Shown here in pieces: positions 1 through 64,000 of a stretch of DNA of 64,000 nt. Each line of letters starts with the position of its first letter. Position 1 is the stretch's first letter. Source of the stretch: Bryum argenteum (taxonomy: Eukaryota; Streptophyta; Bryopsida; Bryales; Bryaceae); assembly GCA_037043015.1 (NCBI GenBank), contig CM073326.1, forward strand, positions 14,392,345-14,456,344, read 5' to 3'. A program made the translations under genes and the position numbers. The notes below the pieces were generated by a model, which saw only the letters and a list, made by a program, of their open reading frames with translations, had not been told where the DNA came from and ran no database searches.

Positions 1-957
1 GCTGAACAGTTGGGTAATATGCCCTGACCCATTCGACCGAATCTTCTCAAAGGCTTTCTTGTCACCGTCGAACTTCACCACATCCCCAGAGTTTCGACGC
101 CGTCGACAGTACAACAGCAGAATAAAAAGAAAGCATACTGAAGCCGCCAGGAACCCGGCTAAAACGCCAAGAATTATACCGAGTTTCTTATTTCTCTTGT
201 GGTTACCTCCGGCCGCCGGCTGTGATGATGCACTCGGTGCTGGCGCAGGAGACGATGACAAAACAGTGGTATTCTGGAGTGACAGCGTTCTATTTCCATG
301 GAACTGAAGCTCCAAAGACGCATCTCCTGAGATGGGAAATTGCAGAAGGTGGCAGGAGCTGAAGCCATCATCCGTAACATTTTCCAAAACAGCCGGACAA
401 GCCCAGCGACGGACATCGACGGTCACACCCCTACCACTCCCATCGCAGACATCGGAAGTGTTGAGGACCTGCGAGCAGGAGTTCTTCACATTCTGTGGGC
501 AATCAAGAAGCAGGGTCGTGGAATTGGTGATATTCAAACCTCCAAACCTGTTTGCGTCGAAGTCCCGGCAAGTTACTGCTTGCACAGATGGTACCAGTGC
601 AAGCGTTTGATTCCAGTAATCAATCTTCGTCACCTTGTACGAGTCAGTGCTCAAGGTAGCATTACGAGTGAAGTTGAGGAACAACACCTTGTTCATACAA
701 TAAAACTGAAGATCGGGGTAATCTGTGTAGCATCCGTTACCCAAGGGATCGTCCTGTAGAATAAATGGAAACCTAATCTCAACACCACCACTCCCACAGT
801 TTCTTACTGGACAGTATCCGGATGGGCTTGCTCCATGGGCAAATCCTATCAAGGCATGTGCCACGATCAATGCACATGCCACCTTCAGCTCAAAAACCGC
901 CATGAAGAAATTCGAACCCCACTTCCCCCTAGAGTTTCCCAAAACCTTCCGAGCCAT
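1..957 (-). CDS. LRK10L/WAK-type receptor-like kinase, N-terminal part (continues beyond left edge)
   Basis: The minus-strand frame is open from an ATG at 957 to base 1, giving 319 residues without a stop; the kinase domain lies outside the window. In order it shows an 18-residue leader, a hydrophobic signal-peptide-like stretch from an internal Met19 to about 43, a cysteine-bearing GUB_WAK-type ectodomain (motifs RFPFIL, CYTDYPDLQFYC), several N-glycosylation sites, a Pro/Ala/Ser linker, one membrane helix (about 260-283) followed by CRRRR, and the juxtamembrane start. Family knowledge: such proteins are plasma-membrane receptors with an extracellular galacturonan-binding-like domain. It is a close paralogue of the complete gene at 45716-47755 and points the opposite way. 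Met19 is an equally plausible start, since signal peptides normally begin at the initiator; the upstream residues are nevertheless conserved between the paralogues. Residues 173-215 differ most from the paralogue. Confidence 0.9.
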   Translation of the reverse strand, partial: MARKVLGNSRGKWGSNFFMAVFELKVACALIVAHALIGFAHGASPSGYCPVRNCGSGGVEIRFPFILQDDPLGNGCYTDYPDLQFYCMNKVLFLNFTRNATLSTDSYKVTKIDYWNQTLALVPSVQAVTCRDFDANRFGGLNITNSTTLLLDCPQNVKNSCSQVLNTSDVCDGSGRGVTVDVRRWACPAVLENVTDDGFSSCHLLQFPISGDASLELQFHGNRTLSLQNTTVLSSSPAPAPSASSQPAAGGNHKRNKKLGIILGVLAGFLAASVCFLFILLLYCRRRRNSGDVVKFDGDKKAFEKIRSNGSGHITQLFS

Positions 958-1190
958 CTTCGAATCCACTAACATCATAAAAATCGAGCCATTCTAAACC
1001 TCGGACAACCATGCCTTTCACACATCATCATCTAATTTTTCCCGAAAAACCCGAAAAACATCCACACCGAGAACTGTCGGTAGCCCAAAACTCACACTTT
1101 TTGGGACGAGAAACAAACGCTCGAGCGATCCAGGGAGTGCAAAAAAAACTACACCTGCTGCAACCCTAGCAAGCAACGATAACCTAAAAA
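958..1190 (-). promoter_or_regulatory. 5' leader/promoter shared with the second receptor kinase
   Basis: Read on the minus strand, this stretch aligns with 45480-45715 upstream of the other receptor kinase: shared blocks include TTTTTATGATGTTAGTGG just before the ATG, ATGATGTGTG, and GCTAGGGTT near the distal end. The homology extends about 220 bases beyond the coding region, so the duplication copied the leader and probably core promoter. No clear TATA box was found here. From 1191 to 1673 no gene or repeat was recognised. Confidence 0.5.
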
Positions 1191-1673
1191 ACTGGTAAGC
1201 ACGCTTCCCTGCAAGCTCCGACTAGTAGTAGCAAAAGCTCCGACGACGAAGAAGAAGTCAAAATGGGTGTCCGCTTGTCAATTTGCTTTGCTTTTTAGTG
1301 TACTGTCGTACTTGTGCTATGCTCCGAAGTAACCCTGGCGGAGTTATCGTCATCGTCTCGTGGTGGTGCTCAACCTCGCCATGGCTGAATGGGCGTTTGC
1401 AAGCAAATGTCAAAGCTTCCCATAAACCGCCCTCCCTTCCTCGGCACTGCCTAGACACCCATTTCCGACCAGACCAGGCCCAAAAAGTCAATGGTCAATG
1501 CAGAGTCTTCCGAACTTTGGGACGTGAGGATGTACCTTTTTTCCAACCGTGTCAAGGGCTAGTGCCCTAATTTATCATTTAATGATTGCTGCCCAAGTGA
1601 GTGGTAAACTAAAATTAGGTTGTCCCATATTAGTTTTCTTCACGTTTTCTTGTGAAGAGAATCTATGAGTTAA

Positions 1674-2235
1674 GGGTCCCTTTACACTATGGACCAAGAG
1701 TCATGACCAACAAAATTAAAATGATTTTCATGGTCATGGCTCTTGGCTAAGAGCCGTGATCATGATAAATCAGAAAATGGATTTTTGAGTGACTTGGTCA
1801 CTCTTGTAGTGTAAAGTGGTTTTCGAACGAGACAATTTTAAGCTCAATTTTTTAATGTAAAGCCTCACCATTCTCTCTCTTACCCTCCCCTTTTTTCTTC
1901 TTTCTTTTTAAAAAATTGAACACTAGCCAATGAATGATTTTTAAGCCTCATGGTCTCCTTGATTGTTGTTGAGTTGAGGTATTTGCTTCGACTCAACTAT
2001 AATCAAGGAGATCATGAAAACATTATCCACTATGAAAAATTTAGATAATCAAGGAGATCATGAAAACATTATCCACTATGAAAAATTTAGCATACTTTGG
2101 GGACCTCAAAGTTATTGGTCATTCTCCTTTTTTCATGGTAGTGTAAAGCGACATGGGACCAAGAGCATTTTACTGTCCAATCACAAATTTAGAAGACCAT
2201 GGTCAATCTTCATGGTCCATAGTGTAAAGCGACCA
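1674..2235. mobile_element. PIF/Harbinger-type MITE (TAA target duplication)
   Basis: The ends are inverted repeats: GGGTCCCTTTACACTATGG on the left, and the complement of the right end reads TGGTCGCTTTACACTATGG. Both sides are flanked by TAA (1671-1673 and 2236-2238). The 562-bp length, lack of coding capacity and 3-bp TAA duplication fit a Tourist-like, PIF/Harbinger-related MITE. The interior holds a 46-bp perfect-looking tandem repeat at 2001-2092 and repeated GGTCATGA-type motifs near both ends. Confidence 0.65.
2001..2092. repeat. 46-bp direct tandem repeat, two copies
   Basis: Bases 2001-2046 and 2047-2092 are the same except for the last two bases. The repeat lies inside the MITE 1674-2235. 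Confidence 0.9.
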
Positions 2236-3511
2236 TAAGTTTTGGAGTGCTGTAAAATGTAAACTCAATTTGGAATGAATTCCTATTTCTGTAAACTGAA
2301 TAATGTATAGTTTAATAGCATCGCCTATGGTGCACGCAGATTGGTCCCTCCAAATAATGGAAGATGGTGTGAACTTTCTCATGAGCTTTGAGGTGTCGGT
2401 AGTAGTTTATTGCCCGCGGACAACGAGAGAGCCCGAGTGGAAGCGACGACTTTGCGATCTTCAATTCCACCATTGAGAGAGTTGTCCAAGGAAGCAACAA
2501 TTTTCACCCGCAAGAGGACAAATAAGGGCTTGTTGTCTTGCTGCTAAAAGGAAAGTGGGAACTCACGGCAAGTGAGGTGAATTTGACAAGACCAGAAGGT
2601 GGTTGACGTGAGATGTGAAAATGATGTGAGTCTTGGTGGCACATTGGGGCAAGAAAACTTAGGTAGTTCCTTCAAGTGTTGTTCGAAAGGCGGCTTGGCA
2701 AGTTGCATATCCTATTCTAAGAGCACTTCCTACATCTAAGTAGAGCCGCTAGTTTTCTAGGTTAGACTTCTAACTTCCATCCAAGATGAGGAAACTAAAA
2801 AAAGAAAGATGGCCGGTCGTCCTTATATGTGGACCGTGCCTTCAAACTTCCCAACTTCTTTTGAATAGAAGACAAAGCAATGTTCCATCGCCTTGTATTC
2901 TATGTTGACTTTTCGTTCGTGTGTACGATTTTTATGTTTGGGATGTTCAAAGGAAAGGTAGCCTAGAGAGGGTTCAATCTCCTTGGAAATCTTTATAGCC
3001 ACGTGTCGTGCTCCTCATCTTATTCCCCCACATTTCTATTTCAAACCCTAATGTTTTCTTGATTCATTTGCTTCTCACTCCAAGTTTTATCTATTTCATT
3101 TGTTTAATCTGTTCTTCTTTCTTCTCTCTTCATTCACTTCGCCCGCTTACGACTTCATACACTTTCGGCTTTATCCAATTTTTCTTCATCCACTTCCTAG
3201 TTCAACCACTTCCCGCTTCATTTGCTCTATATGATTTCGACTTCAACTTTCCCCTTCATCTACTTTATCCACTTTGCTCTTTATACATATTTGGCTTGCT
3301 TTTGCTTGTTTCCAAATTTCATTGTTGGTGATCGAAAACATATTAACTTAGTATTTTGAACCTTCACTTTTGGATAACAATTGAGTGATTTATGCTCTAC
3401 ATGCAGGTTCAAATTCCACACTTGTCATTGTCAAGTTTTACGTTGTTATTTCTTTTTTAACTTACTAAGATCAAGAATAAGTTTACATCACCTCACATTC
3501 AGAGCACTTAA
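2236..3511. other. Intergenic, no gene seen
   Basis: No domain, splice structure or paralogous support was found. The open frame at 3008-3331 is CT-rich low-complexity DNA built from CTTCATCCACTT-like repeats and is not considered a gene. Confidence 0.6.
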
Positions 3512-4434
3512 CCCCTAAATGTCTCATCCTATTTTTAGCCAATAAACACATTTTGAAATAAGGTGTTTTAGGTGAAAATGAAGATAAGCTACTAAGATCT
3601 CAATCGTACAAAGTTGTAACAGACTTTTTGTAGGTCATGTGGGCCAAAAATTGAGTCATGAAAATTGTAGTTTTAGTGAAGAACCTTTATCCAAAAGAAA
3701 GTCACCAATGAAAGATTCTGGCTCAAAATATTAGCCTTGCAATGATAAAACTGGCAAAAATGTTACAGATGAAAATTTGTCAAAAACTAGACCCTATGCA
3801 CTCAAATTCACACCTTATCTTTAGAGCATCCTGGATTTTGTTAAGATTCTACCACTAAAACTAGACTTTAATTAAAAGCCATCCCAAAAAACGAACTTGA
3901 ATCCAACGGTGGATGATTAAGATATAGCTCCTCAAGCATCATCCATTTTTCTCTCTCTGTTTTATTGACAAAACATCATTGCAAATCCAATCGCAGAAGT
4001 ATTTGGATGAAAAACTTCCAACTAGAAACCACCTTAAGATTATGAGCATGAAAAAAAAATTCATAAAAAACTAGTTTTGATATCACATATTTGGCTTACA
4101 ATGGTAAAACTGCCCCATATTTGGAAATCCAAAACCAAAATTTGTCTTCACTAAAATGCATGTTAGGGACATTACTTTTCACTAAAATGCAAAAACAAAA
4201 GTTCAACAAAATTTCACAAAATTTGTCTTCACTAAAATGCATGACTAAATTTTTCTTCACTAAAACTTTATTGTAGGGGCGTGCAATTATTACCACACAA
4301 ACTAGACTTGATTTGGGACCAAACTTAAGTGATTTAACCTAAAACGGACCTTGTATGAAGAAGTTATAGCTCTTCAAAATTGTTGCCTTCCATCCAAAAT
4401 GTCGTGTTTCTACTACAATCGACGCGTTTAGGAG
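3512..4434. mobile_element. TTAA-flanked piggyBac-like non-autonomous element
   Basis: The element begins CCCCTAAATGTC after TTAA (3508-3511) and ends GACGCGTTTAGGAG before TTAA (4435-4438). A CCC-type terminus with a TTAA target duplication is the signature of the piggyBac superfamily. The 923-bp interior is AT-rich with repeated TTGTCTTCACTAAAATGCA segments near 4141-4260 and has no transposase frame. Unlike the copies in the segmental duplications, this one has no empty-site comparison within the window. Confidence 0.6.
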
Positions 4435-5118
4435 TTAATGTCAATTTATAGAATATTGTAATAAAATACAATATATATATTTTCATTCAAATCCTAATCC
4501 AACTAAGTTCTGAATATATACAAATAGATCAAAACCAAGAAAACTCTAAATCTTGTTAATGTTGTCATGAATCATATGTGCACTAAACATATTATTTATG
4601 ATAATTATGCTCATACAACAAATATGCTTACATGGAAAATATGCTCACATGACAAAACATTATTAGTATTTTTGCCCAATGTAGATACTATAAAATCAAA
4701 ACCGAAAAAACCAACTTATCAAAAACATATGATTCTAACAAATTCGATTGTAGCATATCATAAAATTTCTTAAGGCTATGCAACCCTTCCTCCCATCAAC
4801 GTGACGACCCCACACGCCCCAAAACTAGTTTGTTCGTTTGTTTGGGGGAGAGAGGTTTTGTGGGGCTTTCGTAAATGAGTACTACGAGTGTTTCTCAGAG
4901 CCCATTAGCCAATGGGATTTTTTTTCAAAATCCTTGGAAGGTTTGATGTGACCCCCGACGACCGTTTTCGATAATTTGAATTTAAAAATGGAGCCTACGG
5001 CCCAAATTTCTATGGGATCCTACTACTAGGCATTTTAAGCCTAAATATTAAAAATTTACGGGGCTCTTTACCTCTCCCCTCCTATACCCCCGAGAAACGC
5101 CCGTGGCACTGCTTTGCA
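4435..5118. other. Intergenic, no gene seen
   Basis: AT-rich to 4780, then a more GC-balanced stretch. No gene, RNA or confident transposon end was recognised. Confidence 0.5.
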
Positions 5119-5340
5119 GTGATCCGGTTGTGTGCATGTTCGTTCTGGGGGTTTTGTGTACGTTTGTATTTGTTCGTCAGTGTCATTTACCTCGACAGCG
5201 TCAGTACATTTGATAAGTTTTTGATTGCTTTGATCACTTTCCTACTTCGGACTATTCTTTGCTCATTCGGAGTCCTAATCAATGAATCTGCTTTTGAATT
5301 CACAGCCACTTGAACGAGCGAAAGGTAGATTCTAAGATTG
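5119..5340 (+). repeat. Dispersed repeat, partner at 62638-62840
   Basis: The sequence around GACAGCGTCAGTACATTTG, the CTTTCCTA-TTCGGACT block and CCTAATCAATGAATCTGCTT recurs at 62638-62840 in the same orientation with substitutions and small indels. Both copies end in AAAGGTAG, which resembles a splice donor. Open frames in the two copies differ by frameshifts relative to each other, so coding function is not supported. It may be a terminal piece of a larger transposon or a duplicated gene 5' end. Confidence 0.6.
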
Positions 5341-6011
5341 GAATGAAGAACGGTGGAGAAGTTGAGGCATTTGTAACACTCAGTGGATGATAGTCATGGG
5401 TACATATGGTCCTCTACACTGTAATCCATCCCAGCCTATGTACGTGAGGGAGGTCCCAACAGTGTGGACTGAGAAACAACATACATGAGAAGGAGGTTCA
5501 ACACTTCATGTCATGCCCAAAACTCAACAAAAAACCCTCTTCCAATGACCCCAGATTATAACCGGGGTTGAGGAAAAAACTATAGAGGTGGCACCACCCT
5601 ATTGGCCAAGGGAAGTGTGGTTATTTTCCATAATGCTAGCTTCACTGGCGTCATGGCTTGACCATACGACCACCATTGATCTCCAAGATCAATGGTCTCT
5701 ATGTGCCGAGTTGTAAACTAGTGTGGAGCATGGGGTTTTTATACCTTGTCTTTTTCCACCTGCAATTAGTATGGGATAAATCACTTTTTTTCAATTTTTA
5801 TTTTTATTTTTTTAATTTTTTTAATTTTTTTTAATTTTTTAAATTTTTTTAAATTTTTTTTAGGATGATCATTGAGTTATTCCCAACTTCATGCAACTTT
5901 TTTAATTTTTTTTTGAGAATAAATGAATTTTTGTTGGATTTTTGAATAATTTTTTTTAGTTTGCGGGAAGGGATAAATTAGTTTTAAAAAAAAGTTTGAA
6001 CTGCGGTTATC
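5341..6011. other. Intergenic; small hairpin and T-rich tract, no gene
   Basis: A perfect 11-bp stem with 3-base loop lies at about 5673-5697 (ACCATTGATCT and its complement). From about 5785 to 5870 the DNA is nearly pure T/A. No gene was recognised. Confidence 0.5.
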
Positions 6012-6142
6012 CTAGGTAACTCAAAAGGAGCCCCTGGTTATGGAAAATATCCAGTGGGGCACCTCCCTCGCTGCTCCCGCGGCTTGGAAGGATGCCCCAC
6101 TGGTTATTTTCCATAACCAGTGGCTCCTTTTGCGTCACCTAG
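6012..6142. repeat. Fold-back inverted repeat, 50-bp arms
   Basis: The left arm at 6012-6061 and the right arm at 6093-6142 are near-complementary, sharing AAAGGAGCC, TGGTTATGGAAAA and CAGTGGGGCA blocks. The spacer is GC-rich and about 31 bp. It probably is a small fold-back MITE. Confidence 0.75.
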
Positions 6143-6353
6143 TACATAATGTCACAAAACAAAACCCTAAAAGTAGTAGCTTCCTTAAAAAATAGACCGA
6201 TTGTTTTGACATGAAACTTCTGTAAATTGTAGAGTTCCCTCATACTTTTTCAACAAGTCCATTTCTGCTTCAAATTTCCTCACACTTTAGGAAACGTCTC
6301 TAACTTACCTATGGTAATTAATGACGAGTTTTCTTCACGTGAATGTACACAGG

Positions 6354-6523
6354 ACTCATAGTCATGGTTGTCATATTGGACAAATTACTATTCATTTCAT
6401 GTCCTATAGGACGAGTTACCATTTATCAAATGTACCTTTAAAGTACATGTGATGAATAGTAACTCGTCCTGTAGGACATGAAATGAATAGTAATTTGTCT
6501 GATATGACAACCATGCTCATAGT
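6354..6523. repeat. Long near-perfect hairpin (fold-back MITE)
   Basis: The two halves are reverse complements over about 75 bp, with a short centre near CTTTAAAG at 6436-6443. Shared arm blocks include ACTATTCATTTCATGTCCTA with its complement and ACGAGTTAC with GTAACTCGT. A transcript would fold into one long stem, as seen for MITE-derived small-RNA precursors. There is no coding potential. Confidence 0.8.
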
Positions 6524-6796
6524 GCGTGAAAGTAAGAACGGGATGAAATTCCATTTTACTGAGAAAATTGCAACTTTCCCAGTGTAGTCATTCAAATGGC
6601 CAACTTTTGATCACAGGGAGACATAGTGGTAAAATCATCAATGCTCCAACAGTTCACCAAAAATTCGGAGTTTCAACACGTATTTTAACTTCCAAGATTA
6701 TGATTCCATAAACAATAAAGAACTTGGGCCTAGAAATTGGTGTACATAAGAAGTTAAGTTTCAGATCGTAGGAATTTAGTCCTCAAAATACAACAT

Positions 6797-6810
6797 ATAA
6801 AAAAATAAAA

Positions 6811-6841
<31 letters not shown>

Positions 6842-6855
6842 TAAAAATAAAAAAA
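6797..6855. repeat. AAAAAT microsatellite
   Basis: An uninterrupted run of AAAAT/AAAAAT units. The surrounding 6524-7030 contains no recognised gene. Confidence 0.9.
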
Positions 6856-7089
6856 TCATTTACATTGAAAGAGGGAAATTTTGAGGGTACTCCATAGATT
6901 TGAGGACTTGGAACTTGAAAGGTTCTTGGTTGGAAGTACTCCAAAACCAATCATTTCTTTGATCCTTACCTCTGTTTGTGCAAAGAAATAGAACGCATTA
7001 ATTTTAGATATCTGAGTTTCAAAATCGAAGGGTTAACAATAAATGAGAATCAAAATGAACAATAGGAAGTACAAATCATCAGAAAATGA

Positions 7090-7460
7090 AAATCATATTC
7101 CATTCTTGAGAGTACTGAAAGCACCCCAGGGGGTCTCGTACACAAATTCTTACTTAAGAAGATCATTATCCCATCAAAACCTGATGTACAAATTTCAAAC
7201 TAAGGGCATGATACTCCTCACTTCAACACACAATTATATCAAATATAACAAAATGCGATACAGCAAACGAACTCCGGTCCCTCGAAGGTCTAGAACGTCT
7301 GTGGAGCCTATGACCATCTGTAGGAATGGCCGCGAAGCCCATGACCATGACCACGCCATGAGTCCTGTGACCGCGTCATTCCACCGCGGACCTTGAGACA
7401 AGGACACTAGTACACACAATACAGATACGGGTAGCAGCATGAGTCTCGCAAACTGATGCT
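7090..7460. repeat. Conserved 3' flank of the copy-1 small-protein gene
   Basis: This stretch is a diverged version of the flank downstream of all five small-protein copies, recognised by ACCTGATGTACAA, CTTCAACACACAA, CTCCGGTCC and TATGACCA-type blocks. In the other copies the same part carries a 27-bp minisatellite; here it is reduced to irregular CATGACCA motifs. Confidence 0.6.
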
Positions 7461-7537
7461 ACTCCACTAAACGATATTACTTATCTTTCATTTTATTTTG
7501 GGATGGTAGCCTCCAAAACGTCTTCTCATGATCACAG

Positions 7538-8293
7538 CTAATGGAGTTTGGGCCAAATCACTGCCTCTGTGACGTTGGGGAGATCCATCAACCAGCTTAA
7601 CACGACATCCTCTTCAGCCACAGGAGCTTGTAAGTTCAAGTTCACTTGTTGAGGATTTGGCTGTGGTGGATTTGCTTGCGGCGGAGGCTGTGCAATGAAG
7701 TTGTCGTTCCCATTGTTCCTGAAAAACATCGCATTCACAAAATACTGGGTCAGCCTCTACTTATGCTTGATGTGACCAGTCCGTCACGTACATTCAAAAT
7801 CGGAAAATAGCTAGTAGAGCGTCTGGCTTCGATGAACAATTCTCGATCATGATCATCTCCGACACAGACCTTCAAGAGAACGAAGGTATCAATATATCCG
7901 TGCATCCTGTATCCACACAGTTCCAGACTGAAATGCCTCAGACATTACATATATGACACCAGCTAGCAAGAATCCGTATACAACTAGGTGACAGACCGAT
8001 GGATGAAACACTCTTGATCACTGCCACTCTTGGACTCATAACATCTGTCATTGTTCATTTGCGCAGCTTGGATTAATCTGCGGGACCGGAGTGAATGCAG
8101 ATTATCTAGGGGTACAATTCACGACAGCGGTTAAAACGATGTAAAGACAATGAACAACAGTCTGTACGATGACTATGGTTGAGCTACGACAGATTGGAGT
8201 AGATCTAGTGTGCAAATGAAGAAAGGTGAAGACAATGAGTAACCTGATGGCTTCGAGATCTTTCTCTAGCGCTGCTGCTACTGCTGCTACCAT
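7538..8293 (-). CDS. Small-protein gene family, copy 1 (two exons, 76 aa, unknown function)
   Basis: Exon 1 (8244-8293) encodes MVAAVAAALEKDLEAI plus two bases and ends at AG|GTTACT. Exon 2 (7538-7718) starts after TTTTTCAG, completes Arg17 and runs NNGNDNFIAQ, a Pro/Gln/Asn-rich stretch, then EEDVVLSWLMDLP to the stop. The same two exons, phase-2 intron and stop position recur at about 21.7, 26.8, 35.5 and 38.9 kb. Between copies the proline tract changes length only by whole codons. AATAAA follows the stop within about 60 bases. I do not recognise the product; it has an Ala-rich acidic N-terminal helix, a disordered middle and an amphipathic acidic C-terminal helix. It could be a short host protein or the 5' part of a truncated transposon gene. 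Exon boundaries are inferred. Confidence 0.5.
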
Positions 8294-8846
8294 AGTTGCT
8301 AGCTCAAGCTCTCAACGCCGGAGTGGAAGTGTAGTGACGGCCAAAGAAAGAGGAAATACTTCTCGGCTGCAAACAACTAATTAAGGTGGACACAAACTGA
8401 AGTTCAACCTAGATGAACGTGATGGCAGTGAAGGCAATCGATGATGCTTATATGGTGTTGGTGGTGAGTGTCCCGAACTTCTCAGCAAGCTTGGGGCACG
8501 GGTTGTAGGCACGTGTGGCGGGTTGAGGATCTGGGTTCCGTAAAGACCCGGCAACAATTTTATTAAAGGAGAGGAAGGCGCCTTATTCGGCAGGACAGAC
8601 CCGGCAACGAAATTTTCTTTTTCTTTTATATTTCGTCTCTTTGCCTTTAGGATTTCATTTCTTTTTCTTTTACTTCACCATTTCCTTCCACTGTTCAGCT
8701 CGTAACCAATTGTTCAAGCGATTTTTGGTTGTACGTCAATTGGAAGCTATTTCTAATCTATGTTGAATTATATCTTGCTCAACAACTACGGTGACATTGT
8801 ATGGAGCAATTGCTTAATTTTTTTCATAACAGTTGTTCCACCGAGT
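8294..8846. other. 5' flank of small-protein gene copy 1, then unassigned DNA
   Basis: From 8294 to about 8470 the sequence matches the regions upstream of copies 2-5 (GTTGCTAGCT, CTCTCAACRCCGG, GTAGTGATGGC on the plus strand), so the promoter or leader was duplicated with the gene. The similarity stops near 8470. The GTAAAGACCCGGCAACAA motif at about 8541-8558 resembles, in reverse complement, the sequence near 11398-11418 on the other side of the recombinase relic and may mark its borders. Confidence 0.45.
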
Positions 8847-11227
8847 TTAGTTTCTAAGTGTCGATGCCACCTCACTGCTGTTGGAGATGTTGATTGTTAT
8901 GTGGCAATTTGTCAAGTTGCTAAACTGATGGCCTACAATATTTGTGACATTCGTCACAATTCGGTCATATTGTGCCATAGCTTGTGTCAACACTGAAAGA
9001 GCTCCAGAATTCAACTTCTTGGTCGTCATGAGAACGCTCTCGAGTAGGCTTCCTCATAAATTTGTCAATATGTTTAATCAACACCAAAAAGTTCTCTCTA
9101 CGGTTTCAATATGCAACCTCTGGATCCTCAAAAGCTTTTGGGTTGACATCGGGCTTTGAAGCCTGCAAAGCTCACTCGTCCAGTTGACATGCATATTGGT
9201 TCTAAATAGTGATATGAATCAATGCAAATGTGATGAAGCAAAACATACCTAAGGAACATCACTTGGAGTTTCCATCATCAAAAATTATGAATCATTGTCA
9301 ATCTGCATGGACTCTTTATTCTCATTCAACGTGGGTGCATAAACATGCATGTGCTTTTTATTTCTTTCTTTTGTTGTTAACGTACTTGTGCGGACTTCAG
9401 AAATTCGATTTGGATCTCTGCATGACAATGATTCAACTACTCTTGCTTCTTGAAGCTGCACAAAGAAAAAAATAAATTAGAATCAAGTAATTTTTTTGCA
9501 ATCAGAGATAAGAGCATGAATATTTAGTTGAGCATGAATATCAGGTATATACATGTACCTTCACTTTCTTTGATCGTTCCATCTCCTCACAAAACGCTTC
9601 ATCAAACATCAACACACGTCCATTCAACAGTTCTCCAGAAATGCAACGTTGCATTGCCCTTCCTTTACAATCGATGTGGCCCTGGTCATATTGGGTGTAA
9701 CTTTCCTGGTCTCAATGGCCTGATATCTTCATCCCGTCTTCAACAGGGACAAGAGCATCACTCATTTGAGAAATTGCAACTCCTCGTCCTGTCTTATTAG
9801 TTATTGATTATTTTATCTTTCAACTAAGGAACATCTCCGGTCAACATCTTGCTTATCTTTGCCAACTTGTTATGTCCAACCGGAGTCACCATGAACCAAA
9901 CATTTTGTCGATCAGTCTTCACGTTGTGTATCGGTGTAAGGAAAAGCGGATGAGGAGGGGCCACTTTGAAAACCAGCCTGTGCGCCATAAGAGCCTTAGA
10001 AGTCTCAACAACGTCTGTTATATAACAGTTTATAGTTGGTCAAAAATCTTTGACTGAGCAGTGAGCAATATCAAAGCTTTAATTCTTACTGGTTCCTTGC
10101 TGGTATCAAATATATTCCCCATAGTTGTCAGAGTGCAATGAAAAATCCTCCGCATCAGTATTGTTCAACTCCTTGGCTCCTCTGATCATGAAGTTTCTTG
10201 TGCAAAAATAACCGAATGTAAGGTTTATCCCATGAGGACTATTAATCTGGCATTTTTCGTGGCTAAGCATTAACCTCTCTTCTGCAATGGTTAAGATGTC
10301 ACTCTTCTTAACATTCTTGCCAAGTCCAGTAGTAATTGAACGTAAGGCAGCTTCGTCAGCAGCCAATTTCACCTTTGCATACCGAGGATCCTTCAAGATA
10401 TTAAAGTCTGTGTGCACTTGTACCACTAGCCACTGCATTTGTAGCTATTCGTGGACGAATTATCCTTCCCAATGCTCTAAGAAGGCCTTGCAAACTGCAA
10501 TAGTGCATATCAAGTAAAATAAAATTAGAGACTCTAATTATTAAAGCTGCTAAGGCTTCAAATGAGAGCAACCTATAGATCAATACAATAGGTGAATCGA
10601 AGGAGCAGAAATATACTATACCTTCGTGGAGGATATAACTTTCCATTTTTTTTTTGCAACCTGCTGCATGAAATTGTGGAGAAGGTTGACAGGATTCTTA
10701 ACATCAATTTCTAAAAGATCTTCAATCGATTGAGATGTATCATACTTCTTGTAACGCCTCTACGCGTTGAAAGCTTTTCGTGCCTAGGTCTCCGAGTGCT
10801 TACTCTGTTTGCGACCACCGTTCTCTACATTCTGCACCTCCTTTGGGTTGATTGCTAAGAAAAGGTGGTTTTCTTCATTGAAAGAATCAATATTAGGACC
10901 ACCGCCTTCACCTCCCAATTTCTCACAAACTTCATCAAGGCAAAGAAAATCATCGTGATATACTGCTCCGTATATTCTGTCATCTATGAAGTCTTCTTCC
11001 ACTAAAGCGTCAAACTCACCTACAACACTGTCCTTAATTTCGGAACTATTCTCGAAAAAATCTTGAGACTCTTTATCACCGCTCACTTCCTCACAAGGCA
11101 CCTCATAAGCTTCCATTTCTCTCAACTTCTCAGCATATTCAGTACAAACTGCTCCAATGTACAACTTTGGACGTTCACCATTGCTTGGTAGAGGAAACGA
11201 TGAAGAACTTGGACAATTATCAGCCAT
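8847..11227 (-). pseudogene. Crypton/DUF3504-type tyrosine recombinase relic
   Basis: Translation from an ATG at 11227 gives MADNCPSSSS and an acidic N-terminal region, then two in-frame TAG codons (10784-10786 and 10760-10762) interrupt a frame that continues RRYKKYDTSQSIEDLL and VNLLHNFMQQVAKKKWKVI. After a likely intron (donor at 10621) come LQGLLRALGR, a frame change near 10410-10430, then NILKDPRYAKVKLAADEA and FMIRGAKELNNTDAEDF. Near 9845-10020 follow PLFLTP and NVWFMVTPVGHNKLAKI, and near 9600-9795 the pattern GH-stop-DQESYTQYD. These blocks, in this order, match the DUF3504 family: LKDPRF-like box, RG..E catalytic Arg box, VWY..PVGKN-like box, and GHR...Y with the catalytic tyrosine. 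Known members are Crypton transposases and genes derived from them. A frame at 8847-9029 ending NLTNCHITINIS may be the last exon. At least four disruptions make it non-functional. Confidence 0.75.
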
Positions 11228-11240
11228 AACTGGAAGCAGC

Positions 11241-11293
11241 GACAAAAACCCCCGGCAGCGACACAAACCTCCGGCAACGACACAAACCCCCGG
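11241..11293. repeat. 19-bp tandem repeat, about 2.8 units
   Basis: Units such as GACACAAACCTCCGGCAAC lie immediately upstream of the recombinase relic's ATG. They may belong to its leader. Confidence 0.7.
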
Positions 11294-11406
11294 TCTCGTA
11301 AAACTGAAACCCTAGGATTGCAGATAGAAACTTGATAAATAAATGTACAGAAATAAAGAAATAAAGAAATAAATCTGATAAAGAAATGTTGCTGCGTCTT
11401 TACGCC

Positions 11407-11515
11407 GGGCAACAACTTCCTGGAGAGGCGTTATGCAAATGACGGGCCCACGCTCGGCCTACCGGCGTCGGTGAGCCCCTCATTTGCATAACGCCTCTCC
11501 ACTCGGTTGTTGCCC
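11407..11515. repeat. Inverted repeat with 36-bp arms
   Basis: The arms 11407-11442 and 11480-11515 share GAGAGGCGTTATGCAAATGA with its complement and GGGCAACAAC with GTTGTTGCCC. The 37-bp loop is GC-rich. The position just outside the recombinase relic suggests either its border or a separate fold-back insertion. Confidence 0.8.
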
Positions 11516-13660
11516 TTCACAACAGGACTCCATGTGGGGTCAGAAGATCGGAATTCCGAGAGCAAACCAAACCCGCTGCCAAACCCGCACCTCCTGTGAG
11601 AGCTGGTTATGGCTATCTTGTTTCGTTATTGTTTATTTGTTACTTTTATGAATGTAATTTTAACAAGCAATGCATGTATGAGATAATTTGATGAACTTTA
11701 AGTAAATTAAGTTATGAATATAAGATGCATGTTAAAATATGGTTGATGCAAGGCCTTAGATAGGACGTTTTGCACTACTTTAAGGTTTAGATTAGATTTA
11801 GTATAGAAGGACTAGAGGAGAAAAGATCCCTCCTAGTGGATCCAATTGATGATGGAGAAGGACTAGAGGAGGCAAGATCTCTCTTAGTAAATCCTCAAAT
11901 TAAGAATATGTTTAATTGCTTAATTTAGGATTGAGTGTTTTACCATGGGCCTTGCGCAATTAGCTTTTAATGTTCATGTTTCTGTTTATGGCTTAATTGT
12001 CTTGATTTTGTTCATTTAACTTCGTGGTGGTAGTTGTGAGTTACATTCATTTGTGAAGGTTCTTCAAGATGAAACGTCGTGGAGGAGCACCATTCATCCA
12101 TAGAAACCTAGTTAGGGCTTGAGCCTTAGTTAGGGCTAGGGTGAGCCGCCTCTTTTGCGGCTCCGATTATGTACTTAATAGCTTGTTTCCAAGCTATCTT
12201 GACCACTCAATCTAGTTAGAGTAAGAGAAAAAAGGCCATGGGTCTTCTTCTCCTCCATCTTGTTTGTTTCATCAATATCTTGTTTGTTTACCTCTTCTTC
12301 TTTGTAATGCTTGGTTAGAGTAGAAGTAGGGAGGGAGGTGGACCTCCCTTTTAATTTTGTTTCTCTTGATCTAATCTTGAATTGCTTAGTTGTTGGTAGA
12401 AGAAGGAGGCTGTAGGCCTCTTCTATCAATTCTCCCAATCCCCATTGGATGCCTCTCAGTTTTTCTGGCTCAGTACCTCAGTTTTTGTCCAAATACTTCA
12501 AGATTAGAGATGATGGTAGACCTCTTTAGTAGCTTTCTATTGGTATATGGAATGTCTAATTCTGAATTATAGAGAGGGAGAAATGGCCTCCCAAAGTCGG
12601 GGTGTTGGAAGAGTTCGCACCCAGGCAGTGAACTAATCAGCGGTATTCAAATGATAATCAGTCACAGAATTCTTGTCCAATGCTTTTGAGATTTCTAGGA
12701 TAGGTACGGTTGGACTACCTAAAAGCGCCAGGGGACCTAAAATGGCGCTATACCTCATTTGTAGATTGTGAAAATACAGATGTACCTCATTTGTATACAA
12801 GCTTATGGGTCAAACCTTACTTAGCACTTTGGAATTTTGTATAAAATTCACAAATGCGAATTACATTTTGCAAATTTTTGCAATTCTCCTGATAACCTAT
12901 TTTGAGTTTACTAGTGCTAAAAATAGGTCAAAATTCTTAAGTTGATGCTTATAGGACACTCAACCTTAGAGATCTAAGAGAGCTTTCTACATATATATGG
13001 CATGCTTCCATCTGATTGTTAGAGAGGGAGAAATCGGCTCCCAAAGTCGGGGTGTTGAAAACGGTTTCCCCCCCCGGCAGTGGCGAAAAAGAGCCACAGT
13101 CAAATGTCAATCAGTCTTGGGTTTTTAATCTTATGCTTTTGAGATTTTAGGGGTGAATGCAAAATAAAATTAGCTTTCTAAAAAGTTATGGCATGCCCCA
13201 TTTGGAATTACAACAAAGAAATGGTGATCAAAAGATTAGAGGTCACTTCCAAGGCATCCGGCCGGTGGTTCTTTCCTTCTTCTTTCCTTTTCCCTCATTC
13301 TTATCTTTTCTCCTCTTCTCTCTTCTTCTTCCCTTCATGTAATCTTGTTCCTAAAACCCCTTGTGACCAAAAGTCACTCCGTGATGGCTTTTTGGCTCAC
13401 AACCCGTCGCTTGCTACTGTTGTGTTCTAGTATTCCGACCGTTCTTCCTTTAGTATTCGTGTCGACAAAAATAGAATGATTCCGAACCTTATTGCTTTCA
13501 GAGATTTTTCACTCATGCTATTGCTTATGCTATTGATCGACATTTGAATATATGGCCAAATACATGTGACTATGTGACTATGTGAGTGAGCAAATTCATA
13601 GTAAAAACACTTACCTTGTTATAATGGGAATATTCAATGATGTTGGGAATATAAAGTTTA
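11516..13660. other. Intergenic with diverged local duplications, no gene seen
   Basis: A block starting AGAGAGGGAGAAAT at 12571 recurs at 13021 (about 150 bases of similarity including CTCCCAAAGTCGGGGTGTTG). A shorter duplication with GGACTAGAGGAG is at 11806-11890. Open frames on both strands here (for example 12175-12438 minus) are low-complexity and unsupported. Confidence 0.5.
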
Positions 13661-13970
13661 GCTCGAGCTGAGCTAAATGTACCCATAGATTGGGTACTTC
13701 ACTGAAACTAAATATAACAACCAATAGTTGGCATTTTTGAATGAGTCTATCCTAGTACTAAAATAACATATGTTATTTTGTCCAAAATAACATATGAGAT
13801 GTTTTGGACATCTCCAAGAAGAGCAAATGTCATAAAACACCTCATATGCCCAATTTGGATAGAATTGGAGTAAGTTACGACCAATTTGGAAATGCCCACG
13901 ATTGGTAATTTTGTTCACTTTCAGTGAAATACCCAAATCTCTTGGTACATTTTGCTCGACTCAAGCTCAG
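13661..13970. mobile_element. MITE with about 47-bp imperfect terminal inverted repeats
   Basis: The left arm has CTAAATGTACCCATAGATT and GGTACTTCACTGAAA; the right arm is its approximate reverse complement (TTTCAGTGAAATACCCAAAT, TACATTTTGCTCGA). A further palindrome, ATAACATATGTTAT, is in the middle. The exact ends and target duplication are unclear, so no superfamily is assigned. Confidence 0.6.
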
Positions 13971-14208
13971 TTGTCATTAGTTGATCATGTAAATATTCTC
14001 ATTATAATGAAGTACGTGTTCATACTGAATATTCGGCATGGTATGGGAGCGAGAAGGCAAGGGTGGGAAGAAGGAGGTCCCATTGTTGACTTGTCGCCCA
14101 CACTAACCACAACATCATTGAACTGGACTGTGTAGTACACTAGTGCCGGGTTGAACACGTCATGTGCCCCCTGTAAGCTATTTTGTAGTTTTGTGTAGTA
14201 TAGACTAA

Positions 14209-14598
14209 AGGCTTGTTTGCACCTGGCCTTTGCAAAGAGCGTGAATAAAAATTTAAACCCCCACAATTTGGGCACGAATACCTTCTTTTTAGGAAAGGTG
14301 TAATCAATAGTGAGGGGATTACATAATGGCCCCTCAAGTGGGACAATCATAAGACCACCCTTAAGTGAGGAAAATTTGAGAATCTTTTCAATATTGGTGC
14401 TTCCTTAAGTATTGCCTACTATTGTTCAAATCTCTTTTGTCCTCCTAAATGTTTACTAATACCCTACTCTTTAAAGTGTGCCATGTGGACATCCATGTAG
14501 GATTGGTAATTACTAATGAATGTAGGTGGGAACACACTTTTTAATAGAGTTAAGACCCCCTCCTAAGACCTCCTCTAAGGCCAAGTGCGAACAGGCCT
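14209..14598. mobile_element. MITE with 24-bp terminal inverted repeats
   Basis: The left terminus AGGCTTGTTTGCACCTGGCC matches the reverse complement of the right terminus, AGGCCTGTTCGCACTTGGCC, with a few substitutions. The element is about 390 bp and has no coding capacity. No clean target duplication is visible. Confidence 0.55.
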
Positions 14599-17052
14599 TG
14601 AGGCAGCATCCTAAAAAGTAATTTTTAATTTTTACTAAATATTCTCCTACATTCCTCATATCCACTAGGCTAATTTATGAACCTGTAGGTGATTTTATGT
14701 AAGTGATTTTCTCTTTTCCTATTCTGAATAGAAAATTTTGTACAATGTTCATGTGTTTTTTTCCTATCATCCCAACAATTAAAAGGCTATTTGGCCATTT
14801 TCGTAAGCTGTATATGTATTAGTCTTAGGCTCGTTCAAGACCCTAGACTGAGGTATGAACACCTATTTGCGTCTAGTAACAAGTTACTTTTATATACAAA
14901 CACCTTTCTTGAAAGTTTATTAAAAATATTAAAACTAAATACAAATACGTAAATTAAAAAAATTCAAATTAAAAGTATAAGTATCCCAAAACCGTTGCTC
15001 GGGGGCCCTAATGCAGTGCTCGGGGGCCCTAAACGCACTGTTGGGCCCCAGGTTCAACAAACACTCTATTTACTCTAATCTTCTAAAGGTTTGAAGTTTC
15101 TCTTTTTTGGTGATAAACTAAGAAATTTTCAAAATTGAATAACAATAATATTGTAATATTTGACATAAACAAAAAGAGGTTATGGCATTATAGGTCACCA
15201 CCCAAGATTTTATAAAAATTCATAAGATGACCCAATGATAGTTTCCCTATACATGTGCTCCCTACTCTACATTTGACGCCAACTGAGCAACATTGTGGCC
15301 AACACTAGCTCCATGCCAGCTGCCCTTGGAGCCTCAGCGACCAGTGAAAAGCCCCAGCCGCTCCACCTTGCTCCCCATGGCTTGAAAACCGCTTGGAATA
15401 TGTTCAAAGGTCATAGTGCAATTATTCAAGAGAGCTACCAATCTCCTTTGTGAGATCATGGATTATCCAAAACCCCTCTTCAAACCCACTACCCCTAACT
15501 AACTATCCTTGCTTACCGGAAAGTTTGCCCAAAATTTGAGCTTCGTTGCCGTTGGTGCAGAGGCCAACTCGAGCTGCCCTTTTGGACACAGTAAAATTGA
15601 AAGTGCCATAAAAGTTGCAAAATTACAATTTTGAACTCAAAATTTTTACCACACTTAGATAATAGGAATATGCACCCACTGTAAAAAATTTCAGCAAAAA
15701 ATATTAATTTTAACACCTTTAACTTGCCTGACCAAGACCTGTGAATCCCGTTTCGGGTTGTAAGGACGGTTAGGGGTTAAGGAATTCATTGTACTCGGAG
15801 GCGTGGAACGAGTGACTTCCTATTTTTTAGTGATCAACAAATAGAGAAGATGGATGTTCCTTACTTTTACGATATCTACAAGCACTTGCAATTAAAACTT
15901 CAAATTTTAGAAGTGACCAATATAGGTTAACCTATAATTCGGCACCTTACTATATATACACATGAGATACATTCAAGGGAATTGGAGGGTGATCAAATTT
16001 TTTATAAAAGCAAGATTCTAACATGTACGCTAACGGCGTGCGTGCATTATAGGTGCTCATTCCTACCCAAGTGCCATTGTTTTTTTAATATTCTTTTTCC
16101 CTTCTTTTGAATTTTACGTGAAACAATAACCATATTTTGAAGTGTATATTCGTAAATGCATCATTCAACTAAATATGGACTTTGGGCTTACTTCTTGACT
16201 TAAAACATGGGAGATTCTCCCATCCATGACCATAATATCTACATATGTGGAGAATATCTTCCTTGAAACTCACATTCTAGATACCATTTTTCAACCATTG
16301 TTGTTAGTTCAATACTCTCGACAGTCCATATTTAGTCAAGTATGTCATGTATGATCAAAGACTAGCTTATACATGTACATATATGCTAATTACTAGATTT
16401 GAATTCCTCAACAATTGTAAGATCGTAATGTTCAAAGTTGGAAAAGAATCTTTTACTTAAAAATATAACATATTGGAGGCCCGAATAACCATTTCTGAAA
16501 TGAAATTTGACATGAAGTTATTCAAAGTCTTGTTCCTAATTAATGTGGGTGCATGTTCACATAATTTCTACCCTCATAAGACTTGTATAACATAAAGAAA
16601 TATTTGCTTTTCATATGGAGGTGTCCTAAAATTCATTAACAAAAATAAATGCATATAAAAAATTATCGTATTGTAAATCTAAATGGTGAGGGTAAATCCA
16701 AATGGTGATGTTAAACCTACATGAAAAAAAAAAGAAAAAGAAAAAGAAAAAAATAAAAAGAAAAAATAAAAAATCAATCTTTTGGGAATCTTTGAAGTTA
16801 TCACGATCTAGTGTTTTTGGGCAAATTTTGAGAAGAAATGAACATGTAAACCGGGTAGATTTGAGCATGCCCTCATAGTATTTTTCAACCTTTGAGTGTA
16901 GAGATCTCCTATAGTATGAAAATGATCTATGTGGAAAGTTATGGAAAATTGTATAATGTTTAAAAAGTTTCAACTTCATATGATCTAAAGTTAGTAAATC
17001 AAAGGCTGAGAAAACCCTGAACAACAAGATTTTAGCTTGAATTGAATTCAGG
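14599..17052. other. Intergenic, no gene seen
   Basis: AT-rich DNA. A short direct repeat GCTCGGGGGCCCTAA occurs twice near 14997-15033. An A/G microsatellite of AAAAAG units lies at about 16724-16771. The sequence CGGTTAGGGGTTAA near 15769-15777 and TTCAGGGGTTAA ending 17056 look like right ends of the TTAA-flanked element family, but their left ends were not found. Confidence 0.5.
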
Positions 17053-17199
17053 GGTTAATGAGCGCTTCTCACGTGAGTGGTAAGTAGACTTGGCTTGTTT
17101 TGGATTTGTTTTTTCTACTTTTTCTTGTGAACAGGATTATAAGTTAAGTTTTGAAGTAGACTCAATTTAGATCAAATTTTGGTGAGATTGCAGAGTTTA

Positions 17200-17745
17200 G
17201 TCACTTATGATAGGTTCAAGAGGGTGTAATTTTGCATATATGAACTAAGGATTAGATGTTGCTGCTTAGTGACCTTCACTTAGTTTTACATTTATTAATT
17301 GGGCCTTTCCTGCCACATGAACCCCCTTAAAGAGGTGCCACATGGACCCCATGAGTGCACTCAATATGAAAATTTTATTCTCCGAAGAATACAACCCCAA
17401 CATCTTGCACTTTCTCAGTGGGAGGGAAGCAACTACAAATAATATGGGGTAAATCCACTCCCCCAAGACTCCTCGCCCACAAGACCCCTGCCCCCAAGAC
17501 CCCTCACTTCCAAGACCCCCGCCTACAAGATCCCCAACTTTAAGACCCTCCACCCAAGACCTCCACTCCGAAGATCCCCCGTCCGCAAGAACCCTCCAGC
17601 TTGACACCTCCCACAACCCCTCTTCTCCGCATTTTGGGGTGTGTTGCGTGGCCCGCATTCTAGGGGCGTTAATGAGTTTTTGGGAAATAGTTACTTATGA
17701 TAGGTTTGAGAGGGTGTAATTTTGCATATGTGAAATAAGGATTAG
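17200..17745. repeat. Local duplication and GACCCC-rich minisatellite
   Basis: The stretch TTACTTATGATAGGTT with GAGGGTGTAATTTTGCATAT occurs at 17203-17245 and again at 17692-17735, while copy B has it once near 32573. Between them, 17456-17600 holds imperfect units around AAGACCCC that make an unsupported minus-strand open frame. Confidence 0.65.
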
Positions 17746-17774
17746 ACTATTGGATCCATGCATCAACCAATTAA

Positions 17775-18076
17775 CCCTTAAACGTCAGACTATACCGATT
17801 TGGGCACCCCATTATTGGATCACAGCATCTTTTGGACTTGGGCACCATGAATAGTGCACTTTTTGAACTTGGGCATCATGAATGATCCAATCAATGATGA
17901 GCTAGCAATCACTCATACAAATTGTTATTTGAATTCTAAAATTTCACTTTTTGAATGCATCACAAGAAGGTGACTAGTTTGACATCAAAATATAAGTGAA
18001 AAGTTGAGTACATTGAGTGCTACAGAGAAGATTCTGTTGGAATCGGCCCCCTCGGGGCCGCTCAGACATTTAAGGG
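17775..18076. mobile_element. TTAA-flanked piggyBac-like MITE (302 bp)
   Basis: It starts CCCTTAAACGTC after TTAA (17771-17774) and ends ACATTTAAGGG before TTAA (18077-18080). The interior matches 53326-53688 (for example GCATCTTTTGGACTTGGGCA), so it is a shorter relative. Copy B has no insertion at the matching place (near 32658). Confidence 0.8.
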
Positions 18077-19244
18077 TTAATATGCAGATTTTTAGATACA
18101 GGACATGTCCAAATAACTTTGTAATATGGCCTCCTGTCACTTCTTACAAAATAAAGTTTTTTATGGAAACTTTTGTGTTTTTTCACTTTACAATCGTAGA
18201 TCATTTTATACCTTTAATCAAATTTGTGCCCTATATACAACTACTAACGCTCCTTGACAAGAAACTCAAATAACATATGGTCTGAGTTTTAAATTCATTG
18301 TAAGTAAAGGGAAAGAAGATTCTGGTTCAGGAGACAGGAAACCTCTTACCTCAAAACCCAATGCAAGCAATGAGAATGTTTTAATCTAAATTTTGATGTT
18401 TACATTTCAATTTCATATTTCAACTTTCAAAAAATTATTTTTAGTCACATATTTCTAACCGAATTCTTGCTCCAATTTTTACATGACTCAAGTTGAAAGT
18501 TTCACAAAGTGCACAAGAATAAAGTTCCAAATTTACTGGAGGAAATTTCAATTTTCAAAGGAATATGTTACACCTTGTTCATTTAAAATTTCCCAAAAGT
18601 TGAGGGTTGGGAATTGTTCGAAAAAATAGTTACAAAAAATTCACAAACTTGTAACACCACCTAATCACCATTCAGTTTTTTTCTAAACCATATATGTTTT
18701 ACCATGATGCATTTTTTACCATGTTTTGATTTTGAGATCTTATATATTTCTTTTTGCTTGGAGGGTCAAAAAAGGGGAATGAGCTTTGAAAAATTTGCAT
18801 GCACATACTCAATCTAAGAATTCTTCTACGAGGAAAGTAAAACAAAATGATTGTGCTACCAATTATCAAGTCCCCTTTTGCACAATGAAGACAATGTCTC
18901 CTAAGTAATGCCAAGAAATTGAATGGTAAGGTTTCACAAATGGTATAACCAACATTTGAATACCATAAAATCACTACACAAGAGTTGTTAATTAGTGTTA
19001 CATGGAGATTAGAGCAGCTTCTCAAAAATAGCACTATTTCTCAACTCTCTCAAAATTAGTGTTCACTTTGGGTCGCCAACTCGCCATAGCAATTAATATC
19101 CCTTGTCTTTTCATCGAGCGACCAATTGCACCACTTTCAATAAATTCTTCCACGTGCAAGCAAGTGTGCATGCTCTCACATTTAGTATTATGGTTTGATG
19201 ATTAGTGCTCTAACACTATGGTGAAGTGCAACATTAAATGTTAA

Positions 19245-19315
19245 CCCTTAAACGCCCAACCCCTCTTAAATTATACTAAAAAGCATGTCCAAGGAGCATG
19301 CTTAGGCGTTGAAGG
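19245..19315. mobile_element. TTAA-flanked mini-element (71 bp)
   Basis: It starts CCCTTAAACGCCC after TTAA (19241-19244) and ends GGCGTTGAAGG before TTAA (19316-19319). The matching site in copy B at 33815-33818 has one TTAA and no insert, which demonstrates the 4-bp duplication. Confidence 0.8.
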
Positions 19316-19470
19316 TTAAAGTTTGCAATTAACATGTCTAACACTAATTACAATCTCTTGTAGAGTGAACTAGGTTGAGTACAAACGCCTGCAGTTGGAA
19401 ATCTCAGATTGGAAGGAACTGGTCATACATAAAGGTAGAAGACAACAGTATTGAGTTTGAGTTTCTTTAA

Positions 19471-20327
19471 CCCCTAAAAATCAGGAAAACTGATTCGGTT
19501 TTTTGAGATCTCGGGCAGCTCATTTTAAGGAGTTAAATTAATATTTTTGCCTATGATTTTTACTGGGTGCTCCCCATACTGTAATGGGTATGTGGTATAA
19601 TTTGCAAAAGCCAAACTTTTAAGTATTTTTTTTTTTGAAAATATGTCCATTACCAAATTACTATTCAAATTCCAAAGTGTCCGAAATCAAAAAGTTTACC
19701 AATTTTACAAGGGCAACCTCCCAAAACTTTCAAAAACAATCTTCACAATTTCTAATAATTTTACACTTTTTTCTTTCAAAAATTGCCAAAATTTGAGATT
19801 TTGGAATTTTCCCAAGATTTTTTTTTTTGAAATTCACATTCTCATAAATGCATCTGCTCACCGTCCAAATTATTCTCAAACTAAATATATCATATGTGAT
19901 GCTTGTTTTACTATATTGTTCTTTTTAGACCTTCTTTCATAAAATATTTTACATTAAGGTCAAAAAGTGGAATTGGTCTCTAAAATTTTGCATGCGCGTA
20001 CCTAACTTGATTACCTACATGAAAAGAAATGACGGAAAAATGTTTGGAGCAACAAACATCAAGTTGCCCTTGGCACCATTTAGACAATGCCTCTCACGCA
20101 GTGGCAAAAAAAAGTGTTGGACAAACTTTGATTGTTATGATCTCACAAATGACAAACATCCAACGGTTGAAATTTTGACTAGTCCTTTGGATACAAGTAA
20201 GTTACAAGATCTTACAGTTCAAAGTCTAAAACCAGGAAAAAAAAGTTTCATTTCCCCATTTTCCAACGAAGGTGAAAATGGCAGTTTTTGGTTCTGGAGG
20301 GCGAGGAAACGCTTGGAATTTTAGGGG
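19471..20327. mobile_element. TTAA-flanked piggyBac-like element (857 bp)
   Basis: It starts CCCCTAAAAATCAGG after TTAA (19467-19470) and ends GGAATTTTAGGGG before TTAA (20328-20331). Copy B shows a single TTAA at 33978-33981. The same family is at 28253-29185 and, reversed, at 34014-34940. Internal open frames (for example 19992-20324) are partly shared by the family but show no transposase motif. Confidence 0.85.
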
Positions 20328-20363
20328 TTAAACAACACAATGATTCAAGGGGTTAACAGTTAA

Positions 20364-21101
20364 CCCTGGAACGTCGGAGCGGCCATTTTATGTCCGATGA
20401 ACAGAACATTTTCACTGTAACCTATTATTGCGGGATGAATTTCATTCATGATTTTTGTAATTGGATTTATGAATGATAATAGCATATCATGGAATTCATT
20501 TGAGGTCATTTAAGGTATTTCCTAAGATCACATGTGGTATGAAAGTTGAAAGAATGGTTAAAAACAAATCACCACAAAGTGCATTTCTGCAACTTTTTCC
20601 TACTTTTATTAAGTCTCAAATTTAGGCAACTAAATGATCTCTTTTGAGTTCAAGCTCAATTCATAAAATGAATCTTACCAAGTCTTGTTTCTACTCCAAG
20701 TTAGAATTTCAAGAAATTCCTAATATCTAGTGATTTCTTGACACCTTAAGTTTACATGCCTATAGGGTCTCTTTCTCAATTTTCAAATATAGCATGACAC
20801 AAAACCATGGATTACACCATGCTATTCTTCACTACAATGTCCCCTTATTCTAAAAAATTCAGATTTTTTGAAAGTGATTTGTATTTGATATGAATTATTT
20901 TTGGTTTTTCTTTGAAAATTCACTTGAATTTCAAATCTTCCCAAAAAAATCTGAAATTTTTACAGCATATGAAAAGCATGTGATCACATCTACAAAAAAT
21001 AAAATAAAATATTTTACTTTCAGGTAAAGTGGCGAAATGGAGGATTCAGAGTAAGACATATCAAAGTTCAGGCCACGGTTATGGGCTCCGACGTTCTAGG
21101 G
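20364..21101. mobile_element. TTAA-flanked element, second subfamily (738 bp)
   Basis: The termini are CCCTGGAACGTCGGAGC and, in complement at the right end, CCCTAGAACGTCGGAGC, between TTAA at 20360-20363 and 21102-21105. The interior is unrelated to the neighbouring 19471-20327 element. It occupies the same target as the different element 34014-34940 in copy B. Confidence 0.8.
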
Positions 21102-21377
21102 TTAATTATAACCAAAAGCAACAACGAGAATCAGAAATCACTCTGGCTAATTTCAGAATGACTCCACTCCATCCTTGACAGTCTTGAAAACACCACGGTA
21201 CCACAATCATGAAAATTCTTACTAGAGGAGAATATTAGTCCATGATCAAAACGAAATGGACAATATTTCTATGAGCATGGTACCCCTGTATTCAACACAC
21301 AAACTTGAATTTAAAACACAGAAATACAACAAGAAACTCCGGTCCTTGAAGGTCCAGCCTAAACAGAACTTCTGCGC

Positions 21378-21580
21378 CTATGACCACTGGACAGACCATG
21401 GATCCTATGAACAGACCATGGATTCTATGATCACTGACCACCGGACTAACCATGGATCCTATGACCACCTGACTAAACATGGAGCCTGTGACCACTGAAC
21501 TAACCATAGAGCCTGGGACCGATGAACTAACCACGGAGCCTAAGACCATGAGACCGACCATAAGGCCTATAACCAGGGGA
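21378..21580. repeat. 27-bp minisatellite downstream of small-protein copy 2
   Basis: Units of the form GGAGCCTATGACCACTGGAC plus about 7 bases repeat about seven times with variation. On the minus strand each unit is nine codons (MVSPVVTGS-like) and the frame stays open from 21561 to 21292. The same array is at 35214-35345, and degenerate forms lie beside copies 3 and 5. Confidence 0.75.
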
Positions 21581-21703
21581 CTACCGGGGGATTAACACAC
21601 AAACACAGATCGTAGGAGCATGACTCTAGCACACCACTGCTATCACACTACAATATTACTCATCTTCCAGTTTATTTTGCAATGGTAGCTTCCAAAACGA
21701 CTT

Positions 21704-22403
21704 CTATGATCGCAGCCACTCGAGTTTGGGCCATATCACTGCCTTTGGAATGTTGGGGAGATCCATCAACCAGCTCAACACGACACCCTCTTCAGCCACA
21801 GGGGCTTGCACGTTCACGTTCACTTGTTGGAGATTTGGCTGCGGTGGTGGCGGCTGAGCGATGATGTTGTCGTTCCCATTGTTCCTGAAGTCGTCGCAAT
21901 CATCAAATACTGGATCAGGCTCTACTTATATAATTGTTTGATGTGACCAGTCGTCGCATACATTCAAAATCAGAAAATAGCTTAGAGGGTCTGGATCAGC
22001 ATGATGTCAACACCTCTCGATGATGGTCTCCTCCGACACAGACCTTTTCAGACGATACGAAATTTTGTATGCTCTCAAAAATTTCAATGGAACGAACGTG
22101 TTCGATCCGTAGTTTTTACACTGGACACTCTCTCTCTCTCTGACACTCGCTCACATAACACTAGCTAGCAAGAATCCTTACACAACTGAGAAACCGTTCG
22201 AAGTAACACCCTCTTCTATGGGCACATTCACGACAGGCGATAAAGATCGAATGATGAAAAAACAATGAACAACGACAGTAAGATAAGTTTCAGCAGCGAC
22301 AGATTGGAATAGATCTAGTGTGCAAACGAAGAAAGGTGTAGACAATGAGTAACCTGTAGGCTTCGAGTTCGTCCGCTAGCGCTGCTGCTACTACTGCTGC
22401 CAT
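21704..22403 (-). CDS. Small-protein gene family, copy 2 (two exons, 76 aa)
   Basis: Exon 1 (22354-22403) encodes MAAVVAAALADELEAY plus two bases and ends AG|GTTACT; exon 2 (21704-21884) follows GACTTCAG and encodes NNGNDNIIAQPPPPQPN, then a core like copy 1 with EEGVVLSWLMDLPNIPKAV. A TAG-to-TGG change at the family's usual stop adds WLRS before the next stop. AATAAA lies about 30 bases downstream. This copy belongs to duplication copy A and corresponds to copy 4 at 35503-36271. Its upstream flank carries a 53-bp minisatellite. Function unknown. Confidence 0.5.
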
Positions 22404-22562
22404 AGTTGCTAGCTGGAGCTCTCAACACCGAAAGTGAAAGTCTAGTGATGGCTGAAGCGAGAGAGAGAAAAAGTGGTGATGGTGAAGGCAGTCGATGATG
22501 CATATGTAGTACTGGCGCGTGGTTGGACCAGCACTGGAATGGGTATTGATTACACATTCAAG

Positions 22563-23083
22563 TAACCACGAGAGAAACATTACCCTGTTTAGAAAATGGA
22601 AACTGAAGGCGCAGGTAAAGGCGAGAGACAGAATACCCTGTTTAGAATATGGGAAATCGGGAACTGAAGGCGCAGGTAATGACGAGAGACGAAATACCCT
22701 GTTTAGAATATGGGAACTGAAGGCGCAGGTAATGATGAGAGACAGATGACCCTGTTTAGAATATGGGAACCGAAGGCGCAGGTAATGATGAGAGACGGGG
22801 TACCCCATTTAGAATATGAGAACTGAAGGCGCAGGTAATGATGAGAGACGGGGTACCCCGTTTAGAATATGAGAACTGAAGGCGCAGGTAATGATGAGAG
22901 ACGGGGTACCCCGTTTAGAATATGAGAACTGAAGGCGCAGGTAAAGGCGAGAGACAGATGACCCTGTTTAGAATATGGGAACCGAAGGCGCAGGTAAAGG
23001 CGAGAGACAGATTACCCTGTTTAGAATATGGGAACTGAAGGCGCAGCCAGGTAAACGCGAGAGGGAAACATTTACCCTGTTGG
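22563..23083. repeat. 53-bp minisatellite, about 9.8 units
   Basis: Each unit contains GTTTAGAATATGRGAACTGA and AGGCGCAGGTAA. It lies about 160 bp upstream of the copy-2 small-protein ATG. Copy B holds only about 2.6 units at 36435-36575. Confidence 0.95.
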
Positions 23084-23230
23084 TGGGTGTTGATAGAGTG
23101 TTCCTTCCGTCTATCCTCAATCGATTCGTTCCGCTTAAAGAATCCCCGACCTCGGCGCCCGTGTAGACATGGTGTCCCAAATTGTGGGGTGAATAAGTGA
23201 ATAAGTACTCGACTGGTGACAATGAGGTGA

Positions 23231-23331
23231 CCGAAGGAAGAGCGGGTGTGGACTACCCACGACCGAAGGAAGAGCGGGTGTGGGCTACCCAGGACCGAAG
23301 GAAGATTGGGTGTGGAGTTGTGGACTAACCA
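23231..23331. repeat. 33-bp tandem repeat, three units
   Basis: Units begin GACCGAAGGAAGAGCGGGTG. Copy B has two units at about 36742-36800. Confidence 0.85.
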
Positions 23332-23835
23332 GGACGGAATCTCAGGAATCGGCTGGCGCTGTTGACTCCTGCTCCTCAGCTCCTGCTAGAAAATGAAGGA
23401 TTTGTTGCCCTCAGGATGTTGCTCCTGCGTACATATGGTCCTTTACACTGTAGTCTGGACACTCCACCTAATATGAGTCTGCACTGCAGTTCATTTCCCA
23501 CAAAGGCACACCGAAAGGGAGGTCCCTCCCGGTAATCAACCGGAAAACAAAAGAGCAAAACCACCATATGTTCTGGCAAAGCGCTTTTCGGGGGTGATTG
23601 AGTAAACAAGTAGCCAATCTTGAGTAATTCAGTACTTCCTAGAATTCCGTGGTTGGAGCAGGGACCTCCATTTGCTCTACATTGATTGTTTTTCAAAACA
23701 AAAATATCAGTCTTAGTCTGGTTCAGTCCGGTGTCGGCTCTGCCCTGGCTGGTCCCGGCCAGGGGCCACCACGTTGTAATTTTTTTATTTTTGTTTTTTT
23801 CCTTTGCAATTGAGGTGTCTCAATTTGTTTCAAAA

Positions 23836-23867
<32 letters not shown>

Positions 23868-24128
23868 AATAACAATAAATAAATATATAAATATATCATT
23901 AAAGTATCAACGCATTTTTGTTACTGACTCTCTTGGTCAATAAGCTTGGCAATGTAATATCTATGTTGTTTTTGAGTATCATACGTTACTGGTAAATCTA
24001 TCACAACATTTCCTCCTTACGAACGTTTATATGATGTGGAGGCCATCAAATCTTTAGGAGGATTCAGCCAATTTTGGAACAGATAGAAATTTAATATAAG
24101 TTCTAGGGCCAATTTTTTCTTGTATTAA

Positions 24129-25365
24129 CCCCTAAACGTCCTTGATGTTTTGAGACCCTCAAAGTCCAAAAACTGTGATTTTTGACCACCTTGTGAATGC
24201 CGGTGTATGTTTCAATTTTTTTTCCTTTTTTGGTATTTTCAACCGTAAGATCTTGAAGCTAACTACCTGCACTACCACCATGTCAATTTTCAACCGTTGG
24301 ATCTTTGTCATTTGTGAGATTATAACGTTTGAAGTTGACTGAAAAGTTTTTTTTGACCATGCCCGAAAGGCATAGTCTAAATGGTGCAAAGGGGGAATTG
24401 AAGATTGTTACCCCAAACATTTTGCTCATATTTTTTTCCATGTAGGTAACTAAGTTGGGCACCTCCACGCAAAAAATTAGAGGCTCATTCAACTTTTAGG
24501 TGCTTCATGCAATTTCTTTTGTACAATGTGGTCTAGAAGTTGAATTCTTGAAGAAATGGGGGTGGTGGTGTGGAATTCTACCATCGAAACTACTTTCTTG
24601 AAAATCCCAACGGTGAAAATGTAGTTTCAAATGAATGTAAAAATTGGGTAAAAAAAAAACTCAAAAATTTCAAAATCTCTAATAGTGAGGAATTTTGAAA
24701 GAAAACATACATATATGTATTAGGAAAAATGACCGGGCACTTAGAAATAGTGGCAACCCCCTCTCACTTGAACGGGTCCCTCACATCCATGGTGTCAGAA
24801 TCATAAATAGCCTGGCTCTATATATGCTTCTATTGATATAAAACTAATAAAATCCGTTGCACATTCAATGATGATGTGGGAGATGCTGTGGTGGAAACTG
24901 AAAAGCCCAAAAGGGGGGGGGGGCAGGTGGCCCTCAAAGCATGTGGATCACCCCATGTGACTTCGTGGCCTAATGGTCCGGTTACATGGGTCCGGTTACT
25001 AGAGTCAGAGTCAGTCCAATTGCTGCGACTCTCGGGTCGTATGTTTCAAAAAAAAAAAAAAAAAAAAAAAAAACCCACTGCCCTCATCCAAAAGACCCTC
25101 CTTGCCCAAGCCGCTGCCCCGACTGACACCCTCTTCCCTCATTGGCGAAGTCACCCGCCCGTCCTGCCCAAAGTTGACCTCAAATCTAAAATATGGTCTA
25201 AAACACTCTCTATATGTAATTTGACTTTGCAATTTTTACCACACAAACTACATATGTTTATCCACATACCCTCCAAATTACAGCCCAAAATATTGATTTT
25301 TCCCCCTTCATCTATGCTGCCCAAAATAGCAAAAACCACAATCGGGTTTCCTGGTCCTTTAGGGG
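24129..25365. mobile_element. TTAA-flanked piggyBac-like element (1237 bp)
   Basis: It starts CCCCTAAACGTCC after TTAA (24125-24128) and ends GGTCCTTTAGGGG before TTAA (25366-25369). Copy B passes through the matching point near 37519 with no insertion, although its target has drifted. A G11 run and an A24 run near 24911 and 25049 mark a likely nested insertion. Confidence 0.75.
24957..25073 (+). mobile_element. Possible tRNA-related SINE nested in a TTAA element
   Basis: TGGCCTAATGG at about 24967 fits a pol III A box, GACTCTCGGGTCGTATG at about 25027 is a weak B-box-like part, and the stretch ends in an uninterrupted A24 tail. A tRNA-like head with poly(A) suggests a SINE. The B box is poor and no target duplication was confirmed. 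Confidence 0.3.
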
Positions 25366-26399
25366 TTAAGCCCCTGATGTCACATTAGGAAAAAGAATAA
25401 AAAAGAGTTTTGAGACCAATTTTAAAATTAGCTATATACCATGCCTTTTTATTTATTCAAAATAAAATTTTATAATAGAACAACACTTTTGTGATGACAC
25501 AAGCAACTTGACCAAGGACATGATTTGGCTTTCAATTTTTGTAGCTGCATCATTTGGAGCTAGGGTTGTGTTATGACTTGTCCTCCACAAAACAAGAACT
25601 AAATCAATAAAAGAGGTCTAACTTCCCCATGTAAGGCCTTTCTCCCACATTTCAGAAAACAAACCAATCACACTAGATGAGTTTGCCCTACTAAGGCTCC
25701 ATGAATAGTGATTTGGTGATGAGCATATCTCCAAAGCTTTTCTTAAAAAAAAACTGAATTCAAGGTTCTTATTTTGGACTTGAAGACTAAAATTTCTCGA
25801 CTGAAGTTCAAAGATTGAAATTTGGCTTTGCAAATTTTACCACATACACCTTGCAATATAAAGATCACTCAATAAAATTCTTAATAGGAAAAACTGTTAC
25901 TTTGAAAGTTTTCATAAAACGTTACTATAAATAGCAAGAAAAGCCATTTCAAACTTTTGGATACTTACGGTTGATGAGCATAATGTTTGGGGGTAACATC
26001 AAGTCACCCTTTGCACAAAGTAGTCTGTGTCTTCCAAATATTGGCAAAAAACGTTTCATATCAACATTAAACTCACAAATTACAGAGGCCAAACGACACA
26101 AATTTCATGTAGTATTCAAGCTGTTTACTAGGTTTGTTTGAGATCCTACAGTTGAAAGTTCAAGAAAATACATAAACATTTGACCATATACCAATTTCAA
26201 TAAGGTGGTCGAAATTGCACTTTTTCGTTCGAGAGGTTCAAAAATGCTTGACTTGTAGCCGTCACAGCAGATTAAAACCACAATAAACACGAGGAATCAG
26301 AACATCACTCTAATTTCAAAATTACTTCACTCCATAATACGTCGTGAAGAGTCGTGAAAACACCAGGGTACCCCACACAAATCCTTACCCGAGGAGTAT

Positions 26400-26640
26400 A
26401 TCATTCCATCAGAACCTGATGTACAATATTCCTATGGACATGGTACTACTCCTCTCTTCAACACACAAGTTTGGATCCAAAAAACAGAAAGTCTAAAGCA
26501 AACGCTGGTCCCTGAAAGGTCTAGCGTGAACAGAACGTCTGTGGAGCCTACGACCACGGGAGTGCCCCTGGAGCCTGTGACCACGCGACAAACACGGAGT
26601 TCACCACGCCTCACATGGTCATGTGACCCCAATCCTATGA
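26400..26640. repeat. 3' flank of small-protein copy 3 (degenerate minisatellite)
   Basis: The stretch resembles the 27-bp array of copies 2 and 4, with irregular GGAGCCTACGACCAC-type motifs. Its closest match is 38540-38780 beside copy 5. Confidence 0.6.
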
Positions 26641-26785
26641 CCGCGATCTCCCACCTTGGACCTTATGACCAAAACACATATACATGAACCGGTAGAAGCA
26701 TGAGTCTAGCACACTATTGCTACCCCACTACTGATGTCACTCATCTTGCAGTGGTAGCCTCCAAAACGTCTTGTCTCGATCGCAG

Positions 26786-27546
26786 CTACTGAAGTTTGGG
26801 CCATATCACTGCCTCTGGAATGTTGGGGAGATCCATCAACCAGCTCAACACGACATCGTCTTCAGCCACAGGAGCTTGTGCGTCCAAGTTCACTTGTTGA
26901 AGATTTGGCTGCGGTGGTGGTGGCGGCTGTGCGAAGATGTTGTCGTTCGCATTGTTCCTGATAACATCGCATCCATTGAATACATTACTCCATTCAATAT
27001 TTACTCGATCACGCACTAATATTGAATTGCTTGATATTTGTCACTATATTTGGAATAGGAAATCAAAGGTTGTGGCCCGTATCACAGTCGCACAACAATT
27101 CTCATGGTCATCCACGACACTCATAGACCTTTTCACTGAATATTTCCTAAGTAAGTCAGTATCCGAGGTCTCCGAAATTCAAGAGAACGCATGTGTATGT
27201 ACAGTTCCAACTGATCGATTGTCAATGAACATTCTTAGTCGATACATGACAATAGCAAGAAATACAACGTACTGACAGATCGATGGATAAGACCCTCTTG
27301 AATCAGATCAATGCCACTCTTCGAATCGTAATTGTCAACTGCTGCATAAATTTGGCATGTCTGAAGGCAGAGTATCTACGACAGCGATGAAGTCGAAGTA
27401 AATGCAAATGAATCAGCATCAGTAAGATGTTCTTGAGCTACAACTTAGTGGAGAAGACCTAGTGGGCAAAGAAAAAATTACAGGCGATGAGTAGAGCTGT
27501 TGGCTTCGAGTTCCTCCTCTCGAGCCGCTGCTGCTATTGCTGCCAT
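26786..27546 (-). CDS. Small-protein gene family, copy 3 (two exons, about 78 aa)
   Basis: Exon 1 starts at 27546 with MAAIAAAAREEELEAN. The donor used by copies 1, 2 and 4 is CT instead of GT here, but a GTAATT 15 bases further (exon end 27482) would keep the same phase and add about five residues. Exon 2 (26786-26957) follows ATGTTATCAG and encodes NNANDNIFAQPPPPP, then EDDVVLSWLMDLPNIPEAV. It corresponds to copy 5 in duplication B. The gene could be functional with the shifted donor or could be decaying. Function unknown. Confidence 0.45.
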
Positions 27547-27872
27547 AGCTGCCAGCTGAAGCTCTCAACACCGGCTGGTTGCAAGTGGAAGTGAAGTGAT
27601 GGCTAAAGCGAGAGAGAATACTTCTAGCCGGCGAGAGAATGATGGAGGCAATCTGCAGTGAACCTAGCTTGGTGAAGTATGGTTGTGGATGCAGTCGATG
27701 ATATGGTTATGGTTATATAGTGCTGGTGCTAGGAGCAGGAGTGTGGGGTGGGGGGGTGGGGGGTAGCCCTAGACTTTTCCCTGCGAAGTATTATTGGGGG
27801 CTGCTAGGGACCGTAGGATGGCCTAGTTTCCGGTGTTTTCCTTTTTTTTTCGTTTACGAGCTCGTGACATAT

Positions 27873-27970
27873 CTGGGTGTCTATTGGTCTTCTTCCATTG
27901 TTTTTTGTATTCTGGAGGGCACAGACCCACAGTTTCCCAAAACAATGGAAGAAGACCAATAGACACCCAG
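27873..27970. repeat. Perfect 32-bp inverted repeat (hairpin)
   Basis: The arms 27873-27904 and 27939-27970 are exact reverse complements (GTGTCTATTGGTCTTCTTCC and its complement inside), separated by 34 bases. It lies about 330 bp upstream of the copy-3 small-protein ATG and is absent at the matching place in copy B near 39960-40030. Confidence 0.9.
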
Positions 27971-28252
27971 TATATGATCTCACATATATACAGAATCAGT
28001 ATATGATCTCACATCCGGCTTCTGATTGGCCCTTGTGAGGGATGGCAGGACCTCCCTCACTTTGTTTATGATATACTCTTTTCCCCCTCCCCTAGACTCC
28101 TCTCCTCCATTTCTACTACTGGGTCCTACATTCTAAGGGAAGAGAGAAGGGTCCTTTTAACGGACTGGAGCTCCCACGGCTGGAAAATGTGTAAGGTAGG
28201 AACAGCTAGTGCCGTGCATCATACAAATTTGCCCTCTATGCGATGAAGTTAG

Positions 28253-29185
28253 CCCCTAAGAATCCAGGGAAACGGATTTGATTTTTTGAGAGTTCGGGCA
28301 GCTCATTTATATAGGTTAAAATTGATATTTTTGCCTAAGAGTTTTACTGGTGCTCTCCATACTGTAATGTGTATGTGGTAAAATTTGCAAAGCCAAATAT
28401 TAATTTTAAAACCTTCGTATAGAAATTTTAGGTTTCAAGTCCAAAACGGGTGGTTAGAATTTAACATTTTTGAAGTATTCTTTTTTGGAAATATGTTCAT
28501 TACCAAATTACTATTCGAATTCCAATGTGTCCGAAGTCAAAAAGTTTACCAATTTTACAAGGGCAGCCTCCAAAACTTTCAAAAACAATCTTCACAATTT
28601 CAAGTAATTTTACAATTTTTTTCTTTGAAAAATTGCCAAAATTAGAGATTTTGAATTTTTTCCAATATTTTTTTTTTTTCGAATTTCACATACTCATAAA
28701 GGCACCGACTCACTATCCAAATTTTTCTCAAAACAAATATATCATATGTGGTGGTTGTTTTACTATCTTGTTGTTTTTAGACCTTCTTTCATAAAATAAT
28801 GCACATGAAGGTCAAAAACGTGCAATGAGTCTCTAAAATTTTGCATAAGGGTACCCAACTCGATTACCTACATGGCAAAAAATGACATAAAAGTAATTGG
28901 AGTAACAATCGTCAAGTTGCCCTTGGCACCATTTAGACAATGCCTCTCAAGCATCAGCAAAAAAAAGTGTTAAACATTGTTTGATTGTTAGGATCTCACA
29001 AACGACAAACATCCAACGGTTGAAATTTTTACCAATCCTTCTTATACAGATCAGGTACAAGATCGTACGGTTCAAAGTCTAAAACCAAAAAAAAAAAAGT
29101 TTCTTCATTCCCCCATTTCCCAACGAAGGTGAAAAATGGCAGTTTTTGGTTCTGGAGGTCGAGGAAACGCTTGGATTTTTAGGGG
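28253..29185. mobile_element. piggyBac-like element with TTAG target duplication (933 bp)
   Basis: It starts CCCCTAAGAATCCAGGG after TTAG (28249-28252) and ends GGATTTTTAGGGG before TTAG (29186-29189). Copy B has an uninterrupted TTAA at 41464-41467. It is the same family as 19471-20327 and 34014-34940. Confidence 0.85.
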
Positions 29186-30189
29186 TTAGATTGCTAAACT
29201 TTTACACCGTACTAGCATAAACCAAAAAATAAAAATGAAATGTGAAATACCATTTTCCAAAGAAAAATTGAAATTACAGAAAATTTTCAAAGAGAAATAC
29301 CCTAGCTGTGAATACCCTCCACATAGTTGTGGAGAGAGTACATCCATTGTAGAACAAATACTCATCTACTGTACTGTCAATTTCATGTGATAGTATTATG
29401 AGCAAGTTTGATGAACCTATAAGTTAAGCATGCAGATAATAACGAAACTCGTTATCTTAAAACTTGCCCATGTGGCGCCATCTTTAGGACCATCCTTCAT
29501 TAAAAATAACCAGATTGGTTTCCTGCATCCTAATTCAACAGCCCTCCATGTTCAGGCGCTCTCATTCTTGATGTGGGCCAGTGGCCTCCTAACCCACATC
29601 CATGCGTGGAGAGCTGGTAATCGTGCTCACAGTTTCCATCCGTCCACTAGGAACCCAATATCGTCATGTTCATTAATGAGAATGTAGAGTATTGATCATA
29701 CAGACATTTCTCTGGTTCTGTTCTGGCAATGCCAGAATATGGGTGTTCCTACCTTAGCACCGGGTGGATGTTACTCATAGGTCTTTCCACTGGAGTCCAC
29801 CGGTCATTGTATATGAAAGTGAGGAAATCACTACCATACAATACTAAGCGAGAAGGGATGTCCAGTAGTCCCACAACAAACACAAACACCAATGTATAGT
29901 AGGGTCTCAAAATAATCTGAATTCCTCATTCCTGAATTGAAATTTGCATGTCGAGTTAAGAAGGATCAGTTTTGAAATCATAAAGTGCGTTGTAACCACA
30001 ACGGACCTTACTGCAGTACCATGGCAAACCAATCACCTTTTTCTTGTGGTAACACTCAACAAGTTAGGATTTCTATGTGCGTCATTTGGCGTTGACTATC
30101 ATTTGGTAAATATTTTATTGAACAATTCAACTCCCAACTTTTGGGGAATTTTGAATGAAAAAGGTGTAAAATTCATGTAAAATTTTGAA

Positions 30190-30882
30190 ATTGCCTCACG
30201 TCAATTTTGAAGCTTATTCTTGTAAGATTCGTAAAACTGTCAACTTGAGTCATGTAGACACCTGAGTAAAAATCTGGTTATGAATATGTAATCAAAAATC
30301 ATTTTGAAAGTTCAAATACAAAATTGAAATGAAAACATCAAATATTAGATTAAAACTTTTTCTTTGCTTGAATAGGGTTTTGGAATAAGAGGTTTCATGT
30401 CTCCTGAACAAGAATCTTCTTTTCCTTCACTTACAATAAATTTGAAACTCAGAAGATATGTTATTTGATTTTCTTGTAGAGGAGCGTTAGTAGTTGTATA
30501 AAGGACACAAATTTGATGAAAGGTATAAATTGGTCTACAATTGTAAAGTGAATAAATACAGGAGTCTCCTTTAAAATGTTCAATTTGTAAAAAATGACAA
30601 GAGGTCACATATGAAGTTATTTGAACATGCCCTGTATTTCAAAAGCTACATTCTAATTTGTTGATGCTTGGATCCAATGAAATAATGCTTATTTCTCCTA
30701 CGCAAAATTACACCCTATAAAACCTATAATAAGTGAGTAATCTTTGCAATCTCACCAAAAATTGCTCTGAATAGAGTCTACTTCAAAACTTAACTCATAA
30801 TCCTCTTCACTAGAAGCAATAGAGAACACCAATCCAAAACAAGCCATGTGTAGTTACTACTCACTTGAGAAGTGATCATTAA
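30190..30882 (-). repeat. Inverted copy of 32426-33110
   Basis: Read on the minus strand, this matches the start of duplication copy B (for example TTGAACATTTTAAAGGAGAC near 30570 and 32735), so the element at 30883-32425 sits between two inverted arms of about 690 bp. Confidence 0.8.
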
Positions 30883-32425
30883 CCCCTAAAGTTTGTTGAA
30901 GCTATATTCAAATCTTTATTAGTAAATCCTAAACACTTGGACGAGACTCAAACTTTGTAAAGATTACTAGCTACAAACTCAGCCCCAAGACATATAGTAT
31001 TAGATTTGACAATATGGATGAAATTTGAGGACCTACATCTCCTCCATCCACCATTAAATTTCCACTTTAATTTTTGGGATGGACTCCAAGTAGAGTATAG
31101 CTTTAGTCGTAGAAACTTTGTCAAGATCAAAGATGTTTTGTGGATAAGGCATAGGTTTGAGTGCAATGGGTCTAGTTTTGAACTAATTTTCATTTGTAAA
31201 AGTTTTGGTAGTTTTCACCATTATTGCAAGGCTACTTAGGAGCCAATTAAATGTTTTTGATGAATTTTTTTGGTGCAAGTGTGTCTTTTAGATGAAGATC
31301 AACAACCTTCTAGTTGGTGCTTTTTTTGCTTCAAAGACCTCAATTTCCAAGTCACTCCTACACCAGTTGGTTCAATCATCCCTTTTTACTCAAATAAACT
31401 TAAAAGTAAAAGCTACAAAACTGTTACTACTTACCTACTGTAATAAATGTTACTACTAAGCTACAGAACCTAGCTATAGAACTATTACTACTAACCTAGT
31501 TTGAAATTGATGTTCCAAGACGCAGAAGAAATCATAATTAAGTGCACACTACAACACATAATCTCATAATTCTCACAAGATACGCTTGTAGAATAAGAAT
31601 ATGCTCTACATTATACAAAATACATACTATACTATCGTCGAATAAAACATATAAGGTTAACGTCAGTCAATTAATTGATAATCATGATACTTACTCATCG
31701 CGTAGGTAATTAGTGAGTTTGTGTATCAAGATGTTACATGATAAGATGTTAATGTAAGAATGTACTCTATGATATACAAAATACATACTAGACTATCGTC
31801 GAGTAAAACGTAATAAGTTAACGTAGGTCAATAAATTGCTCATCATGATACTTAGTAATCAAGTGGTAATGAGTGAGGCAATGTAATAAGATATTAAGAT
31901 GTTATGGGATGAGATGTTAAAGTTTGAATATATTGTAGACTATATTATACACATACTATACTATCTTCGAATAAAATGCAAAAGGTTAACGTGGTCAATT
32001 AATTGCTAATCATGATGTTTAGAAATATATATTCTACACTATAATATACACAATTTATACTATCTTCGAGTAAAACCTAATAGGCTAACATAAGTCAATT
32101 GATTGTTAATCAGGATACATTGTAATTAAGTAGGTAATAAGTGAGCTAATGTAATAAAATGTTACTGGATGAGATGTTAAAGATTGAATATATATTTTAG
32201 GCCATACTATACACATACTATACTATACTATACTATACTATCGTTGAGTAAAACGTAATAGGTCACATAGGTCAATTAATTGCTAATCATGACATGTAGA
32301 ATATCTACGCTATACGAAATACATACTATACTATCGTCGTGTGCAATGCAATAGGTTAGCGGAGGTCAATCAAAGGCTGAGCAAAACCTACACAACAAGA
32401 TACTAGCTTCAGCCGACTTTAGGGG
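30883..32425. mobile_element. TTAA-flanked element (1543 bp) containing a satellite array
   Basis: It starts CCCCTAAAGTTTG after TTAA (30879-30882) and ends CCGACTTTAGGGG before TTGA (32426-32429, a one-base change). Subterminal GTTGAAGCTA and TAGCTTCAGC are also inverted. The interior has no transposase; 31600-32370 is a tandem array. Confidence 0.65.
31600..32370. repeat. AT-rich satellite-like array, about six units
   Basis: Units of about 90-180 bp share ATACTATACTATCGTCG, AAAACGTAATAGGTTAACG-like and TCAATTAATTGCTAATCATG blocks, starting near 31623, 31790, 31965, 32057, 32215 and 32327. A TATAC microsatellite sits at 32214-32240. Confidence 0.8.
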
Positions 32426-34013
32426 TTGATGATCACTTCTCAAGTGAGTTGTAAAAAGATTTGGAATTTTGTTGGATTTGCTTTTTATGCCGGTTCTTGT
32501 AAAGAGGACTATGAGTTAAGTTCCGAATTAGACTTATCTTAGATTAAACTTTGGTAAGATTGCAAAGTTTAGTTACTTATGATATGTTTTAGACGGTGTA
32601 ATTTTGCATATGAGTAATAAGCATTATTCTATTCATTTGGATCCATGCATCAACCAATTACAATATAGCTTTTGAAATACACGACATGTTCAAATAACTT
32701 TGTAACATGGCCTCTTGTCATTTTTTACAAATTGAACATTTTAAAGGAGACTCCTGTATTCATTCACTTTACAATTGTAGACCAATTTATACCTTTCATC
32801 AAATTTGGGTCCTTTATACAACTACTACCGCTCCTCTACAAGAAACTCAAATAACATATCTTCTGAGTTTCAAATTTATTGTAAGTGAAGGGAAAGAAGA
32901 TTCTCGTTCAGGAGACAGGAAACCCCTTATTTCAAAACCCAATGCAAGCAAAGAAAATGTTTCAATTTAATTTTTGATGTTTTCATTTGAATTTCATATA
33001 TTTGCTTTCAAAAAATCATTTCTGATTACATATTCACAACCAAATCTTTAATTACTCAAATTTCTACATGACTGAAGTTGAAAGTTTCACAAATTGACAA
33101 GAATAAAATTTAAAATTTATTGGGAGGAAAATTCAACTTTTCAGAAGAATGTTACACCTATTCATTTAAAATTCCTCAAAACTGAGGGTTGGGAATTGTT
33201 CAAAAAAATATTTACTAAAATTATAACACCACCTAATCACCATTCAATTTATTTTCTAAACCATATATGTTTTACCATGGTGCATTACCTACCATATTTT
33301 GAGACCATATATAAAATAGGTTGCATGAAAGGTCAAATAGGGAAATGAGCTTCCGAAATTCTGTATGCGCTTACTAAACCTAAGTATTCTTCTAGGAGGA
33401 AAATAAAACAAAATGATTATGCTACCCTGTCATCAAGTCCCCCTTGCACAATGAAGACAACCTCTCCCAATGAATGCCCAAAAATTGAATGTAAAGATTT
33501 CACAAATGGTAAAACCAACATTTAAATGCATAAAAGCACTACACAAGAGTTTTTAATATGTGTATGTGGAGAATAGGGCAACCGGTAACTTCTCCTAGAC
33601 AACACAATTTCTTAACTCTCTAAAGATTAGTGTTCACTTTGGGTTGCCATTGCAATCAATGTCCCTTGTCTTTTTTTTCTTCAAGTCACCAATTGCACCA
33701 CTTCCAATAAATTCTTCAACTTGCAAGAATGTGTGCATGCTCTCACAAAAAGTGTTCTAGTTTGCTGATTAGTGTTGTAAGTTGTAACACCATGGTGACG
33801 TGTAACATTTAGTGTTAAGGTTCACAATTAACACTTGTAACACTAATTACCAACGCTTGTAGAGTGAACTAGGTTGAGTACAAAAGCCTACAGTTCGAAA
33901 TCTCGAATTGGAAGGAACTGGTCCATAATTTCATTCATGCAGAGAGGTTGAAGACAACAGTATTGAGTTTGAGAGCTTTAAAAAACCCAATGATTGGAGG
34001 GGTTAACAGTTAA

Positions 34014-34940
34014 CCCCTCAAAATCCAGGGGTTTCCTCGACCTCCAGAACCAAAAACTGCCATTTTTCACCTTCGTTGGGAAATGGGGACATGGAGAAAC
34101 TTTTTTTTCTGGTTTTAGACTTTGAACCGTAAGATCTTGTACCTAACTTGTATACAAAGGACTAGTCAAAATTTCAACCGTTGGATGTTTGTCATTTGTG
34201 AGATCATAACAATCAAAGTTTGTCCAACACTTTTTTTTGCCACTGCGTGAGAGGCATTGTCTAAATGGTGCCAAGGGCAACTTGATGTTTGTTGCTCCAA
34301 ACATTTTTCCGTCATTTCTTTTCATGTAGGTAATCAAGTTAGGTACGCGCATGCAAAATTTTAGAGACCAATTCCACTTTTTGACCTTAATGTAAAATAT
34401 TTTATGAAAGAAGGTCTAAAAACAACCATATAGTAAAACAAGCACCACGTATGATATATTTAGTTTGAGAAAAATCTCGACGGTGAGAAGGTGCATTTAT
34501 GATAATGTGAATTTTGGAAAAAAAAATCTTGGAAAAAATCCAAAATCTCGAATTTTGGCAATTTTTGAAAGAAAAAATTGTAAAATTATTAGAAATTGTG
34601 AAGATTGTTTTTGAAAGTTTTGGAGGCTGCCCTTGTAAAATTGGTAAACTTTTTGACTTCGGATACTTTGGAATTCGAATAGTAATTTGGTATTGAACAT
34701 ATTTCTAAAAAAAAAAAAATTAAAAAAAATTATTTTGAACTGCCCGTTTAGGACTTGAAACCTAAAATTCCTAGGTGAAGGATATAAAATTAAAATTTGA
34801 CTTTGAAAATTTTACCACATACACATTACTGTATGGGGAGCACCCAATAAAAATCTTAGGCAAAAATATCAATTTAAATGCTTAAAATGAGCTGCCCGAA
34901 ATCTCAGAAAACCGAATCGGTTTTCCTGGATTTTTAGGGG
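34014..34940. mobile_element. TTAA-flanked piggyBac-like element (927 bp, reversed)
   Basis: It starts CCCCTCAAAATCCAGG after TTAA (34010-34013) and ends CCTGGATTTTTAGGGG before TTAA (34941-34944). It is the reverse-oriented relative of 19471-20327. Confidence 0.85.
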
Positions 34941-35213
34941 TTAATGAAACACAAAATCAAACAACGAGAATCACAAATCACTCTGGCTAATTTCAAAATG
35001 ACTCCACTCCATCCTCGAGAGTCTTGAAAACACCACAGTACCAAATAAAAATCCTTGCTTGAGGAGAATAATAGTCCATGATCAAAACGAAATGTACAAT
35101 ATTTCTATGCTCATGGTACCCCTCCCTTCAACACACAAACTTGAAGTAAACACACAGAATTACAACAAGAAACTCCGGTCCTTGAAGGTCCAGTGTAAAC
35201 AGAACTTCTGCGC

Positions 35214-35345
35214 CTATGCCCACAGGACTGACCAGGGAGCCTACGACCACTGGACTGACCATGGAGCCTGTGACCACTGGACTTACCATAGAGCCTAGGA
35301 CCACTGGACTAACCACGGAGCCTAAGACCATGAGACCGACCATAA
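35214..35345. repeat. 27-bp minisatellite downstream of small-protein copy 4
   Basis: About five units related to GGAGCCTGTGACCACTGGAC, the counterpart of 21378-21580. The minus-strand frame is open through the array (35343 to 35128). Confidence 0.8.
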
Positions 35346-35502
35346 GGCCTATAACCAGGGGACTACCGCGGGATTAACACACAAACACAGATACTCGGAG
35401 GAGCATGACTCTAGCACACCACTGCTATCTCACTACATGATATTACTCATCTTCCAGTTTATTTTGCAATGGTAGCCTCCAAAACGACTTCTATGATCGA
35501 AG

Positions 35503-36271
35503 CTACTCGAGTTTGGGCCATATCACTGCCTTTGGAATGTTGGGGAGATCCATCAACCAGCTCAACACGACATCCTCTTCCGCCACAGGAGCTTGCACGT
35601 TCAAGTTCACTTGTTGGAGATTTGGCTGTGGTGGTGGCGGCTGAGCGATGATGTTGTCGTTCGCATTGTTCCTGAAAACATCACAATCATCAAATACTGG
35701 ATCAGGCTCTACTTATATAATTGTTTGATGTGACCAGTCGTCGTATACATTCAAAATCAGAAAATAGCTTAGAGGGTCTGGATTAGCATGATGTCAACCC
35801 CTCTCGATGATGGTCTCCTCCGACACAGACCTTTTCAGACGATACGAAATTTTGTATGCTCTCAAAAATTTCAATGGAACGAACGTGTTCGATCCGTAGT
35901 TTTTACACTGGACAATCTCTCTCTCTGACACTCGCTCACATAACACTGGCTAGCAAGAATCCTTACACAACTGAGAAACCGTTTGAAGTAACACCCTCTT
36001 GATCACTATCACTGCCACTCTCGGACTCGGACCATCTCAAACTGTTGCTAGTTGCATGGATTTTGCATGAGTGAACGCAGAGTGTCTAGCTATGTGCACA
36101 TTCACTACAGGCGATAAAAAAACGATGTAAAAATAATGGACGATAGTAAGATAAGTTTGAGCAGCGACAGATTGGAGTAGATCTAGTGTGCAAACGAAGA
36201 AAGGTGTAGACATTTAGTAACCTGTAGGCTTCGAGTTCGTCCGCTTGCGCTGCTGCTACTACTGCTGACAT
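35503..36271 (-). CDS. Small-protein gene family, copy 4 (two exons, 72 aa)
   Basis: Exon 1 (36222-36271) encodes MSAVVAAAQADELEAY plus two bases and ends AG|GTTACT; exon 2 (35503-35671) follows ATGTTTTCAG and encodes NNANDNIIAQPPPPQPN and EEDVVLSWLMDLPNIPKAV, ending WPKLE. The intron is about 550 bp and phase 2. AATAAA lies about 30 bases past the stop. It is the partner of copy 2 in the segmental duplication. Function unknown. Confidence 0.5.
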
Positions 36272-36434
36272 AGTTGCTAGCTGAAGCTATCAACACCGGA
36301 AGTGAAAGTGTAGTGATGGCTGAAGTGAGAGAGAGAAAAAAGTGGTGATGGTGAAGGCAGTCGATGATGCTTATGTAGTATTGGCGCGTGGTTGGAGCAG
36401 CACTGAATAACTAAATCCTCCACTGATGGCACCG

Positions 36435-36575
36435 GTAACCACGAGAGAAACATCTACCCTGTTTAGAACAAGGGTACTGATAGCGCCGGTAACCACGAGA
36501 GAAACATTACCCTGTTTAGAATATGGAACTGAAGGCGCAGGTAACCGCGAAAGAAACATCTACCCTGTTTAGCAG
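36435..36575. repeat. 53-bp minisatellite, about 2.6 units
   Basis: Counterpart of 22563-23083, upstream of small-protein copy 4. Confidence 0.85.
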
Positions 36576-38920
36576 GTGGGCGTGAATAGAGTGTTTGTTC
36601 CGTCTATCTCAATAGATTCGTGCCCGACCTCAGCTAGCCCTAGAGTCCCCCACCATGGACCCATCTGAGTCCCAGAAATGGTGTCCCCAAATTGTGGGGT
36701 CAATAAGTTAACTAAATACTCCACTGGTGTCAATTAGGTGGACCGAAGGAAGAGCGGGTGTGGACTACCCAGGACCGAAGGAAGAGCGGGTGTGGAGTCG
36801 TGGGAAAAATATACCCCAAAATAACCATTTTAAAAAAACCTCAAAAAGCTTAAGTTGTTGGTGGTCAGGGCATTCGACCCTAACCAGGACGGAATCTGCA
36901 CATGAGGAGTCGGCTGGCGAAAGATAGCGCTGTTGACTCCTGCTCCTCAGCTCCTGCTAGAACTTGAAAGCTTTGTAGCCCTCAGGATGTAGCTCTTGCG
37001 TACATATGGTCCTTAACACTGTAGTCTGGACCCCACGAAATATGAGTCTGCACTGCATGTCATGTCGCACATGCTCACACCGGAAGGGAGGTCCCACCCG
37101 TAATCCACCTCCACCGATTTAAAACCACCATATGTTCTGGTCAAGCCCTTTTCGGAGGGACTGAGTAAACAAGTAGCCAATCGACCGTGAGTAATTCAGT
37201 ATATATTTCGTAGAATTCCTTGGTCGCAGCAGGCATATGTTCTTCATCGATTGTTTTCAAAAGAAAATTAATCATATTAACACATTTATGTAACTGACTC
37301 TTTTGGTCACTATCCAATAAGCTTGCCAGCTTAGAACCTGTGTTGTTTTTGAGTATAATTATAGCTTACTCGTAAATCTATCACAACATTATTTTCCTCC
37401 TTACAGACGTTTTATATGGATGTGGACTTGTGGAGGCCATCAAATTTTAGGAAGATTCACTCAATTTCGGAACACATTAGAAATTCAATATAATTACTAG
37501 GGCCAACTTTTTTGTGTATAAAGGCCTTTGATGTCATCTTAGGAAAAAGAGTAAAAAAGAGATTTGGGGCCAATTTTTAAAGTAGCTATATAACCATGCC
37601 TTTTATTTATTTGTAATAAATTATACATGTAATAGAACGATACTTTAGTGATGAAACAAGCAACTTGAACGAGGACATGATTTGGCTTTCAATTTTTGTA
37701 GCTGCATAATTTTGGATCTGGGGTTGTGTTATGACTTGTCCACCACACAACAAGAACTGAGTTAATAGAAGAGGTCTAACTTCCCCATGATAGGCCTTTC
37801 TCCCACATTTCAGAAAACAAACCAATCACACTAGATGAGTTTGCCCTACTAAGGCTCCATGAATAGTGATTTGGTGATGAGCATATCTCCAAAGCTTTTC
37901 TCAAAAAAAACTGAATTCAAGGTTCTTATTTTGGACTTGAAGACTAAAATTTCTGGACTGAAGTTCAAAAATTGAAATTTGGCTTTGCAAATTTTACCAC
38001 ATACACCTTGCAGTATAAAGATCACTCAATAAAATTCTTGATAGGAAAATTTGTTACTTTGAACTTTTTCATAAAAGGTTGCTATAAACAGCAAGAAAAG
38101 CCATTTCAAACTTATGGATATTTAGGGTTGATGAGCATAACGTTTGGGGGTAACATCAAGTCACCCTTTGCACAAAGTAGTCTGTGTCTTCCAAACATTG
38201 GCAAAACAAAGTTTCATATCAACATTAAACTCACAAATAACAGAGGCCAAATGACACAAATTTCATATATTATGCAAGCTGTCTACTAGGTTTGAGATCC
38301 TACAATTGAAAGTTCAAGAAAATATATAAACATTTGACCATATATCAATTTCAATCAGGTGGTCGAAATTGCACTTTTCGTTCCAGAGGTTTAAAAATGC
38401 TTGACTTGTAGCCGTCACAGCAGATTAAAAATCAAAATCAACACGAGGAATTAGAACATTCAAAATTACTCCACTCCATACTTGAGAGTCGTGAAAACAC
38501 CAGGGTACCCCACACAAAGCCTTAGTCGAGGAGTATATTATTCCATCAGAACCTGATGTCCAATATTCCTATGGACATGGTACTCCTCTCTTCAAAACAC
38601 ACAACTTTGGATCCAAAAAAACAGAAATACTCAAGCAAACGCTGGTCCCTGAAAGGTCTAGCGTGAACAGAACGTCTGTGGAGCCTCTGACCATGGGAGT
38701 GCCCATGGAGCCTGTGACCGCGCAACAAACACGGAACTCACCACGCCTCACATGGTCATGTGACCCCAGTCCTATGACCGCGATCTCCCACGTTGGACCT
38801 TGTGACCAAAACACAAAATACATATACCGGTAGAAGCATGAGTCTAGCACACTAATGCTATCCCCACTACTGATATCATCTTGCAATGGTAGCTTCCAAA
38901 ACGTCTTGTCTTGGTCGTAG

Positions 38921-39678
38921 CTACTGAAGTTTGGGCCATATCACTGCCTCTGGAATGTTGGGGACATCCATCAACCAGCTCAACACGACATCCTCTTCAG
39001 CCACAGGAGCTTGTACGTTCAAGTTCACTTGTTGCAGATTTGGCTGCGGTGATGGTGGCGGCTGAGCGATGATGTTGTCGTTCCCATTGTTCCTGAAAAC
39101 ATCGCATTCATTGAGTATTTACTCGATCAGGCACTAATAATGAATCGCTTGATATAATCACTATATTTGGAATCAGAAATCAAAGGTTGTTTTCCCGTAT
39201 CACAGTCGCACAACAATTCTCATGGTCATCCACGAAACTCACAGACCTTTTCACTGAAATTGTCCTAAGTCAGTATCCTCTCCGAAATTCAAGAGAACGT
39301 TCGCATGTATATGTACAGTTCAAACTGATCGATTGTCAATGAGCACTCTCAGGCAATTCATAACACTAGTACCAAGAATTTTAACTGAGAGATCTATGGA
39401 CAAGACCCTCTTGAATCAGATCAGTGCCACTCTTAGACTCGTGATAAAGTTCCTCTCAATCGTCAACTGCTGCATGAATTCTGCATGACGTTCTGAACGC
39501 AGAGTATCCACGACAGCGATGAAGTCGAAGTAAGTGCAAATGAATCAGCATCACTAAGATGTTCTTGAGCTACAACTTAGTGGAGTAGATCTAGTGGGAA
39601 ATGAAGAAATTACAAGCGATGAATAGAGCTGTTGGCTTCGAGTTCCTCCTCTCGAGCCGCTGCTGCTATTGCTGCCAT
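38921..39678 (-). CDS. Small-protein gene family, copy 5 (two exons, about 78 aa)
   Basis: Exon 1 starts at 39678 with MAAIAAAAREEELEAN; as in copy 3 the family donor is CT, and a GTAATT 15 bases on (exon end 39614) keeps the phase. Exon 2 (38921-39092) follows ATGTTTTCAG and encodes NNGNDNIIAQPPPSPQPN, then EEDVVLSWLMDVPNIPEAV. It is the partner of copy 3. The loss of the ancestral donor predates the segmental duplication because both partners share it. Function unknown. Confidence 0.45.
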
Positions 39679-40362
39679 AGTTGCCTACTGAAGCTCTCAA
39701 CACCGGCCGGTTGCAAGTGAAAGTGTAGTGATGGCTAAAGCGAGAGAAAATGCTTCGAGCCGGCGGAAAAGAACGATGGACGCAATCTGCAGTGAACCTA
39801 GCTTGGTGAAGTATGGTTGTGGAGGCAGTCGATGATATGGTTATGCTTATGTAGTGTTGGTGCTAGGAGCAGGAGCGTTGGGAGAAGACTGGCAGGTACT
39901 ACAGTATTGGGGGCTGCTAGGATGGCGGATTATATTAGCTGTACCAGACGTATGTTGTCGTTTTGTGAGCTAGTGCCATATTTGGGTTCATCGATCTTTC
40001 GTCCACCGTTCACGGCAGTAAAGCAGTAATGGACGGCTTGCATTCACGTAAAAACAAAATACAAAACCTCCGGTGGGGGCGGCATCTGATTGGCCCTTGT
40101 CCAGGACGGCAAATGATATTCTCTTTTCCCTCTGACAAACTAGGTATAAATGGGTAATTGTATACTCTTTTATTCAATACCCTCTACTGTAAGCTTATAT
40201 GGGTTTTCACTGTTTAGGATATTCTCGTTTTGGCCTCGCCTGGACTCCTATCTTCTACTGGGTCCTACCTTCTAGGGGAAGTAAGAAGGGTCCTTTCAAC
40301 GGACTGGAGCTCCCACGGCTGGGAAATGTGTAAGATAGGAACAGCTTGTACTCTGCATCTTA

Positions 40363-41435
40363 GGGCCGGTTTACATTACGGTGGAGAATGCCTCTAGTCG
40401 GTCAAGAATGCTTGGCCAAGACATGGTTATATAAGGCAAATGGTGTATGTGCCGGAGAAGAATTAAAGGCAATAAAAAATTTCTGAAGGAGCCTTGATCG
40501 GTTGTAGTCTAAACACCTACAGGAGAAGTTTAGTGGTGATGTCCACTGGAGAAGTTCACCAACTGGTGAAGATTTTTTGTGATAAGAAATTCATAATCCT
40601 CTATTTTACGTTGTATGAAAATGCATCAACAAATTTTTCTTTTCATATAAATCAATATGCATATGTACGGCAATTTGAGTAAACTTCATATCAGTTTTAT
40701 TAACAACTTGTGCCATAGAATAATAATTTTTATGGTTCATTTTTACTATAAATGCTAGAAAAAACATGTCATGGTCATATTATGTTCAATGTTACTCAAA
40801 ATTAGTAATGCAAAGCTTGGTCTTTAAACTTCTTTTTCTTTGAGGAAGTTGATGGCTCGGATTAAATGGTAGTGAACGGTTAAATTTAACTTCGTTAGCA
40901 TTTACTTACTCATGTGCTCTAAAAGATGATAAAATGCCAAAAAGAAGAAGCTCTAAGCCTTCAAAATGGGCGCAAAAATTTTACTACAGCATGTGGAGCT
41001 AGAGTAGGTAGTATATATATATGACCCTAAGAGGATTGATACTCAAGGAGAGGGTGGGGATGGATGACAAGCCCAAGTGGCATGTAATGGTGGGTATGAA
41101 GTGCATGCTTCAACTCTTAATGCGAACACTATAGGTTTTAGAAAATAAGATCTCAAATCAACGGTCTAGATGTGTATTTGAAAATGATTTTCTATTGACA
41201 ATGGCCTTTTGAGGACGGACAAGAAACCACCGTTCCATAGAAGCCTTTGAGCAAAAAGTACGGCCACCTAAGCCGCCATGTCATTTTCTCATCCATGACA
41301 AAAGTTCACCACCTTGTATTTCTTCACCAAGTGTAAACACCCACCAGTCAAGAATGGCATTTTTGACCAATCACAATGGAGAAACACCCTTTTACCTTGA
41401 CCGGTGGACTTCTCCACCGTACCGTAAACTTGCCC
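40363..41435. mobile_element. PIF/Harbinger-type non-autonomous element (TTA target duplication)
   Basis: The left end reads GGGCCGGTTTACATTACGG and the complement of the right end GGGCAAGTTTACGGTACGG, followed on both by TGGAGAA. TTA flanks both sides (40360-40362, 41436-41438). Copy A reads straight through the matching point near 28221 without the insert. The 1073-bp interior holds no complete transposase. Confidence 0.8.
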
Positions 41436-41846
41436 TTAGAAATTTGCCCTCTATGCAATGAAGTTAAATTGCTAATATTTTACCCTGTACTAGCACATAC
41501 CAAGAAATAATAATGAAATATGAAATATTAATTCCAAGAGAAAATTTGAAATCACATAAAATTTTTAAAGAGAAATACCCTAACTGTGGATACCCTCCAT
41601 ATAGTTGTGGATAGAGTACATCCATTATAGAACAAGCACTCATCTACTGTCAATTTCATGTTATACTATTATGAGCAAGTTTGATAAACCTGTAACCATG
41701 CAGATGATAAGGTAGAATGACCTTAAACCGTGCGGCACCCAGAAGCGCAGGGTAGACCGCCCCTGTAGCCGCCCATGGCGTGACCTTATTGCACGCACAA
41801 CAATTTCATAAATAGTGACTGCATATGGAATCGTGTAGGGAGGTGG

Positions 41847-41875
41847 TTGGTTCATGGTTCATGGTTCATGGTTCA
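41847..41875. repeat. GGTTCATGGTTCAT short tandem repeat
   Basis: About four units of GGTTCAT(G) immediately before a TTAA element end at 41880. Confidence 0.85.
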
Positions 41876-41879
41876 TTAA

Positions 41880-42321
41880 CCCTTTTTTGCACGGTTTTAG
41901 CTACATGCGTGAGCGCCACAAAGTATTGGTCTGTCGGATGAAAAGGAGAGTCTACTGAGCACTTTAAGGTCATGTACACTTTTGACTTCTAAAATTTGTA
42001 GTAAATTCAATTTTTGCTATTTTATTTTCGGAATTTTCGCATTCACTCTCCCTCCTGTTTTCCCATCCAAGAAAATTACAAACAGTACACACGAGGTCCA
42101 TAACCATGCTGAATCTCTTATTTGAGCGGTTTAACCCTTAAATGCCCAAGGTGACCCGAGGGGTCACCTTCCAACAGAATCTCCTCTGTAGCTCTCAATG
42201 TACTCAACTTTTCACTTATATTTTGATGTCAAATTGGTCACCTTCTTCTGATGCATTCAAAAAGTGAAATTTTACAATTCAAATCACAATTTGTATGAGT
42301 GATTTTGTGGTTTGAAAGGGT
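41880..42321. mobile_element. Two truncated TTAA-type element ends
   Basis: CCCTTTTTTGCACGG begins after TTAA at 41876-41879, and a second left end, CCCTTAAATGCCCAAGG, begins at 42135 after TTAA (42131-42134). The second matches the left half of 52360-52720 but is cut at about 42321 where the next element starts; neither matching right end was found, so this is a nested, partly deleted cluster. Confidence 0.6.
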
Positions 42322-42325
42322 TTAA

Positions 42326-42752
42326 CTCTTAAGCGCCCACGGTGTCGTTTTTCGACATTTTGGATGTGAGGCTCCGTCTTTGGTGCACAACCCCGCTTTC
42401 ATCCCATCGATTTTTCATCCGCCGTTTTTTTTGCTCAACTCCTCGGTGGGTTTACTCTACTCCCTCCTTGGATAAATAGTAAAAACCTTGATCCTCAATT
42501 TGTGAGAGTGGGCGAAAGAGATTTTTCATGAAAGTTTTGGTGGTGTGATCTTCACCCCTTTTTTGCATGGATCTTGAAATCCATACCTCCAAATGGCATG
42601 CAACTTGGTGGTCATACCAATTGCCATGCTCCAAAGAAGATCCTACAGTTGGATTTTCCATTTTCATCTTTTATTTGTTTTTACGCAGTTTTGAAAAAAT
42701 CAGCATTATTACCAATTGTTAGGAGCTTTACCCCCCCTTGGGCGTTTAGGGG
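42326..42752. mobile_element. TTAA-flanked element (427 bp)
   Basis: It starts CTCTTAAGCGCCCACGG after TTAA (42322-42325) and ends CTTGGGCGTTTAGGGG before TTAA (42753-42756). Confidence 0.7.
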
Positions 42753-42823
42753 TTAAAGAGCTGGTAATCGTGCTCACAGTTTTCATCCGTCCAGTAAGAA
42801 TCCAATATCGTCATGTTCATTAA

Positions 42824-42895
42824 CTCTTAAACGCCCAAGCATGCCCCTGGGGCTTGCTTTTTAGTGTATTTTCAGAGTGGTTGTGCGTTTAAGGG
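42824..42895. mobile_element. TTAA-flanked mini-element (72 bp)
   Basis: It starts CTCTTAAACGCCC after TTAA (42820-42823) and ends GTGCGTTTAAGGG before TTAA (42896-42899). Copy A has the same flanks around a single TTAA at 29673-29676. This is the cleanest empty-site pair in the window. Confidence 0.9.
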
Positions 42896-43058
42896 TTAAT
42901 GAGAAAGTAGAGTATTGATCATAGAGACATTTCTCTGGTTTTGTTCTGGCAATGCCAGAATATGCGTGTTCCTACCTTAGCACCCGGTGGATGTTACACA
43001 TAGGCCTCTCCGCTAGAGTCCACCGGTCACTGTGTATATGAAAGTGAGGAAATCACTA

Positions 43059-43282
43059 CACTAAATAGGTAGATCAGTGTAAGATACACTAATTTATATA
43101 AACATGTTATAAGTTTTTAGTGTTAACCAATATTTTTACCTTCTACATCTGTGACGATGGGGATCTTTCCATAACATTGGAATCAACACTCTTGATAAAA
43201 AATAAAATCGAAAGTAAAAACTCATAATATTTTCAAATTTTCAAATTTTATAAAAATCTAACACTAATCTACCTATTTAGTG
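43059..43282. mobile_element. Stowaway/Tc1-mariner-like MITE (TA target duplication)
   Basis: The ends are CACTAAATAGGTAGATCAGT and, in complement at the right, CACTAAATAGGTAGATTAGT, with TA on both sides (43057-43058, 43283-43284). Copy A carries a single TA at 29832-29833 with the same flanks. The interior has no coding capacity. Confidence 0.85.
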
Positions 43283-43565
43283 TACCATACTATACTACTG
43301 TATATAAAAGTGAGAAGGGAGGTCCAGTAGTCCCACAACAAACACAAACACCAATGTATAGTAGGGTCTCAAAATAATCTGAATTCCTCATTCCTGAATT
43401 GAAATTTGCATGTCGAGTTAAGAAGGATCAGTTTTGAAATCGTAAAGTGTGTTGTAACCACAACGGACTTTACTGCAGTATTATGGCAAACCAATCACCT
43501 TTTTCTTGTGATAACACTCAACAAGTTAGGATTTCTATGTGCATCATTTGGCGTTGACTATAATT

Positions 43566-45099
43566 ATTATATTCAAGTTCAATATGATTTTTTGAAGTTG
43601 TTCTTGAGATACTCGAGCTAATGCTTGCAGGATCATCACTATATCTCTTATATTTTTTTCCGCTTCCAAGAAATCTCGTATGAATTCCCAATGTTCAATA
43701 ATTTTTTTTTTTTTTTTTCTTGAACCTATTAAAGCCCTTCACAGCATTACAAATGTTTAGTGTGTGATAGGTATTGTATACAAATTTCTCTAAAAGTTCT
43801 TATGTCCACTATGTTCTAAATTTTGGACTCTCATGTAATTGATTTTGGACTCTCATGTAATTGATTTGCAACTCACTTTGAGAATAAATGAGCTTATACG
43901 GGAGTATTGGGCAAATTTCAGCATGCCTTAATAGTGATTTAAAACTTTGACGGTGGATATCTTCTTAAAGTTTGAGGAATATTTAGGCGCAAATGATCAT
44001 TTCAAGGGTAAAAAAAATTGCAATTACACGAGTATGTGTTGACCGTTATTGCTGAGACCAAGCCGTATGGCCTCCTAGAATTTGAATTTCCAAGAAAACA
44101 TGTTATAAATGCTTTCATGATTATTCCTCATGTGATCAACCACTTTTGACCCATTTTGTAAGCTAATGAAAAGAATTTTTTTAAGAGTAAATGTGAATTG
44201 AGGCTCTTCAAATCCTTGTTCCTAAGTAAGTTAAGATTAAGTCTACACAATAATAAACCTATAGAACCTATAGAAATGCTTGACTTTCACATGGAGGTAT
44301 GTTGAAATCCAAATACAAAGGCTCATCTTTTGAAAATAAAATCAGCATGTCATGAATCATTGGATTTGAAAATTTATGCGGTGACATCATGCCTTAGAAC
44401 CAATTTACAAGTACAAAAAAATATTGAAAATAAATAAAATATCAATCTTTGGTGAATTTTAAAGTTACTATGATCTAATCAATTTTGGGCAGATTTTGAG
44501 AATACATGAGCATATACCTCACTTTGAGGAGTTTTGGGCATATTTCAAGTAGTGTTTTCAAACTTTGATTGTGAATATCTCCCAAAGTATGAAGAATTTT
44601 GAAGCATGAAATGACTTTTTGGAAAGGTATGGCCAAAATCTACAACCTTCAAGAGGTATTTACTTCATAACATCTAAATATAGTAAATAAGAGGTTGACC
44701 ATACCCCAACGACCCGTTTTGGGCTCGGTGGGACATTAGGAGTTAAATGTGCCATATTCCTCTACCACCATGTTCCTTTACGTGAAGATGCCTAAAGCTT
44801 TTGTACTAGTACCGCTTCATTTTAGAGCACTCTACCTAGATTTTTTGTGCGATACTCCCTTCTCAAAAACACCATGATTATTTTGAAATAAACACTTCTT
44901 TCACAAAACATCCAAGGTTTGATATTAATGGGTTATCTAGACCAACCATATTCAACAGACTATATCAATGAGTAATCTAAATCATTAAATAAAATCCAAC
45001 TATTTTTTGGCAAATCATGGTGATTTTTAAAGAGCGAGAGAGGGAGTATGGTATATCATCCAACATGAATAGACCCTGATTTTTCATCCATAATATTCA
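43566..45099. other. Intergenic, no gene seen
   Basis: AT-rich DNA after the end of duplication copy B. A GGACATTAGGAGTTAA motif near 44732 resembles a right end of the TTAA family and its context resembles 15730-15777. No gene was recognised. Confidence 0.5.
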
Positions 45100-45715
45100 C
45101 CTACCGACATCCACCGGTAAAGCAGCGGGCGATTCCAAGGGTTTCACCCCGGGTATAAATCGATCGTGGCGGGTATCTGTAACCGACCTGGGCCTGGCCT
45201 GGACAGGGGAGCCTCACACGGCCGACCGGCGGACGGGGAGCGGGCGGGCAGCCTCACACCTGAGGCGAAGGTCCCCCCTGTCCCGGCCTTTAGTGGCGCG
45301 TGATCGGGAAAGGAGGTTTGACATTTGAGTCCTGATGGGGACGATCATGGCACCAGAAGGTGATGATTCCAGGGTTAGGAGCACACTTACAGCGACAAGC
45401 ACGTGATTGCAAGGCGATTAGGACACCCACTCTGACCTCGGACGAAGGAGCTTGTCCACCGATTTCAGGATTCCGCGAGTTTTAGGTTATCGATTTCGAA
45501 GGGCGCTAGGGTTTGGCGGGTGTGGTTTTGCAATTCCTGGAGGTGCTTCTCGTTTTCTAGTTCGACTCCTCGTGTGAGTTGTGGATACCGACATTTTTGG
45601 TGTTGACGTTTGCGGGTCCACAATGATGTGTGTGGCGCCGTTTGAAAGACATGATTATACGAGTTTTAGAATAGTCCCCTTTTTATGATGTTAGTGGATT
45701 CAAAGAGCTCTAATT
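45100..45715 (+). promoter_or_regulatory. GC-rich promoter/leader of the receptor kinase
   Basis: The base composition changes sharply to GC-rich here. A TATAAAT at 45154-45160 is a candidate TATA box. The last 230 bases align with the leader of the left-edge receptor kinase. A transcript starting near 45190 would have a leader of about 525 bases. Confidence 0.4.
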
Positions 45716-47755
45716 ATGGTTCGGAAGGCTGGGGACGTTTTGGGAAACTCTAGGGAGAAGTGGGGTTCAAATAACTTCATGGCTGCCTTCGAGCTGAAGG
45801 TGGCATGTGCATTGGTCGTGGCACATGCCTTGATAGGCTTTTCCAATGCGGCAAGCCCCTCCGGTATTTGCCCAGTAAGGTTCTGTGGTGATAGTGGTGG
45901 TGTTGAGATTAGGTTTCCATTTATTCTAGAGGGCGACCCCTTGGGTAACCGATGCTACACAGATTACCCCGATCTTCAGTTTTATTGCATGAAGAAGGTG
46001 TTGCTCCTCAACTTTACTGGTAATGCTACCTTGAGCACTGACTCGTACAAGGTGACGAAGATTGATTACTGGAATCAAACGCTTGCACTGGTACCTAATG
46101 TGCCAGCAGCAACTTGCCGGGCCTTCGACGCAAAAAGGTTTGGAGGTTTGAATATTACGAATACGACGACCCTGCTTCTTGATTGTCCAGAGAAATTACG
46201 CGAGTCCTGCGAGGATATTCGCAACAGTACAGATGTTTGTGACAGTAATGGTGGGGGTCTGACCCCTTCCGATACCTCTCGTTGGGCTTGTAAGACTTCC
46301 TTAAGGGATTTCAACACCAACAGCTTCAGCTCCTGCCGCCTTATGAGTGGTAACGAACCACTGGGCAGATCACGAGATGCGACTTCGGATTTGGTGCTTC
46401 AGTTCGAAGGAAATAGAACGCTGTCACTCCAGAATAGCACCGTTTTGTCATCGGCTCCTGCGCCAGCACCGGATGCATCACTACAGTCGGGGGGCGACGA
46501 GAGCACCAAGAACAATAAGAAGCTGGGTCTAATTCTTGGCGCTGTATCCAGCTTCCTGGCGGTTTCAGTAATCTTCCTTCTTATTATGCTGTTATACTGT
46601 CGACGGCGTCGAAACTCGGGGGATGTGGTGAAGTTCGACGGTGACAAGAAAGCCTTCGAGAAGATTCGGTCGAATGGGTCAGGGCACATCACCCAACTGT
46701 TCAGCTACAAGGAGCTTGAGCACGCCACACAAGGTTTCAGTGCCAAGCAGGAGCTCGGAGGAGGAGGATTTGGGACGGTGTACAGAGGGAAGCTTTCAGA
46801 TGGACGAATGGTAGCTGTGAAGAAGCTAAACCAAGGCGGAAGTCAAGGCATACAACAGTTCCTCAACGAAGTTGAAGTGCTCTCGAAGGTGCGCCACCCG
46901 CACTTGGTGCGGTTACTGGGTTGTTGCATGGAGCGGCCCCTGCTTGTGTACGAGTATGTACCACACGGTTCCATTTCCCAGCATCTGCATGACATGAACA
47001 AAGGCAAGCTCCCGTGGGAGACCAGGTTGGAGATCGCCATACAAACTGCAGAAGCACTTGCGTACCTGCACTTTCTAGTGGACCCTCCCATCTTCCACAG
47101 GGATGTGAAGACGACCAACATTCTGCTGGATAAGGATTTCAAGGTGAAGATTGCGGATTTCGGGTTGTCAAGGTTGGTGGTGAACATGGAAAACACTCAC
47201 ATCTCGACTGCGCCACAGGGCACTCCCGGGTACCTGGACCCAGACTATCACGAGTCGTATCATCTGTCTGATAAGAGCGATGTGTACAGTTTTGGGGTGG
47301 TGTTGATGGAGCTGGTGACGGCGAAGAAGGCGGTGGACATGGCACGGGAGCGGAAGGAGATCAACCTGGCATCGCTTGCAGTGGCCAAGATTCACTCGGG
47401 CTGCTTGCTGGAGATCATCGATCCGGACTTGCTGGCTCTGTTTCCGGTGTACCCGATGATGCAAGTGATGGTGGAGCAAGTGGCGGAGCTTGCGTTCCGG
47501 TGCCTGGCATCTGAGAAAGATGACCGGCCTTCGATGAAGGAAGTGCTTGCGGAGTTGCAGCGGATTCAATCGATCGGATTTGCAGCACATTCCGTGAAGG
47601 TGCTGGAGAGCGAGTCATCGTTTGATATGAAGGACTCTGCGAAGCCTTTGATTCAGAAAGAAGCTTCGTGGACAACGTCTCCTACCTCAGTCCACCAAGA
47701 TGTGTGGGTGAGCACCCCAACCTCACCTGCTGATAGTCTGCCAGAAATGGTCTAG
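45716..47755 (+). CDS. LRK10L/WAK-type receptor-like serine/threonine kinase
   Basis: A single-exon frame of 679 residues. Order: leader 1-21; signal-like hydrophobic stretch from Met22 to about 45; cysteine-bearing GUB_WAK-type ectodomain about 52-125 and WAK-associated C-terminal part with cysteines to about 207; Ala/Pro linker 246-256; membrane helix 271-294 then CRRRR; kinase about 341-615. Kinase landmarks are GGGGFGTVY (348-356), catalytic Lys369 in VAVKK, HRDVKTTNILLD (461-472, an RD kinase), DFG (481-483), GTPGYLDPDY (502-511) and SDVYSFGV (521-528). By family it is a plasma-membrane receptor kinase phosphorylating Ser/Thr. The Ser/Thr-rich tail 630-679 is a likely regulatory region. 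The last 26 codons are duplicated at 53946-54028. Met22 is the alternative start; several antisense frames over the kinase are shadows. Confidence 0.93.
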   Translation: MVRKAGDVLGNSREKWGSNNFMAAFELKVACALVVAHALIGFSNAASPSGICPVRFCGDSGGVEIRFPFILEGDPLGNRCYTDYPDLQFYCMKKVLLLNFTGNATLSTDSYKVTKIDYWNQTLALVPNVPAATCRAFDAKRFGGLNITNTTTLLLDCPEKLRESCEDIRNSTDVCDSNGGGLTPSDTSRWACKTSLRDFNTNSFSSCRLMSGNEPLGRSRDATSDLVLQFEGNRTLSLQNSTVLSSAPAPAPDASLQSGGDESTKNNKKLGLILGAVSSFLAVSVIFLLIMLLYCRRRRNSGDVVKFDGDKKAFEKIRSNGSGHITQLFSYKELEHATQGFSAKQELGGGGFGTVYRGKLSDGRMVAVKKLNQGGSQGIQQFLNEVEVLSKVRHPHLVRLLGCCMERPLLVYEYVPHGSISQHLHDMNKGKLPWETRLEIAIQTAEALAYLHFLVDPPIFHRDVKTTNILLDKDFKVKIADFGLSRLVVNMENTHISTAPQGTPGYLDPDYHESYHLSDKSDVYSFGVVLMELVTAKKAVDMARERKEINLASLAVAKIHSGCLLEIIDPDLLALFPVYPMMQVMVEQVAELAFRCLASEKDDRPSMKEVLAELQRIQSIGFAAHSVKVLESESSFDMKDSAKPLIQKEASWTTSPTSVHQDVWVSTPTSPADSLPEMV

Positions 47756-48853
47756 GCCAGAAACCACATACACACAGCAATTGATGATGTAAATATGTAA
47801 TCCAATAGGTCTCTGTATTCCAATTGAGAATGCTAAGTCGTCATATTCTCATCAGTCGGTGAATGCACACTCCATGCTGATCACGGTACAGTTTGACCAG
47901 GAATCTAGAGCTCATTCAGTGGGTGGTTTATTGCAGAAAATGGCTCAATTGAAGGAAAGACAGATGATGGATTTCAGAGTAGATAGTGAACGGAGGCAAG
48001 AATAATTCAATTGCTTTTGGTAGAAGTGAGTAGTTGTATTGTACGATCAAGGTTTGGTATAGAAAGCTTTATCAATCATAATCCATTTGACATTTGTCAG
48101 TGTGGTACCTGTAGTATTATTGCAAATTTAGGAATTTGGATATCTCTCTTACTTTGTAATATATGATTCCAAGAACAGGGACTTGAAAAAGTTCGAAAGT
48201 TCTCTTTCTTTCAATGAGTGTTTCAACTTCTGAATGTAGATTCGCGTGTTTTGCATGTGATGTGATAACAAGTCATTTTTCAACATAAGACTCAATAGAT
48301 GATCATCAAATTGCATGCTCCAACGTGAGATCTGATGATCAATCTGGCTGTTAAAAACTGGGGTTGGATGAAATCGAGTAACTTGAAAGTAGAGTAGTCT
48401 TGTGTGCGTTCCTCAGATTTTGATACAAAGAACAGCATGTAGCTATATCTTCACTTTATATAGATACCATACATATAACTAGTAACATTGGACTTGTTTC
48501 TCCTCATTACAAGTACTACTAGCTATTTGTGAAGCAAATTAAACAACTCAAAGTGAACCAACTGTAGCATGCTTGGGTTCTCCAATGACTCTTCTATCTG
48601 AAAAATAAGGATCCATATGCATTTCAAAAAGCTGAAAAGAGTCTGCCATCAAACACAAGAGTAGTAGAGAGTGATTTAGTTAGCCTCCAGAACTGTGTCT
48701 GCCTGTGGTGAACCTTACGTTGTAATAAGAAAGTAAACATGAGTGGATAACTTACAAAGAGCAGTGGAAGCAAAGAAAGCATAAGTGGATAATTTAGAGC
48801 AAAGAGTTTTTGTTGCACTTGTGTAAGTACGAAGCATTGAACTATGCAACAAC

Positions 48854-49042
48854 ATGAGCAAAGTCAAATTTTGCATGCAGTTCAATCACAATGAAAGAAC
48901 ATGCACTTTGAAGAAGGACGTCTGTATTGTCAAGGTAATGATGTGGCTTGTCTCCTCGAATGATAATGGTAATAAAACTTTACGATGTTCAACCTTCCAC
49001 TACAAGATTGATTGCTCAAATCACATTGTAATGGTCAGCTGA
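48854..49042 (+). other. Exon-like open frame, unknown (unit 1)
   Basis: The frame MSKVKFCMQFNHNERTCTL... ends in YKIDCSNH and keeps the reading frame relative to its partner at 55168-55359, with several conserved cysteines. A diverged, broken form lies at about 51080-51300. No domain was recognised and no complete gene could be assembled. Confidence 0.3.
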
Positions 49043-49256
49043 AGATCGTGGAGTTCTATCACCAATTTTTGCCTTGTCAAGTCTCTGTTCGAGAGGTCTT
49101 CAAAAAAAACCAAGAGCACGCAAGAAATTTCTAACCTTCAAGTCTAGCTTTGTATTCTAGAATCATTTGAGTGTAAATCAAATGTATGTTGCTTTTTCCT
49201 ACCCTCACTGCTTATCACCTCCTTTTACCTTCTAATCACATAGTTGGCACTCACCT

Positions 49257-49565
49257 CCTTCCTCTTTCTTTGATGTTCCCACACCTCCTACTCTCCACCT
49301 TCAATTGTCTCTGCTCCTCTCACTAAAGAATACAAAACATCATAATCAACTCTTACCTCCTACCTCTTTCTCTTATGTTCCCACACCTCCTAACTCTTTC
49401 TCTAATGTTCCCACACCTCTTACTCTCCACCTTTTGTCCTCTCTCCTCCTCTTTCTCTACTTTTTGCACACCTCCTACTCTCCACCTTCAGTTGTCTCTA
49501 CTCCTCTCACTGCTCCCACACCTCCTACTCTCCACCTTCAGTCGTCTTTGCTCCTCTCACTGAAG
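49257..49565. repeat. CT-rich minisatellite (unit 1)
   Basis: Irregular repeats of CACACCTCCTACTCTCCACC with TCTCTACTCCTCTCACT. The open frames across it are repeat artefacts. A shorter version lies at 51527-51600. Confidence 0.85.
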
Positions 49566-50513
49566 ACTAGAAAACATCATTGCCTTCTTATAGGAATCCA
49601 TACCATTATTGAATGCTTCTTTCTAAAAGGAAATAATTGAAGAGGTCAGATAAAAATTACTCAAACTCGTTCGGCTCACGAAAAGAAAATAATTGAACAA
49701 GTCTAAATCTTACGCAACCTCTTTCAAGTCACCTACCTCTACCTACCTTCTACTTTGTGAACCTTTACCTTTTGAAACCTCCAACCTACACATGGTTCAG
49801 CTCAAGCAACTTAGCCTAGTTGTGGACATTGACCAGCATCAAGTGTTTCTTTTTTATAGAAGATAACAGAGCTTGTTGAGGATACACGCAACCTTCACAT
49901 CAATCATGCAAGAAAAGGTTGGGCAACATGTTCAAATCACGTCAATTTTGTTTGTGCCTTTTTACTAGTCAAGCATACAGAGAACATTTTTTGATTACCT
50001 TCTTTCTAAAACATGACTTAAAATCGAATCACATGAGGTTGTATACACATAACTTAAAACTACAGGTTATAGTGTTTATTCATGGTGAAAGTGTGTAACA
50101 CGATTACTAGTTTGAGCAACGAGAATGAGTTCAATTGCTAAGTCACCAGATACCTTCACAATGTTGTAAAGATCAGTATCTCAAATATACCTCTGAAACA
50201 ACACTGCATCACAGTTTGGGAACTAAGACCTTTTATCAACTTGCACAAGAGTCTGTGGGATTTGTTTGAATATATTTAATTATGAAAAAGTACAAAAACG
50301 AGGTCATCCTGTGTGAGGATTGAAATAATCCTCAAGGCGTTCACCATGAGTTCTGTTTTCGTAGAGAAAGTTGCATGTGAAATGTGTCGGTGGAATGTGT
50401 ATATCATTGTAACTTCTGCAAAAATGCTTGAATTCGAATGATATTAGAAATATCGATCCATTCCCAATGCATTTTCATATATTTACATTTGAGATTCCTC
50501 CCACTTAGGATTC

Positions 50514-50708
50514 ATGTTTCTACTTGTCTCGAAGGAGTTGAACAATCTTCCTCTTGCAAGTGAATACTTCATTATTAAAACTCCTGTACCGCAGACTTCA
50601 ACTGACAGTGAGTTCATTAGCCTCCACTCTTGCGTATCTTTCTCAGACTTTGATGAAGAAGATGGCGTGTGTTGCTACATCTTCAGTTTATGTAAATACC
50701 AATCATAG
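50514..50708 (+). other. Exon-like open frame, unknown (internal half 2)
   Basis: The translation FLLVSKELNNLPLASEYFI...SEFISLHSC aligns loosely with FLQGELVLKGLKIHTPAEKY...SELIRLASH at 58646-58770, so the two halves of the unit share an exon-like block. GTGAGTT follows a CAACA/TGACA context in each and may be a splice donor. Not recognised. Confidence 0.25.
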
Positions 50709-52254
50709 TAAATATGGTTTTTTCTTCTATAATGCAAATACTATCTGTATGTGAAGCAATTCAAACAGATTCTGAAGTGAACCGATTGAAGCATGCCTAC
50801 GTTCACTAATGACTCTTCCAAATATGAAGGTTCTAAATGAATTGCAGAAGCTGATTAGAATTTGTTAAGTGATTCATTGGCGCTTTAGTGAAGCAAAAAC
50901 TTCATAGTTACCTTCTCTATGTAACACACATATGAACTTATGTGCGTTATTGGTGACAACTCTAAGATCAATGAGAAATGTTGGTTTTGTGGTGCGAAAG
51001 TAGAGCAAGCATAAAGTGGGTGACTTACAAAGATTTGACAATTGGTGCACTGGTGTCAATGAAAGTTGTTCAACTATACAACAACATGATCGGTGTCTAG
51101 TTCTACATGCAATTCAAGAACAATGAAAGATAATGCACTTTTGTAGGATATTTCTGTTGTCACTATAGTTATCCAAAATTTTGAGGAGAATTGAACATGT
51201 GGAGGTTGTGTTGATGTGGCGTTCTCTCGTGGAATGCCAATGATAATAAAACTCTTCGATCTCCAGCGAGACTTTACAAGATTGATTCCACGAATCACAT
51301 TGTAAAATCACCTTGGAAATCGAGAAGTCTTATCACCAACTTCACGTGTCTTGTATCTGGTTGAGAAGTTTCAGAAAAGAACTAAGAGCACTCAATAAAT
51401 GTGTAACCTTCAAGTCTAGAATGCTACTCAAGAACCATCAGAGCGTAAGGTTCCTCGCCACTTGCGGCTTACCACCCCCTCTCACTTTCTAATCTCACAG
51501 TCGGCTCTCACCTCAGTCTTTCTAGAGCTAACATCCTCATACCTCCTACTCTTCACTCCTCACACCTCTTACTCTCCGCTCTCTTCACTCGTCTCCTCTC
51601 ATCATTGCCTACAGATAGGAATCGAGACCAATATTAAATGCTTCTTATCGAAAGTCAATAATTGAGCCCATTTGGTACTCACGCAACCTCTTGCAATTCA
51701 CAGAGGAAATAATTGAACGAGTCCAAAACTTACCCTACCTCTTCCAATGCTACCTTCAACATACATTCTACTTTCTGAACCTTTATCTCACGCAACCTCA
51801 AACTCACACATCATTCAGCTAAGGCAATTTACAAAGCTAAGGAATAAGAAAAATCATAGCATGTTCAAAGGAATTCAAACCATCATTGAGTGATGTTTTC
51901 TACAACGAAGTAATTGAGCTTGCTAAGAACTTACGCAACCTTCACGTCAATTATACAAAGAAGTGAAGGTTGGGTGACAAGTTCAAATCAGGTCAGTTCT
52001 ATTTGTGCTTTTCTATTATTCAACCATATACAAATGACTATAAATCTACTTCTTGCTAAAGTACACTCACTTTTACAATGAGATAAACATGAGTTCCCAA
52101 TGAAAATTTATGTGTAGTCTCTAATTCATCTACACTTCCAGCTACACTCTTGTCTATTTTGCGTTTTTTTATGTATCACTGATATTCATTCCAATGCATT
52201 TTCCACGTTGAGATATTTGAGATCTGAGATTCTTCCAATTAGGAATCATGTTCC

Positions 52255-52860
52255 TACAAGGAGAACTTGTCTTGAAGGGATTAAAGATTCATACTCTTGC
52301 AGAGAAATACTTGATTTTGAAAATATTGTACCACTTCAACAGTGAGTTGATTTGATTAACCCTTAAACGCCCAAGATGACCCGAGGGGTCACCTTCCAAC
52401 AGAATCTTCTGTGTAGCTCTCACTCTACTCAACTTTCCACTTATCTTTTGATGTCAAACTCGTCACCTTCTTGTGATGCATTCAAAAAGTGAAATTTTAC
52501 AATTCAAATCACAATTTGTATGAGTGATTTTGTGCTTTGAAAGGATTGTGGTAGCGAGGTTGGGGTTGTACATAACCTTGTAGGGGTTGCAAGCTCATCA
52601 TTGATTGGTGCATTCATGATGCCCTTGTTCAAAAAGTGCACTATTCATGATGCCCAAGTCCAAAAGATGTTGTGATCCAATTTTGGGCTGCCCGTTTCAC
52701 ACCCCATGGGCGTTTAAGGGTTAACCTCCCACATCCATGCCAGCAGCACTGGTCCCTCCTGGTGGTGTGCAGACGACTTTCATGTCAAGAATGGGGCACT
52801 TGACAATTGCAAGGCGCCCAACCACTATGATATCGATTGGAAATTAGTAGGGTAAAGAAA
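52255..52860 (+). pseudogene. Exon-like frame interrupted by a TTAA MITE
   Basis: The 5' part (FLQGELVLKGLKIHTLAEKY) and 3' part (STGPSWWCADDFHVKNGA) match the continuous open frame at 58622-58909, but the 361-bp element 52360-52720 separates them and a TGA precedes it. The 3' part keeps the frame to DWKLVG then stops early. It is the disrupted partner of 58622-58909. Confidence 0.5.
52360..52720. mobile_element. TTAA-flanked piggyBac-like MITE (361 bp)
   Basis: It starts CCCTTAAACGCCCAAG after TTAA (52356-52359) and ends CATGGGCGTTTAAGGG before TTAA (52721-52724). The partner unit has a single TTAG at 58754-58757 with the same flanks. A subterminal palindrome GGTGACCCGAGGGGTCACC lies at the left. 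Confidence 0.9.
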
Positions 52861-53325
52861 AAAAAGATTGAAGCTTGGTGTTACTGATTACAAGTGTATG
52901 TAGCCGCCAACAAGGAACTGATTAGTTTGGACGATTTAGTATCACGTGTACTGCATAGAAAGTGATATGAAGTTAATCTCCTCAATAATGGTTCATCTTT
53001 CAGCATGGTAAATCTGCAGTGGAGTTCACCAGTCAACGCATGGTACTTACCAGAGTAAGTAGAAAATCAGAACCAGCACAAGTAGAGTTAGTACACCTAT
53101 TTTGGGGCACTTAATTTATTACACTTGGAGTAACGACATTTGGGAACTACTATTATCAGTGATTAGGAACAAAGTTTTCATGTTTTTATAGTATTAACAA
53201 GCACTTACACATTTATTTGAAAGTGACGCACTTAGGTACACGTGTAGTCGTTTGTCCTACTCCGTGTACATTTGAGGAACATACGATCCAAGGAAATCTT
53301 CATTCTCTCCTCAACAAATCTTTAA

Positions 53326-53688
53326 CCCTTAAACGCCCATGGGGTGTGAAACGGGCAGCCCAAAATTGGATCACAGCATCTTTTGGACTTGGGCATCATG
53401 AATAGTGCACTTTTTGAACAAGGGCATCATGAATGCACCAATCAATGATGAGCTTGCAACCTCCTACAAGGTTGTGTACAACCCCAACCTCGCTACCACA
53501 ATCCTTTCAAAGCACAAAATCACTCATACAAATTATGATTTGAATTGTAAAATTTCACTTTTTGAATGCATCACAAGAAGGTGACCAGTTTGACATCAAA
53601 ATATAAGTGAAAAAGTTGAGTACAGTGAGAGCTACAGAGAAGATTCTGTTGGAAGGTGACCCCTCGGGTCACCTTGGGCATTTAAGGG
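53326..53688. mobile_element. TTAA-flanked piggyBac-like MITE (363 bp, reversed)
   Basis: It starts CCCTTAAACGCCCATGGGG after TTAA (53322-53325) and ends TTGGGCATTTAAGGG before TTAA (53689-53692). It is a near-identical, reverse-oriented copy of 52360-52720, about 600 bp away. Confidence 0.9.
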
Positions 53689-53945
53689 TTAATATGGGCT
53701 GTGTGATTACTGGGGGCCGTCCGGATTCAAGTTCTCTTACCTTAGACTCTTCTAGAATTTGTAGTCTAAATAGCAGTCGAAAATGTGAAAAGTGAGTAAA
53801 TCAAAGGTCACAGCCTATAATGTACCTTCTGCTGGTGGGCCATTTTTTTATTGTGTGGCTCCATTTACCAAGCAGTCCACCTTACTGCAGAGAGGAAATT
53901 AGTGCGGACACTTTAATTAGTTTGTTGAATATACTTCAGTGTATT

Positions 53946-54028
53946 CAACGTCTCCTACGTCAGTCCACCAAGATGTGTGGGTGAGCACCCCAACCTCACC
54001 TGCTGATAGTCTGCCAGATATGGTCTAG
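53946..54028 (+). pseudogene. Duplicated 3' tail of the receptor kinase
   Basis: It encodes TSPTSVHQDVWVSTPTSP, then ADSLPDMV and the stop, identical to the last 26 codons of 45716-47755 except for Glu to Asp. No upstream kinase sequence accompanies it, so it is a by-product of the tandem duplication and not a gene. Confidence 0.9.
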
Positions 54029-55167
54029 GCCAGAAAACCACATACACACAGGAATTGATTTTGTAAATATGTAATCCAGTAGGTCTCTGTATTCCAATTG
54101 AGGATGCTAAGTCGTCATATTCCCATCGGTCGGTGAATGCACACTCCATGCTGATCATGGTACAGTTTGACCAGGAATCTAGAGCTCATTCAGTGGGTGG
54201 TTTATTGCAGAAAGTGGCTCAATTGAAGGAAAGACAGATGATGGATTTCAGAGTAGATAGTGAACGGAGGCAAGAATAATTCAGTTGCTTTGGTAAAAGT
54301 GAGTAGTTGTATTGTATGATCAAGGCTTGGTATAGAAAGCTTTATCAATCATAATCCATTTGACTCTTGTCAGCGGGGACCTGTAATATTATTGCAAATT
54401 TAGGAATTTGGAAATCTCCCTTACTTTGTAAAATATGATTCCAAGAACAGGAACTCGAAAAAGCTCGAAAGTTCTCCTTCATTAAGAAGTTTCAAATTCT
54501 TAATGTAGATACGCATGTTTTAATTGCATGTGATGGGATAAGAAGTCATTTCTCAACATAAGACTCAATAGATGATCATCAAACTGCATGTTCCAACGTG
54601 TGATCTGATGATCAGTCTAACTGTTAAAAACTGGGGTTGGATGAAATCGAGTAACTTGAAAGTAGAGTAGTCTTGTGTGCCTTCCTCAGATTTTGATACA
54701 GAGAACAGTATGTAGCTATATTTTCAGTTTATGTAGATACCATACATATAACTAGTAACATTGAACTTGTTTCTCCTCTTTACGAATACCACTATCGATC
54801 GGAAGCAAATTAAACAACTCGAAGTGAACCAATTGTAGCATGCTTGAGTTCTCCAATGACTTCTTTTTGAAAAATAAGGATCCATATGCATTTCAAAAGC
54901 TGGAAAAGAGTTTGTCATCAAACACATCAGTAGTAAGTAGTAGTGAGTGATATAGTTAGCCTCCAGAACTATGTCATGTCGTGTGTCTGCGTGTGGTGAA
55001 CCTTACGTCGTAATAAGAAAGTAAACATGAGTGGATAACTTACAAAGAGTTGTGCAAGCAAAGAAAGCATAAGTAAATAACTGAAGAAAGCATAGTGGAT
55101 AACTTTCACAGAGCAAAGGGTTGTTGTTGCACTTGTGTAAGTGAGAAGCATTCAACTATGCAGCGAC

Positions 55168-55359
55168 ATGAGCAAAGTCAAATTTTGCATGCAGTTCAAT
55201 GAAAATGAAAGAACATGCACTTTGAAAGAGGATGATTGTTTCTATTATGAGCGTAATGCTGTGCTTTTCTCCTTGAACGATAGTAGTAATAAAACTCTAC
55301 GTTCTACAACTTGCCGCTACAAGATTGATTGCCCAAATCACACTGTAGCAGTGAGTTGA
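55168..55359 (+). other. Exon-like open frame, unknown (unit 2)
   Basis: The frame MSKVKFCMQFNENERTCTL... with YKIDCPNHTVAV is the partner of 48854-49042. CA|GTGAGTT at the end could be a splice donor. Six cysteines are present. Not recognised. Confidence 0.3.
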
Positions 55360-55559
55360 AGATCGTGAAGTTCTATTACCAGTTTTTGCTTCGGAATTTT
55401 TGCTTCGTCAAGTCTCTGTTTGAGAGGTCTTCAAAAAGAACCAAGAGCATGCAAGAAATTTCTAACCTTCAAGTCTAGCTTTGTATTCTAGAAGCATTTG
55501 AGTGTGAGGTCAAATGTATGTTCACTATGTTGCTTTCTACTACCTCACCGCTTATCACC

Positions 55560-55890
55560 TCCTTTCACCTTCTAATCACATAGTCGACTCTCACCTCCTA
55601 CCTCTTTCTATAATGTTTCCACACCTTCTACTCTCCACCTTTAGTTGTCTCTCCTCCTCTCACTGAAGAATAGAAAACATCATAGTCGGCACTCACCTCC
55701 TACCTCTTTCTTTAATGCTCCCACACCTCCTACTCTCCACCTTCACTCATCTCTACTCCTCTCATTGCTCCAACACCTCCTACTCTCCACCCCTCTCACT
55801 GCTCCCACACCTCCTACTCTCCACCCCTCTCACTGCTCCCACACCTCCTACTCTCCACCTTCAGTCCTCTCTACTCCTCTCACTGAAGAC
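55560..55890. repeat. CT-rich minisatellite (unit 2)
   Basis: Contains two exact and one partial copy of a 34-bp unit from 55773 (ACACCTCCTACTCTCCACCC at its start), an expansion relative to unit 1. A shorter relative lies at 57938-57995. Confidence 0.9.
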
Positions 55891-58621
55891 TAGAAAACAT
55901 CATTGCCTTCTTATAGGAATCCATACCATTATTGAATGCTTTTTTCTAAAAGGAAGTAATTGAACATGTCCAGATAAGAGTTACTCAACCTGGTCCACCT
56001 CTGGAAAAGGAAATAATCAAACAAGTCTATCATCTTACGCAACCTCTTCCAAGTCACCTACCTCCACCTACCTTCTACTTTGTGAACCTTTATCTTTCGT
56101 ACCATCCAACCTACACATCGTGCAAACGTCTGACTCACCAACTTAGCCCAGTTATGGAGATTGACCACCCTCCAACCTACACATCGTGCAACGTCACCAA
56201 CTTAGCCCAGTTATGGAGATTCACCAACATCAAGTGTTGCTTTTTATAGAAGATAACTCAGCTTGTTGAGGATTCACGCAACCTTCACATCAATCATGCA
56301 AGAAAATGTTGGGCAACATGTTCAAATCACGTCATTGTCCCTTTTTACCAGTCAACCATACATAGAACAATTTCTGATTAACTTCTTGCTAAAACATGAC
56401 TTAACATCGAATCGCATGAGGTTGTATACACATAACTTAAAACTACATTGTAACTTGTAGTTACTAGATATGAGTAACATGATTACTAGTTTTATCACCG
56501 AGAATGAGATCAATTGCTAAGCCACCACATACCTTCACAATTTTGTAAAGATCATTATCTCAAGTATACCTCTGAAACAACACTACATCACAGTTTGGGA
56601 GCTAAGACCTGTTCTCAACTTGCACAAGAGTCTGTTGGGATGTGTTAGAATATATGTATGTGTTAGAATATATGTATGAAAAGGTATAAAAACGAGGTCA
56701 TCCTGTGTGAGGATTGAAATAATCCTCAAAGCGTTCACCATGAGTTCCGTTTTCATAGAGAAAGTTGCATGTGAAATGTGTCGGTGGAATGTGTATATCA
56801 TTGTAACTTCTGCAAAATGCTTGAAGTCGAATGATACGAGAAACATTGATCCATTCCCAATGTATTCTTATATATTTATATTTGAGATTCCTTCCACTTA
56901 GGAATCATGTATCTGCTTATCTCGAAGGGGTTGAACAATCTTCCTCTTGCAAATGAATACTGCATTTTTGAAGCTCCTGTATCGCAGACTTCTACAGTGA
57001 GTTCGTTAGCCTCCACTCTTGCGTGTCTTTCTCAGACTTTGATGTGGAAGACTCGTGTGTTGCTACATCTTCAGTTTATGTAAATACCCATCATAGTAAA
57101 AATGATTTCTTCCTCTTTACTGCAGATACTACATGTATGTGAAGCAATTCAAACAGATTCTGAAGTGAACTGCGTTCATTAATGACTCTTCCAAATATGA
57201 AGGTTCTAAATGAATTGCAGAAGCTGATTAGAATCTGTGAAGTGATTCATTGGCACTTTCGTGAAGCAATAACAGTGGGAGTCTTCATAGTTACCTTCTC
57301 TATGTAACACACATATGAACTTTTGTGCGTTATTGGTGACAACTCTAAGATCAATGAGAAATGTTGGTTTTGTGGTGCGAAAGAAGAGCAAGCATAAAGT
57401 GGGTAATTTACTAAGAGTTGACGATTGGTACAGTGGTGTAAGTGAAAGTTGTTCAACTATACAACAACATATTTGGTGTCTAATTCTATATATGAATAAT
57501 GTGATTCAAGAACAATGAAAGATAATGCACTTTTGCGGAATGTTTTTGTTGTCACTGTAGTTATCCAAAATTGCGAGGAGATTTGAACATGTGGAGGTTG
57601 AGTTGATGTGGCGTAACCGGTGTTCTCTCTTGGAATACCAATGATAATAAAACTCTTCGATCTCCAGCGTGATTTTACAAGATTGATTCCAGAAATCACG
57701 TTGTAAAAATCACATTGGAAATCGAGAAGTCCTATCACCAACTTGAGTCGTCTTGTACCTGGTTGAGAAGTTTCAAAAGAAGAACTACAAGCACTGAGTA
57801 AATGTGTAACCTTCAACTCTAGCTTGCTATTCAAGAACCATTTGAGTATAAGGTTCCTCGCCGCTTATCACCCCCTCTCACTTTCTAGTCTCACAGTCGG
57901 CTCTCACCTCAGACTTTCTAGAGCTAATGTCCTCAAACCTCCTACTCTTTACTCCTCACACCTCCTACTCTCTACTCTCTTCACTCGTCTCCTGTCATCA
58001 TTGCCTTCTCATAGGAATCAAGACCATTATTGAATGCCTCTTACAAAAGGCAATAATTGAGCCCGTCCGATACTTACGCAACCTCTTCCAATATAGAAAG
58101 AGGAAATATTTGAACTAGTTCGAAACTTACGCAACCTGTACCAATGCTCCTTCAACTCACCTTTTACTTTCTGAACCTTTATCTCACGCAACCTCAAACT
58201 CACACATCATTCAGCTAAGGCAACTTACAAAGCAAAGGAATAAAAAAAATGATAGCATGTATAAAGGAATTCAAACAATTATTGACTTTTTGTTTCCTAA
58301 AACAAAATAATTGAGCTTGCTAAGAACTTACACAACCTTCGCATCAATCATACACGTGAAGGTTGGGTGACATGTTCAAATGAGGTCAACTTTGTTTGTG
58401 CTTTTCTACTATTCAACCATATACAAATGACTATAAATCTACTTCGAACTAAAGTACTCTCACTTTCACAATGAGGTTAACATGAGTTCCCAATGAAAAT
58501 TTATGTGTTGCAATAGTGTAGTCACACTGCACTTCCAGCTACACTCTTGTCCACTTTGCATTTGTTTGATGTATCACTGATATTCATTCCAATGCATTTT
58601 CCACGTTGAGATATTTGAGAT

Positions 58622-58909
58622 TTGAGATTCTTCCAATTAGGAATCATGTTCCTACAAGGAGAACTTGTCTTGAAGGGATTAAAGATTCATACTCCTGCAG
58701 AGAAATACTTGATTCTGAAACTACTGTACCACTTCAACAGTGAGTTGATTAGATTAGCCTCACACATCCACGCCAGCACTGGTCCCTCCTGGTGGTGTGC
58801 AGACGACTTTCATGTAAAGAATGGTGCACTTGACAATTGCAAGGCTCAGTTTCCAACCACGATCGATTGGAAATTAGAAGGGTTAAGAAAAGAGAAGATT
58901 GAAGCTTAG
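58622..58909 (+). other. Exon-like open frame, 95 codons, unknown
   Basis: The frame includes FLQGELVLKGLKIHTPAEKY, FNSELIRLASHIHASTG and WWCADDFHVKNGALDNCKA, and ends EGLRKEKIEA. Its unit-1 partner keeps the same frame on both sides of a MITE, which hints at past coding constraint. No domain was recognised; the start codon and any upstream exons are uncertain. Confidence 0.35.
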
Positions 58910-59675
58910 TGTTATTCATTACAAGCGTATGTAGCCGCCAACAAGGAACTGATTAGTTTGGACGATTTAGTATCACGTGTACTGCATAGAAAGTGATATA
59001 AAGTTAACCTCCTCAATAATGGTTCATCTTTCAGCATGGTAAATCTGCAGTGGAGTTCACCAGTCAACACATGGTACTTACTAGAGTAAGTAGAAATTCT
59101 GAACCAGCATAAAATAGGGTAAATACAACAATTTTGGGGCACTTAAGTCATTCATTATACTTATAAGTCATTCAATTTTGGGGCACTTAAGTCATTCATT
59201 ATACAGAGTCATGATACGTGGGGCCTACTATTTTTCAGTGATTAGCAAATACAAGGAACAATGATTCCTGTTTTTATAATATTAACAATCACTTACATAT
59301 TAGTTACAAATTTTAAGAGTGACTAACAGAGGTACACCTGTAGTCATTCCCCCTGTAGTCATTCCCCACACCTGTAGTCATTCACCCTACTCCATGTATA
59401 TATGAGGAACATAGTATCCAATGGAATCTTCATTCTGTCCGATTGTGGGGGCCGTTTGGATTCAGGTTCTCTTCCCCTAGACTCTTCTAGATATTGTAGG
59501 TGTTCCTAGATGTAGACAACGAGTACATTGGAAATCAAACGTCACAGCCTATTATGTACCTTCTGCAAGTGGACCACTTTTTTTTTAGTGTGGCTCCATT
59601 TCCAAGCAGTCCACCTTACTACAGGAAGGAAATTAGTGCGGAAACGTTACCGTGATGAATATACTAAAGTATATG

Positions 59676-60122
59676 CTTACCCACAAACGTACTGTGCACG
59701 TTTTCATTTCAACAACGAAACCGTCGAAAACGACTCTGTCCTCGTTCAGTACGAAAACAAACTTCAAAACGACAACCATCACAGACATCAAGATGTTGCC
59801 GAAGCTTCAAAAAATGTTATTCAAGGTTCGAAAACAGCAGCAGCGATGGTGATGGATGATCCACCACATGACGGGTCCTTACTAACTAAGAGCTTCCAAC
59901 TACAACGTACCTCTCAACTTTTCTACTCTTCTATACAAGTCGCATGACCACGATTCTATCAAAATCAATGATACATGATTGCAGCAAAGTCAGGATCTGT
60001 CAAGGCTTGAAACACAAACTGACTCGTAAAGTGAGGCTTAGAACACAAAAGGGTCTTTTTGTATAAATCCAAGAGGCACGGTAATGAAAACAACAACAGG
60101 AATATTACACAGTCGGTGGTGA
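59676..60122. other. Downstream region of the bZIP gene, no separate gene
   Basis: Probably contains the bZIP 3' untranslated region on the minus strand. A plus-strand frame (59528-59947) crosses the end of the duplicated unit and lacks support. Confidence 0.45.
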
Positions 60123-61780
60123 TTATGCGGCATTCAGGCACTCCGTGAAGGAGCCGAACCAGTCTTCTGGCAGGAGATTGGAAATTTCTTCCCCACCAAG
60201 GCAAACGTCGAACTGATCGGAGTCGATTGCGTCGACCATCTCCTGGAAAAGGTCGCTGCTGGAGATGGAGTGTTTTACGGACTCTTTCTCTGGAGTTTCC
60301 CCTCCTACCTGCAAGCAAGTTGGTTTGTCAGTCAATTGCGTGCACAGAAAGTAATAATGGAAAGGTTGGTGCTGGAAAGGGAGTTACCATGTTGTCACTT
60401 GTGTTGCTTTCATCGCCAGAGTCCGAATGGAGATGGCGAGCTGCTTCAAGCTCTTTGCTTAAATCTGCCACTTTCTTCGCTAACTCGTTCTTTTCTGCCT
60501 CGAATCTCTTCGCCAGTTGCTCGGCTATCTTTGACCTGCGAGAAAGTGTCGCGTTCTCCAACCGCAACTGCGCAGTCTGCAGAGAATGTCGGTATTTGTA
60601 AGCAATAAGTATCGGAATAGCAGTATGAGTTTTTGCAGTGGGAAATGGTGTAAGGAAGAAACGAAAACTGGGTTCTTCTGTTGAAAGTGTGGTACCAGAA
60701 TCTCAAGCTCGTCAAGACGCTCTTGCTTCCTTTGCCTGGATCTTTGCGCTGAAGCACGATTTGAGGACATCCTGCGTCACAAAAGCTTTAGAACATTAGA
60801 AACTCCCCCTTTGCTATGCCCTGCGCTTATTTCGGCTTCATTTCTCATTTATTAACCAATTAAAACCTGATATGAGAAAAAAAAGAAAAAAGAGACACGT
60901 CTTTACCATCTACACAATACCTTCTTTCATGCTATGTACAGATATGAGTGTCAAAAGGGGGGTCCGATAAGCGGGAACCGCTTATGCTTCATATGGCTAG
61001 GCGTGTCTCCCTGTTCATTATACACCGTAGATCACTTCCAAAATGTTAGTGATGGAAGATCACTTCTGTGGCCATGCCAGGGCAGAACACACTCTACCGA
61101 CGACAATACGAAATCTTCCCACGAAAAACTAAACATCAGGAAGAGAGAACGAGAAAATAAGACGAGAAGGAAGGGCGTAGTACCTTCGTTTTCGTTTGTC
61201 GTCGATGAGGACGGGGGTGCCGTCGTCCATTTCGGAGTCATGTTGGGCATGGCTAACAGATTCTTTCACAGCCGACTTGCGAGCTTTCCTGCTCTTGCAT
61301 ACCGATTTTTTTTCTTCAACAGGCTCGTCAGCTGCGACAGTCTTCTCGAGGACGTCGGTGGTATCCACGACGCCGAAGTCGTCCTTGATGCAATCGAACC
61401 ATGTGGAGAGGGAACCAGTCGAGGCAAAAGCGTCGGCTTCGACGATATCCACATCCTCGCTGTCATCGAACCGCTTCCCGACGATATCCGCTAACACATC
61501 GTCCGATATCTCCAAAGGCTCTCCTAGCACATCGACGTTGTACCCAGACTGCTCTTGTTCTTCCTTTTTGCTGCTATCATCGGGTATCTGATAGCACTGA
61601 TTCCTAAGCACCCGCACAACACATAATCAGCTTCGTGCCCCAATCCCAAACCCCCAACACCAACATTGCTAAAATCTAACGAAAGTCTAAGAAAACTAAC
61701 ACAGAAGTCCAAGAGGCTTACCGGAGGAGAGCGGGCACGGAAATCGCGGCCCGTTTCTCACTGAAGTTGCCATGACACAT
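60123..61780 (-). CDS. bZIP transcription factor (five coding exons, 309 aa)
   Basis: Minus-strand coding exons are 61722-61780, 61184-61603, 60696-60771, 60388-60576 and 60123-60308. All four introns (118, 412, 119 and 79 bp) are GT-AG and preserve the frame. The protein begins MCHGNFSEKR, has an acidic N-terminal region (about 25-110), a Lys/Arg-rich linker, then the bZIP: KRKRRMSSNRASAQRSRQRK with Asn164-x7-Arg172-x9-Leu182 exactly as the family requires. Zipper heptads are Leu182, Leu189, Leu196, Ala203, Phe210, Leu217, Leu224. The acidic C-terminus (about 248-309) ends PEDWFGSFTECLNAA and may activate transcription. By family it binds DNA as a dimer in the nucleus. An intron falls inside the basic region just before Met161. 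The start at 61780 was chosen because the alternative ATG at 61773 cannot join exon 2 in frame. The subgroup is not assigned; the SNR-SA-RSR-RKQ pattern is nearest to C/G/S-type plant bZIPs. Confidence 0.88.
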
Positions 61781-62400
61781 TGTGCTGATCCACGATCAAA
61801 AACCTTAACCGTCTCTGCAACACAACAGACACAAAAAAGTGTCGATCAGAAACAAGCCGATCAGCTATGGACCACAGACCCACATCAATCAACAGTCCTT
61901 GGCCTTCCTGCCTTCCTGCCGTCCAAGACCCTATTGAATATACCTAAACCATATATCAATCAAAGCACGCACCTTTGGAAACGCCGTCCGCAGTACGCAA
62001 GTACAAACGAAACACCCCAACGTGTATCTGCCACTTTTGAAACGCCTTAGTTTGTGGTCTCTAGTAAGATGGTACTACGGCTGCAGTACGAGTAGGTACT
62101 ACTATGATCGGATGATCGATCAATGGGGCTCACACAGGATTTCTAAGTCCTTGAATAATCTACAGAGAACACGAATTCCTCTACCAGTCATATGATGATA
62201 CTACTACGATCGAGAGAGAATGTAAACTTACGAGCAGCGCTTTCGATCTATCTATCAATGCATTGGGTTGTAGCGAGAAGGAGAACGAAGGAGAAAAAGA
62301 AAGCGGCGATGGTGGGGGGTTGCATTGGTGGGCTGCATGGCCTCCACTATGATGCGCGATCATACAGGCATCTGGTCCCGGGCTGTCTGTCTCTGTCCAG
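61781..62400 (-). promoter_or_regulatory. bZIP 5' leader with a 417-bp intron
   Basis: On the minus strand GCTC|GTAAGT at 62232/62231 is a strong donor and TTGTGTTGCAG at 61815 a strong acceptor, leaving a 34-base leader piece before the ATG. The upstream leader exon is C/T-rich (about 62233-62320), as expected near a transcription start, and holds a two-codon upstream frame ATG CAT TGA. The start site is not defined. Confidence 0.55.
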
Positions 62401-62521
62401 GTTCACGGCTGATGACTGCATCTTTCTTCGTCGGTTCCTGGCAGTATCGTTCGTTCGTTCGCCTTCGTATCCCACGTCGAATTCTGGGTCCTGGACTTCG
62501 TTCGTTCTATCGGAGTGTACT

Positions 62522-62625
62522 CCACGTCTGATTCTCGTTCGACCTAGTACTTTCGAGAGTATTCATTCGTTTGTCCACGTCAGATTCTCGTCCGATCTAG
62601 TACGTTCGAGAGTGTTCATTCGTTT
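62522..62625. repeat. 52-bp tandem repeat, two units
   Basis: Units start CCACGTCTGATTCTCG and end CATTCGTTTGT; a weaker third unit may precede at 62471. It lies upstream of the bZIP gene. Confidence 0.8.
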
Positions 62626-62637
62626 GTACGTTCGTCC

Positions 62638-62840
62638 ATGGAGGTCGGTGGGTTGTTTTGGTGTACGATCGTTCGTCTGACAGTTACCTTGACAGTGTCA
62701 GTACATTTGGTAAGCTCATATCGATTGCTTTGGAACACTTTCCTAATTCGGACTGTTCTTTCCCTTTTGGGAACCCTAATCAATGAATCTGCTTTTGAGT
62801 TCAAAGCCACTTTAACGAGGAAAAGGTAGGTTTTATCTTC
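62638..62840 (+). repeat. Dispersed repeat, partner at 5119-5340
   Basis: Same order of blocks as the left copy, including GTCAGTACATTTGGTAAG and CCTAATCAATGAATCTGCTT. No supported gene. Confidence 0.6.
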
Positions 62841-64000
62841 TTTTTCGTCTTATTAGACGCAAGATAAATGTAACAAGAATTAGGTAGAAAACATGAAAAA
62901 ATTATTATATGTTAGAAGGTAGGCTGAAAATATTCAAAATGGTGAAAATTGCAAACATCAACTAGGAGAGCAATTACTTTTTGAATATTCTAAATTGCTC
63001 TGATGGGTGTACATTGATGTAAAGGAGTTGAGTTCATTCTCATATCTATTATATTCGTCCAAAGTCAAGACTCCTAAACCTGTAGGTGTGTAGGTGTCCG
63101 GAATTTTGAAATTGAACATCTTGGATGACAAGCTAAGCTTTGAAAAAGCTATAATGTTTTTAACAAATATCCATATTTGACTTCATTCAAACATGTTGGT
63201 GGAACTCATTCCAATAGAAATATCCTTATTTTGGTAAATGCCATCTCTTCATCACTCTTCGAAGGGTTTAGAGAGAGAAAAAAAATGCTTTTCAGAATCT
63301 CCTCATTAAGATGCATTCAAAAATATAGCTATTTTTTCACACAGAATCTATGGGGAGGTGTAACGTAATTTTGAATTTGCTCTTTGGAATCTTTGGGACC
63401 TTGAGACCTAGCCAAATGATTCCTTTGTTGAATTGGAACTCAATATAAGTCAAATCTCATATTTTCCCAAGGACATTTGCACATGCATACAGTGACAAAC
63501 AAAACGGAGTACAATTATGACTCACCTCCATTCAAAAAATCATATCATAAGCATAAGTGAGCCAAATTCAAATGTGTCTAAACAAAAATTGTAGTACATA
63601 ATTTGCACAATTTAGAATGAAGCCAACTTTCTTGTGCATTGCCTGTAAGGTAATGCCAAACATCACCTTGAACATGTATATGCCTTTCATCAACAAAAAT
63701 CAACATTTGTGTGCTTAAAATAATATTCAAATTATGAAAAAACAAATGATTATTGTAAATATGGCACATAATAATCCTCTATGGAATTGATAGCACGCAA
63801 TGTTAGTGGGCTTTACAAATGACCTATACAAATCAATATTGGCCATTATTGCATGTATTTCATTTTTTATTTGAAATGTTTTCAATCTTGAATAAAATCC
63901 TTTATAACTTGATTGTTTATATTGGGATGATGTGATGATTTTCTTATTCAACCCTATTGATGTTCCAATGATGATTGATGAAAGCTTTCCATCTACTACA
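62841..64000. other. AT-rich intergenic DNA, no gene seen
   Basis: No domain, RNA gene or clear transposon terminus was recognised; the short open frames are consistent with chance. Confidence 0.6.

Follow-up and report, generated by a model that had tools for sequence, protein, structure and literature searches.

PiggyBac transposons are known mainly from animals, and the T. ni piggyBac has 13-bp ends starting with CCC. Kolobok and Sola3 are other superfamilies with TTAA targets. For T. ni piggyBac, the available text of PMC7351741 describes a palindromic internal repeat in the left end (bp 17-33), to which a dimer of the cysteine-rich domain binds, and minimal ends designated LE35 and RE63. 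In land plants piggyBac is already on record at annotation level: within the sections available of the respective sources, the label PiggyBac is found in the repeat table of the C-fern (1,230 fragments, 0.00%; PMC6890710), is given for all groups including land plants in Table 2 of PMC4438587, is named in a review on angiosperm MITEs (PMC10004981), and a general remark on piggyBac in plants is made in PMC10813416. The initial annotation of the DNA described here had called such elements poorly documented in land plants, which is accurate insofar as no characterised autonomous land-plant piggyBac was found among the papers listed (a weak negative, as few subscription papers were covered), but overstated insofar as PiggyBac is listed in surveys and annotations. 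Within this work, the elements of a 64-kb stretch were assigned, with a probability of roughly 96%, to non-autonomous piggyBac transposons that would be moved by resident full-length piggyBac transposases of several lineages. This reading is based on transposase genes located between such ends, on a 4-bp target duplication, on shared outer ends and on near-identical copies on different chromosomes.

Elements of the window and their ends in the genome

The window, i.e., the whole stretch of 64,000 bases that was analysed, contains 296 TTAA tetramers. Pairs of the form CnC...GnG that are bounded by TTAA and match in 11 or more of the 13 terminal bases were found 11 times, including some cross-pairs between neighbouring copies, while 100 dinucleotide shuffles of the window gave a mean of 0.01 and a maximum of 1. 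When the same pair criterion was applied to the other 255 tetramers, two pairs in total were obtained within the window: that bounded by TTAG (28253-29185) is a genuine copy at a non-canonical site, and that bounded by AGCT (52419-53629) falls within two 361-bp elements that face in opposite directions. TTAA-anchored ends with at least 10 of 13 matches to any of five end types amounted to 23 versus a shuffle mean of 0.2 (maximum 2), a count which is partly circular because the five end types came from these same data. The consensus of the initial annotation alone, with at most 3 mismatches, likewise occurs 23 times versus 9.0 expected in the window, hence it is the TTAA anchor that makes up the window signal, the consensus without it being modestly enriched. 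In total, 13 elements or fragments were accepted, whereas at least ten TTAA-flanked elements of 71 to 1543 bp had been proposed; the shortest of these (71 bp) is 19245-19315, but no element of 1543 bp was found, the longest one accepted being 1237 bp:

3512..4434, no strand assigned: non-autonomous element, 923 bp, TTAA on both sides, weak terminal repeat (10/14)
17775..18076, minus strand: 302-bp copy of the 361-bp element with an internal deletion, TTAA on both sides
19245..19315, no strand assigned: 71-bp miniature element with diverged right end, exact 13-bp left end, TTAA on both sides
19471..20327, minus strand: B-type non-autonomous element, 857 bp, TTAA on both sides, 94% to 34014-34725 over 715 bp
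20364..21101, plus strand: E-type non-autonomous element, 738 bp, TTAA on both sides, ends 12/13
24129..25365, plus strand: B-type deletion derivative, 1237 bp, ends match L040/L041
28253..29185, minus strand: B-type non-autonomous element, 933 bp, TTAG direct repeat on both sides
34014..34940, plus strand: B-type non-autonomous element, 927 bp, TTAA on both sides, ends 12/13
42135..42321, plus strand: left part of the 361-bp element (fragment), 93% to the left 180 bp of 52360-52720
42326..42752, no strand assigned: TTAA-bounded element, 427 bp, ends 10/13
42824..42895, plus strand: 72-bp miniature element, TTAA on both sides
52360..52720, plus strand: 361-bp element, exact 13-bp ends
53326..53688, minus strand: member of the 361-bp element family, 363 bp, 96.7% to 52360-52720, TTAA on both sides

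Instead of the one family suggested initially, the window elements fall into three or more end types, whose interiors differ. Short terminal inverted repeats starting with CCC or CYC are present on window elements as well as on transposase loci. Beginning with its first base and along most of its length, the element at 3512-4434 is 77-80% alike to the 973-bp element of L001/L022; the deleted copy at 17775-18076 is 88% and 91% alike to two parts of the 361-bp element; and 28253-29185 and 34014-34940 share end-to-end homology. For 42326-42752 no relative was found at E 1e-8 among the loci compared. RNA families and tRNAs were searched for in the window and none were found. The frame at 45716-47755 is wall-associated-kinase-like and possesses a protein kinase domain as well as a GUB_WAK_bind domain (33.2 bits, cut-off 29.4), a combination which we take to be typical of land plants; this one frame of the window is the basis here for the initial assignment to a plant.

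Searching the genome (258.8 Mb, 25 contigs) identified the end CCCTTAAACGCCC 3,694 times (1,866 + 1,828; reversed control 2 + 0), of which 3,298 directly follow TTAA (1,666 + 1,632; control 0) and 39 + 36 are preceded by TTAC, TTAG or TTAT. Another end type, TTAACCCCTAAAAATCCA, was counted 745 + 729 times (control 0), and the first 100 of its places listed include many opposed pairs whose starts are about 915-920 bases apart. Ends were found to be lineage-specific, whereby CCCTTAAACGCCC represents type A, CCCCTAAAGGCCC type B and CCCCTCAAGGCCC type C. The end of L046, CCCTGGAACGTCG, of which one was seen, was designated type E and recurs on the window element 20364-21101.

Transposase genes and full-length elements

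The genome was searched for the Pfam domain DDE_Tnp_1_7, which gave at least 116 scored matches from 776 candidates (best E 7.4e-82), 93 of the 116 being free of internal stops and 23 carrying stops. Fourteen control genomes gave 0 matches, to which no weight is attached. The element at C1:23339978-23345168 (L009, 1079-6269) is bordered on both sides by TTAA and the exact 13-bp end and encloses an 897-aa frame with DDE_Tnp_1_7 inside, and comparison of this frame with solved structures identified the T. ni piggyBac 6x67 (2e-29) and piggyBat 9c0f (7.7e-24). A 132-aa frame beside the L009 transposase matched nothing in Pfam at E up to 1, and one scan of the L009 frame against viral_contigs for viral relatives gave no match. 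Of 11 long transposase loci examined (L009 and L037-L046), both CCC ends were located at six, namely L009, L037, L039, L040, L041 and L043, five of which have TTAA and one TTAT on both sides; the ends of L041 were assigned by alignment to L040. At the other five loci both ends were not found, some of the examined stretches possibly being too short. The full-length elements with two ends measure 5,191 bp (L009), 4,942 bp (L037), 5,404 bp (L039), 5,693 bp (L040) and 5,278 bp (L043). A 5.9-kb locus (L012) considered as an autonomous copy of the 361-bp element turned out to be a 361-bp element split by an apparent LTR retrotransposon with repeats of about 490 bp.

When compared with Pfam, the frames between both ends of L009, L040 and L043 matched nothing except DDE_Tnp_1_7. 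The genome-wide search for TTAA-anchored ends and autonomous copies proposed by the initial annotation has delivered what its piggyBac assignment predicted, and autonomous relatives encoding a different transposase, named as the counter-case, are absent among these three. The TTAA target is also shared by Kolobok and Sola3, and a Xenopus paper on Kolobok uses the term TTAA 23 times (PMC6004289), hence the elements could belong to one of these superfamilies with a transposase so far unseen. As the transposases found between these ends are of the DDE_Tnp_1_7 type, one of them matching solved piggyBac chains, and as 13-bp CCC ends together with a palindrome near bp 25 are known from piggyBac, such an affiliation is considered highly improbable and the piggyBac reading is retained.

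Within the L009 frame, D572, D651 and D764 are invariant in all six frames aligned and align with aspartates of 6x67, which we take to be the catalytic DDD residues. The L009 frame departs from its relatives beside the third aspartate, and as a consequence activity of L009 is not a given. Comparison of 14 frames revealed members of lineage A to be 90-98% alike and those of lineage B 51-79% (with L040 and L041 alike), while identity between lineages is 31-44% and L031 and L033 share 53%. A cysteine-rich motif was identified in seven of the 14 frames (L026, L030, L032, L033, L034, L035 and L036) and was not found in L025, L027, L028, L029, L031, L040 and L041, several of which are broken or cut frames; in the case of L040 and L041, the 831-aa frames are without the motif in frame.

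Target sites, short elements and end anatomy

TTAA on both sides of an element fits a 4-bp duplication as well as a TA duplication, hence ends following TTAT or TTAG were examined. From 75 non-TTAA sites 38 were taken (all 32 TTAT, 6 of 29 TTAG and none of 14 TTAC), and a partner end was located within reach in 22 of these, none being found in the other 16. The same tetramer resides on the other side in 15 of the 22 pairs (13 TTAT, 2 TTAG) and TTAA in seven. Likewise, L041 is flanked by TTAT on both sides and its near-identical copy L040 by TTAA, and the element 28253-29185 has TTAG on both sides, its homologue 34014-34940 having TTAA. The TTAA-type site is thus a true 4-bp target duplication which lies outside the inverted repeat. 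It had to be considered that the elements may be of the Tc1/mariner or PIF/Harbinger type and duplicate TA or TWA, in which case TTAA would in part be terminal repeat (ACCC...GGGT in T-TA-A), and TTAA sites alone do give an identical empty site under the TA reading. However, all four bases are repeated in 15 of the 22 non-canonical pairs as well as at L041 and 28253-29185, and the matched TTAT/TTAT and TTAG/TTAG tetramers rule out the TA/TWA duplication and the inverted-repeat readings of TTAA, rendering these superfamilies extremely improbable. The possibility raised initially, that TTAA is part of the inverted repeat, does not hold true, and the 4-bp duplication of the piggyBac reading is documented by these tetramers, by L041 and by empty sites.

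For the latter, flanks were joined to give 39 pairs (with mis-set ends for L050 and L018), which were compared with the window and the fetched loci, and a match across the joint was obtained in 10 of the 39. Among 10 window pairs inspected, the joint holds one tetramer only in five (17775, 19471, 24129, 42824 and 52360), the paralogue of 53326 is gapped across the joint, and the remaining four are without such a match. Outside the window the joint matches are L052, L063, L013 and L002, with L052 and L002 matching inside their own locus. The paralogous empty sites in the window are 79-94.5% identical. That of 42824 (29610-29774, 94.5%) is gapless with one TTAA, that of 19471 (33866-34016, 81%) has a single TTAA with a 1-base gap nearby, and that of 52360 (58654-58845, 93%) a single TTAG; for 17775 two sites were identified (32570-32760 and 30734-30554, with TTAC and TTAG), and the site of 24129 (37429-37620, 84.5%) carries TAAA.

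The relation of short elements to full-length partners was assessed by comparing the outer 36 bp of their ends, of which the common repeat takes up 13. The right end of L009 matches the left ends of two 361-bp-type copies in 28 and 24 of 36 positions and its left end matches their right ends in 27 and 29, the swapped comparison giving 21 and 19. In the case of 20364-21101 the outer 38 bp are identical to one L046 end, no further match to the examined L046 stretch being found, and 24129-25365 matches the 5.7-kb L040/L041 elements at both ends, over about 650 bp and 253 bp, with 71-72% identity. Using L092 as a query of the 72-bp type, at least 40 copies that are 95-100% alike (L092 counted) were obtained out of 574 candidates; they are spread over contigs C2 to C11. 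L092 has TTAT on both sides, which together with the empty site of 42824 indicates that 72-bp elements themselves moved. The left half of the 72-bp elements matches the right end of L009 in 29 of 36 positions, while between their right half and the left end of L009 no likeness beyond the 13-bp repeat was found by eye.

Across 19 ends examined, four (types A, B and D) reach 7/9 or better for a palindrome centred at bp 25, i.e., A9_R (8/9), B40_R (7/9), D44_R (7/9) and w34014_R (9/9), and in random stretches of the same loci at least 7/9 at this centre occurs with a frequency of 0.0024. Another four ends (E46_R, B45_R, w20364_L and w24129_R) reach 6/9 and the rest stay below this, among them A39_R and C43_R (type C) with 5/9. 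The palindrome is hence not general among the ends examined; as one palindrome end per element is expected, fewer than all 19 ends should have one. In ends with RAG after the terminal repeat, a class whose G is the first base of a 19-bp block, at least 6 of 8 arm matches were counted in 51 of 63, versus 3 of 59 other ends. Within one end class the block arms vary together: across 28 distinct 19-bp blocks, pairing was counted in 148 of 224 cells, column shuffling giving a mean of 104.7 and a maximum of 120 (2000 shuffles), which is no strict probability, as the block rows are related copies.

Probable recent movement, proposed mechanism and comparison with known systems

L040 and L041, which reside on two chromosomes, differ little, with 99.84% identity along 5,703 bp. 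For the 361-bp window copy (52360-52720), 40 of 43 listed matches, itself included, are full-length at 97-100%, the other three being the adjacent full-length copy (91%) and two partial ones (82% and 92%). As judged from these sequences, the elements are likely to have moved recently. Alternatively, the short copies may be piggyBac relics which the resident transposases no longer move, a view in line with the stops in 23 of 116 transposase domains and with the many window copies that are only 70-90% like their relatives. It is regarded as unlikely in light of the near-identity of L040 and L041, of the 93 transposase domains without stop, and of the 39 listed 361-bp copies other than the window copy, which are 97-99% alike to it, although lists showing the best matches first favour young copies. 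Returning to the piggyBac reading with recent movement, it is possible, at somewhat below even odds, that piggyBac elements of multiple lineages are at present moving in this plant and that their transposase can mobilise DNA of 72 bp, i.e., approximately two 36-bp ends and less than the T. ni minimum of LE35 plus RE63.

By analogy to T. ni piggyBac, the transposase would pair the two unlike ends, whereby its C-terminal cysteine-rich domain would bind to the palindrome located near bp 25 in one of them. Excision would proceed via TTAA hairpins and would be followed by insertion into a new TTAA. Less securely, the outer 36-38 bp of each end may nearly suffice for a copy to be moved, which would explain the 72-bp family.

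Novel within this work are the density of piggyBac elements, their open-frame partners and the 72-bp family. What was a label in plant repeat lists thereby becomes a set of elements whose ends, target sites and open transposase frames are described, making endogenous plant piggyBac testable. The 72-bp family raises the question of the minimum length of a piggyBac substrate, and the occurrence of the bp-25 palindrome among several end types points to an old origin of the end architecture known from the moth structure.

Compared with T. ni piggyBac (6x67/6x68), as far as described in the available text of PMC7351741, the elements share TTAA with 4-bp duplication, the DDD transposase and unlike left and right ends, and some of the ends share the palindromic internal repeat near bp 25. 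They differ in that the frames comprise 831-1187 aa (stop-to-stop and therefore upper bounds), including a long N-terminal part that has no Pfam match, as compared to a 594-aa chain, in that the elements measure 4.9-5.7 kb versus 2,472 bp (according to the accessible part of PMC10813416), and in that one non-autonomous family is 72 bp long as opposed to the minimal LE35 plus RE63 (PMC7351741). The CMITEs of the coral Acropora are, in the portion available of PMC2872659, likewise small, piggyBac-linked and TTAA-associated, with about 100 bp and ends of 13-14 bp; the family reported here is 72 bp long and resides in a plant, and the coral elements share more of the interior than the ends. With the entries of plant surveys the superfamily label is shared, but these consist, in the parts accessible, of labels or fragment counts only (PMC6890710, PMC4438587, PMC10004981), whereas the present elements include full-length copies whose ends, target sites and open frames were identified.

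Transposase frames and tandem repeats

In five long genomic loci with a piggyBac (DDE_Tnp_1_7) transposase, the frames extend about 400-715 aa upstream of the DDE domain, whereby these lengths derive from stop-to-stop frames, and these N-terminal parts had no match in Pfam.

Transposase frames with a long N-terminal part
L009 2006-4699, transposase frame
L040 2496-4988, transposase frame
L043 1251-4811, transposase frame
L044 1067-4378, transposase frame
L046 1035-4058, transposase frame

The full-length element of L009 also contains a 21-bp tandem array (about 1460-1690, found by eye), and about 9 copies of a 53-bp tandem repeat occupy window 22568-23046.

Nested and adjoining insertions

At locus L012 (243-6175), a 361-bp element, i.e., a member of a non-autonomous piggyBac family, was judged by eye to harbor an apparent Ty3-type LTR retrotransposon with LTRs of about 490 bp. 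Two adjoining 361-bp elements at C3:24745075-24745810 (genome G000) have one TTAA in common, as if the newer copy had inserted into the flanking duplication of the older one.

A target site possibly shared by two element types

Window 20360-20364 and 34010-34014 possess similar surroundings, with an E-type element in the former and a B-type element in the latter (classes by terminal sequence). What looks like the same TTAA, 3' of GTTAACAG, is occupied at both, as if a single target site had been hit twice.
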